Positions 1 to 64,000 of a DNA stretch of 64,000 bases are shown one piece after another. Below the pieces are notes generated by a model, which ran no database searches, was not told the origin of the DNA, and saw nothing but the letters and a program-made list of their open reading frames with translations. This DNA is from Cryphonectria parasitica EP155 (lineage: Eukaryota; Ascomycota; Sordariomycetes; Diaporthales; Cryphonectriaceae): the NCBI RefSeq assembly GCF_011745365.1, contig NW_024468919.1, positions 1 through 64,000 of the forward strand, given 5' to 3'. Position 1 is the first letter of the stretch. The number at the start of each line of letters is the position of its first letter. The translations under genes were made by a program, and so were the position numbers.

Positions 1-142
1 CTAACCCTAGCCCTAGCCCTAGCCCTAGCCCTAGCCCTAGCCCTAACCCTAGCCCTAGCCCTAACCCTAGCCCTAGCCCTAGCCCTAGCCCTAACCCTAG
101 CCCTAGCCCTAGCCCTAACCCTAGCCCTAGCCCTAACCCTAG
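1..142. repeat. Telomeric repeat array, CCCTAG-rich
   Basis: The window starts with head-to-tail hexamers: 18 copies of CCCTAG and 5 of CCCTAA after a partial first unit. Read towards the chromosome end this is the G-rich strand, CTAGGG with interspersed TTAGGG. Orientation (C-strand at the left end) is what a left chromosome end shows 5'->3'. The array stops at 142 directly against the interior of a retrotransposon, with no subtelomeric spacer. Confidence 0.97.
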
Positions 143-299
143 ATCTTATCTCCCTTCTGTAGGATTGGTTTCTCAATTCTCTTGAAGTTTGCATATTGTA
201 TTATTCATTCCTGAATGAATTGTAGTTCTGATTGGAGTTTCTTCTGAACTTTCTTAATCTTCTTGATCTTCTTGTTTGCAGCTTTCACATTTGCTTCTG
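143..299 (-). pseudogene. E0 integrase C-terminal fragment, cut by the telomere
   Basis: Read on the minus strand this piece matches the segment after the integrase core in the other family members (for example 17150-17310): the Lys-rich stretch around KKIKKV, then the block before the chromodomain. It is the far part of element E0, whose other part resumes at 25605 on the other side of E1. The chromodomain, the antisense gene and the 3' LTR of E0 are absent because telomere repeats begin at 142. The bases at the join (TAG) are shared by the telomere unit and by the element sequence expected there. Confidence 0.85.
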
Positions 300-761
300 T
301 ATTATAACTCATTCAACATGCAGATCACGAAACAAGCCCTGCCAACAAGGAACCAGGTATCACAACCCAACATCGGACAACCACCAGGAATTACATAAGC
401 AAGGGTTAGGGTTGGATCACGATAACATAGGTAAGCTGCTTACTGAATTACTACGATACAGATCATGGATTACCACGATGCAGATTACGGATCACAGTGA
501 GCCAGGTGAGCTACAATGAAGAGCTGAATATATAAGAATATATTCATTTCCATTAGATAGATCTTGTATATAGCTCTTCAGTTATTAATCTAAGTATTCA
601 GTTTCATATACTGAGTAGCTCCAAAGGCAGTAAATACTTGCATTGCTTATTAGAATTTGTATAGTTCCGTATTCAAGAACTTAATACTTTGATATTGCTC
701 TTGTTAGCATAAACCTCTTTATATACTTAGGAATCTTCGGATTGCTGCAATACTCATTACA
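300..761 (+). repeat. E1 5' LTR (U3 type A)
   Basis: 462 bp, beginning TATTATAAC (TG changed to TA) and ending CTCATTACA. Paired with the interrupted 3' LTR (105 + 357 bp = 462 bp). The central U3 block, starting with GGGTTAGGGTTGGATCACG, is found only in the two E1 LTRs here. TATA-like sequence follows at about 526-533. Confidence 0.93.
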
Positions 762-2859
762 TTTTAACAATTCTTGTTTAAGAACAATTCAGTATTATCC
801 CTTGAGCAATACGGAATATGATAGCTTCTTCAGGAACTTCTTTGTTCTTGCATGTTTCTATTCAAAAGGAACTGATTAATTAGATGTATCAGCTTATTCA
901 GTATATTCAGAATCTATGCAAATAATAGCAGGCTTAGAGCGCTATCATTACTAACTAATAAGCTTAATTAGCTTAATAAGCTTAGCAGGCGCAGTCTATC
1001 TCTGCAATTACTAGTGGCGCTGGAAAAGTATACAAGATGAATAAGCTTGCTATGTATAATGATAATCAAAAGACGCTGTATGGATTCCTTACCTACTGCA
1101 GAGCGTATTTCTTGCATTATAAGACTTAGTTTATCAAGGAATCTGAGAAAGTTATTCTTGCAGAAACTTATCTCGAAAAGAATGTTCTTATCTGATACAA
1201 GCTTTCTCTATATAATCACTTGAAGCATTAGGATAATCCCGATATGCATATCCAGAATATTAAGAATATATTTAATTCTTTTGAAAGCTTTGAAAAAGCT
1301 TTCAAGGAAATCTTTAGTAATTTCAACAAAGAATGTATTATAGCTTAGCAGCTTATGAATCTCAAGCAGATCAAATCAGCTTCTGCTTATACAGTTAGAT
1401 TTAAGCAACTCTTAGTATGATTTTCGTAGAAAGATAAGAATCTTATAGAACACTATTATAAGGAACTCAAGAATAATATTAAAGATGAAATCTCTAAGCA
1501 GAATTAGCTAGAGAACTTTGCAATATTCTCTAATCAAGCTATTCGCATTAACAACTGTTTATATAAACGATAGATAAAGAAGTTCAAGAAGAGAGAAAGC
1601 TAGATTTGAAGATTTCTAGCTAATATGAACAAGAAATTCCAAAACAAGAATAGCAGTTGATATAGCAATACAGCTCAGAGTAGCACTATGCATACTGGTT
1701 TCATAGAACTCAATGCTGCTAATAAACAGTATAGCAAAAGGAATAGTATTACTTGCTATAACTGTAATAAATAAGAATATATTATATATAATTGCTATTA
1801 ATTTCAAAAGAATAAATAGCAATCAGTTCAGAAAGAATGCTAGATAAATGTTGCTTGATAACAGAAATTCAATTAATTGAGCAAAAATATTCTCTTAGAG
1901 CAAATATTGAATTCTATTAATTATGGAAGTTTCAGCTGAATATTCTGCTATAATGATAACTGCTTAATACATCTTTTGAGTAAGGAAGGTTTAGGATGAT
2001 TTTCTCAGAAATCTAGGCGCTGCAGACAAATAGCAATAGCAGAACGAGAGTGCATGCTCAGCATTCTTACAAGTAGCAACTCAGACTGCTCTGATATTAT
2101 GAAACAGAGCATCTAAGCATTGAAAGAAGAGCTTAGCAATAATACCCTTCAGCATTCTTCATCACTTATACCAAGCATTATAACTAGGAACATGAATAAG
2201 AGATAGTACTCTCTTAGCTACCAGTATGAATATCTAAGCAATATAGGAAATACTTCTTAAACAATAGAAGAATCAAGCTAAAGCAAACAATCTAGCAGCT
2301 TGCAGAAGCTCTCTGCAAACAATATACTCAACAAGCTTAAAGAAAGATTTCTCTTCAATATTGAGTAGAATAAGAAAGCAATATGAATTGAATATCTCAT
2401 CTACAGAATAGAGCTGAAAGAGCTCTTTGCTTGCATCTTCTTGCAAAACATCAAAGCATGAGAAAATAAGAATCCTCGGATCAGCTCACTTCACAACCTA
2501 CATTACAAACTAGCATAGATCTCCTGCACTTATTATAGCTGCAGAATACATTTCTTAGATAAGATGTAATACAAATGATTCCCTATCAGAAAATCAGAAT
2601 AAATCCTTCAGGCTATTAAAGAATAGAAACTCCGCTTCAGAGAGATTCTCAACAAATAGCACTACAATGCATATATCGAATTACTAGATAACTATTCTAT
2701 GCAATGCATAAATAAGAAAATAAAATAATAGCAGTATAAAACAATACTCTGCACAATTTATATTAATAATAAGATTTGTAACTAGCATTAATAGAAGAAA
2801 GATTAGAAATAATAATAATATAAGCAAAAGCAAGCTAAAAAGCTTGCTTAAGAAGTAGC

Positions 2860-3072
2860 TGTCAGGTGGAAAGGTTGCAAAGGCAATGTGGCGAGGTTTT
2901 TCTCTCTTTCAGGAGCATACAACCAGAATAACATTGAGGCCTAAGGAGCTAAGTTCTGCTCAGCAGTGCTGACGTGGCTAGAAAGCCGCTTTATAGCCGC
3001 ATATTGCTTAGTCATCCGTAATCCAGCTGGCTTAGCTGGCCCTGAGCCTTGCTGGCACAATCAGCCCTAACA
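2860..3072 (+). repeat. E8 5' LTR
   Basis: 213 bp, TGTCAGG...CCCTAACA. Compared with the 3' copy it has three differences, each the T or A state of a transition (C to T once, G to A twice). Confidence 0.93.
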
Positions 3073-3247
3073 GATTGTCCCCCCTTATCAGGCCTTGTCC
3101 TCAAGGCCTTTGAGGCTTCCGAGCTTTCGTTGCTTCCAGGCTTCCGTTGCTCCCAAGCTTCCGTTGCTCCCAAGCTTCCGTTGCTTCCAGGCTTTCGCTG
3201 CTTCCTAGCTGCTCCTACGCCTTCTCAATGCTTCGGCTCTTAAGATC

Positions 3248-3770
3248 TCTCAGTGCTTCAGGCTTCTCAAAGCTTCTCAAGATCCCTCAGTGCCTCAGGT
3301 TTCTCAAAGCCTCTCAAGATCTCTCAGTGCCTCAGGCTTCTCAAGGCCTCTCAAGGTCTCTCAGTGCCTCAGGCCTCTCAAGGCCTCTCAAGATCTCTCA
3401 GTGCCTCAGGTTCCTCAAGGCCTCTCAAGATCTCTCAGTGCTTCAGGTTTCTCAAAGCCTCTCAAGATCTCTCAGTGCTTCAGGCCTCTCAAGGCCTCTC
3501 AAGGTCTCTCAGTGCCTCAGGCTTCTCAAGGCCTCTCAAGGTCTCTCAGTGCCTCAGGCCTCTCAAGGCCTCTCAAGATCTCTCAGTGCCTCAGGTTCCT
3601 CAAAGCCTCTCAAGATCTCTCAGTGCTTCAGGTTTCTCAAAGCCTCTCAAGATCTCTCAGTGCTTCAGGCCTCTCAAGGCCTCTCAAGGTCTCTCAGTGC
3701 CTCAGGCCTCTCAAGGCCTCTCAAGGTCTCTCAGTGCCTCAGGCCTCTCAAGGCTTCTCAAGGCCTCTCA
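3248..3770 (+). repeat. E8 array A: 37-bp minisatellite, about 14 copies
   Basis: Unit anchored by TCTCAGTGC, with CTCAAGGCCTCTCAAG variants. Because 37 is not a multiple of 3, the same stop-free unit is read in all three plus frames in turn. This produces three overlapping Ser/Leu-rich open frames (3147-3815, 3253-3948, 3290-3853) with the same 37-residue repeat. They are best explained as by-products of the array, not as genes. Confidence 0.93.
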
Positions 3771-4180
3771 ACCATCTCCCTCCTTCTCTTCTGGCTTCGT
3801 CCCCGAAGCCTGTGAAAAAAAAAAATCTCTTTTTAATCACATTCCAGACGTAAGTCTTCCGAGTGCAATACCCGCGCCATATACGCTGCTCAGTCGCTGC
3901 TCCCTCAGCGCTTTATCCAGGCACTCTTCAGAACTTAAAGCTGTTTGATGTAGATTGCAAGCCTTCCACCAGGAACTTGGTTTGCAGCCAAGGAGCTCAG
4001 CATCCAGAACAGCATCCCTGCAGCTATAACGGATAATTACAGCTTTCCGTCTTGAGAGTTGCTCTCTAGCAACTCTGAAGCCGTTGCCACGCTTCGCTCC
4101 ACCGCTAGGCACAGAAGAATAATTGGTTTGCAACCTAATACCCAAGCAACTTCAGTTGCCAAGCGGACACTCCGCTTCAG
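3771..4180. other. E8 spacer between arrays
   Basis: Non-repetitive, moderately GC-rich stretch with an A-run at about 3816-3827. Open frames on the minus strand here are short, overlap one another and end in the neighbouring array; I see no gene. Confidence 0.6.
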
Positions 4181-4508
4181 CTCTGCGCTCTCGCTCAAAT
4201 AGCGAAGAGCACACTCTCGAAAACAGAAGATACTCAGATCTACTGCTTGCTCACTCTGCTCTCTCGCTCGAATAGCGAAGAACACACTCTCGAAAACAGA
4301 AGATACTCAGATCTACTGCTTGCTCACTCTGCTCTCTCGCTCGAATAGCGAAGAATACACTCTCGAAAACAGAAGATACTCAGATCTACTACTTGCTCAC
4401 TCTGCTCTCTCGCTCGAATAGCGAAGAACACACTCTCGAAAACAGAAGATACTCAGATCTACTGCTTGCTCACTCTGCTCTCTCGCTTGAATAGCGAAGA
4501 ACACACTT
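4181..4508 (+). repeat. E8 array B: 73-bp minisatellite, about 4.5 copies
   Basis: Units start at 4181, 4254, 4327, 4400 and 4473 (partial), each beginning CTCTGC and containing ACTCTCGAAAACAGAAG. Copies are nearly identical. Confidence 0.93.
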
Positions 4509-5350
4509 TGTTCTAGCTTAGCAACTCGAATGCTCTGAATCTCTTCTGAACGCTTCTCGCACGCTGCTTGCATACTGCTTGCTCGCTATTTGCTCTAGCT
4601 TAGCGACTCGAATGCTCTGAATCTCTTCTGAACGCTTCTTGCACGCTGCTTGCATACTGCTTGCTTGCTGTTTGCTCTAGCTTAGCAACTCGAATGCTCT
4701 GAATCTCTTCTGAACGCTTCTCGCACGCTGCTTGCACACTGCTTGCTTGCTGTTTGCTCTAGCTTAGCAACTCGAATGCTCTGAATCTCTTCTGAACGCT
4801 TCTCGTACGCTGCTTGCATACTGCTTGCTCGCTGTTTGCCCTAGCTTAGCGACTCGAATGCTCTGAATCTCTTCTGAACGCTTCTTGCATGCTGCTTGCA
4901 TACTGCTTGCTCGCTGTTTGCTCTAGCTTAGCAACTCGAATGCTCTGAATCTCTTCTGAACGCTTCTCGTACGCTGCTTGCATACTGCTTGCTCGCTGTT
5001 TGCTCTAGCTTAGCGACTCGAATGCTCTGAATCTCTTCTGAACGCTTCTCGCACGCTGCTTGCATACTGCTTGCTCGCTGTTCGCTCTAGCTTAGCAACT
5101 CGAATGCTCTGAATCTCTTCTGAACGCTTCTCGCACGCTGCTTGCATACTGCTTGCTCGCTGTTTGCTCTAGCTTAGCAACTCGAATGCTCTGAATCTCT
5201 TCTGAACGCTTCTCGCACGCTGCTTGCATACTGCTTGCTCGATACTGCTTGCTTGCTGTATGCTCTAGCTTAGCGACTCGAATGCTCTGAATCTCTTCTG
5301 AACGCTTCTCGCACGCTGCTTGCATACTGCTTGCTCAGCACTGCTTGCTC
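4508..5350 (+). repeat. E8 array C: 82-bp minisatellite, about 10 copies
   Basis: Units begin at 4508, 4590, 4672, 4754, 4836, 4918, 5000, 5082 and 5164, anchored by CTCTAGCTTAGC and GAATCTCTTCTGAACGC. The last units carry a short internal duplication of the TACTGCTTGCT segment, which breaks the period near 5240. Confidence 0.93.
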
Positions 5351-5360
5351 GCTGTATTCA

Positions 5361-5460
5361 AGGCTCGAAAGCTCGAAAATCGAAGGCTCGAAGGTCAAAG
5401 GCTCGAAGGTCAAAGGCTCGAAGGTCAAAGGCTCGAAGGTTAAAGGCTCGAAGGTTCGAA
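5361..5460 (+). repeat. E8 array D: 15-bp minisatellite, about 6 copies
   Basis: Short units of the form GGCTCGAAGGTCAAA with terminal variants. Because the unit is a multiple of 3 it gives a short Lys/Arg-rich open frame (5320-5505) that I regard as incidental. Confidence 0.85.
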
Positions 5461-5576
5461 AAGGATAGTGGTCTGATCGTTTGCTCTGCTTCTGCTCAGT
5501 GTTAGCGCTGCTCCTAGGGAAAAAAAGATAGAAAGCCTCGCCGGATTGCCTCCTTTAAAAGAGCCAGGCCTCAAAC

Positions 5577-5789
5577 TGTCAGGTGGAAAGGTTGCAAAGG
5601 CAATGTGGCGAGGTCTTTCTCTCTTTCAGGGGCATACAACCAGAATAACATTGAGGCCTAAGGAGCTAAGTTCTGCTCAGCAGTGCTGACGTGGCTAGAA
5701 AGCCGCTTTATAGCCGCATATTGCTTAGTCATCCGTAATCCAGCTGGCTTAGCTGGCCCTGAGCCTTGCTGGCACAATCGGCCCTAACA
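5577..5789 (+). repeat. E8 3' LTR
   Basis: 213 bp, TGTCAGG...CCCTAACA, followed by the target duplication GTAGC at 5790. 210 of 213 bases match the 5' copy. Confidence 0.93.
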
Positions 5790-8700
5790 GTAGCGAAGTA
5801 AGCTTAGAAGAATAAGCAGTTCTTAGCAAATCCAAAAGAATAGAATTGCTTATAAAGGAACTGCAGATAATCAGATTAGAATAGTTTCTATATAAAGCTT
5901 TCAGAATAGATTATACTTATATTAAGTTTAATATATATATTTAAGAATACAAATATAGCGCACTATTGAATAGTAATACTCAGAGAAACTTTATATTCTC
6001 ATATATTATTAATCAAGCATAATTACAATAGAGATGAAAGAGATGCTTATATATTCTCAGCATTATGAAAGAACAATCTGTTGCATACAACTAAGAAGTA
6101 ATTAATAAGAAGACTAATTATCTATCTATTTTGATCCAAGAATGCATAATTAAAGCTTCTTTTAATATCACGGATACAGTATAATATAAGCTGATTATAA
6201 AGCTTTCATAGCTTAAGAAGCATAATTCTCGAATCGATTGAACTACTAATTAAATCTTATAAGAACAAGCTATATTCAGAGAAATAATTACAATTAACAG
6301 CGCAGGATCGAAGCTAGTAGTTGAAGAATACTCAGGAAAAGAAGCTTTATACAACTTTATATATACTTCTAAGTTAGCAGAGCTAATGATTTAAGGAGAA
6401 GAATCTAGTAATAAGCGAACCCAAACAGTGCCAGAGCGCTAATAGATTAATAAAACAATAGAAGCAAAACCCTTAGCAAGTTAGTTCGCTCCGAAGCAAC
6501 AAGGAAAAGCTTCAGAATATGAATTATAGAACTATACAAGAAAAACCTCAAAACCAAGCTTTCAAGCGCTCAGTTCAGCTTAGAGCGAATGCTCAAGGCC
6601 CTTGAAAACGCTATCAGAAAAGAAGCATGCTTAACAATACCTACTATTCCTCCAGATAGCAGAAATAGCATAGAGATCAGAACTAATACTTGCAAACATA
6701 CTATAAGAATATTACAAGTTTAAGAAACTATTTCAGGAAGAATTGGATACAGGATTGCTAGAATATAGCTTATACAATTATAAGATTCTGCTATAAAAAG
6801 GAAAATAGCTCAAATTCTTCCTTATCTATGAATTAAATAAAGCATAACTAGAAATACTCAAGAAGTATCTTAATAAGAATTTTAAGAAGGAATATATACA
6901 ATTATTGCAATTATTAGCAGAATATTCTATTCTGTTTATACTTAAAAAGAATAGCAAGCTTAGGCTATGTATTAATTATAAGCAATTTAATAATATTATA
7001 ATTAAGAACTAATATTTATTGCTACTTATCAAGAAATTACGAGATAGATTATAAGAAGTATAATAGTTTATAGTTCTGAATCTAAAAGAAGCTTATAATC
7101 TGATTAGAGTAAAGAAAGGAAAAGAATGAAAAACTGCTTTTAAAATATGCTATAAATACTATAAATATTTGATTATGCTCTTTAATCTAACAAATGCTTT
7201 AGCTTCATTCTAGGAAATAATCAATTATATTCTATACAAGCATCTGAATTAGTTCATTATTGCTTATCTCAACAATATTCTTATTTATTCTCAAATATTA
7301 GAAGAATATAAGAAATATATGAAAATAGTATTGCAAATGCTTCAGAATGCAAAGCTTCTTATAGAACTCACAAAGAGTTACTTTCATATACAAAAAGTTA
7401 ACTATTTCGAATTTATAATCAAGCTAGAATACATCAAGCTACAGAAAGATAAGATAAAAGCTATTAGAAACTAGCTAATTTCCAGAAATATCAGAGATAT
7501 TAAATCTTTTCTTAGATATATCAACTTCTATAAGCAGTTCATTAAGAACTACAGCTGAATTGTATATCCTCTTACAAATCTTACTAAAAAGAAGTAGCTC
7601 TTCAAATGAATCTTCAAAATATAAGAAGCCTTTGATGAGATCATTAAGCATATTATTTCAGAGCTAGTTCTATATAAAGCAGATCCCTACAAACCCTTTG
7701 AAGTTGAGACTGATGCATCAGAATATATACTCAGGGAATAACTTGATTAGCAAGATGATCAAAAACATCTAAGAATTATAAGCAACTTCTTAAAGAAGTT
7801 AAATAGCTCGGAAATCAACTATAGAATCTTTAATCAGGAACTTATAGCAATAATGAAAGCTTTCAAGGAGTAGCAATACTATCTCATTAGCATACAATAT
7901 TTAATTATAGTTTATTCGAATCACAAGAATCTAACTACATTCATAACAATCAAAGTTTTGAATAAGCAATAAGTTAAATAAGCAGAATTTCTCTTATAAT
8001 TCAACTTCAAGATTATGCACTGCAAAAGCTCGGAGAATAAACAAGTAAATGCTTTTAGCAGAAGATTAAACTATCGAGATATAGATTCCTTAGATATATA
8101 GAATATCTTCGCTCAAAACGAATCAGGGAATCTTATCAATATATATAGAGAACTGAATGCTGCTCTTAGAATCGAATTCTCAGAAAAGAATTCAGAATCA
8201 ATAACTTTAAACGAATAAGACAACTATATCAAGAATATATATAATACGCTTGCGCACGGATATTAAGGAATCAGAGCAATTTATAAACACATCAAAAAAC
8301 ACTAAAATCCATCAAGCCTTAAGAAAAGAATTAAGAACATTCTATAACAATGCAATAGCTACAAGAAGAATAAAGCAGAAAGATATAAATCTTACAAACT
8401 ACTGCATTCCTTACTAATATCTACAACTATTTAGCAATTCATTAATCTAAACTTCATTATCAAGCTATCTTTCTTATGAGAACTCTTAACTAAAGTGCAA
8501 TATAATAGCATTCTAGTAGTGATTTGCAAACTGAGCAAGTATACTTACTTTCTTTCTTATAAGAAAAGCAATATAGCAGAGAAACTTATATACGCATTCC
8601 TCAGAACAATTATCGCTAATTATAGCATGCTAGAGAAAGTAATCTCCAATAGAAATAGAAAGTTTAATTCAAAGTTTTGAACTTTATTTATGAAACAGCT

Positions 8701-9486
8701 CGGAATACATTACAGAATATTCACAGCATTTCATCTGCAAACAAATGAATAGATAGAAAGAATGAATCAGATTATTAAACAATATCTTCAATACTATATC
8801 AATCAGAAATAGAACAATTGAATCAATCTATTGCTTCTTATATAGTTTGCTTATAATAATGCAGATATAAGCATAATGAAGAAGTTATTATTCTTTATAT
8901 TCTATAGATATAATCCAATAGCTTATTATGAAGTACTATTAAGAGCAGATGCAGAGATTGCAGATAAAAGGATTAAGAAGATTAAGAAAGTTTAAAAGAA
9001 ACTTTAATCAGAATTACAATTCATTCAAGAACAAATAATACAGTATACAAACTTTAAAAGGATTGAGAAGCTAATCCTATAGAAGGAAAATAAAGCTTAC
9101 TTACTTCGGAAAAACATTAAAATAATCAGATCCAGCAACAAACTCAATTATAAGAAGTTGGAACTATTCAAAATCTTATAATAGATTTTCCTAGTCAATT
9201 ACAAATTAGCATTATCTTATAGAATAAGAATATATTCAGTTTTCCACATCTTACTGCTGAAACTAGCAGCACAGGAAATACTAGCGAACAATATAGCAGA
9301 AGTAGAAAACAACGAACTAGAGTATAAGATGGAAAAGATTCTCAAGCATAGAAGTATGAATAGCACGAAGGAATACCTCATTAAATGAAAAGGCTACTCA
9401 GCAAGCGAAAACTCATGGGAATTACGAAAGAATATTGAAAACGCTCAGGAAAAGGTAGCAGAATATTGGAAAAGGAAAGCTAGCAC

Positions 9487-10039
9487 CTAAGACGATCGCT
9501 TCGCCCCAAACCGAGATCCAGAAGCTTCAGAACAGAAATCAGATGCTGCAATCTCATCTAAAACGTTATTCCAATCCACCACATCGAGAGCATCCCAAGA
9601 CTGAGCCTCAATTACAGCTTCAGATTCAGCAGCATGCTGAGCATTCTCCTCCCAACGCTCCTTCTTCTCCAGCTCGTTCAGAGAATGCAGATCCTAACTA
9701 ACCATCTTCGCGTTGCAATTATGCAGGGAACATTTCTGTTTCTGCAAACGCATCAAACAAGCTGTTGCTTTATCCAACTTAGACTAAAGCTCGAAAAGAA
9801 CTTCCTCCGCATCTAACTCTTTCCGATCTAAATAACCAAGCTTAGTGATAATATGAAATACTATTAGAGAGATCAGAAAGCAAATAAGAAATAACTTAGG
9901 AAAGAGCAAACTTATAAGCATTTACTGGAATACCGGAATTATTGCAGGAACAATCTTAGCGAATATAACAGGAATACCTTTTAATATCTTTTATCATCTT
10001 ATATTCCAACTTCTTCGAAATACAGAAAGAATAAGATAT
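9487..10039 (-). pseudogene. E1 antisense gene: Zn2Cys6-like and coiled-coil protein (remnant, intron-containing)
   Basis: Convergent with pol: the antisense TAG (9487-9489) overlaps the pol TAA (9488-9490). The presumed start is ATA (ATG altered) at 10037-10039. The N-terminus shows the spacing C-x2-C-x6-C-x8-C-x2-C-x6-C, with Cys codons 1, 3, 4 and 5 reading TAT (Tyr). The frame then breaks, but removing 55 nt that start ATAAGT (presumably GTAAGT before mutation) and end CTAATAG restores it. The second exon continues into a Glu/Lys-rich coiled coil, a DVVDWN segment and the C-terminus GSRFGAKRSS. Two further stops are of RIP type. A DNA-binding role is possible from the cluster, but no function is shown. 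Confidence 0.72.
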
Positions 10040-10221
10040 GATTTCAAAACTTTGAAGGTTAATAGTTAGAGAAAGCTGAAAGCGTTATTCGGATTTTCGA
10101 GAAAGAGACTTTTCGATTCTGTTCAACATCTCGATTAGGAAGATATGATTATATATGCAAATAACTTGCTAGAATACTTACAGAAGATCATTAGAAACAA
10201 TAATTGATAGAAGAGAGATGA

Positions 10222-10326
10222 TGTTATAACTCATTCAACATGCAGATCACGAAACAAGCTCTGCTAACAAGGAACTAGGTATCACAACTCAATATCGGAC
10301 AACTACTAGGAATTACATAAGCAAGG
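10222..10326 (+). repeat. E1 3' LTR, first part
   Basis: Starts TGTTATAAC right after the purine-rich tract AGAAGAGAGATGA. It matches the first 105 bp of the 300-761 LTR and is then broken by E2. The last five bases, CAAGG, are the E2 target duplication. Confidence 0.92.
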
Positions 10327-10780
10327 TGTTATGACTCATCCAACATACAGGTCACAAAACAGGTCACGAGTAATAAGGATCAGGTATCAAGAACCCAACG
10401 TTCTGACAAAGCATTGATTACATAATCTAGGAAGGAAACAGGGATGGATCACTAGGAGCACCAGGAGTACAGCTCACTAGGCTTACCCGGATTACCACCG
10501 TGATCCGCAGGATGCTGCCAGACAATGATTCATACTAAAGAGCTGAATATATAAGGATATGTTCATCATCATTAGATGAATTCAGTATATAGCTCTTTAG
10601 TTATCAATCTAAGTATTCAGTCTTCTATACTAAGTAGCTCCAAAAGCAGTGAATACTTGCATTGCTTATTAGGATTTGTACAGTTCTGTATTTAAGAACT
10701 TAATACTTTGATACTGCTCTTGTTAGTATAAACTTCTTTGTATACTTAGGAATCTTTGGATTGCTGCAGTGCTCATTACA
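10327..10780 (+). repeat. E2 5' LTR (U3 type B)
   Basis: 454 bp, TGTTATGAC...GCTCATTACA. The U3 block contains AGGGATGGATCAC and GGATTACCACCGTGATCC, unlike the other LTRs except its own partner. Confidence 0.93.
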
Positions 10781-11458
10781 TTTTGATAATTCTTGTTCAA
10801 GAATAGTTCAGTATTACTCCCTTGAACAATACGGAATACGATAGCTTCTCTAGGAATCCCTTCGTCCTCGTGCGCCCCTACTCAGAAGGAACTGGTTAAC
10901 CAGGTGTATCAGCTTATTCAGCATATTCAGGATCTGCGCGAATAACAGCAGGCTCAGAGCGCTACTATCGCTAACCAACAGGCTCAGCTAGCTTAACAAG
11001 CTTAGCAGGCGCAGTCTATCTCTGCAATCACCAGTGGTACTGGAAAAGTATACAAGATGAATAAGCTTGCTATGTATAATAGCAATCAGAAAATGCTGCA
11101 TGGATTTCTTACCTACTGCAGGGTGTATTTTCTGTACTATGAGACTCAGTTTATTAAGGAATCTGAGAAAGTTATTCTTGCAGGGACTCATCTCGAAAAG
11201 AATGCTCTTATTTGATACAAGCCTTCTCTATGCAACTATTTGAAGCATTAGAATAATCTTAATATATATACTTAGGGTACTAAGAATATATTCGATTCCT
11301 TTGAAAGCTTCGAGAAAGCTTTCAAAGAAATCTTTGATAATTCTAACGAAGAATGCATTATAGCTTAGCAGCTTATGAATCTTAAGCAGACTAAGTTAGC
11401 TTCTGCTTATATAGTTAGATTCAAGCAATTCTTAGCAAGACTTTCGTAAGAAGATAAG

Positions 11459-11901
11459 TGTTATAACTCATCCAACATGCAGGTCACAGAACAGATCACG
11501 AGTAACAGGAACCAGATATCAAGGATTCAACGTCCTAACAAAGCATCGATTATATAACTCAGAATTAGAGTTATTAGCGGATAGATACAGTCAACATCTA
11601 TCCCGTCGATGAGAGAATCGATGGAATCAACATCAATTCTATCTATCCGAACTGAAGAACCAAATATATAAAGGTTTACATTCCCTACTGTTAGATAGAT
11701 TTCCTTCAGATAGTTCTTCAGTTATCAATCTAAGTATTCAGTTTCATATACTGAGTAGCCCCAAAAGCAGTGAATACTTGCATCGCTTATTAGAACTTGT
11801 ACAGTTCCGTATTCAAGAATTTGATACTTTGATACCGCTTTTATTAGCATAAATCCCTTCGTATATTTAGGAATCTTCGGATTGCTGCAGTGCTCATTAC
11901 A
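11459..11901 (+). repeat. E3 5' LTR (U3 type C)
   Basis: 443 bp, TGTTATAAC...GCTCATTACA. Its U3 block is bounded by the inverted pair CGGATAGATA and TATCTATCCG, which could form a hairpin. The LTR of E0 (30854-31298) has the same block. Confidence 0.94.
11665..11728 (+). promoter_or_regulatory. E3 LTR promoter core and presumed R start
   Basis: TATATAAA at about 11665, followed about 55 bp later by AGTTATCAA (11720-11728). The latter is the exact reverse complement of the sequence just inside the LTR (11904-11912). If transcription starts at or near 11720 the RNA 5' end could anneal to that site. The TATA-like core is present in every LTR of the family here; the start site itself is inferred. 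Confidence 0.5.
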
Positions 11902-11903
11902 TT

Positions 11904-11912
11904 TTGATAACT
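11904..11912 (+). promoter_or_regulatory. E3 putative self-priming primer-binding site
   Basis: TTGATAACT begins 3 bases after the LTR end. It is a perfect 9-nt complement of AGTTATCAA in the LTR. No TGG-type tRNA primer site is seen. Self-priming is established for Tf1 of fission yeast and reported for related chromoviruses; here it is inferred from complementarity alone. A hairpin-forming TTCTTG/CAAGAA pair follows immediately in several copies. Confidence 0.5.
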
Positions 11913-11960
11913 CTTGTTCAAGAACGGTTCAGTGTTATTCCTTGAGCAATACGGAATACG

Positions 11961-14900
11961 ATAGCTTCTTCAGGAACCCCTTCGTCCTTGCGCGTCTCTA
12001 CTCAGGAAGAACTGATTAATCAAGTATACCAGCTTATCCAGCATATCTAGGATCTGCGCGAATAACAGCAAGCTCAGAGCGCTATCATTGCTAATCAGCA
12101 GGCTCAGCTAGCTCAATAGGCTCAGCAGGTGCAGTCTATCTCTGCAGTTACTAGTGGTACTGGAAAGGCGTATAAGATGAATAAGCTTGCTATGTATAAT
12201 AGCAATCAAAAGATGCTGCATGAATTCTTTACTCACTGCAGAGCATATTTTCTGCATTACGAGACTTAGTTTACTAAGGAATCTGAGAAAGTTATTCTTG
12301 CAGAAACTCGTTTCGAAAAGGATATTCTCATTTGGTATAAGCTTTCTCTATGTAATCACTTGAAGCATCAGAACAACTCTAGCATACGTACCTAGGATAT
12401 TAAGAATATATTCGATTCCTTTGAAAGCTTTGAGAAGGCTTTCAAGAAGACTTTTGATAATCCTAACAAAGAATGCATTACAGCTTAGCAGCTTATAAAC
12501 CTCAAGCAAATCAAATTAGCTTCTGCCTATATAGTTAGATTTAAGCAGCTCTTAGTGCAACTTCCATAAGAAGATAAGAATCTTATGAAATACTATTATA
12601 AAGAACTCAAAGATAATATTAAAAATAAAATCTCCAAGCAGGATTAGCTGGAGAACTTTGCAACGTTCTCTAATCAAGCTATCTACATCAACAATCATCT
12701 GTATAAACAACAGATGAAGAAGTCCAAGAAGGGAGGAAGCCAGACTTGGAGATTTCCAGCTAATACGAGCAAGAAACTCCAAAATAAGAACAGCAGTTGA
12801 TATAGCAGCATAGCTTAGAGCAGTACTACGCATGCCAGTCCTATAGAACTCAATGCAGCTAATAAGCAGTATAGCAAGAGGAATAGCATTACTTGCTACA
12901 ACTGCAACAAATAAGAACACATTGCATGCAACTGCTATCAACCTCGGAAGAACAAATAGCAACTAATTCAGAAAGAATGCTAGATGAATATCGCTCGATA
13001 ATAGAAACTCAATCAACTGAGCAAAAACACTCCCTTGGAGCAAATATCGAACTCTGTTAATTACGAAAGTCTCAGCTGAATATTCTGCTATAACAACAAC
13101 TGCTTAATATACCTCTCGAGTAAGAAAGGTTCAGAATGGTTTCCTCAGAAATCTAAGCGCTATAAGCAGATAGCAATAGCAGAGCGAGGATATACGCTCA
13201 GCACAACTACAAGCAGCAACAACTCGAACTGCTCCGATATTACTGAATGAAGTATTTAGGTGCTAGAGAAAGAGCTTAACAACAGTGCTCTTCGCTATTC
13301 TTCATTACCTGTACCAGACATTATAATCAGAGATATGAATAAGAAATAATACTCTCTTAGCTACTGATATGAACATCTAGGTAATATAGAGAATGCTTCT
13401 CAGGCAATAAAAGAATCAAGCTAGAGCAAACAACCTAGCAGCTTGCAAAAGCTTTCTGCAAACAACAATGAACTCAAAAAGCTTACAGGAAGATTCTCCT
13501 TCAGCATTGGATGGAATAAAGAAACAACATAGATTGAATATCTCGTTTACAGAATAAAGCTGAAAGAGCTCTTCACCTGCATTCCCTTGCAGAACATTGA
13601 GATACAAGAAGATAAGAATCCTCAAATCAGCCTATTTTACAATCTACATTACAAACTAGCTTGGATCTCTTACATTTATTATAGCTGCAGAATACATTTC
13701 TCGAACAAGATGCAACACGAATAGTTTCCCATTAGAGAATCAGAACAAATCCTTCAGGCTGTTGAAAAACAGAAACTCTGCTTCAGAAAGATTCTCAACA
13801 AACAGCACCACAATGCATACATCAAACTACCAGACAACTGCCCCAAGCAATGCATAAACAAGAAGATAAAATGGTAGCAGTATAAAACAACATTCTGCAC
13901 AATTTACATTAATAATAAGATTTGCAACTAGCATTAACAGAAGAAAGACTAGAAATAATAATAATACAGGTAAAAGCAAGCTAAGAAGCTTGCTCAAAAA
14001 GCAGCGAAGCAGGCTTAGAAGAACAAGCAGTTCTTAACAAATCCAAAAGAACAGAATCGCTTATAAAGGAACTACAAACAATTAGACTGAAATAGTTCTT
14101 ATATGAAGCTTTCAAGACAGATTATGCTTACATCAAGTTCAATATATACATTCAAGGATACAAATACAGCGCACTATTGAACAGTAGCACTCAGGGAAAC
14201 TTCATATCCCTATACATTATCAATCAGGCACAACTACAATGGAAATGAAAGAGATACTCATATACTCTTAGCACTATGAAAGAACAATCTGTTGCATACA
14301 ACCAAGAAGTAATCAATAAGAAGACTGATTATCTATCTATCTTGATCCAAGAATGTGCAATCAGAGCTTCTTTTGATATCACGAATACAGCACAATATAA
14401 GCTAATTATGAGATTTCCATAGCTTAAGAAGCATAATTCTCGAATTAATTGAACTACTAGCCAGATCTCATAAGAACAAGCTATATCTAGAGAGATAGTT
14501 GCAATTAACAATGCAGAATCGAAGCTAGTTATTGAAGAATATTCGGGAAAAGAAGCTTCAAACAACTTCATATACACTTCCAAATCAGCAAAGCTAGCAG
14601 TTCAAGGAGAAGAACCTAGTAATAAGCGAATCCAAATAGTACTAGAGCGCTAACAGATTAGCAAAACAATGGAAGCGAGACTCTCAGCAAGTTGGTCTGC
14701 TCCGGAGCAACAAGGAAAAGCTTCAGAAAGTGAATTATAGATCTATACAGGAAAAACCTCGAAACTAAGCTCTTAAGTACTCGCTCTAGCTCGGAGCGAA
14801 CGCTCAAAGCCCTCGAAAACGCTATCAGAAGAGAAGCACGCTCAACAGTATCTACTATTCCTCTAGATAGCAGAAACAGCATAAGAACCAGAATCAACAC

Positions 14901-17701
14901 TTGCAAACATATCACGAGAATATCACAAGTTCAAGAAACTATTTCAGAAAGAATTAGATATAGGATTACTAGAATACAGTTTGTATAATTACAAAATCCT
15001 GCTACAAGAAGAAAAATAGCTCAAATTCTTCTCCATCTATAAGCTAAATAAAGCACAACTAGAGGCATTCAGGGAGTACTTCAACGAGAACCTTAAGAAA
15101 GAATATATACAATCATCGCGATTACTAGCAGAATATCCCATTCTGTTTATACTGAAGAAAAATAGCAAGCTTAGGCTATATATTGATTACAAGCAACTCA
15201 ATAATATTACAATTAAGAATCAATACCTGTTGCTACTCATCAAGAAATTATAAGATAAGCTGCAAGAAGCATAGTGGTTTATAATTCTAAATCTAAAAGA
15301 AGCTTACAATCTAATCAGAGTAAAGAAAGGAAAAGAATGGAAAACTGCCTTCAGAATACACTACAAACACTACAAATATTTAATCATGCCCTTCAGCTTA
15401 ACGAACGCCCCAGCTTCATTCCAGGAAATGATTAATTACATTCTATGCAAGCACCTGAATCAGTTCATCATTGCCTATCTCAACAACATTCTTATTTACT
15501 CTTGAACATTGGAAGAATACAAGAAATACATGGAAACAGTATTGCAAACGCTCCAGAATGCAAAGCTCCTTATAGAGCCTGCAAAGAGCTACTTTCATAT
15601 ACAAAAAGTTAACTATTTCGGATTTACAATCAAGCCAGAATGCATTAAGCTACAAAAAGATAAGGTGGAAGCTATTAAGAACTAGCTAATTCCTAGGAAT
15701 ATTAGAAATATTAAATCTTTCCTCGGATATATCAACTTCTATAAACAGTTCATTAAGAATTATAGCTAAATCGTACATCCTCTTACGAATCTTACCAAAA
15801 GGAATCAACTCTTCGAATAGATCTCCAAAATATAAGAAGCTTTTAATAAGATCATCAAGCATATCATCTCAAAGCTAGTTCTATATAAAGCAGACCTCTA
15901 CAAACCCTTTAAAGTTGAAACTAATGCATTAGAATATGCATTCGGAGAACAACTTAGCTAGCAAAATAATCAAGAATATCTAAGGATTATAAGCAACTTC
16001 TCGAAGAAGTTGAATAGTCCGGAAATCAACTACAGAATCCCTAATCAGAAACTCATAGCAATAATAAAAGCCTTCAAGAAGTAGCAATACTATCTCATTA
16101 GCATACAATACTCAATCATAATTCACTCGAATCACAAGAATCTGATTATATTTATAACAATCAAGGTTTTGAATAAGCAACAAGTCAGATAAGCAGAATT
16201 CCTCTTACAATTCAACTTCAAGATTATATACTGCAAAAGCTCAGAAAACGAATAAGCGAATGCTCTCAGCAGAAGATCAGACTATTGAGATGCAGATTCC
16301 TTGAACATACAGAACATCTTCGCTCAAAACAAGTCGGAAAATCTCGTTAATGCACATAAAAAACTGAACGCTGCTCTCAGAATAGAATCCTCGGAGAAGG
16401 ATCCAGAATCAATAATTCCAGATAAACAAGACAACTATATCAAGAATATATACAGTATATCAGCATACGAACATCAGAGAATTAGAGCAATCTACAAATA
16501 TATCAAAAAATACTGGAATCTATCAGATCTTAGAAAAAGGATTGAAAATATTCTATAATAATGCAATAGCTGCAAGAAGAATAAAGCAGAAAGATATAAG
16601 CTTTACGAACTACTGTACTTCTTATCAATACTTATAATTATTTGATAATTTATCAGTTTAAACTTTATTATCAAGCTATCTCTCTTATAAGAATCCTTAA
16701 CTAAGGTGCAATATAATAGCATTCTAGTAGTGGTTTGCAGATTGAGCAAGTATGCTTATTTTCTTTCCTATAAGAAAAGCAGTATAGCAGAGGAACTTAT
16801 ATATGCATTCCTTAGAATAATCATTGCTAACTATAGTATACTAGAAGAAGTGATCTCCAATAGAGATAGAAAGTTTAATTCAAAGTTTTGAACTTTACTT
16901 ATAAAACAACTCGGAATATACTACAGAATATCCATAGCATTTCACTTACAAACAGATAAACAAACAGAAAGAATGAATCAGATTGTAGAACAGTACTTTC
17001 GATACTATATCAATCAGAAACAGAATAATTGGATTAATCTATTGCTTCTTACACAGTTCGCTTATAATAGCATAAATACAAGCATAACAAAGAAATTATC
17101 ATTCTTCATACTTTATAAATACAACTCAATAGCTTATTACGAGGTACTGCAGAGAGCAGATGCAGAAGCTGCAGATAAAAGAATTAAGAAGATTAAGAAA
17201 GTTTAGAAGGAACTCCAATCAGAATTACAATTCATTCAAGAACGAATAACGCAGTATGCAAACTCTAAAAGGATTAAGAGATCAATCCTATAGAAGAAAG
17301 ATAAGATCTATCTACTTCGAAAAAACATCAAAACAACCAAACTCAGCAACAAACTCGATTATAAGAAGTTAGAATCATTCAAAATCTTGCAACAGATTTC
17401 CTCAGTTAATTATGAGTTAGCATTACTTCATAGGATAAGAATATATCTGATCTTCCACATTTTACTGCTAGAACTAGCAGCATAGGAAATACTAATAGAC
17501 AACACAGCAGAAATGGAAAATAATGAATCAGAGTATAAGATGGAAAAGATCCTCAAGCATAGAAGCACAAACAATACAAGGAAATACCTCATCAAGTGGA
17601 AAGATTACCTAGCAAGTGAAAATTCATGGGAACTACGAAAGAACGTTGAAAACGCTCAGGAAAAGATAGCTGAATATTGGAAAAGGAAAACCAGCATCTA
17701 A
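11961..17701 (+). pseudogene. E3 gag-pol, RIP-degraded reference copy
   Basis: Start codon altered to ATA at 11961. Gag carries a Gln-rich N-terminus, the capsid region and a CCHC-type zinc knuckle (12894-12935; C-x2-C, His present). The retropepsin site near 14171 has Asp to Asn and Gly to Ser. RT runs about 15020-15700 with YLNN at 15476-15487. RNase H is about 15870-16250. The integrase zinc-binding part is about 16540-16620, with a core at 16700-17200 that retains the QTDKQTERMNQ segment. The chromodomain occupies 17513-17698 and is fully open, with EKILKHR, YLIKWKDY and EYWKRK. The pol stop TAA (17699-17701) overlaps the antisense stop. The chromodomain and domain order place it in the chromoviruses. 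Confidence 0.93.
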
Positions 17702-18219
17702 GACGATCACTCCGCCCCGAACCGAGATCCAGGGCTCTCAGAAATCTCATTCTCCAGAAAACCCAACCAATCCATCACTGCATTCCCTATATCCACGGAA
17801 TTCCAATCAAAACTCTCAAAAGAAGAATCTCCAGCAACTACAGCAGATTCCTCTGCAACTATAGAACGAATCCCAGCAGCAATGCAAGCTCGCTTCTCTG
17901 CTTCCACTCTTTTCAACTTCTCCACATTATCAATTCCCTGATAAACAGCATATATTATCTTTTCATACTACATCCTTTTCTGCTTATGCAGCCTAAGGAG
18001 TTTGGTATTCAGCTCAGCAGCTTTCTCCTCGATCGCTTCTATCTCCGCTTCTAAGCAATAATATTAAGCGGTTATATAATTCAATTGTACAGACATCAGG
18101 CTACGCACATTGCAATTTAACAAACTCAAATATACGCAGATCTAATAGCAGGAAGATTCGGACTCAGCAATCTTGCACTCAGCCGAAAGATTGTAATCTT
18201 CGCAGTATGAGCAAAGCAT
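17698..18219 (-). pseudogene. E3 antisense gene: Zn2Cys6-like and coiled-coil protein (remnant)
   Basis: ATG at 18217-18219; reading leftwards to TAG at 17698-17700, with premature TAG and TGA codons of RIP type. About 173 codons, no intron needed. N-terminal cluster: C-x2-C-x8-C-x9-C-x2-C-x7-C, with Cys4 reading TAT. Then a Glu/Ala/Lys-rich coiled coil (about residues 50-115), the segment DSSFESFDWNS, and the C-terminus GSRFGAE. Tail-to-tail with pol, sharing its stop-codon bases. Its start lies about 195 bp inside the 3' LTR, so its own promoter should be in 18220-18414 or in the LTR. Zn2Cys6 clusters with coiled coils are typical of fungal transcription factors, but this protein is short and no function is shown. 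Confidence 0.78.
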
Positions 18220-18401
18220 AAGCGAAAAAGAACCGAAGGTAGCTACAGCAGAAAGAAGGAATGATTTCTGCAAAGAACGAGAATAAGGCTTAGCAATACA
18301 ACGAGAACTAACTCTATTCAACATCTCGATTAGAAAGGCAAGATTACGAACGAAAGATTTGCTAGAGTACTTACAAAAGATCGTTGGGGATAACAACTGA
18401 T

Positions 18402-18414
18402 AGAAAGAAGATAA
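18402..18414 (+). promoter_or_regulatory. E3 polypurine tract
   Basis: Purine-rich run AGAAAGAAGATAA immediately before the 3' LTR. The same position in other copies reads AGAAGGAAGATGA or similar. This is the expected primer for plus-strand DNA synthesis. Confidence 0.7.
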
Positions 18415-18856
18415 TGTTATAATTCATTCAATATGCAGATCACAGAATAGATTACAAGTAATAGGAATCAGATGTTAAGAATTTAATATCTTAACAAAGC
18501 ATCAATTATATAATCCAGAGTTAGGATTATTAGCGGATAGATATAGTCAACGTTTATCCTGTTGATAAAGAAATCAATGGAGTTAACATCAATTCTATCT
18601 ATCCGAACTGAAAAACCAAGTATATAAAGGTTTACATTCCCTATTATTAGATAGATTTCCTTCAGATAGTTCTTCAATTATCAATCTAAGTATTCAGTTT
18701 CATACACTAAGTAGCCCCAAAGCAATGAACACTTGCATCGCTTATTAGGACTTGTACAGTTCCGTATTCAAGAACTTAATACTTTGACACCGCTCTTGTT
18801 AGCATAAACCCCTTCGTGTACTTAGGAATCTTCGGATTGCTGCAGTGCTCATTACA
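18415..18856 (+). repeat. E3 3' LTR (U3 type C)
   Basis: 442 bp, TGTTATAAT...GCTCATTACA, followed by ATAAG. Same U3 block as the 5' copy, with additional transitions. Confidence 0.94.
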
Positions 18857-21800
18857 ATAAGAATCTTATGAAGCATTATTACAAGGAATTCAAGAATAAT
18901 ATTAAGAATGAAATCTTTAAGCAGAATTAGCTGAAGAACTTTGCGATATTCTCTAATCAAGCTATCTGCATTGATAATTGTTTGTATGAATGACGGGTGA
19001 AGAAGTTCAAAAAGAAAGAAAGCTAGATTTGGAGATTTCTAGCTAATATGAGCAAGAAACTTCAAAATAAGAATAGCAGTTGATATAGCAGTATAGCTTA
19101 AAGCAGCACTATGCATGCTGATTCTATGAAACTCAATGCTGCTAATAGGCAGTATAGCAAGAGGAATAGCATTACTTGCTATAACTGCAACAAATAAGAA
19201 TACATTATATGCAATTGCTATCAATCCCGGAAGAATAAATAGCAATTAGTTCAGAAAGAATATTAGATGAATATTGCTCAGCAATAGGAATCCAATCAAC
19301 TAAGCAAAAACACTCCCTTGGAGCAAGTATCGAACTCTGTTGATTATAGAAGTCTCAGCTGAATATTCTGCTATAACAATAACTGCTTAATACATCTTTC
19401 GAGTAAGAAAGGTTCAGGATAGTTCTCTCAGAAACCTAGATGCCATAGGCAGATAGCGATAGCAGGGCGAGAGTATATGCTCAGCACAACTACAAGCAGT
19501 AACAACTCGGATTGCTCCGATATCACTGAACGAAGCATTCAGGCGCTGGAGGAAGGGCTTAATAACGGTGCTCTTCACCATTCCCCATCGCTTGTACCAA
19601 ATACCATAATCAGAGAAATGAATAAAGGATGATATCCTCTTAGTTATTAGTATAAATATCTAAATAATACTGAAAATGCTTCTTAAGCAATGGAAAAATC
19701 AAGCTAGAACGAATGATCTAACGATTTACCGAAGTTTCTTATGAACAATGAACCCAAGAAGCTTATAGGAAGGTTTCTCTTTAGCATTGAATGAAATAAG
19801 GAAACAATATGAGTTGAATATTTTGTTTATAGGATAGAATTAGAGGAGCTCTTTATTTGCATTTCCTTATAAAACATCGAGATATGAGAAGATAAGAATT
19901 CTCGGATTAGCTTACTTTACAATCTATATTATGAATTAGCTTAAATCTTCTGCACCTATTATAGCTGCAGAATGTATTTCTTAGATAAGGTGCAATATGA
20001 ATGGTTTTCTGTTAGAGAATTAGGATAAATCCTTCAAGCTATTAAAGAACAGAAACTCCGCTTTAGGAAGATTCTCAACAAACAGCACTACAATGCATAT
20101 ATCAAACTATCAGATAACTATCTCATGCAATGTATAGATAAGAAGATAAAATGATAGCAGTGCAAAACAATACTCTGCACGATTCACATTAATAATAAGA
20201 TTTGTAACTAGCATTAATAGAAGAAAGATTAGGAATAATAATGATATAAGCAAAAGCAAGCTAAGAAGCTTGCTCAAGAAGCAGCAAAGCAGGCTCAGAA
20301 GGACAGACAGTTCTTAACAGACTCAAAAGAATAGGATTGCTTGTAAAGGGACTGCAGATAATTAGACTAGAACAGTTTCTATATAAAGCTTCTAGAACAA
20401 ATTATGCTTACATTAAGTTCAACATATATATTCAAGAATACAAATACAGCATACTATTAGATAGTAGCGCTCAGGGAAACTTTATATTCCTATATATTAT
20501 TAATCAGGTATAACTACAATGGAGATGGAAGAGGCGCTTATATATCCTTAGCACTGTAGAAGAACAATCTGTTGCATACAACTAAGGAATAATCGATAAG
20601 GAAACTAATTATTTATCTGTTTTGATTCAAGAATGCATAATCAGAGCTTCTTTTGATATCATGGATATAGCATAGTATGAGCTGATTATAGGACTTTCAT
20701 AGCTCAAAGAGCATAATTCTCGAATCGATTGGACTACTAGCTAGATTTCATGGAAATAAGCTATACCCAGAGAGATAGTTACAATCAATAGCGCAGAATC
20801 GAAGCCAGTAATTGAAGAACATTCAGAAAAAGAAGCTTTATACAACTTCATACATACCTTCAAGTCAGCAGAGCTAGCAGTTCAAAGAGAAGAATCTAGT
20901 AATAAGCAAATCCAAACAGTACCAGAGCGCTAACAGGTTAGCAAAACAATGGAAGCAAGGCTCTCAGTAAGTTAGTTCGCTCCGAAGCAACAAGGAAAAG
21001 CTTCAGAATGTGAATTGTGGAACTATACAAGAAAAACCTCGAAATCAGGCTCTCGAGTGCTCAGCTCAGCTCGGAGCGAACGCTCAAGGCTCTTAAAAAT
21101 ACCATCAGAAAAGAAGTATGCTCAACAGTATCTACTATTCCTCCAGATAGCAGAAACAGCACAAGAACCAGAACCAATACTTGCAAACATATTACAAGAA
21201 TATTACAAGTTCAAAAAACTATTCCAGAAAGAATTGAATACAGAATTACTAGAATACAGCCCATACAACCACAAGATTCTGCTACAAGAAGAGAAATAGC
21301 TTAAATTCTTCCTTATCTATAAACTAGATAAAGTATAGCTAGAAGCATTTAGAGAGTATCTCAATAAGAATCTTAAGAAAGAATATATATGATCATTGCA
21401 ATCACCAGCAGAATATCTCATTCTGTTTATACTTAAGAAGAATAGCAAGCTTAAGCTATGCATTAACTACAAGCAACTTAATAACATTATAATCAAGAAC
21501 TAATACTTATTGCTATTCATTAAGAAATTATAAAATAAATTGCAAGAAGCACAATGGTTTATAGTTCTAGATTTAAAAGAAGCTTACAACTTGATTAGAG
21601 TAAAGAAAGAAGAAGAATGGAAAACTGCTTTTAGAATATGCTATGAATACTACGAATACTTGGTTATGCTCTTTGATTTAACGAATACCCCAGCTTTATT
21701 TCAGGAAATGATTAATTACATTCTATATAAGCATCTAAATCAGTTCATCATTGCCTATCTCGATAATATCCTTATTTACTCTCGAATGCTGAAAGAATAT

Positions 21801-23980
21801 AAGAAATATATGAAAATAGTATTGCAAATGCTTCAGAATGCGAAACTCCTTGTGAAATCTGCAAAGAGCTACTTTCATATACAAAAAGTTGACTATCTCA
21901 GATTCACAATCAAGCCAGAATGCATTAAGCTACAGAAAGATAAGATAGAAGCTATTAGAAATTAGCTAATTCCCAGAAATGTTAGGAATATTAAGTCTTT
22001 CCTCGGATATATTAACTTCTATAAACAGTTCATCAGAAACTACAGCCAGATCGCACATCCTCTTACAAATCTTATCAAAAAAAAGCAACTCTTCAAATAA
22101 ACTCTCAAAGCACAAGAAGCCTTTAATAAGATTATTAAGTATATTATCTTAGAATCAGTTCTATATAAAGCAAACTCTTATAAATCCTTTGAAATTGAAA
22201 CTGATGCATTAGAGTATATACTCAGAAAACAACTTGATTAGCAAGATAACTAAGAATGTTTAAGAATTGTAAGCAACTTCTCAAAGAAGTTGAATAGCTC
22301 AGAAATCAATTACAGAATTTCTGATTAGAAACTCATAGCAATAGTAAAAGCTTTCAAGAAGTAGCAATACTATCTCATTAGCGCACAATACTCGATTATA
22401 ATTTACTCGGATTATAAGAATCTGATTATATTTATAATAATTAAGATTTTGAATAAGCAATAAATCAGATAAGCAGAATTCCTTTTACAGTTCAACTTCA
22501 AGATTATATACTGCAAAAGCTTGGAGAATGAATAAGCAAATGCTTTCAGCAAAAGATTAGATTATTAAGATGCAGACTTTTTAAATATATAGAACATCTT
22601 CGCCCAAAATGGATTAGGAAATCTTATTAATGCATACAAAGAGCTAAATGCTGCTCTCAGAATAGAACTCTTGAAAAGGAATTCAGAATCAATGATTTCG
22701 AACGAACAAAACAACTACATTGAAGATATATACAATGCATCAGCATACGAGTATCAGAGAGTTAAAGCAATCTATGAATGCATTAAAAGATACTGGAATC
22801 TATTAGATCTTAGGAAAAGAATTAAGAATATCTTATAATAATGCAACAGCTGCAAGAAGAATAAAGCAGAAAGATACAAGCTTTACAAACTACTGCATCC
22901 TTTATTAGTATTTATAATTGTTTAGCAATTTATTAGTCTAGACTTTATTACTAAGCTACTTCTCTTATGAAAACTCTTAACTAAAATGTAATACAATAGC
23001 ATTCTAGTAGTAATTTGCAAACTAAGCAAATATGCTTACTTTCTCCTCTATAAGAAAAGCAATACAGCAGAAGAACTCGTATATATATTCCTCAGAACAA
23101 TTATTGCTAATCATAGCACGCTGGAAGAAGTAATTTCCAACAGAAATAGAAAGTTTAATTCAAAGTTTTAAACTTTGCTTATAAAACAGCTTGGAATATA
23201 CTACAGAATATCTACAGCATTTTACTTACAAACAGATAAATAAATGGAAAGAATGAATCAAGTTATTAAATAATATCTATAATACTATATTAATCAGAAA
23301 CAGAATAATTGGATTAACCTATTGCTTCTTATACAGTTCGCTTATAATAGCGCAAATACAAGCACAACAAAGAAATTACTATTCTTCATACTCTACAGAT
23401 ATAACCCAACAGCTTATCATGAAGCATTGCTAGAAGCAAATGCAGAAGCTGCAGACAAAAGAGTTAAGAAGATTAGGAAAGTTCAGGAAGAACTCCAATC
23501 AGAATTACAATTCATTCAAGAACGAATAATGCAATATGCAAACTCCAAAAGAATTGAAAGACTAATCCTACAGAAGGAAGATAAGGCTTATCTACTTCAA
23601 AAAAATATCAAAACAATCAGATCCAGCAATAAACTTGATTATAAAAAGTTGGAATCTTTCAAAATCTTGCAATAAATCTTCCTAGTTAACTACGAGTTAG
23701 CATTATCTCATAGAATAAGAATATACTCAGTTTTCCACATTTTATTGCTAGAACTAGCAGCATAGAAAATACTAACAGATAATGCAGCAGAAGTGGAGAA
23801 TAATAAATCAGAATACGAGGTAGAGAAGATTCTCAAGCACAGAAGCATAGATAATACAAGGGAATATCTCGTTAAATGGAAAGATTACTTAGCAAGCGAA
23901 AATTCTTGGAAACTGCAGAAAAACGTTAAAAATGCTTAGGAAAAGGTAGCTGAGTATTGGAAGAAGAAAGAAACCAGCGC

Positions 23981-24606
23981 TTAGGATAACTGCTCCGCTC
24001 CGAACCGAGATCTAGAAGCCTTAGGAATCTTGCTTTCCAAAAATCCAGAATAATCTATAACAGCTCTACTAGGATTAACAGAGTTCCAGTTAAAACCATC
24101 AAACAAGAGATTCTCAGCTAAAATACTCTTAGCTGATACTGCCTTACAAACCGATACAGCAAGATTGCATTTCTCCTCCTTACAACATTCTTACTTATCC
24201 AGCTTATTAAGGGATTCAAAGCTTGCATTTACCATCTGAGCGCCCCGGGAGGCAAGAGATCTACGCTGAGTGCGCAGGCAGGCAAGATGAGCAGCGGATT
24301 CCAAGATCTTCGTACGAGCTTCGTTAAGGATCTCCAGCGCTCAACGATGAGCCCTCTCCAACTCTGCCTCCGCTTCCCACTCCTTCGATTCCAGCCTCTT
24401 ATTTTCTGCTATAATGCGCGAGACTAAGGAAAGAAGAGGAATATTAGCAAAGGGATTAGAAGGGAAGAAAAGAGGGATTTACGAGCAGAAACAGGAATCC
24501 TACAGCTATTATAAGAACGAGCACAATGAATATACTGAGAACAATGCTTTGCATCATCCATCATCTTGCATACCAGATCCTAGAAAGTGCAAGCAGTATA
24601 AAGCAT
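23981..24606 (-). pseudogene. E2 antisense gene: Zn2Cys6-like protein with an intact intron (remnant)
   Basis: ATG at 24604-24606. Exon 1 carries C-x2-C-x6-C-x8-C-x2-C-x6-C, with positions 1, 5 and 6 reading TAT. A 59-nt intron starts GTAAAT, has CTAAT-type branch sequences in a pyrimidine-rich tract and ends TTTCCTTAG. Splicing it restores the frame (phase 1) into a long charged coiled coil (NKRLESKEWEAEAELERA). The C-terminal part keeps FDGFNWNSV and SRFGAEQLS, ending TAA at 23981-23983 over the pol TAG. Three RIP-type stops interrupt it. Compared with E3-E6 the protein is barely alignable except for the Cys spacing and C-terminus. Confidence 0.75.
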
Positions 24607-24788
24607 AATCTCAAAACTAAACTAATCAATAGCTAGGAAAAGATAGTTATACTGTTCAGTTTTCTTAGAAAAAGATTTCTCAATCCTATTCAACATCTCA
24701 ATTAGGAAAGCAAGATCAAGTATACAGAAAACTTGCTAGAATACTTACAGAAGATTGTTGGAAACAACAACTGATAGAAGGGAGATAA

Positions 24789-25242
24789 TATTATAATCTA
24801 TCTAATATGCAGATTACAAAATAGATTATGAGTAATAAGGATTAGATATTAAGAACTCAATGTTCTGACAAAGCATTAATTACATAACCTAGGAAGGAAA
24901 TAGGGATGGATCATTAGAAGCACCAGGAGCACAGCTTACTAGGCTCACCCGGATTACTACTGTGATCCGCGGGGCGCTGCTAGACAGTGATTCATACCGA
25001 AGAGCTGGATATATAAGGACACGTTCATTACTATTAGATGGATTCAGTATATAGCTCTTCAGTTATTAATCTAAGTATTCAGTCTTCTATACTGAGTAGC
25101 TCCAAAGGCAGTAAATACTTGCATCGCTTATTAGGACTTGTACAGTTCCGTATTCAAGGACTTGACACTTTGATACTGCTCTTGTTAGCATAAATCCCTT
25201 CGTATACTTAGGAATCTTTGGATTGCTGCAGTGCTCATTACA
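24789..25242 (+). repeat. E2 3' LTR (U3 type B)
   Basis: 454 bp, TATTATAAT...GCTCATTACA, the same type B block as 10327-10780, followed by CAAGG. Confidence 0.93.
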
Positions 25243-25247
25243 CAAGG

Positions 25248-25604
25248 GTTAGAATTGGATTATAATAACATAGGTAAGCTGCTCACTGAATCACTACGAT
25301 ATAGATCACGAATCACTACAATGCAGATTATGAATCACAGTGAGCCAGATAAGCTACAATAAAGAGCTGAATATATAAGGACACATTCATTCCCATTAGA
25401 TAGATCTTGTATATAGCTCTTCAGTTGTTAATCTAAGTATTCAGTTTCATATACTAAGTAGCTCCAAAGGCAGTAAATACTTGCATCGCTTATTAGGACT
25501 TGTACAGTTCTGTATTCAAGGATTTGATACTTTGATATTGCTCTTGTTAGCATAAACCTCTTCGTATACTTAGGAATCTTCGGATTGCTGCAGTGCTCAT
25601 TACA
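25248..25604 (+). repeat. E1 3' LTR, second part
   Basis: Resumes exactly where the 105-bp piece at 10222-10326 stopped, beginning GTTAGAATTGGATTATAAT, and ends CTCATTACA. With the first part it equals the 462 bp of the 5' LTR. Confidence 0.92.
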
Positions 25605-28600
25605 TCCTAGCAGTGCCTTGTAGTAAGCTATTGGATTGTATCTATAGAGTATGAAGAATAGTAACTTCTTTGTTATGCTTATATCTGTGCTATTATAAGC
25701 GAACTGTATGAGAAGCAATAGATTAATTTAGTTGTTCTGTTTCTAATTGATATAGTATTGTAGATATTATTCAATAACTTGATTTATTCTTTTTATTTGT
25801 TTATTTATTTGTGAGTAAAATGCTGTAAATATTCTGTAATATATTCCGAGCTGTTTTATAAGCGAAGTTCAAAACTTCGAATTGAACTTTCTATCTCTAT
25901 TAGAGATTACTTTCTCTGATATGCTGTAGTTAGCAATAATCATTCTGAGGAATGCATATACAAGTTTCTCTGCTGTACTGCTTTCCTTATAGAGGAGAAA
26001 ATAAGCATACTTGCTTAGTTTGCAAATCATTACTAGAATGCTATTATATTGCATCTTAGTTAAGAGTTTTTGTAAGAGAAGTAGCTTGATAATAAAGTTT
26101 AGACTGATAGATTGCTAAATAGTTATAGATACTGATAAGGAGTATAATAGTCTATAAGGCTTATATTTTTCTGCTTTGTTCTTCTTATAGCTATTACATT
26201 ATTATAAAATACTTTTAATCTTTTTCCTAAGATCTAATAAATTTTAGTATCTTTTAATGTATTTATAAGTTGCTTTAACTCTCTAGTATCTATATGCTAA
26301 TACATTATATATATTCTTGATATAGTTATCTTATTTATCTGAAATCATTAATTCTGAATCTCTTTCCAAGAGTTCGATTCTGAGAGCAGCGCTTAGCTCC
26401 TTATATACATTAACGAGATTTCCCAATTCATTCTGAATAAAGATATTCTATATATTCGAAGAATCTTCATCTCAATAGTTTGATCTTCTGCTAAGAGCAT
26501 CTGCTTGTTCGTTTTCTGAGCTCTTGCAGTATACAATCTTGAAGTTGAACTGTAAGAGGAATTCTGCTTATCTAATTTATTATTTGTTCAAAATCTTAGT
26601 TATTATGAATATAATTAGATTCTTGTAATCTGAGTAAATTATAATCGGATATTATATGCTAATGAAATAGTATTACTACTTCTTAAAGGCTTTTATTATT
26701 GCTATAAGTTTCTGATTAGGGATTCTGTAATTGATTTCTAAGCTATTTAACTTTTTCAAGAAGTTGCTTACAATTTTTAGATATTCTTAATTATCTTGCT
26801 AATTAAGTTGTTCTCTGAGTATATATTCCAATGCATTAGTTTCAACTTTAAAAAGCTTATAAGGATTTGCTTTATACAGAATTAGCTCTGAGATAATATG
26901 CTTAATGATCTTATTAAAAGCTTTTTGAGCTTTGAAGATTTATTCGAAAGACTGTTTCTTCTTGATGAGATTTGTAAGAGAATGTACAATTCAGCTATAG
27001 TTCTTAATAAACTGCTTGTAAAAGTTGATATATCCAAAGAAAGATCTAATATTTCTGATATTCCTGAGAATGAGCTAATTCCTAATAGCTTTTACTTTAT
27101 CTTTCTGTAGCTTAATGCATTTTAGCTTGATTATGAATTCGAAATAGTTAACTTTTTGTATGTAAAAGTAGCTCTTTGCAGGTTTTACAAGAAGCTTTGC
27201 ATTCTGAAGCGTTCGCAATACTATTTTCATATGTTTCTTATGTTCTTCTAATGTTTGAGAGTAAATAAGGATATTATTGAAGTAAGCAATGATGAACTGA
27301 TTCAAGTATTTATATAGAATATAATTGATTATTTCCTGAAATAAAGCTGGAATATTCATTAAACTAAAGAGCATAATCAAATATTTGTAGTATTCATAGC
27401 ATATTCTGAAAGCAGTTTTCCATTCTTTTCCTTTCTTTATTCTAATTAGATTATAAGCTTCTTTTAAGTTTAGAACTGTAAACTATTATACTCTCTGCAG
27501 CTTATCTTGTAATTCCTTGATAAGTAGCAATGGATATTAGTTCTTGATTATAATATTATTAAGTTGCTTGTAATTAATACATAATCTAAGCTTGCTATTC
27601 TTTTTGGATATAAATAGAATAGGATATTCTGCTGATAATTGCAATAATTGTATATATTCTTTCTTAAGGTTTTTGTTGAAATACTTCCTAAGTACTTCTA
27701 GCTATGCTTTATCTAGTTCGTAGATAGGGAAGAATTTGAGCTATTTTTCTTCTTATAGCAGGATTTTGTGATTGTATAAGCTGTATTCTAGCAATCTCGT
27801 ATTCAATTCTTTCTAAAATAGTTTCTTGAACTTATAGTATTCTTGGGATATATTTGCAAGTATTAATTCTAGTTTTTATGCTGTTTCTGCTATCTAGAGG
27901 AACAGTAGATACTGTTGAGCATACTTCTTTTCTGATGGCGTTCTCGAAGGCCTTAAGCATTCGCTTCAGGCTGGATTAAGCGCTTGAGAGCTTGGTTTCG
28001 AGGTTTTTTCTGTATGGGTTTATAATTCACATTCTGAAGCTTTTCCTTGTTGCTTCGAAGCGAACCGATCTGCTGAGAGTCTCGCTTCCGTTGTTTTGCT
28101 AATCTGTTAGCGCTCTAGCACTGTTTGAGTTCGCTTATTACTAGGTTCTTCTTCTTGAACTGCTAGCCCTGCTGACTTGGAAGTATATATGAAGTTATCT
28201 GAAGTCTCTTTTCCTAAGTATTCTTTAATAATTAGCTTCGATTCTGCATTGTTGATTGCAACTGTTTCTCTGGATACAGCTTGTTTCTATAAGATCTGGC
28301 TAGTAGTTCAATCGATTCAAGAATTGTGCTTTTTGAGCTATAAAAGTTCTATAATTAGCTTATGCTATGCTGTATCTATGATATCAAAAGAAACTTGGAT
28401 TGCATATTTCTGAATCAAGATAGGTAGGTAATTAGTTTCCTTATTAATTACTCTCTGGTTGTATGCAACAGGTTATTCTTTTATAGTGCTAAGAGTGTAT
28501 GAGCATCTCTTTCATCTTTATTATAGTTATGCTTGATTAATGATATATAGAAATATAAAGTTTCTCTGAGTGCTGCTATTCAATAGTATGCTGTATTTGT

Positions 28601-30793
28601 ATCTTTAAATATATATATCGAACTTGATATAAGCATAATCTGTTCTAAAAGCTTTATATAAGAACTGTTCTAATCTGATCATCTGCAGTTTCTTTATAAG
28701 CAATTCTATTCTTTTGAGTTTATTGAGAACTGCTTATTCTTCTAAGCCTGCTTTGCTGCTTCTTGAGCAAGCTTCTTAGCTTACTTTTGCTTGTATTATT
28801 GTTATTCCTAATCTTTCTTCTATTAATACTAGTTGCAAATCTTATTATTGATGTGAATTATATAGAGTATTGTTTTATACTGCTATTATTTTATCTTTTT
28901 ATCTATATATTGTATAGAATAGTTGTTTGATAGCTTAATGTATGCATTGTAGTGCTATTTGTTGAGAATCTTTCTAAAGCGGAGTTTCTGTTCTTTAATA
29001 ATCTGAAGGATTTGTTCTGATTCTCTGATGGAGAACTATTCGTATTGCATCTTGTTCGAAAAATGCGTTTTGCAGCTATGATAGATGCAAGAAATTCAAG
29101 CTAATTTGTAGTATAGATTGTAAAGTGAGCTGATTCAAGAGTTCTTATCTTCTTGTATTTCAATGTTTTGCAAGGGAATATAAGTAAAGAGCTTCTCTAG
29201 CTCTATCCTATAAACGAGATATTTAATTCATATTATTTTCTTGTTTTATTCAATACTAAAAAGGAATCTTTCTGTAGGTTTTTTGGGTTTATTGTTTATG
29301 AAAGACTCCGATGAATCATTAGATTGTTCGTTCTGGCTTGTTCTTTTCATTGCTTGAAAGGCGTTTTCAGTATCGTTTAGGTATTTATATCAATAATCAA
29401 GAGAGTACTATCTCTTATTCATATTCCTAATCATAGTGCTTAGCGTAAGCAATGAAGAATGTTAAAGAGTATTGTTGCTAAGCTCTTCTTTCAATACTTG
29501 AATGCTCTATTCTACAATATCAGAGCAGTTCGAGTTGCTATTCGTAGAAGTGCTGAGCGTATATTCTCATTCTGCTATTGCTATTTATCTGCAGCGCTTA
29601 GATTTCTGAGGAAACTATTCTGAATCTTCCTTACTTGAGAAGTATATTAAGCAGTTATTATTATAATAGAATATTTAGCTAAGACTTTCATATTCGATAG
29701 AGTTCAATACTTGCTCTGAGAAGATGTTTTTGCTTAGTTGATTGAGTTTCTATTGTTAAGCGATATTTATCTAGCATTCTTTCTAAACTAGTTGCTATTT
29801 GTTCTTTCAGAGTTGATAGCAGTTATGTGCAATGTATTCTTGTTTGTTGCAGTTGTAGCAAGTAATGCTATTCTTCTTATTATACTGCTTATTAGCAGCG
29901 TTGAGTTCTATGAAATCAGCATGCATAGTGCTATTCTAAGCTATGCTGCTATATTAACTGCTATTCTTGTTTTGAAGTTTCTTACTTATATTGGCTGGAA
30001 ATCTCTAAGTCTAGCTTCCTTCCTTCTTGAATTTCTTTACTTGTTATTCATATAGATAGTTATTGATGCGAATAGCTTAATTGGAGAATATTGCAAAGTT
30101 CTTCAGCTAATCTTGCTTAGAGATTTTATTCTTAATATTATTCTTAAGTTTCTTGTAATAGTACTCTATGAGATTCTTATCTTCTTACAGTAATTGTGCT
30201 AAGAATTGCTTGAATCTGATTATATAAGCAGAAGCTGATTTGGTTTGCTTGAGATTCATAAGCTGCTAAGCTGTAGTATATTCTTTGTTAGAGTTATTAA
30301 AGATTTCTTTGAGAGCTTTCTCGAAGCTTTCAAAGGAATCGAATATATTCTTAGTATTCTGAGTATGTATATTGGAGTTATTCTGATACTCTAAGTGGTT
30401 GTATAGAGAAAGCTTATACTAAATAAGAGTATTCTTTTTGAAATAAGTTTCTATAAGAATAACTTTCTCAGATTTCTTAGCAAATTGAGTCTTATAGTAT
30501 AGAAAATATGCTCTACAGTGGGTAAGGAATCTATGCAGCATTTTTTGATTGTTGTTATATATAGCAAGCTTATTCATTTTGTATGCTTTTCTAGCGCTAC
30601 TAATGATTGCAGAGGTAAACTACGCCTGCTAAGCTTATTAAGCTAGCTAAGCTTATTAGTTAGTAATAGTAGCGCTCTAAGCTTGCTATTATTTATATAG
30701 ATTCTGAATATACTGAATAAGCTGATATATCTAATTAATTAATTCTTTCTGAGTAGGAGCGCATGAGAACGAAGGGATTTCTGGAGAAGCTAT
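25605..30793 (-). pseudogene. E0 gag-pol, RIP-degraded and truncated
   Basis: Reading right to left: altered start ATA at 30793; gag with its zinc knuckle near 29850-29900; protease near 28580; RT with YFNN (27273-27284) in place of YLDD and the open run 27075-27380; RNase H about 26500-26880; the integrase core, including the stop-free piece 25869-26054 (QYNSILVMICKLSKY). It breaks off inside the linker after the core at 25605 and continues at 299-143. Stops are dense. The inverse orientation relative to E1-E3 makes a long imperfect inverted repeat. Confidence 0.88.
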
Positions 30794-30853
30794 CATATTC
30801 CGTATTGCTCAAAAGGGTAATACTGAACTGTTCTTGAACAAGAATTATCAAAA

Positions 30854-31298
30854 TGTAATGAGCATTGCAGCAATTCGAAGATTCCTAAGTATACAAAGGG
30901 ATTTATGCTAACAAGAGTAGTATCAAAGTATTAAGTTCTTGAATACGGAATTGTATAAGTTTTAATAAGCGATGCAAGTATTCACTGCCTTTGAGGCTAC
31001 TTAGTATAGAAGACTGAATACTTAGATTGATAACTAAAGAACTATCTGAAGGAAATCTATCTAACAGTAAGAAATGTAAACCTTCATATACTTGGTTCTT
31101 CAGTTCGGATAGATAGGATCGATATCGATTTCATCGATTTCTTCATCAACGGGATAGATATCAACTGTATCTATCTGCTAATAACCTTAATTCTGAGTTA
31201 TGTAATCGATGCTTTTTGTTAGGATGTTGAATCCTTGACACCTGGTCTCTGTTACTCGTGACCTGTTCTGTAACCTGCATGTTGGATGGGTTATAACA
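30854..31298 (-). repeat. E0 5' LTR (U3 type C)
   Basis: 445 bp; on the minus strand TGTTATAACCC...GCTCATTACA. Its U3 block matches that of E3 (CGGATAGATA...ATCC elements). The adjoining minus-strand sequence contains TTGATAATT, near-complementary to AGTTATCAA in the LTR. Confidence 0.92.
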
Positions 31299-34200
31299 AT
31301 GAGCTTAGCAATCTACAAAGCCTACTAAGTATAATAAGTAGATTGAATCCAAGTTCAGCAATCTGAATTCTAATTAGCATCTGAGATCTAATCGGTAGGC
31401 TGCTATGCAAGAGAAAAACTGTGAAGGGTTTTCTGAAGCTGAGAAGAAAATATTTAAACATATATTGAGAAATAGGATTAAAGCTCTTGCATAGAACTTT
31501 ACTGAGATTGGAAAGATTATTAAGGAAATAGCTCTCTTGCAAGAAATCAGAACTATATTCCATGAGATTTTTCAAGCAAGGCATATTCTAATCCTTAATG
31601 CTCTCAAGCTAAAGCTGATAAAGCTCTTGAAACAATATATCAGACGAGAGATTATTAAGAAAAGCTATACATTATACAGAAACAACTGGTTTCTTATTAT
31701 TAAAAAGAATAGTAGCTTATATTTGATTAATAACGCTTAAAAGTATAATAAGCATAGCTTCAAGGATGCTTTTATACTGCTTGCCTCAGATGAATTCTTG
31801 AAGGAGTTTGCTATATGCAAGATTCTTTTACTGCTTAACTTCTTTTCCAGATATAACTAAGTGCAACTGCATTCTAATAGCAGGAATATAATAACCTTCT
31901 CAACGCTCTTAAGCTTATTCAGAATATATACTCTATCCCAGAATACTACTAACTCTGTTGCTTAGTTTATGAGAATAATAATTAGACTTCTGTATGATCT
32001 TATTCTTTATATATGCTAGCTTTTTCTCGATAATATTCCTGTTTATAGTTTTATAATAATCTATGGGAATAAAGAGATTCCGAGCTTTTCTAGAATGCGT
32101 AGATATATTGCTGAGCATATCGGAAATCTTGATAAGATTCTTGTAAATGTAGAGCTAGCTGAAGCTACAATCTCAGCATTCAAGTTAGAATAGTGCTGAG
32201 TGAAAATTGATATAGTTGATTATGTTATTAGTTCCAGCGGATGATAATCTTAGAATAGAAAGGTGGAAAAGCTTCTAGCTTGAACAGAATGCAAGAATAT
32301 TAAAGATATCCGCTCTTTCATTGGATTGATTGTTTATTATGCAGCTTGGATTTGGAACTTTGCAATTATTATTCGATTACTCTATGATCTTCTCAAGAAA
32401 GGTATTGCATGAAAGTAGGAAAAGGAATAGAAAGAAGCTGTTGCTATACTTATCCGAATACTTACATCTTATTCAATCATCATTTCAATTGATTATAGCA
32501 CTAATGCTAGAAAGATTATTCTTATAATAAATACAAGCTTGTTAGGCTGGAGTGCTGTATTAATGCAGATGATAGAGAATAAATGAAAGCTAGCATATTT
32601 CATTAGCAGAATCTAGATAGTTGCAGTATAGAAGTATAATGCTATCAAGAGGAAGTATTGCGCTATTCTTTATATCTTATGATTTCTTCAGCAGCATCTT
32701 TATAATTGCTATTTCATTTTGGAAACTAATGCTTGCATTCTAATAAACTAACTCAATAAAGAAATAAATAATATACTCAGTATTCTTCTAAATAGATAAG
32801 TAGTAGTAATTAAGATGTTTAACTTTATTATTAAATATATTCTTGGATTAAAGAATTCTGTAGCTGATACCCTTTTTCAATCTCTATACTTAATGCTATT
32901 TAAGAAAGATAAAGATAGCAATATTGAGAACTAGTATAATGCTCAGCTTAATAGCATAAACTCAGATAAAGCTAATCTAGTATTACTGCTAAATCCAACT
33001 CTTTAGTAAACGAAATAGTTGAAATAATATGCAGAGTTCTTATGCTATAAGATTATTTCACTAAAACTCTTTAAGAGGAATTATAAGAATTTCATAGTAG
33101 AAGTATTAAAGCATTAAGTATTTGATTAAGCTCTATAGTGCTATGCTGGTACAAAACTTTTATGCTAACGAATAGTAGATGATTCTAATCTTCGTTGCTG
33201 AATCATTAGAAAATATTATGCTAAGTTTGGATATTGAGATCGAGATTCTATAGTAGCTTGTATCAAGCAACTCTACTACTGGAGAGATCTCTGGACAGAT
33301 GTGGCTAATGCTATCTCGAGTTGCAAGAAGTGTGCAAAGTTCGATCCAAAGATGTGAAAAGAAGAAGTAATCCCAACCCTTCCAAGTTAATTCTTTACGA
33401 GAATCAGTATTAATATTCAATATATAGCTGAGGATAGCAGTTATAGATATCTTGCAAAGGCTTGCTGTAATCTGATTAGCTATATGCTTGCAAGACTTCT
33501 TAAGAAAGCTATAGCTGCAGAAATGAGAAAGTTCATTTTGAAAGAGATTATTCTTATATTCGAATGCTTTTTCAAAATTACTATTAACAGAGAATTAGAA
33601 AATAAGGCTGAGATAGCTAAGATTATCAGAGCTCTTAGAATTCTGCTTATTCAGATCTTTAATTACAATTCTTATGCTTAAAAACAAGTAGAAGCTAGTT
33701 ATCTTTCCTTAGTAAGTGCTCTTGCTAAGCTAGCTAATACTTAACTCTGGAGATGGAAGCAGTACTTAAGATTTGCACTTTTTGCTAAAAGAATTATGAT
33801 CTGCTAGTTGCATGAATATAGCTTCTTTTATTTGATTTTCGATTAGAAGCTGCTTATTCCAATTGAAACTAAAATCCTAATATAAAGAGTTCTTATATAA
33901 ACTGAAAACTAATTCCTTTAGAAAGTATTTGAAATGTAGTTGAGAATAATTGCAGCTAAGGAAGATAATGTGCAGAAGGCAATTGAAGCTATTCAGATAT
34001 ACTGTTAAAAGATTGCAGCTAAAAGTTAAATGCAGAATCTGATACGAAAATCTTAATTGAATATTGAAAATCTTATGCTTATCTATGATTATGTTCGAAA
34101 AATGAGCTACTTGTGCAATGCTAAGATTTCTTATAAGTAGAAGAGTTTATATCTAATTACTCAGATTCTAGATAAATATACTTATAAGCTCAAGATTATA

Positions 34201-34710
34201 GATAAAGTTCTGCTAAAAAGCATATATTCAGCTACTAATCTCAAAAAGTTTATATAGAATATGAATAGTATTTGGAAATCCGAGATACTTATGCTTTGGG
34301 AAGAAGATATTAAGCTTTAATCTAGCTAATTATTAGCAGAAAAGCTGGATTCAATGAAAGCTTTCTAGCAAGGGGAACTAGATAATAATATTCTCGAAGT
34401 TCAGAAAGCAGATTCAAGCAACAATACCACATTCTGGATTTCAGATATTATTAAGCATAATCCTATATCTAGCTAAACTAGTTCTGATCCAGAAACTGTT
34501 AATCTAGCAATTAAAGCGGATGATAATGCTGAGAATGGAAATAGAGTTAGTAATGATAAATATTTTATATAAGCAGCAAAGAAGAAGAAGCAAGAATAGA
34601 AGAAAGCAGATAGAAGTAGAATGTTTATATCAATTCCAACTAAATCAGCATTCCTAGCTTGTAGGGAAGATTGATTTCTTTCTATTTATATTTCCTTTTT
34701 GTTTGCAAAA
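31299..34710 (+). pseudogene. E7: second gypsy family, RT-RNase H-integrase remnant
   Basis: One frame can be followed through RIP-type stops for about 1,100 codons. It opens with a stop-free run (31537-31740) containing NNWFLIIKKNSSLYLI, the RT palm entry. The catalytic motif is FLDN (about 32023-32034), so one Asp is lost. Next come IAEHIGNLDKILVNVELA, an RNase H segment, an H-C-C zinc region (SCKKCAKF near 33330) and an integrase core with stop-free run 33484-33681 (RELENKAEIAKI). It ends in a Lys-rich tail near 34660. The 5' part (gag) is missing because E0 inserted at 31299 and everything further left was lost. No LTR was found. The sequence is clearly different from E0-E6. Confidence 0.8.
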
Positions 34711-34975
34711 TACGTTTTCTTTTCATTTTTTCTATTCTATCTCGTATATTTTGCTAGGAAAAAAGGAATAAAGTATCATCTGCTATCACTCGCTACAGAA
34801 CACTGTAAACCCATTTAAAAATTTCAAAGCATTTAGCATAGAGTATGTTAACCAGCTCTAAAGCTATTTTCGTTATTCAAAAATTGCAGTATATTGGAAT
34901 GCAATGCATGAAAAATGCAGAGCGCCGAAGAAACACTGCAATCTATGAAAACCCCTTTACTTTTATACATTATTC
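34711..34975. other. AT-rich stretch without a recognised gene
   Basis: Follows the E7 frame. Pyrimidine-rich at its start, and no LTR end or target duplication could be placed. It may hold the E7 3' untranslated part. Confidence 0.4.
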
Positions 34976-36830
34976 TCATTACTAGAATATCTATAAATAT
35001 CATCCAATAGCTCTTTTCTTGTTCTATTCAGATTCATATTATCTGTATTATCCGCTGAAGAATTGTTGTTAAAAACAGAGGAAGAATCTTGAAACTGAAC
35101 GGACTTAGCTCGTTTCTCAATACAAGATCCTACTACAGCCTTGCTCTTGCCTTTATCCTTGCTGCAAGATACAGATTATAAAGCTGCCTGCTCAGACCCA
35201 GATACTCTCTTCTTGGAAGCAGAAGGAGCAATACTCTTCTTGCTAATCTATGCAGATAAAGTTAGCAGTAATCTTCTTAAGCATTGCAATTATAATTAGT
35301 TATAAGACTTATAGTATTCTGTGAATATCATTTTCTTGATATAAGAGAAATTCATTTGATTTGATTATATGCAATATCTTTATTTTGTATAAGCTTGTAT
35401 TAAGCTTTGATAATATGCTTGATATTAGCATTGGAGTTAATTTGAGAATCTACTTCGATTATACATTGAGAGCTGAGTTGGTAAAACAAGTGCTAATGCT
35501 GCAAGAAGAATAATGATTAGTATATATTCAAATCTGATTAAGAATATCAGAATAAGAATCTTACTTATGTACTATGCTCTTTAATACAAGAGAAGTCTTT
35601 GGTATAGTTATATTTAGATTTTATATAATAAATGCAGTTGCTATACTTCCTATTAAAGAAGCTCTTCATTGAGATACATTCTAGGAAAGGCTAGTTAATG
35701 TTGATCTGCTGTCTCTGGATAAGCATGCAAGCAGTAGCGTACTAACGGGAGTAGCAATTGCAAGGAACTAGATTATGCTGATCATAGGATTGAATGAGGA
35801 GGGAATTTACTTGCTCAGATTGGGAGAAGATGCGAGTAAGATATTCGCTGAAGAGCTTTCAACCAGCTTTATATATCACAATAAGATTCAGTTTGATAGA
35901 ATTCTTATTGTTCAGCCTTGCGAAATAAGCAGCAAAGCCAGAGCTTAGCAGTAAGTTATTCCAAAATATAATATCGCTTTAAATATCCTAAGAAGCATAT
36001 ATTAAGCCAAGATCTCTCTTGATAGTATTGAAGTTTGTAACATCAAGAAAGTTGATATAAATATTCTTAAGCTAATAATAGTTGCTGCTCTGAGAAGAAG
36101 GAACTGAAGAAGAAAACCAGATTCAAACCTTATTAATCTCTTGAGAAGCAGTATTTATCCGCAAAGAGAAAACAGCATTAGTAACAATTCGAGATATCTT
36201 GAGTATATTGCAAAGCTGAGCAAGGGAAGGTTGATAGAAGGAGAAGTTGTTATGCGAAGGATGAATTGAAAAGCAAGATGAACTGAGAGAAAGGTTGTTG
36301 AATAGTTTGCTGAAGGTTGATAAGATAGTAATGAGTAATAAATATATTCAACTGAGTTATTATACTTTCTATTCAATCTGTTGCTGAACAGCTCCTATCT
36401 AGCTAAGGATGAAGCTGTTTGCTTTATAACAAATGAAAAGCAGTAAATTACTTGAATAATTGCTAAATAAGATAAATTAGCCATTCTATTCATACTTATA
36501 GCTAGCTATTCTTCTTCCTTCTTTAACTTCTTTACAACTATCTTTCTTAAGCATACACATACTCTTTTTCTTCCTCATTAACGCTGCCTCAGATCTGTAT
36601 ACTAATATCAGAGCAAATTATTAACTGCTCTGCTTATATAACATTATCTTTCTCAACAGATCCTCAGGCTGAAGCTGCATTCTTCTCTATCTTTCTTTCT
36701 TAGTCAATACTCTCTCAATCTCTTAACTTTACATCTTTGCAAACCTCTCTTGCAATTGCTCATCTTTCAATAAAGCTGTTCTTCCCTTTTTACTTTCTTT
36801 TCAACTTAGCAGCAATAGCTGAATTCAAGT
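34976..36830 (-). pseudogene. RIP-damaged gene of unknown function with Cys-rich motif
   Basis: On the minus strand a charged Lys/Glu-rich stretch (about 36500-36830) precedes a region that stays in one frame through RIP-type stops (about 35420-36340). This contains KISRIVTNAVFSLRINTASQ, then DIIFWNNLLLSSGFAAYFAR, then a Cys-rich part (35590-35766: C-x-C-Y, later ECIS, SNCIYY and SC). A Lys/Ser-rich tail ends RKELLDDIYRYSS at about 34976. The three parts are in different frames, so introns or indels are likely. The Cys pattern recalls DUF3716-type domains of ascomycete hypothetical proteins, from memory only. It could be a single-copy gene hit by RIP leakage or part of an unrecognised element. 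Confidence 0.4.
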
Positions 36831-36871
36831 ACTCTCTGTTCCTATCTGTTTAGCATAGCTGAGAGAACTGA

Positions 36872-38640
36872 ATGATTAAAGCTTACTGCTTTCGAACTAT
36901 CTTTCTCAAAGCATCATACTCAACTGAAGTAATCAAGAGTTGTTCGCCCTACTTTAGTCTAAGAAATGAAGAAAATTATCTAGCAGCAGAACTTATCGAA
37001 AAGTATTTCTCAGAATTACCCCCTTGCAAGTTATACTTGCTTACGATCTTTAGCGCTAATTCTTTCAGATATCTTCTCGATATCTATAATCTGGTTGGAT
37101 TCTTAGATGCAGGAATCTTTCAAGATATTAGTTTGCAGCATACTGTAGCTGCCTTTTGTTATTATGCTTAGTATAATTAATAAGATGTATTCTTGATGGG
37201 ATATCTTTGTATTCCATTAATAGCTCATTTATCTAGCTCTTTTGATATTCTTAATAAGCAGAATCTGCTCAAACATAAAGCTAGATAGAAGCGCTTATGA
37301 GTTCTTCTCTTAGTTAATACAGCGATTTCAGCTTATGCTTTATCTTAGCTTAATATAAAGATTGAAAAAGGATTTTACATCGCTATATACAAATCTAGCA
37401 ATACTCTACTAGCTTATATAAGCAAGCATTATCTAAATAATTAGCTCAGAAGTACTGGAGCTAATTAGGATTAGAATTTCGAGAATGTTCTAATTATGCT
37501 GCTGGATAATGATTCGAATGCAGCTCTGCTCTATGCAATCAAACTGTTTCACCTTTGAATCCTGGAATCTACTGATTTCTATTAATTATTTAGTAGCTGT
37601 TCAGATTGGAGGCAAGCTTTCTATCTTAATTATAGAGAGATTGCACAAAATGTGAAAGAATGGGATGCAGAGATAGCTATAACGAGCTTGCACTGCTAAG
37701 CTTTCTTCTATGAGCTGGGATACAGCAACTATATGCAATATTCTAATTAGCTATTAAGAAGGAATGCCTTACTTCAAGAATACAAGGCTATACAAGTAAA
37801 AGCTAATAGAATACTGAATATAATCTATAAGCTGAATATTACCTTCTTCGTAAGAAGAGTTGCAGACTTGCCTGAACTGTTTATTAAAAGCAATCTCGAC
37901 AGAATAAGAAGAAATATATCAGCTTTTGTTCTGAAGGATTTCAGAGTAAGTAGAGCATCCAGCCTAGTTCCATCAAGACAACAATCTCGAGAGAGCACAG
38001 CTCCAGCTAGCTCAATCTTGTATTCATTAAGAGAATGTAGTATCAGCTCAGAGTTAAGTTGATTTCCATCTGGAACTCCTACTGATTCTTACTTCTCTTT
38101 ATCTCAAGGAACGCCTATCGGTTCAGAACTAACAATCAATCTGTTAATGCAGCAAACAGCTAGATCTGGATGTGCTACTGAAGCTCTATTGCATCAGAGA
38201 TTGAGAAGCAGCAATATCATGCCTTCTAGTTTTCCTAATAAACCTCAGAAGCTTTATATGCTTTTATGAAATAAGCTTTATAGCCTTAACCCTATCAGGC
38301 CTTCAGTAGGTTTTCCGAATTGAATAGAGTTCGATTATGCTATCAAGATAGATATATATAAAGCGAACTGCAAAAGAATCCGTTGAGTAAGAATGCAGAA
38401 TCAGAAGAGAACTACTGCTGCTACTACTACTCGAGCAGAGTTTGAAAGCAGATGGAAACAGAGAAAAGATTAGTATTAGAATCTGTTCAGATTGTACTCA
38501 TATTACAAATGAACTGAAAATGGATACTAATACTTCTGCATTGATTTGAATAATAGCTTAAGCAATAGGGAGAGGTATAAGGATTGAATTGGAAGAATGA
38601 TTTGATTTGCAGTATTTCCTTTGGCAGTTTGTAATGAATT
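36872..38640 (+). pseudogene. RIP-damaged unknown gene, divergent from the preceding one
   Basis: One plus-strand frame runs from ATG at 36872, first stop-free for 99 codons (to 37171). It then continues through scattered TAG, TAA and TGA codons to about 38640, including a 64-codon open run at 37868-38062 and a Ser-rich segment. Near the end is a basic part (KANCKRIR, EFESRWKQRKD) and the segment DLNNSLSNRERYKD. About 590 codons. I do not recognise the family; no RT, transposase DDE or helicase motif was seen. It starts about 40 bp from the K/E-rich start of the minus-strand remnant, so the two may have shared a divergent promoter. Confidence 0.38.
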
Positions 38641-39734
38641 CTTTATTTCTTTACTTCATCTCCCTCTGATCAGATCTAGCATACCATTGGATTTGTTGCA
38701 ACTTTGGAAGAAAGTTGCTGGGGGAGGACTGTTGTAGTGGCTAGAGTGGTAGTTCGTGGAATGTGGAGTACAGTGGGTTAAGGGTTCTCATACATATAAA
38801 GAATACTACTTACTTTTCAAATTCTTTAGCTATAAGTAACAATGGAGCATTCTTTCTCTTCTTTTCAATTTTGAATCCTTTGGATAGGTCTAAGACAGGT
38901 TTTTTACTCTGTTCTTGTGCTCGTATGGCCTTAGTTTGCTATCCTTATCTGCACAGGCATGCTTGGGTTGCACGAGCCCTTGCTCATTGCTTCGGCAGCT
39001 GTTTGTTCCTTTTTCTTTCGAGGGCGACGGCGCTCTAGTTCTGGTTCACTGCTACTGCTGCTATAATAGCTAAGAAAAGAGAAAAATAGAAAGAGAGAAG
39101 AATTCAGATGCAAGAGCGAAATAAGGAATAATAGTATTCTACTAGCATATACACTTCAGATGATTCTATTATTTAGCTTTAGAAGCTATTTCGAGATTGC
39201 AGTAGCATGAATAACTATGCTAAGCTATACAGTCTTCGTAATTATGCTGTATCTATACTATGCTAGCACTAGAGCAATCTTTACAACATTACATAACTTA
39301 TCAGCAGAGAGAAACTTAGCTCTCTAAAGCAAAGCATTCTAATAACAAGAACTAACTAATAAGAGAACTATTAACAAGTATGAAGAAACTTATAAGTTTG
39401 TGCGAAAACAGCTCGGATGCATAGTTTCTGAAAACAGAAACCTGAAAGAAGAAGAATTCTATTAGAGCTTGTATATGCATAAAGAAAATAGATAGCTCTT
39501 GCAATCTCTAGTAGCAGTTCAGAGCTGCTGCAAGAGCTTTGCTCCGAAGCAGCGCTCTTGTATAATGCTGCATAGCCATTAGGCTATTATCATCCCATCT
39601 AATCCAGGCTAATTGTATATATAAAGGAAAGGGGAACAACAGATTCAGCAGCGAAAAAGAGGAGGAGGGAGATAGGTTCAGTAGTCCCTTTGAATGAAAG
39701 CGTTAATAGAGCAGCTTGGGAGCAGCTTATATCC
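38641..39734. other. E4 left flank: mixed sequence with a repeated 70-bp block
   Basis: Less RIP-like up to about 39110, then AT-rich. It holds the 70-bp block 38979-39048 (listed separately). 39130-39560 can be read on the plus strand as a fragment with a Lys/Glu-rich coiled-coil look (RTINKYEETYKFVRKQL), broken by RIP-type stops. A TATA-like TATATATAAAGG at about 39618 precedes a purine-rich tract. No complete gene is supported. Confidence 0.35.
38979..39048. repeat. 70-bp block, copy 1
   Basis: CTTGCTCATTGCTTC... to ...TTCTGGTTCA; 63 of 70 bases match 61214-61283 and all seven differences are transitions. On the minus strand both copies encode a basic stretch, here ERRRPRKKKEQTAAEAMSK. 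Confidence 0.75.
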
Positions 39735-40189
39735 TGTTATGACTCATCCAACATGCAGGTCACAGAACAGGTTACGGGTAACAGGGACTAGGTGTTAAGG
39801 ACTCAACATCCTGACAAAGCATTGATTACATAACTCAGGGTTAGGATTATGAGCACAGCTAATCAGGAAGGATAGCTTCGGATATGTGCTATTCAGAGCT
39901 AGCAGGATAACTTGAATATATTGCTATCCAACATATTCATACTGAAGAGCTGAATATATAAGAATACGTTTATTATCATTAGATAGATTCAGTATATAGC
40001 TCTTCAATTGTTAATCTAAGTATCAGATTACTCTCTACTCTAATAGCTCCAAAAGCAGTAAATACTTGCATCGCTTACTAAGACTTGTACAGTTCTGTAT
40101 TCAAGAACTTGATACTTTAATACTGCTCTTGTTAGTATAAATCTCTTTGTATACTTAGAAATCTTCGGATTGCTGCAGTGCTTATTATA
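39735..40189 (+). repeat. E4 5' LTR (U3 type E)
   Basis: 455 bp, TGTTATGAC...CTTATTATA (end CA altered to TA). The U3 block includes AGGAAGGATAGCTTCGG and GCTAGCAGGATAAC. TTGACAACT follows 2 bases after the LTR, complementary to AGTTGTCAA (read as AGTTGTTAA in the 3' LTR). Confidence 0.93.
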
Positions 40190-40434
40190 TTTTGACAACT
40201 CTTGTTCAAGAACGGTTCAGTATTACTCCTTGAGCAATATGGAATACAATAGCTTTTCCAGAAATCTCTTCATTCTCGCGCATCCCTACTCAGAAGAAAC
40301 TAGTTAATCAGGTATACTAGCTTATTCAGCGTATTTAGAATCTGTGCGAATAACAGCAGGCTTAGAGCGCTATTATTGCTAACTAATAAGCTTAGCTAGC
40401 TTAACAGGCTTAATAGATGCAATTCATCTTTATA

Positions 40435-40880
40435 TGTTATAACTCATTTAACATGCAGGTTATGAGATAGGCTTCACCAACTAAGGGACCAGGTATTACA
40501 ACTCAACATCGGATACCAATCAGGATTACGTAACCCGGATTAGGATTACTAGCGCAACTATATCGGCTATGAATATAGTCAATATATTTAGGAAACGATT
40601 ATGAGGAATTGAAATATAATCAGAATAGTTAGAACTGAAGAGCTGAATATATAAGAATACGTTCATTACTATTAGATAGATTCAGTATATAGCTCTTCAG
40701 TTATCAATCTAAATATTCAGTTTCATATACTGAATAGCTCTAAAAGCAGTAAATACTTGCATCGCTTATTAGGATTTGTATAGTTCCATATTCAAGAACT
40801 TAATACTTTGATACTGCTTTTGTTAGTATAAACTTCTTCGTATACTTAGAAATCCTCGAATTGCTGCAGTACTTATTACA
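40435..40880 (+). repeat. E5 5' LTR (U3 type D)
   Basis: 446 bp, TGTTATAAC...CTTATTACA. The U3 block contains GCGCAACTATATCGGCTATG and TAGTCAACATATTTAGG, shared with E6 only. Confidence 0.93.
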
Positions 40881-40939
40881 TTTTAATAATTCTTGTTTAA
40901 GAATAATTCAGTATTATCTCTTGAGCAATACGGAATATA

Positions 40940-43900
40940 ATAGCTTTTCTAGAAATCTCTTCGTTCTCATGCGCTCTTACTCAGAAAGAACTGATTAACC
41001 AGATATACTAGCTTATTCAGCGTATTCAGAATCTGTGCGAATAACAGCAGGCTCAGAGCGCTACTATTGTTAACTAACAAGCTCAGCTAGCTTAATAAGC
41101 TTAGCAAGCGCAGTTTATCTCTGCAATTATCAGTAGCGCTGGAAAAGCATATAAGATGGATAAGCTTGCTATATATAATAGCAATCAGAAAATGCTATAT
41201 GGATTCCTTATTTACTGCAGAGCATATTTCTTGTATCATGTAACTTAGTTTATTATAGAATCTGAAAAGATTATTCTTGCAGGGATTCATCTTGAGAAAG
41301 ATGCTCTCATCTAGTACAAATCCTCTCTGTGCAACTACTTGGAGCATTAGAGCAATCTTAATATATATACTCAGAGTACTAAGAATATATTCAATTTCTT
41401 TAAAAGCTTTAAGAAAGCTCTTAAGGAAATCTTTGATAATTCTAATGAAGAATGCATTATAGCTTAGCAGCTTATAAATCTCAAGCAGACTAAGTTAGCT
41501 TCTGCTTATATAGTTAGATTCAAGCAATTCTCAGTATAACTCTTGTAGAAAGATAAGAATCTCATGGAATATTATTATAAGGGACTTAAGAACGATGTTA
41601 AAGATGAAATCTTTAAGTAGGATTAGCTAGAAAACTTTATGATATTCTCTAATCAAGCTATCTGCATCGATAATCATCTGTATGAATAATGAGTAGAGAA
41701 GTCTAAGAAGGAAGAAAGCTAGATTTAAAGATTTCTAGCTAATATGAGCAAGAAACTCTAATATAAGAACAGCGGACAATAGAGCAGTATAGCTTAGAGC
41801 AGTACTATGCATGCTAGTTTCATGAAATTCAATGCTGCTAATAAGCAGTATAGCAAGAGAAATAGCATTATTTGCTACAATTGCAACAAATAAGAATACA
41901 TTATATGCAACTATTATTAACTTTGGAAGAATAAATAGCAACTAGTTCAGAAAGAATGCTAGATGAATATTACTTGATAATAGGAATCCAATCAACTGAG
42001 CAAAAATACTCTCTTAGAGCAAGTATTGAATTCTGTTGATTACAGAAGTTTTAGCTGAACATTCTGCTATGATAATAACTGCTTAATATATCTCTTAAGT
42101 AAGAAAGGTTCAGAATGGTTTTCTTAGAAGCTTTAGCGCTACAGACAAATAGCAATAGCAGGACGAGAGTGCATATCCATCATTCCTATAAGTAGCAACT
42201 CGGATTGCTCTGATATTGTGGAATAGAGCATCTAGATGTTAGAAGAAAAGCTTAGCAACAATATTCTTCAACGCTCTTTATTGCTTATACTAAGCATTAT
42301 AATCAGGAATATGAATAAGGAATAATACTCTCTTAGCTACTGATATAAATATTTAAACAATATAGAGAACGCTTTTCAAGCAATAGAAAGACTAAGCTAG
42401 AGCAAACAACCTAGCAGCCTGCAGAAGCTTTCTGCAAATAACATACTTAATAAGCTTAAAGAAAGATTTCCTTTCAGCATTAGGTGGAATAAGGAAACAA
42501 TATGGATCGAATATCTCGTTTATGGAATAGAGCTGAAAGAGCTCTTTACTTGCATTCTTTTGTAGAATATTGAAGCATAAGAAGATAAGAATCCTCGGAT
42601 TAGCTTACTTTACAATCTATATTACAAACTAGCATAAATCTTCTGCATCTATCATAGCTGCAGAATGCATTTCTCAGATAAGATGCAATATAAATAGTTT
42701 TCTGTTAGAAAACTAGAACAAATTCTTTAAGCTGTTGAAGAATAGGAATTCTGCTTTAGGAAAATTCTTAACAGACAGTATTATAATGCATATATTGAGC
42801 TATCAGACAACTGTTCTATGCAATATATAGATAAAAAGATAGAGTAGTAGCAGTATAAAACAATATTTTATACAATTCATATTAATAATAAGATTTGCAA
42901 TTAGTATTAATAGAAGAAAGACTAGAAATAATAACAATATAAGCAAAAGCAAGCTAAGAAGCTTGCTTAAGAAGCAGCGAAGCAGGCTCAGAAGAACAAG
43001 CAGTTCTTGATAAACTCAAAAGAACAGAATTGCTTGTAAAAGAACTGCAGATAATCAGGCTGAAACAGTTTCTATATAAAGCTTTCAAGACAGATTACGC
43101 TTATATTAAGTTCGATATATACATTTAAGAATACAAGTATAGCGCATTATTAAACAGTAGCACTTAGAGAAACTTTATATTCTTATATATCATCAATTAA
43201 GCATAACTACAATGGAAATAGAAAAGATGCTTATATACTCTCAGTACTGTAGAAGAACAATCTGTTGCATATAATTAAGAAGTAATCGATAAGAAGACTA
43301 ATTATTTATCTATTTTAATTCAAGAATATATAACTAAAGCTTTCTTTAATATTATAAATATAGCACAGTATAAGCTGATTATAAAGCTTCTATAGCTCAA
43401 GAAGTACAATTCTCGAATTAATTGAACTACTAGCCAGATCTTATGGAAACAAGCTATACTCAGAGAGATAGTTATAATCAATAGCGCAGAATCGAAGCTA
43501 GTGATTGAAGAATACTTAGAAAAAGAAGCTTCATACAACTTCTTACATATTTTCAAATTAGCAAGGCTGGCAGTTCAAGGAGAAGAACTTAGTAATAAGC
43601 AAACCCAAACAGTATTAGAGCGCTAACAGATTAGCAAAATAACAGAAGCAAGACTCTCAGCAAGTTAGTTCGCTCTGAAGCAATAAGAAAAGGCTTTAGA
43701 ATATGAATTGTAAATCTATATAGGAAAAACTTCGAAACTAAGCTCTTAAGCGCTCAGTTCAGCTCGAAGCGAATGCTCAAAGCTCTCAAAAATAATGAAT
43801 GAAAAGAAGCATGCTTAACAGTATTTACTATTTCTCCAGATAGCAGAAACAGTATATGAATCAGAACCAATACTTGCAAATATATTATAAGAATATTACA

Positions 43901-45888
43901 AGTTTAAGAAACTATTTCAGAAAGAATTGAATATAGGATTACTAGAATACAGCTTATATAATTACAAGATTCTGCTACAAAAAGGAAAATAGCTCAAATT
44001 CTTTCTTATCTATAAACTAAATAAAGTATAGCTAGAAGTACTTCGGAAATATCTTAATGAGAATCTTAAGAAAGAATATATATAATCATTGCAATTATTA
44101 GCAGAATATCCTATTCTGTTTGTATTTAAGAAAAATAGCAAGCTCAAGCTATATATTAATTACAAGCAATTCAATAATATTATAATTAAGAACTAATATT
44201 TATTGCTACTCATCAAGGAATTACAAAATAGATTGCAAGAAGTATAATAGTTTATAGTTCTAAATCTAAAAAAAGCTTACAATCTAATTAGAGTAAAAGA
44301 AGGAGAAGAATAGAAAACTGCTTTCAGAATATGCTATAGATACTACAAATATTTAATCATGCTTTTTAGTTTAATAAATATTCCAGCTTTATTCCAGGAA
44401 ATAATCAATCACATTCTATGCAAGCTATTAGAGAATGAATAAGCAAACGCTTTCAGCAGAAGATTAAACTATCAAGATGCAGATTCCTTGGATATATAGA
44501 ACATTTTCGCTCAAGATGAATTAGAAAATCTCATTAATGTATACAGAGAACTAAATGCTGCTCTCAGAATTGAATCCTTAGAAAAGAATTCAGAATCAAT
44601 GATTCCGGATAAACAAAACAACTATATTAAGAATGTATACAGTGCATCAGCATACAGATATTAGAAAGTTAGAGCGATTTACGAATGCATTAAAAGATAC
44701 TGAAATTCATTAAGCTTTAGGAAAAGAATTGAGAATATTCTACAATAATGCAATAGCTGCAAGAAAAACAAAGCAGAAAGATATAAGCTTTACAAACTAC
44801 TGCATCCCTTACCAGTATCTACGATTATTTAGCAATTTATCAGTTTAAACTTTATTATTAAGCTATTTCTCTTATGAGAACTCTTAACTAAAGTGCAATA
44901 TAATAGCATTCTAGTAGTGATTTGCAGATTAAGTAAGTATGCTTATTTTCTTCTCTATAAGGAAAGTAGTACAGCAGAGGAACTTGTATATATATTTCTT
45001 AGAACGATTATTGCTAATCACAGTATATTAGAGGAAGTAATCTCCGATAGAGATAGAAAGTTCAATTCAAAGTTTTGAACTTTACTCATGAAACAGCTTG
45101 AAATATACTACAGAATGTTTACAGCATTTCACTTACAAACAGATGAATAAACGGAAAAAATAAATCAGATTATTAAACAATATCTTTAATACTATATTAA
45201 TCAAAAATAGAACAATTGAATCAACCTATTGCTTCTTGCATAATTCGCTTATAATAATGCAGATACAAGCACAATAAAGAAATCACTATTCTTCATACTC
45301 TATGAATATAATTCAACAGCTTATTACGAGGCATTGCTAGAAGCAGATGCAGAAGCTGCAGATAAAAGGATTAAAAGGATTAGAAAAGTTCAGAAAGAAT
45401 TCCAATCAGAACTACAATTCATTCAGAAACGAATAGTATAATATGCAAACTCCAAGAGGATTGAGAAACTAATTCTACAGAAAGGAGATAAGATCTACTT
45501 ATTTCGAAAAAACATTAAAACAACAAAATCTAGCGATAAATTCAATTATAAGAAGTTAGAATTATTCAAAATCTTATAATAGATCTTCTCAGTTAATTAC
45601 GAATTAGCATTATCTTATAGGATGAGGATATACTCGATTTTTCATATCTTACTGCTAAAACTAGCAGTATAGGAAATATTAGCAGATAATACAGCAGAAG
45701 TAGAAAATAACGAACTAGAATATGAAGTAGAAAAAATCCTTAAGTATAGAAGCACAAATAGTACAAGGGAATATCTTATTAAATAGAAAGGCTACTCAGC
45801 AAGCGAAAATTCTTGGAAACCACAGAAAAATATTAAAAATGCTCAGGAAAAGATAGCTGAATATTGGAAAAGGAAAACCAGTATCTAA
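40940..45888 (+). pseudogene. E5 gag-pol with RT/RNase H deletion
   Basis: Start read as ATA at 40940. Gag includes the zinc knuckle near 41872-41915. Within RT the sequence jumps from ATTCTATGCAAGC directly to the end of RNase H (GAGAATGAATAAGC) at about 44421-44430. This removes the YxDD motif and nearly all of RNase H, about 786 bp relative to E6. The two parental sequences share a few bases (AAGC) at the join. Integrase follows with a clean 61-codon run (44893-45078, QYNSILVVICRLSKY). The chromodomain ends at TAA 45886-45888. Confidence 0.88.
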
Positions 45889-46397
45889 GATAATCGCTCC
45901 ATTTCAAACCAAGACTCAGAAGCTTCGGAAACCTCACTCTCCAGAAAGCTCAACTAATCTACTACAGAATCTCTCAAATCTAAAGAATTCCAATTAAAAC
46001 CTTCAAAAGAAGAATTCCTAGCTATAATAATAGATTCCTCTGCTACTACAGCCTGCACTTCAGCAGCAATATGCATTCTCTCAGCTTCAGCTTCCTCAGC
46101 TTTCATACAATTCAATTCCTTCATACAAGTAATATTATAATGCAGAGCACATTTCATCTTCTTGAATCATATCTGCTTCTGTTAGTATAGATAGAAAAGC
46201 TTGATTTTCCTCTTCTCAATTTCGTTTTTCAACTTTCAATATTGAGTAGTGATATTGCGAAGCTCCTCAGGGGAAGAGCTCATGATGTTACACTTGGAGC
46301 AGCTTAATCGAATGCATTCGATATAACGAGAAGAGTTTTCGAGAGATACCTTGCAGAATCCGAAATTATAATCCTTGCAATAGGAATAAACGGGCAT
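45885..46397 (-). pseudogene. E5 antisense gene: Zn2Cys6-like and coiled-coil protein (remnant)
   Basis: ATG at 46395-46397, one frame with no intron to TAG at 45885-45887, over the pol TAA. N-terminus MPVYSYC with C-x2-C-x7-C-x9-C-x2-C-x7-C; Cys1 and Cys4 read TAT. Then SSSPEELRNI, a coiled coil broken by RIP-type stops, and an Ala/Glu-rich part (KAEEAEAERMHIAAEVQAVV). The end is SSFEGFNWNSLDLRDSVVD and a C-terminus close to that of E6. It survived the deletion in pol, so its sequence was not needed in cis for that event. Confidence 0.77.
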
Positions 46398-46597
46398 CTC
46401 GATAAAATTTTCCAAGAAATAGGAAATCAAGAGATTTCAATCTTGGATACTCTTTGGAATGGAAGAAGGTTTGCAAATACAGAATTTGTTAATTCTGTTC
46501 AATATCTTAATCAGAAAGGCAAGATTATGCATATAAAGAACTTGCTAGGATACTTATAGAAGATTATTGAGAATAATAACTGATAGAAGAAAGATGA

Positions 46598-47043
46598 TGT
46601 TATAATTCATTCAATATACAGATCACGAGATAAGCCTTATTAACTAAGGAATCAGATATTATAACTCAATATTGGATACTAATCAGGATTATGTAATCCG
46701 GATTAGAGTTACTAGTGCAACTATATTAGCTATGAATATAGTTAACATATTTAAGAAACGATTATAAGGAATCGGAATATAGTTAGGATAGTTAGAACTA
46801 AAGAGCTAAATATATAAGGATATGTTTATTACTATTAGATAGATTCAGTATATAGCTCTTCAGTTGTTAATCTAAGTATTCAGTTTTATATACTGAGTAG
46901 CTTCAAAAGCAGTAAATACTTGCATTGCTTATTAGAACTTGTACAGTTCCGTATTCAAGAACTTAATACTTTAATACTGCTCTTGTTAGCATAAATCCCT
47001 TCATGTACTTAGGAATCCTCGGATTGCTGCAGTGCTCATTACA
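46598..47043 (+). repeat. E5 3' LTR (U3 type D)
   Basis: 446 bp, TGTTATAAT...GCTCATTACA, followed by CTATA. Confidence 0.93.
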
Positions 47044-49429
47044 CTATAGCTACCAATAGTGCTGGGAAAGTATATAAGATGGATAAGCCTGCTATATATG
47101 ATAGCAATCAAAAGATGCTGCATGGATTTCTTACTTACTGCAGAGCGTATTTCCTGTACTATAAGATTTAGTTTATCAAGGAATCTGAGAAAATTATTCT
47201 TACAGAAACTCGTTTTGAAAAGAATGCTTTCATCTAATACAAGCCTTCTCTATGCAACTACTTGAAGCATCAGAATAACTCTGATGTATGTATCCAGGGT
47301 ATTAAGAGTATATTTGATTCTTTTAAAAGCTTCGAGAAAGCTTTTAAGGAAATCTTTGATAATTCTAATGAAGAATGCATTATAGCTCAGCAGCTTATGA
47401 ATCTCAAGCAGACCAAGTTAGCTTCTGCTTATATAATTAGATTCAAGCAACTCTTAGTGCAACTCTTGTAGAAAGATAAGAATCTTATAAAATATTACTA
47501 TAAGGAACTCAAGAATAATATTAAGAATGAAATTTCCAAATAGAATTAGCTAGAAAACTTTATAATATTCTCTAATCAAGCTATCTGTATTAATAATTAT
47601 TTATATAAATAATAAGTAGAGAAGTTCAAGAAGAAAAGAAGCTAAACTTAGAAGTTTTCAGCTAATATGAGCAAGAAACTTCAAAATAAGAATAGCAGTT
47701 GATATAGCAGTACAGCTTAGAATAGCATTATGCATACTAGTTTTATAGAACTCGATACTGCTAACAAGCAGTATAGCAAGAAAAATAGCATTACTTGCTA
47801 CAACTGCAATAAATAAGAATATATTGCATATAACTGCTATTAATCTTGGAAAAATAAATAGCAACTAGTTTAGAAAGAATGCTAGATGAATGTTGCTTAA
47901 TAATAGGAATCCAATTAATTAAGCAAAAACACTTTCTTAGAGCAAGTATTGGATTCTGTTGATTATAGAAATCTCAGCTGAATATTCTGCTATAATAATA
48001 ACTGCTTAATACATTTCTCGAGTAAGAAAGGTTCAGAATAGTTCCCTCAGAAATCTAAGCGCTATAGGCAGATAGCGACAGCAGAGCAAGGATATACACT
48101 CAGCATAACTATAAGCAGCAACAACTCGAACTGCTCCGATATTACTGAATGAAGCATTCAGGCGCTGAAGGAAGAACTTAATGATGATGCTCTTTGCTAT
48201 TTCCTATTATCTGCATCAGACATCATAATCAGAGAAATGAACAAAGAATAATATTCTCTTAGTTATTAGTATAAATATCTAAATAATACTGAAAATGCTT
48301 CTTAAGCAACAGAAAGATCAAGCTAGAATAAGCGATTCAACAGCTTATCAGAGTTTCCTGTAAACAATAAATCCAAGAAATCTATGAAAAGATTTCTCTT
48401 CAGTATTAGATGAAACAAGGAAACAACATAGATTGAATATCTTATCTACAGAATAGAACTAGAAGAGCTCTTCATCTGCATTCCCTTGCAGAATATCGAA
48501 GCATAAGAAAGCAAGGATTCTTGGATTAGCTTACTTTACAACCTACATTACAAACTAGTATGAATCTCCTGCACTTATTATAGCTGCAGAATGTACTTTT
48601 CAGAGAAGATATAATATAAATGGTTCTCTATTAGAGAATCAGAACAAATTCTTCAGGCTGTTAAAGAACAGGAATTCTGCTTCAGAGAGATTCTCAATAG
48701 ACAATACTATAATGCATATATCGAGCTATTGAATGATTGCTCCATGCAATGCATAAATAAAAAAATAAAATAATAGCAGTACAAAACGATATTCTGTATG
48801 ATTTACATTAATAATAAAGTTTGCAACTAGCATTAATAGAAGAAAGATTAGGAATAATAATGATATAAGCAAAAGTAAGCTAAGAAGCTTGCTTAAGAAG
48901 CAGCAAAGCAGGCTCAGAAGAATAAGCAGTTCTTAACAAATCCAAAAGAATAGAATTGCTTGTAAAGAAACTGCAGATAATCAGATCAGAATAGTTTCTA
49001 TATAAAGCTTTTAGAATAGATTATGCTTATATTAAGTTTGATATATATATTCAAGAATACAAATATAGCGTACTATTAGATAGTAGCGCTTAAAGAAACT
49101 TCATATTTCTATATATTATTAATCAGGCATAACTATAATGAAAATGAAAGAAATGCTTATATACTCTCAGCACTATGAAAGAACAATCTGTTGTATACAA
49201 TCAAGGAGTAATTGATAAGAAGATTAATCATCTACTTATCTTAATCCAAAAATATATAATCAGAGCTTTCTTTGATATTACAGATATAGCATAGCATGAG
49301 CTGATTATAGGATTTCCATAGCTTAAGAAGCATAATCTTCAAATCGATTGAACTACTAGCTAGATCTCATGAGAACAAGCTGTATTCAGAGAAATAGTTG
49401 CAATCAATAATGCAGGATTGAAGCTAGTG

Positions 49430-49875
49430 TGTTATGACTCATCCAACATGCAGGTCACGGGATAAGCTCCACTAATCAAGGAACCAGGTATCACGATTCA
49501 ACGTCGGGTACCAATCAGGATTACGTAACCCGGATTAAGATTACTAGCGCAACTATATCAGCTATGAATATAGTCAACATATTTAGGAAACAACTATGAG
49601 GAATCGGAATATAATCAGGATAGTTAGAACTGGAAAGCTGAATATATAAGAATATATTCATTACCATTAGATAGATTCAGTACATAGCTCTTCAGTTATT
49701 AATCTAAGTATTCAGTTTCATATACTGAGTAGCTTTAAAAGCAGTAAATACTTGCATCGCTTATTAGAACTTGTATGATTCTGTATTCAAAAACTTAATA
49801 CTTTGATACTGCTCTTGTTAGCATAAACCTCTTCGTATACTTAGAAATTCTCGGATTGCTGCAGTGCTTATTACA
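49430..49875 (+). repeat. E6 5' LTR (U3 type D)
   Basis: 446 bp, TGTTATGAC...CTTATTACA, with the same U3 block as E5. Confidence 0.93.
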
Positions 49876-49934
49876 TTTTAACAATTCTTGTTCAAGAATA
49901 GTTCAGTATTACTTCTTGAGCAATACGGAATATA

Positions 49935-52900
49935 ATAGCTTCTTTAGAAATCTCTTTATTCTTGCACGCTTCTACTCAGAAAGAACTAGTTAATCAGATA
50001 TACTAGCTTATTCAGCATATTTAGAATCTGTGCGAATAATAGCAAGCTTAGAGCGCTACTATTGCTAACTAATAAGCTTAGCTAGCTTAACAAGCTTAGC
50101 AAGCGCAGTCTATCTCTGCAATTATTAGTAGCGCTGGAAAAGCATACAAGATGAACAAGCTTGCTATGTATAACAGCAATTAGAAAATGCTGTATGAATT
50201 CCTTATTTACTGCAGAGCGTATTTCTTGTATTATGCAATTCAGTTTACTATAAAGTCTGAAAAGATTATTCTTGCAAGGATTCGTTTCAAGAAAGATGCT
50301 TTCATCTGATATGAACTCTTTCTGCGCAATTACTTGAAGCATTAGAGCAATTCCGATATACATACCCAGGATACCAAGAATATATTCGATTTTTTTAAAA
50401 GCTTTAAGAAAGCTTTCAAGGAAATCTTTGATAATTTCAATAAAGAATGTATTACAGCTTAGCAGCTTATGAATCTCAAGCAGATTAAGTTAGCTTCTGC
50501 TTATATAGTTAGATTCAAGCAACTCTTAGTATAACTCCTGTAGAAAGATAAGAATCTTATAGAATACTATTATAAGGAACTCAAGAATAATATTAAAGAT
50601 AAAATCTTTAAGCAGAATTAGCTAGAGAACTTTGCAATATTCTCCAATTAAGCTATTTGTATTAATAATTATCTGTATGAATAATGAGTAGAGAAATTCA
50701 AGAAAAGAGGAAGCTAGATTTGAAGGTTTCTAGCTAATACAAGCAAGAAATTCCAATATAAGAATAGCGAATAACAGAGTAGCACAGCTTAAAGCAGCAC
50801 TATGTATGCTGATCTTATAGAACTCAATACTGCTAACAGGCAGTATAGCAAGAGAAACAGCATTATTTGCTACAATTGCAACAAATAAGGATATATTGCA
50901 TATAATTGCTATTAACTCCAGAAGAATAAATAACAATTAGTTTAGAAAGAATATCAGATGAATGTTGCTCAACAATAGAAACCCAATCAACTAAGCAAAA
51001 ATACTCTCTTGGAGCAAGTATCGAACTCTATTGATTATAGAAATCTTAGCTGAATATTCTGCTATAATAATAACTGCTTAATATACTTCTCGAGTAAGAA
51101 AGGTTCAGAATGGTTTTCTCAGAAGCTTCAGCGCTATAAACAAATAGCAATAGCAGAACGAGAGTGCATGCTTATTATTCCTACAAGTAGCAACTCGAAC
51201 TGCTCTAACATCGTGAAACAGAGCATTCAGGCGTTGAAAGAAGAGCTTAGCAATAATACTCTTCAATACTCTTTATTACTTATATTAAGCATCATAACTA
51301 GGGATATGAATAAGGAATGATATTCTCTTAGCTACTGGTATGAACATTTAAGCAACATAGAGAACGCTTCTTAAGCAATAGAAAGACTAAGCTAGAGCAA
51401 ACAATCTAGCAGCTTGCAGAAGCTTCTTGCAAACAATATGCTTAATAAGCTTAAAGGAAGGTTTTCTTTCAGCATTAGATGGAATAAGGAAACAATATAA
51501 ATCGAATATCTTATCTACAAAATAGAGCTGAAAGAGCTCTTCATCTGCATTCTCTTGTAGAACATTGAAGCACAAGAAGATAAGGATTCTCGAATTAGCT
51601 TACTTTATAACTTATATTACGAACTAGCATGGATCTCCTGCATCTATTATAGCTGCAGAATGCATTTCTCAGACAAGATGCAATATGAATAGTTTCTTAT
51701 TAGAGAACTAGAATAAATCCTTCAGGCTGTTAAAGAATAGGAATTTTGCTTTAGAGAGGTTCTTAATAAGCAGCATTATAATATATATATCGAGCTATTA
51801 GATAACTGTTCTATGCAATGTATAAATAAAAAGATAGAGTGGTAGCAGTGCAAAACAATACTCTGTATAATTTATATTAATAATAAGATTTGCAACTAGC
51901 ATTAATAAAAGAAAGACTAGAAATAATAATAATACAAGCAAAAGTAAGCTAAGAAGCTTGCTTAAGAAGCAGCAAAGTAAGCTTAGAAGGATAAGTAGTT
52001 CTTAACAAATTCAAAAGAACAGGATTACTTATAAAGAAACTGCAGATGATTAGGCTAGAACAGTTTCTATATGAAGCTTTTAAGATAGATTATATTTATA
52101 TTAAGTTCGATATATATATTTAAGAATACAAGTATAGCATATTATTAAATAGTAGCGCTTAGGGAAACTTTATATTTCTATATATTGTTAATTAAGCACA
52201 ACTATAATAAAGATGAAAGAGATGCTCATATACTCTCAGTACTATGAAAGAACAATCTGTTGCATATAACTAAGGAGTAATTAATAAGAAGACTGATTAT
52301 CTATTTATTTTGATCCAAGAATATATAATCAGAGCTTCCTTTGATATTACAAATATAGTACAGTATGAGCTGATTATGAAGCTTTCATAGCTCAAGGAGC
52401 ATAATTCTTGAATTGATTGAACTACTAGCTAGATCTCATAGGAACAAGCTGTACCCAGAGAGATAGTTATAATCAATAGTGCAGGATTGAAGCTAATGGT
52501 TGAAGAATATTCAGAAAAAGAAGCTTTACACAACTTCTTACATACTTTCAAGTCAGCAAGGCTGGCAGTTCAAGAAGAAGAATCTAGTAATAAGCAAACT
52601 CAAACAGTGCTAAAGCGCTAATAAGTTAGCAAAACAACAGAAGTAAGACTCTCAGCAAGTTGGTTCGCTCCGGAGCAATAAGAAAAGGCTTCAGAATGTG
52701 AATTATAAATCTATACAGGAAAAACCTCGAAACCAGGCTTTCAAGCGTTCAGTTCAGCTCGGAGCAAACGCTTAAGGCTTTCAAAAACAATAAACAAAAA
52801 GAAGCATACTTAATAATATCTACTATTTCTCCAGATAGCAGAAACAGTATATGAATCAGAACTAATATTTGCAAATATATTATAAGAATATCACAAGTTT

Positions 52901-55669
52901 AAGAAATTATTTCAGAAAGAATTGAATACAGGATTACTGAAATACAGCTTATATAATCACAAGATCCTGCTATAAGAAGAGAAACAGCTTAAATTCTTTT
53001 CTATCTACAGATTAAACAAAGTATAGCTAGAAGCACTTCAGAAGTACTTCAACGAGAATCTTAAGAAAGAATATATATAACTATTGCAATTACTAGCAGA
53101 ATACTTCATTCTGTTTATACTTAAGAAAAATAGCAAGCTTAAGCTATATATTAACTATAAGCAACTCAATAATATTATAATTAAGAACTAATACTCGTTG
53201 CTACTTATTAAGGAACTATGAAATAAGTTGCAAGAAGTATAATAGTTTATAGTTCTAAACTTAAAAGAAGCTTACAATCTGATTAGAATAAAAGAAGAAG
53301 AAGAATAGAAAACTGCTTTCAGAATATACTACAGATACTACAAATATTTAATCATGCTTTTTAGTTTAATAAATATTCCAGCTTTATTCCAGGAAATAAT
53401 CAATTACATTCTATGCAAGCATCTGAATCAGTTTATTATTGCTTATCTTAATAACATTCTTATTTACTCTCGAATATTAGAAGAATATAAGAAATATATA
53501 GAAACAGTATTGCAAATGCTTCAAGATATGAAGCTTCTTATAAAACTCGCAAAGAGCTACTTTCATATACAAAAAGTTGACTACCTCGGATTTATAATTA
53601 AGCTAGAATGTATTAAGCTACAGAAAGATAAGATGAAAGCTATTAGAAACTAGCTAACTCCTAGAAATATTAGAGATATTAGATCTTTTCTTGAATATAT
53701 TAACTTTTACAAACAATTTATCAAAAACTATAGCTAAATTGCATATTCTCTTACAGATCTTACTAAAAGGAATCAACTCTTCAAATGAACTTCTAAAGCA
53801 CAAGAAGCTTTTGATAAGATTATCAAGCATATTATCTCGGAGCTAATTCTGTACAAAGCAGATCTCTACAAACCCTTTAAAATTGAAATTAATGTATCAG
53901 AATATATACTTGGAGAATAACTTAGCTAGCAAAATAACTAAGAGTATCTAAGAATTATAAGCAATTTCTCAAAGAAATTGAATAGCTCGGAAATCAACTA
54001 CAAAATCTCTGATCAGAAACTTATAACAATAATGAAAGCTTTTAAAAAGTAGCAATACTATCTCATTAGCATATAATATCTAATTATAATTTATTCAGAT
54101 TATAAGAATCTAATTATATTCATAATAACTAAGATTTTGAATAAGCAATAAGTTAGATAGGCAGAATTCCTCTTATAATTCGATTTCAAGATTATATACT
54201 GCAAAAGCTCAGAGAATAAACAAGCAGATGCTTTCAGCAGAAGATTAGATTATCAAGATGCAGATTCCTCAGATATATAGAACATTTTCGCTCAAAACGA
54301 ATTAGGAAACCTTGTTAATACATACAGGGAACTGAATACTGCTCTCAGAATCGAATCTTCGGAAAAGAATCCAGAATCAATAATTCCGAACGAACAAAAT
54401 AACTACATCAAGAATGTATACAGTATATCAGTATACAAATACCAGAGAATCAGAGCAACTTACAAATGCATTAAAAAACACTGGAATCTACTAAGCCTTA
54501 GAAAAAGGATTGAGAATATTCTATAATAATACAATAGCTACAAAAAAAACAAAGCAGAAAGATATAAGCTTTACGAACTACTACACTCCTTATCAGTACT
54601 TATAATTGTTTAGCAATTCATCAGTCTAGACTTCATTACTAAGCTATTTCTCTTATAAGAACTCTTAACTAAAGTGTAATATAATAGCATTTTAGTAATG
54701 ATTTGCAAATTAAGCAAGTATGCTTATTTTCTCTCTTATAAGAAAAGCAGTATAGCAGAGGAACTCGCATATGTATTCCTCAGAATAATTATTGCTAATT
54801 ACAGCATATCAGAGGAAGTGATCTCCAATAGAAACAGAAAGTTCAATTCAAAGTTTTGAATTTTACTTATAAAACAGCTTGGAATATATTATAGATTATC
54901 TATAGCATTTTATTTATAAATAGATGAATAGATGGAAAGAATAAATCAGATTGTTAAACAGTACTTTCAATACTATATCAATCAGGAACAGAACAATTGA
55001 ATCAATCTATTGCTTCTTATACAGTTTGCTTATAATAGTACAGATATAAGCATAATAAAGAAGTTACTATTCTTCATACTCTATAGATATAACTTAATAG
55101 CTTACTATAAAGCATTGCTAGGAGCAGATGCAGAAGCTGTAAACAAAAGAGTTAAAAGGATTAGAAAAGTTCAGGAAGAATTTCAATTAGAACTATAATT
55201 CATTCAGGAACGAATGATACAATATGCAAACTCCAAGAGAATTGAGAAACCAATCCTATAGAAAGGAGATAAGATCTATCTACTTCAAAAAAATATCAAA
55301 ATAATAAGATCTAGCAATAAACTTAATTATAAGAAGTTAGAACTATTCAAAATCTTATAATAGATCTTCTTAGTTAATTACAAATTAGTATTACCTTATG
55401 GAATAAGAATATACTCAGTTTTCCACGTTTTACTGCTGGAATTAGCAGCATAGGAAATACTAGCGAATAATACAGCAGAAGTAGAAAATAATGAATTAGA
55501 GTATGAAGTGGAAAAAATCTTTAAGTATAGAGATATGAATAGCATAAGAGAATATCTCATCAAATGAAAAGGCTACTCAGCAAGCGAAAATTCTTGGAAA
55601 CTACAGAAAAACGTTAAAAATGCTCAGGAAAAGGTAGCTGAATATTGGAAAAGGAAAACCAGTACCTAA
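49935..55669 (+). pseudogene. E6 gag-pol, RIP-degraded, no large indel
   Basis: Start read as ATA at 49935. Zinc knuckle near 50868-50910 (Cys residues present, His lost). Retropepsin Asp is Asn. RT has a 99-codon open run at 53354-53653 that includes FSLINIPALFQEIINYIL and YLNN at 53444-53455. RNase H is about 53830-54200. The integrase core and its linker have an open run at 55010-55198. The chromodomain ends at TAA 55667-55669. Stops elsewhere are frequent; among the copies its RIP load is high. Confidence 0.9.
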
Positions 55670-56178
55670 GACGATCGCTCTGTTCCGAACCGAAACTCAG
55701 AAGTTTCAGAAATCTTATTTTCCAGAAAGCTCAACTAATCTACTACAGAATCTCTCAAATCTAAAGAATTCCAGTTGAAATCTTCAAAGGAAGAATCCTT
55801 AGCTATAATAATAGATTTCTTTGCTACTACAGCCTGCATTTCAGCAGCAATATGCACTCTCTTAGCTTCAGTCTTCTCAGCTTTCATACAATTCAATTCC
55901 TTCATGCAAATAATACTATAATGCAGGATATATTTCATCTTCTCAAATCATATCCGCTTCTATTAGTATAGATAAAGAAGCTTAGTTTCCCTCTTCTCAA
56001 TTTCATTCTCCAATTTTTGATGTTAAGTAGCGATATTACGAAGCTCCTCAGAAGAAGAGCTCATAATGTTGCACTTGAAGCAGCCTAATCAAATGCATTC
56101 GATATAACAAGAAGAGTTTCTGGGAAACATCTTGCAGAATCCGAAATTACAATCCTTGCAATAGAAACAGATGGGCAT
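55666..56178 (-). pseudogene. E6 antisense gene: Zn2Cys6-like protein with five of six Cys intact
   Basis: ATG at 56176-56178, stop TAG at 55666-55668 over the pol TAA. Cluster C-x2-C-x7-C-x9-C-x2-C-x7-C; only Cys4 reads TAT. After it come SSSSEELRNI, a coiled coil with a few RIP-type stops, then KAEKTEAKRVHIAAEMQAVV, SSFEDFNWNSLDLRDSVVD and a C-terminus RFGTERSS. About 170 codons, no intron. This copy gives the clearest view of the Cys spacing in the intron-less subgroup. Confidence 0.79.
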
Positions 56179-56378
56179 TTCGATAAAATTTTCCAAGAGA
56201 TGAGAAACCAAGAGATCTCAATCTTGGATACTCTTTGGAATGGAAAAAGGTTTGCAAATACGGGATTTGTTGATTCTGTTTAACATCTCAATCAGGAAGG
56301 CAAGATTATGCATATAAAGAACTTGCTAGAATACTTATAGAAGATTGTTAAGAATAATGACTGATAGAAGGAAGATGA

Positions 56379-56824
56379 TGTTATAACTTATTCAATATAC
56401 AAGTTACAAGATAAGCTTTATTAACTAAGAAACTAGATATTACAATCCAACGTTGAGTATTAATTAGGATTATATAATCCGGATTAGGGTTACTAATGCA
56501 ACTATGTTAGCTATGAATATAGTTAACATATTTAGAAAACAATTATAAGGAATCGGAATATAGTTAGAATAGTTAGAATTGAAGAGCTGAATATATAAGG
56601 ATATGTTCATTATCATTAGATAGATTCAGTATATAGCTCTTCAGTTATTAATCTAAGTATTCAGTTTCATACACTGAGTAGCCCCAAAGGCAGTAAATAC
56701 TTGCATTGTTTATTAGAACTTGTACAGTTCCGTATTCAAGGACTTAATACTTTGATACTGCTCTTGTTAGCATAAACCTCTTTGTGTACTTAGGAATTCT
56801 CGGATTGCTGCAGTGCTCATTACA
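56379..56824 (+). repeat. E6 3' LTR (U3 type D)
   Basis: 446 bp, TGTTATAAC...GCTCATTACA, followed by TAGTG. Confidence 0.93.
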
Positions 56825-59800
56825 TAGTGATTGAAGAATACTCAGAAAAAGAAGCTTTATACAACTTCCTATATACCTTCAAACCAGCAGAGCTAGCAGT
56901 TCAAGGAGAAGAATCTAGTAACAAGCAAACTCAAACAGTGCTGGGGCGCTAATAGGTTAGCAAAATAACGGAAGCAAAACTCTTAGCAAGTCGATTCGCT
57001 CCGGAGCAGCAAGGAAAAGCTTCAGAATGTAGATTGTAGAACCATACAAGAAAAACTTCGAAACCAGGCTCTCAAGCGCTCGATCCAGCCCGGAGCGAAC
57101 GCTCAAGGCTTTCAAAAACGTTACTAAAAACAACGAACGAAAAGAAGCATGCTCAACAGTATCTATTATTCCTTCAAGTAGCAGAAATAGTATAAGGATT
57201 AGAACTAATACTCGCAAATATATCTTGAGAATATTACAAGTTTAAGAAACTATTTCAGAAAGAATTGGATACAGAATTGCTAGAATACAGCTCATACAAT
57301 CACGAGATCCTGCTACAAGAAGAGAAACAGCTCAAATTCTTCCTTATCTACAGATTAGATAAGGCACAGCTAGAGATACTTAGAGAGTATTTCGATAAGA
57401 ATCTTAAGAAAGAATATATACGATTATTGCAATTACTAGCAGAATACTCTATTCTGTTTGTATCTAAGAAAAACAGCAAACTCAAGCTATATATTAATTA
57501 TAAGTAATTCAATGATATTACAATCAAGAACTGATATTCGTTGCTACTCATTAAGGAATTACAAGATAAGCTGCAAGAAGCATAATAGTTTACAGTTCTG
57601 AATCTAAAAGAAGCTTATAATCTGATTAGAATAAAAGAAGGAGAAGAATAGAAAACTGCTTTCAGAATACGCTATGAATACTACAAATATTTGATTATAC
57701 TCTTTGATTTAACGAACATTCCAGCTTTATTTCAGAAGATAATCAATCATATTCTATATAAGCATCTGAATTAGTTCATTATTGCTTATCTCAATAACAT
57801 TCTTATTTACTCTCAAATACTGAAAGAATACAAGAAGTATATGGAAATAGTATTGCAAATGCTTTAGAATGCGAAGCTTCTTATAAAATCTGCAAAGAGT
57901 TACTTTCACATATAAAAGATTAATTATCTCGAATTCACAATTGAGCTAGAATGCATTAAGCTACAGAAAGATAAAGTAAAAGCTGTTAGGAATTAGCCAG
58001 TTTCCAGAAACATCAGGAATATTAGATTTTTCCTTAGATATATTAACTTCTACAAGCAATTTATTAAGAACTACAGCTGGATTGCATATCCTCTTATGAA
58101 TCTTATCAAAAGGAATCAACTCTTTGAATGAATCCCCAAGATATAAGAAGCTTTCAATAAGATCATTAAGCATATTATCTCAGAGCTAATTCTGTATAAA
58201 GCAGATCCTTACAAACCCTTTGAAGTTAAGACTAATGCATCGGAATATATACTCAGAGAATAACTTAGCTAGCAAGATAACCAAGAATATCTAAGAATTA
58301 TAAGCAACTTCTCAAAGAAATTGAATAGCTCAGAAATCAATTACAGAATCCCTAATTAGAAACTCATAGCAATAGTAAAAGCTTTTAAGAAGTAGCAATA
58401 CTATCTTATTAGCATATAATACTTAATTATAATTTACTTGAATTATAAGAATCTAATTATATTCATAACAACTAAGGTTTTGAATAAGCAATAAATTAGA
58501 TAAGCAGAATTCTTCTTATAATTCGATTTCAAGATTATGCATTACAAAAGCTCGGAAAACGGATAAGCAGATGCTCTTAGCAGAAGATTAAACTATCAAG
58601 ATACAGATTCCTCGGATATATAGAATATCTTCATTCAAGATAAATTGGGAAATCTCGTTAACATATATAGAGAACTGAATGCTGCTCTCAGAATCGAATC
58701 TTTAAAAAGAAATTCAGAATCAATAACTCTGAATAAACAAGATAACTATATCAAGAATATATACAGTATACTAGCATATGAATATCAGAGAATTAGAGCA
58801 ATCTATGAATATATCAAAAGATATTGGAATTTACTAGATCTTAGAAAAAGAATTGAAAGCATCCTATAACAATGCAATAGCTGCAAGAAGAATAAAGCAA
58901 AAAGATACAAATCTTACAAACTACTATATTCCTTATCAGTACTTATAACTATTTAGCAATTCATTAATCTAAACTTTATTATTAAGCTATCTCTCTTATA
59001 AGAATTCTTAACTAAAGTATAATATGATAGCATTCTAGTAGTAATTTGCAGACTGAGCAAATATACTTATTTTCTTCTCTATAAGAAAAGCAGTATAGCA
59101 GAGAAACTTGCATATGCATTCCTCAGAATGATTATTGCTAATTATAGCATATCAGAAGAAGTGATTTCCAATAGAGATAGAAAGTTCAACTTAAAGTTTT
59201 GAATTTCGCTTATAAAACAGCTTAAAACATATCATAGAATATCTATAGCATTTTACTCACAGATAAATAAACAGATAGAAAGAATAAATCAAGTTATTGA
59301 ATAATATTTATAATACTATATTAACCAGGAACAGAATAACTGAGTTAATCTGTTGCTTTTTATACAGTTCGCTTATAATAGCGCAGATATAAGCATAATA
59401 AAGAAGTTACTATTCTTTATATTCTATAGATATAATCCAACAGCTTATTACAAAGCATTGCTAGAAGCAGATGCAGAAGCTGCAAATAAAAGAGTTAAGA
59501 AGATTAAGAAAGTTTAGAAGAAATTTCAATCAGAACTACAATTTGTTTAAGAATGAATGATACAATATGCAAATTCCAAGAGGATTGAAGAACTAATCCT
59601 ATAGAAAGGAGATAAGATTTATCTATTTCGGAAAAATATTAAAACAATCAAATCCAGCAATAAACTTGATTATAAGAAGTTAGAGCTATTCAAAATCTTG
59701 CAATAGATTTCTCCGATTAATTACAAGTTAGTATTATCTTATAAAATAAGAATATATCCAGTTTTTCACATTTTACTGCTGGAATCAGCAGTACAGGAAA

Positions 59801-60008
59801 TACTAATAAACAATATAGCAGAAGTGGAAAATAATAAATCAGAGTATAAGATAGAGAAGATTCTTAAGCATAGAAGCATAAACAATATAAGAGAATATCT
59901 TATTAAATGGAAAGATTACTTAGCAAGCGAAAATTCTTGGGAATTGCAGAAAAATGTTAAAAATGCTTAGGAAAAGGTAGCTGAATATTGGAAAAGGAAA
60001 GCTAGTAT

Positions 60009-60533
60009 CTAAGATAATCGCTCTATCCCGAACCGAGATCCAGGAGCCTCAGAAACCTCGCTCTCCAGGAAATCCAACCAATCTATCACTGCATTTCCTA
60101 CATTCACGGAATTTCAGTCAAAACCCTCAAAAGAAGAATCCTTAGCAATTACAGCAGATTTCTCTGCAACTACAGAACAAACCCTAGTAGCAATGCAAGC
60201 CTGCTCCTTCTCAGCTTTCTTATATTCCAACTTCTTCATACTGGAAAGGCTTTGATGAATGGCTTTCATTATCCTTTCAAACTACAGATGCTTCTGCTTC
60301 CGCAAACATTCTACCTCTGCAGCAGCATCGCGCAGCTGCTTCTCAGCACTCTCGAGTTGGTTCTCCAGACGTTGGTATTGAATGCCTATCCAACGAATTT
60401 CCGCTGCGCTCAACTCTTGAACGTTGCACCAAGAGCGATCCAAGCGAATATATTCAGTACAGTAAGAGGAATTCTCAACGGAGACTTGATAAGACTGAAT
60501 ACTATAATCCTTATAGAAGGAACAAGAAGGCAT
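60009..60533 (-). pseudogene. E4 antisense gene: Zn2Cys6-like and coiled-coil protein (remnant)
   Basis: ATG at 60531-60533 and an 83-codon open run to 60282; the frame continues through one TAG and one TGA to TAG at 60009-60011, over the pol TAA. N-terminus MPSCSFY with C-x2-C-x7-C-x9-C-x2-C-x7-C; Cys2, 3 and 5 read TAC or TAT. A well-preserved coiled coil follows (QRLENQLESAEKQLRDAAAE, then CLRKQK). The end keeps SSFEGFD and GSRFGIE. Best-preserved coiled coil of the six. Confidence 0.79.
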
Positions 60534-60717
60534 GGTAATAGTGTTTTAAAGAACTAAGGAAAGAAGAGAATCCTTTTATCTAGTCTTCTCAGCACGAGAA
60601 CAAGATTTGTTGATTCTGTTCAATATCTCGATTAGGAAAGCAAGATCACGAATACGGAAACTTGCCAGAATACTTACAGAAGATCGTTGGGAACAATAAC
60701 TGATAGAAGGAAGATGA

Positions 60718-61172
60718 TATTATAACCCATCCAACATGCAGATCACAGAACAGATCACGGATAACAGAAACCAGATATCAAGAACTCAATATCCTAACAA
60801 AGCATTGATTATATAATCCAGAGTTAGGGTTATGAGCACAGCTAATTAGGAAGGATAGCTTCGAATATATGCTATCCAGAGCTAGCAGGATAACTTGAAT
60901 ATGTTGCTATCCAATATATCCATACTGAAGAGCTGAATATATAAAAACACGTTCATTACCATTAGATAGATTCAGTACATAGCTCTTCAGTTGTTAATCT
61001 AAGTATCAGATTACTCTCTACTCTGATAGCTCCAAAGGCAGTGAATACTTGTATCGCTTACTAAGACTTGTACAGTTCCGTATTCAAGGACTTGATACTT
61101 TAACACCGCTCTTGTTAGCATAAACCCCTTCGTGTACTTAGGAATCTTCGGATTGCTGCAGTGCTCATTACA
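60718..61172 (+). repeat. E4 3' LTR (U3 type E)
   Basis: 455 bp, TATTATAAC...GCTCATTACA, followed by TATCC. Same U3 block as 39735-40189. Confidence 0.93.
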
Positions 61173-61213
61173 TATCCCTTCACCTCACTTGTGTGCTCTT
61201 TTTACCCTGATAT

Positions 61214-61283
61214 CTTGCTCATTGCTTCAGCAGCTGTTTGTCCCTTTTTCTTTCGAAGGCAACAGCGCCCTAGTTCTGATTCA
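61214..61283. repeat. 70-bp block, copy 2
   Basis: Matches 38979-39048 at 63 of 70 bases, transitions only. Before E4 inserted, the two copies lay about 0.8 kb apart in the same orientation. Minus-strand reading gives LRKKKGQTAAEAMSK. Confidence 0.75.
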
Positions 61284-61520
61284 ATAGAAAAAGAGATAAT
61301 AAGAATATTAAATTCAGAAATAATAGAGTTATAAGAAAGGCAATCAGATTTCAAATTGAAAAGAGTTGGAAAGCTTAAAATTTGAGTTGAGAACAGTTTG
61401 CAGAAAAGAAAACGATCCGCTACTCTCTGCATTTGCTAGCGCTGAAAATTCTCCTATCCAAAAAAACTGTTCTCTATCTTAAGAACATTTTGACTTTAGG
61501 ATAGGATACTTTGATTTTAG
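61284..61520. other. AT-rich flank without a gene
   Basis: Contains the inverted pair TCCTATCC and GGATAGGA (about 61453-61508), which could form a hairpin. A minus-strand open frame (61202-61432) runs from here into the 70-bp block but has no recognisable domain. Confidence 0.4.
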
Positions 61521-61806
61521 AATAGAGCTATATTCTGATAGTTTATCTAATAGTAATGAATGTATTCTTATATATTCAGCTTTTCAGTTTCGCTAACTAT
61601 GTTTCCTGCTGGATGGATTACTTGGATCACCTGAGCGATTCCACTGATCCGGATTACCTTGGATCAATCACTGATCCATACTGATCCCGTAGCTCTAACC
61701 CTTGATTACCTAATCACAGTTGATTTGTTTACGTGTTGGGCTGTAATCGCTGGTTCTCTGTTGGCGGAGCCTGTTTCGTAACCTGCATGTTGGATGGGTT
61801 ATAACA
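61521..61806 (-). repeat. Truncated solo LTR of the same family (U3 type F)
   Basis: Read on the minus strand it starts TGTTATAACCCATCC and keeps the shared first ~100 bp. A sixth U3 block follows, rich in GATCC/GGATTAC motifs, then GCTGAATATATAAGAATACA and the first bases after it. It then stops matching at about 61521, so the R-U5 end is missing. RIP load is low. It lies at the switch to balanced base composition. Confidence 0.8.
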
Positions 61807-63231
61807 CTCATGCAAAACCTAACAAATGAATACTAACTGATAATAGAGTACTAGCAATTATTTTCATTAACAGGCAATGTAGTACTTTGTACTCAAAGAG
61901 AAGAGCGGAAGTTTCAAGCATTTCAACAAAGTATTCAGAACCAGTATCAATACAATTCGTTCAGCATATTTGTAGCTAGTATTTGCAAACATTAGCGGAG
62001 GCACAGGCTTGGTAGTTATATTCAATTGCTGTTGAACTCTTAGCAGCAGAGCTAGCAACAGACTTGAATCGAGTTTCAGAACTATCATCTTATCCGCTAT
62101 GAGCGGTTCGGAAAGAAGCAAGACGGATTGGTAGAAAAGTTGCATGATTTCCAAGAATAAGCTGGTGCTATGGACTTGGAAGGTTCTGGACTTGTCAGTT
62201 TGCAGCAAGAAGGCTATTCAGGGATGCCTAGAATTTGCTGAACGACCTCTGCGATCTCACGAGATTCTCCTGGAGTGGATCGAGCAACAACGGCTTAGGA
62301 TGGATTCATGGCCTCTTCGCTCTGTCAGAGAGACTGACGATCAGAGAGCCATACCAAGAGTCTCCTCTCATCAGCGCCGGTCAAAGCAATTCAACACCTC
62401 TACAGTCCGAGGCAAGATCAGAGTAACGAAACCCACGCTGAAGAGTTCAAACATGCAGGCCCAGATGTTGAAAGCTTCGAAATTCCAACCTGTCATTATG
62501 AACTTTGACATCAGAGCCCCGGACTGCATTCAACAAAAACCGAAGCATCAAGGAACAAAGCTCCTGTGCTAAGGAGAAACCACTTAGCCCCCTCAACCAA
62601 CTTTGCCCACAGATAAGCAGACTCGAGGCCGAGCACAAGCTCAGCGCTAGTTGATCCAACTACAATCACAATCTGAACTTAGTGCTTCTGAGATCCGAAG
62701 TGGGAGGATATCAAGGCCGCCAGTGAGATGGTTTGTTGCGTGACAGCTAATACATCTTACCATCCTAGAGCCTCATCTCTGATGACAGGTATAATAAGCA
62801 TCGGTCTGCGCTTAGCTTTCTGCGCAGCTACAGCTATCCAGACCGCCACGAAGTCCGATTTCCTCATCGCCCCCTGCTGGCGTTTTAGCCAGTTTCGTCT
62901 AACTCGGCTCAACTGGGTCGTCCGTCTCCTCCTCGCTGCCCAGCTCCTCTCCCTCAACGCCTTGCCAGCTATCCGGCCTCCGCAACGCACTACGACGACG
63001 ACGACGACAACCTACCTCCGCCGCCGCGACTGGTTACGAGTATACTGTAGTTAAATTAATTTATTTGTATCCGGATAGAACTCTACTAAATTGTTGATGT
63101 TTCATTGCTAGATTCTCGAAGTCGTCGTGATGCTCTTTCCTCGTAGAAATCGCTTTCGGGTCATTACATCATCGAGAGTTCAAAACCCCCACAGTCCCTG
63201 AAAAGCCCTCCTTGCCTTGCTCGGCCTCCAG
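61807..63231. other. GC-balanced region without a recognised gene
   Basis: Base composition rises to near balance from about 62.1 kb. Open frames of 60-142 codons exist on both strands (the longest is 62144-62572 plus; also 61867-62208 minus and 62728-63054 plus), but none shows a motif, a shared splice pattern or low-complexity-free conservation that I can recognise. The AT-richer part 63040-63180 fits a gene 3' flank. I see no tRNA or rRNA. Confidence 0.4.
62992..63006. repeat. (ACG)5 microsatellite
   Basis: Five perfect ACG units, followed by ACA. Confidence 0.9.
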
Positions 63232-64000
63232 TCATGAGCCCCTCGTCTTCGGGGATGGTGTGCGTATACCCAACACTTCGGTCTTGTACCATGGCCAATA
63301 GTCATCACGCGCCCAGTTTGCGAGCTGTTGAATAGCCCAGATGATGCGGTAGATGCCGATAATATTACGGGTGTGTCCGATGGGACAGTCGGTCCAAAGC
63401 GTCTGTTGTTGGAAAGCTGTATCAGCAATGTCTCTTGCACATATACAGGCAGAAACGGACACAGCGAGAAGAAGATGTACGTACCGTCTTCTGCCCAAGC
63501 CTTGTGGTGGCCGCAAGTGTCCAATCGTGACCCACGACGGTGATGGCGGGAAGGAAGGCAGGCAGCGCGGTGCTTGAGCAGCTGGTAGGCTGAGACTGGG
63601 TCAGACTTTGCAGCAGACTCCACTGGGCTGCTTGCCACACGCCAACCTGCAAGGCGGCGCCTTCGCCCGAGGCACTGGGATGCTTAGTTTCGATGCTGAT
63701 AGCGATGGGCGACCGGAGCAGGGGCTCGAAGTCGGTGTGGTTGATGGAAAAGCATGGGCTGCGCGTGCGCAGGACATCGATGCGCTTTACCGCCTCGGTG
63801 CTGTCGGTCTCGTCGGCCGTAGGTTCGATGGTCATGACCATGTCGACTTTCTTGCTGGTCGACGACCGCACGCAGTGGTACTCCTTGATGATACCGGCCG
63901 TGGTGCTGGCAGTCAGGTTCGCGTGTGAGTTTAGCAGGCAGACAAACAGATAGAAGTAGTATCAAGGAAGAGAAGCACATACCATATCTCGACATCTACT
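63232..64000 (-). CDS. PD-(D/E)XK nuclease-like domain protein (5' end beyond the window)
   Basis: Three exons on the minus strand: 64000 or beyond to 63983, 63905-63485, and 63402-63232 (stop TGA at 63232-63234). Core motifs: SSTSKKVDMVMTIEP (the acidic PD-like position), then SPIAISIETKHPSASGEG with the E-x-K element, then LQVGVWQAAQWSLLQSL. After the second intron comes TLWTDCPIGHTRNIIGIYR and NWARDDYWPWYKTEVL. This order matches a fungal family annotated as PD-(D/E)XK nuclease-like, as I remember it. Substrate and biological role are unknown for the family as far as I know. The gene is free of RIP stops and its codon use is GC-rich, unlike everything to its left. The N-terminal part is outside the window. 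Confidence 0.75.
63403..63484 (-). other. Intron in the PD-(D/E)XK-like gene (82 nt)
   Basis: Minus strand: GTACGT at the 5' end, TTGCTGATACAG as branch-like sequence, and CCAACAACAG at the 3' end. Removal joins GQKT to TLWTD in frame (phase 0). The nearer ATACAG acceptor would put the next exon in the wrong frame. Confidence 0.75.
63906..63982 (-). other. Probable upstream intron in the PD-(D/E)XK-like gene (77 nt)
   Basis: Minus strand: GTATGT at the 5' end, CTAAAC and CTGAC as branch candidates, CTGCCAG at the 3' end. Without splicing the frame meets a TGA. Splicing joins a VDVEI frame to TTAGIIKEYH. Less certain, because only 18 bases of the upstream exon are visible. Confidence 0.55.

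What the first reader, a model, noticed from the sequence alone, without database searches (positions are those of the whole stretch)
9487..60533. Antisense Zn2Cys6-like gene carried by every chromovirus copy with an intact 3' part
Seen: in E1 (9487-10039), E2 (23981-24606), E3 (17698-18219), E4 (60009-60533), E5 (45885-46397) and E6 (55666-56178) the strand opposite pol encodes a ~170-residue protein. It has six Cys positions in C-x2-C-x6-8-C-x8-9-C-x2-C-x6-7-C, a coiled coil and a shared C-terminus (GSRFGA-like). Missing Cys residues read TAT or TAC, the expected RIP outcome of TGT or TGC. Known: Zn2Cys6 clusters define the main fungal transcription-factor class, usually with a coiled-coil dimer region. 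Inference: a retrotransposon-borne regulator, perhaps acting on the LTR or host chromatin. Similar small Cys-rich coiled-coil proteins exist among ascomycete hypothetical proteins as far as I recall; I do not know of a described function.
Basis: partly seen in the sequence, partly recalled or inferred. Interest (0 to 1): 0.88.

Follow-up and report, generated by a model that had tools for sequence, protein, structure and literature searches.

The report
Antisense regulator gene in fungal retrotransposon
Every 3'-complete copy of this retrotransposon in the stretch carries, on its reverse strand, a small gene for a probable zinc-cluster DNA-binding protein, and that gene has evolved in step with a short control segment of the element's own repeat, as if protein and target form a matched, swappable pair.

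Summary
All six 3'-complete chromovirus copies in the window carry an antisense gene. It is not opposite pol: it fills the space between the pol stop and the 3' LTR, its stop overlaps the pol stop, and it is about 205 codons long (two exons in E1/E2). The genome is Cryphonectria parasitica EP155, with at least 150 matches.

The protein is under selection: transversions, which RIP does not make, give dN/dS 0.32 in the antisense frame and about 1 in flanking DNA. At the six Cys columns of 54 copies, all 324 codons are TGY or its RIP product TAY. Relatives occur in many Sordariomycetes. The Zn2Cys6 Pfam profile is not reached, but the predicted domain retrieves Zn2Cys6 proteins in 24 of 24 weak PDB hits.

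New here: copies fall into at least five types. The DNA-binding/coiled-coil part of the protein and a ~150-nt U3 block of the LTR co-segregate almost perfectly, whereas pol and the protein's C-terminus do not. Best reading: a regulator and its own operator, exchanged as a cassette. Expression and DNA binding are not shown. Antisense genes at this place are already known (brtn in Boty; plant aORFs).

The parts
11459..18856 (+). E3, a complete element: 5' LTR 11459-11901, 3' LTR 18415-18856, flanked by the 5-bp duplication ATAAG (11454-11458 and 18857-18861)
   Evidence: LTR comparison; ends and duplication
17698..18324 (-). E3 antisense gene (type D), stop to position aligned with Met1 of P0004
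60009..60626 (-). E4 antisense gene (type C)
45885..46505 (-). E5 antisense gene (type A)
55666..56286 (-). E6 antisense gene (type A)
9487..10129 (-). E1 antisense gene (E1/E2 type, two frames)
23981..24696 (-). E2 antisense gene (E1/E2 type, two frames)
24424..24482 (-). candidate 59-nt intron in the E2 antisense gene (donor GTAAAT, acceptor CCTTAG, same joint as in L083)
   Evidence: GenBank models with the same joint
17246..17677 (+). 3' end of pol in E3 with chromodomain; equivalent ends at 9035-9466, 23526-23957, 45442-45864, 55214-55645, 59557-59988
   Evidence: Chromo domain PF00385 in the query piece
18450..18604 (+). type-specific U3 block of the E3 3' LTR (LTR nt ~36-190)

Best explanation
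The antisense gene is a conserved gene of the retrotransposon. It encodes a ~205-residue protein: a short basic N-terminal part, a six-Cys cluster folding like a Zn2Cys6 binuclear cluster, a long coiled coil and an acidic, aromatic C-terminal tail, the layout of a small dimeric fungal transcription factor. I infer that it is transcribed from the 3' LTR side, binds as a dimer to type-specific sites in the U3 part of the element's own LTRs, and controls transcription from them. Shown by computation: gene, position, selection, predicted fold, type-linkage of protein and U3. Inferred: transcription, zinc binding, dimerisation, DNA binding, target and sign of regulation.
Confidence: 0.6

Rival explanations
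1. A real selected antisense protein, but its cluster serves another purpose (RNA or protein binding, nuclear import of the pre-integration complex, host chromatin), and the U3 block co-varies only because it holds the gene's own antisense promoter and is physically linked.
For: Only ~130 nt separate the blocks; linkage falls off gradually on the far side (rest of LTR 13-17 changes against ~27 at random). No profile match to Zn_clus.
Against: The pol side, equally close to the variable protein block, shows no linkage (24-25 changes against 26.7 shuffled) and the spacer between the blocks is less type-linked (13-14) than either block (5 and 5). The domain model retrieves Zn2Cys6 proteins only.
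Confidence: 0.3
2. The functional product is the antisense RNA (double-stranded RNA, silencing); the open frame is incidental.
For: Antisense transcripts regulating retrotransposons are known (passages in PMC7264820).
Against: Codon-position bias and dN/dS of transversions, amino-acid conservation across genera and in-frame lengths of 609-633 nt in most copies despite RIP.
Confidence: 0.05
3. A sense-strand extension of pol or a sense gene is under selection and the antisense frame is its shadow.
For: One sense frame is fairly open (0-5 stops in the 15 least RIP-damaged copies) and has dN/dS(tv) 0.50.
Against: Changes silent in antisense but not in sense are enriched 2.2-2.3 times; changes silent in sense but not in antisense are 0.48-1.08 of expectation. 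The antisense frame has the lower dN/dS, and the homologous database proteins are in the antisense frame.
Confidence: 0.02
4. A recently captured host gene decaying as a passenger.
For: C. parasitica has many Zn2Cys6 genes (143 matches listed).
Against: Same position in 55 of 56 rows, at least five diverged types, and relatives in other genera.
Confidence: 0.03

Closest known systems
brtn, antisense gene of Boty-like retrotransposons (Botrytis cinerea, Sclerotinia sclerotiorum; Zhao et al. 2011)
   Same: Antisense gene between pol and 3' LTR of a fungal Ty3 chromovirus (PMC7264820 section 5; PMC4227169 passage).
   Different: Whether BRTN is homologous is unknown: the paper is not held and no Botrytis or Sclerotinia name is among the 120 of 157 hits listed. 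The passages seen state no zinc cluster, no types and no U3 linkage.
Plant aORF-3R genes (Grande gene23, RIRE2, Retand with TRP28)
   Same: [quoted passage not shown] Grande protein nuclear, TRP28 predicted DNA-binding (passages).
   Different: Different proteins and hosts; no zinc cluster mentioned in the passages seen.
HTLV-1 HBZ
   Same: Works like: an antisense gene read from the 3' LTR whose product is a nuclear regulator (passages).
   Different: HBZ is a bZIP protein of a retrovirus (recalled); no sequence relation tested.
Zn2Cys6 transcription factors (GAL4, HAP1, PUT3)
   Same: Six Cys, predicted cluster fold, coiled coil after it.
   Different: Spacing mostly 2-7-9-2-7 (78 of 99), no Zn_clus profile match, no classical basic stretch, small size.
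Immunity regions of lambdoid phages (recalled)
   Same: Works like: diverged repressor and operator types exchanged as a unit between otherwise similar genomes.
   Different: Different biology; repression and immunity are not shown here.

Membership tests
Zn2Cys6 binuclear cluster (PF00172) | Pfam profile score over cut-off | tested here: not met
   14 of 49 members show it, best E 0.12; none in L039 or L040; hhalign probability 21% over 19 columns
Zn2Cys6 binuclear cluster (PF00172) | Six Cys in C-x2-C-x6-C-x5-12-C-x2-C-x6-8-C (recalled) | tested here: inconclusive
   Six Cys in 99 of 128 proteins; 78 of 99 are 2-7-9-2-7, one residue long in the first half; 17 of 99 have x6 there. E1/E2 type L083 and P0133 read 2-6-8-2-6 by eye
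Zn2Cys6 binuclear cluster (PF00172) | Cluster fold | tested here: inconclusive
   [not shown]
Zn2Cys6 binuclear cluster (PF00172) | Basic stretch between Cys 2 and Cys 3 (CRxRKxKC type) | tested here: not met
   Consensus lines differ there
Zn2Cys6 binuclear cluster (PF00172) | Binds two zinc ions and DNA | not testable with these tools
   needs protein
Antisense aORF between pol and 3' LTR | Antisense, after pol, before 3' LTR, in most copies | tested here: met
BRTN of Boty | Sequence homology to BRTN | not tested
   no BRTN sequence available; paper not held
DUF3716 (PF12511) | Pfam match | tested here: not met
   no row for L039 or L040; not among the first 25 of 107 families shown for A2

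The most novel reading that the evidence does not exclude
The retrotransposon carries an immunity-like module: an antisense Zn2Cys6-type regulator and a matched operator array in U3. Module types diverge so that each regulates only its own type, and are swapped onto a shared pol backbone by recombination, letting several types coexist in one genome.
Probability: 0.35. Interest if true: 0.9.

Novelty: new variant of a known kind. Interest (0 to 1): 0.77.

Why it matters
Antisense genes of LTR retrotransposons have had no assigned function. A fungal family with a recognisable DNA-binding fold, proof of selection on the protein, and a candidate target in the element's own LTR turns that question into a direct binding test. 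If the matched-pair reading is right, retrotransposons have evolved self-recognition types comparable to phage immunity. Many fungal 'hypothetical proteins' would also be retrotransposon regulators. A parallel case in the same genome (a DUF3716 gene antisense to another Ty3 element) suggests that this arrangement arose more than once.

Tried and rejected
Viral contigs hold no relative (16 pattern matches, none confirmed). The full-length model found no meaningful PDB match by Foldseek. PDB sequence search gave coiled-coil chance matches only. DUF465 in 9 of 49 members (best E 9.3e-6) is taken as a helical-hairpin resemblance. The intact 1243-aa chromovirus (L002, L004) lacks the family in the sequence scanned; its downstream piece L059 holds only a neighbouring damaged relative (E 1.7e-9) and an Ala/Pro/Arg-rich antisense ORF without Pfam match. 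The five other pol downstream pieces fetched gave no profile hit to the family except L059. Inverted repeats in LTR nt 105-200 were beyond every shuffle in 4 of 15 copies (3 highest-GC copies of each of 5 types) against 1 of 45 other LTR windows at p 0.01 or less. Repeated 6-mers reached p below 1/200 at windows 90 or 135 in 6 of 17 copies (L039, L046, L044, L019, one L048, L083) and in no other window; at p 0.05 other LTR windows are about as rich, and type D copies and E2 are not significant below 0.04 there. CGG/CCG triplets conserved late in the LTR are outside the U3 block and were not followed. Literature: searches found no paper describing this family, its types or its U3 linkage; the library lacks most subscription papers. 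DUF3716/PF12511 occurs in one held paper (listing only).

Rows dropped: of 63 match clusters, 7 were too short or partial (including E1 and E2), leaving 56, and 2 duplicates, leaving 54. The 50 loci were the 30 best plus 20 that I picked, mostly for long open frames, out of 150 scored matches. The region analysis used 52 copies. Type labels were assigned from the protein's N-terminal half, so the 5 changes for that block are by construction; the U3 result is independent of it.

Full report
Setting. The window is contig C11:1-64000 of a 43.8-Mb, 17-contig genome. Database names identify it as Cryphonectria parasitica EP155. It is mostly AT-rich (28-38% GC across the nested elements), as expected after RIP. 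E3 is a complete element: LTRs 11459-11901 and 18415-18856 with the 5-bp duplication ATAAG. A related pol end carries a chromodomain (PF00385, E 4e-17).

The gene. The window has six pol 3' ends and each is followed by the antisense gene. The gene converges on pol: the two stops overlap by 2 nt in 39 of 56 rows. Its start lies 79-93 nt before the 3' LTR in 55 of 56 rows. The frame is kept over 560 nt or more in 56 of 63 match clusters. The genome has at least 150 matches (327 candidates, 150 scored). Two of 54 distinct copies are uninterrupted. In the E1/E2 type (18 matches) the gene is in two frames. E2 and L083 share a 55-59-nt candidate intron at the same joint, and GenBank models of two copies have that joint. 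An intron on the antisense strand is not removed when the sense RNA is reverse transcribed, so it fits an antisense messenger (inference).

Selection. RIP makes transitions only, so I counted transversions on a 54-copy tree. They fall 135/72/209 on codon positions 1/2/3 (p 1.9e-15), with dN/dS 0.32. The 330 nt beyond the start codon give 110/94/103 (p 0.53) and 0.80-1.20 in six frames. Terminal branches give 0.19 and internal ones 0.40; 11 transversions create stops. One sense frame reaches 0.50. Changes silent only in antisense are enriched 2.2-2.3 times against each sense frame; changes silent only in sense are at 0.63, 1.08 and 0.48 of expectation. So the antisense frame is the selected one. 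The six Cys columns contain 257 TGY, 67 TAY and nothing else.

The family. One search found 18 relatives; an alignment search found 157 (7992 candidates scored, 120 listed). The named hosts include Pyricularia, Colletotrichum, Fusarium, Cordyceps, Beauveria, Hirsutella, Metarhizium, Gaeumannomyces, Apiospora, Cytospora and Chaetomium (all Sordariomycetes, recalled). Their genomic context could not be read. Six Cys occur in 99 of 128 proteins; most of the rest are fragments or have Tyr at a Cys position. Conserved parts are a short N-terminal stretch, the cluster, a coil with an RLRKQK..W..KM.RA..RGI..EELERVE core, and a tail with FDWNSVDVGNAVVDWSGFL-like sequence in several members, including those of this genome.

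Types and the LTR. The 54 copies fall into types A-E (8, 5, 19, 18, 4). In 52 copies the last 225 nt of pol differ between types by 0.002-0.008 transversions per site, no more than within types. The cluster and coil part differs by 0.11-0.27 between types against 0.012-0.032 within. The spacer (0.027 and 0.027) does not distinguish types. LTR nt ~36-186 does (0.07-0.34 against 0.03-0.04 in 75-nt windows; up to 0.42 in 30-nt windows), and the remaining LTR hardly does. On trees, the type label changes 5 times for the U3 block (minimum 4), 25 for pol, 22 for the C-terminal 40 codons, 14 for the spacer and 17 for the rest of the LTR; shuffled means are about 27. So a shared backbone carries exchangeable cassettes made of the DNA-binding part of the protein and a U3 block. 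Tight physical linkage explains part of this, but the equally close pol side is not linked.

Motifs. In the least damaged copies the U3 block holds type-specific inverted or repeated words: A, 13-nt arms and ATAGTC five times; B, 10-nt arms; C, TATCCA five times; E, 12-nt arms and GGATCA; L083 (E1/E2 type), GATCAC four times. Type D is not significant in most tests, and 11 of 15 copies have no significant inverted repeat. This is what sites for a dimer would look like, but it is supportive only.

Known work. [quoted passage not shown] PMC11963269 passages; PMC8365987 passages; PMC4227169 and PMC5987419 passages). Zhao et al. 2011 itself is not held. Homology to BRTN is open.

Parallel case. 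Five copies of another Ty3 element (1274-aa frame) have, at the identical distance of 1942 nt from the integrase match and on the opposite strand, a DUF3716 match; a sixth equal match has no integrase match in the list.

Verdict. The new result is the type-linkage of protein and U3. Confidence 0.6 for a self-targeting DNA-binding regulator; 0.35 for an immunity-like matched-pair system.

Noticed in passing
L060:1075-1890 (G000:C10:21974-22789), minus strand: Antisense ORF with a DUF3716 match (25.6 bits, cut-off 22) downstream of a 1274-aa Ty3 pol; five copies at identical spacing and opposite strand, plus a sixth DUF3716 match without integrase in the list. Further exons look likely by eye.
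   Followed up: partly
L059:1-657, minus strand: Antisense ORF of 219 codons (stop to stop), Ala/Pro/Arg-rich, after the intact 1243-aa chromovirus pol; no Pfam match for the 157-aa part scanned; may be chance in GC-rich DNA.
   Followed up: partly
window 3126-3865 and 4425-5380: Tandem arrays with 37-bp and 82-bp periods; the 37-bp array gives ORFs of 187-231 aa, and a similar repeat peptide appears in L013.
   Followed up: no
window 10211-10330: E1's own 3' LTR seems to start near 10221 and to be interrupted by another LTR starting near 10327.
   Followed up: no
LTR alignment columns 387, 415, 460: CCG/CGG triplets kept in 46, 34 and 52 of 53 LTRs, outside the U3 block.
   Followed up: no
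pol of types A-E: The last 225 nt of pol are nearly free of transversions between copies of all types, so pol has been homogenised or spread recently by recombination.
   Followed up: partly
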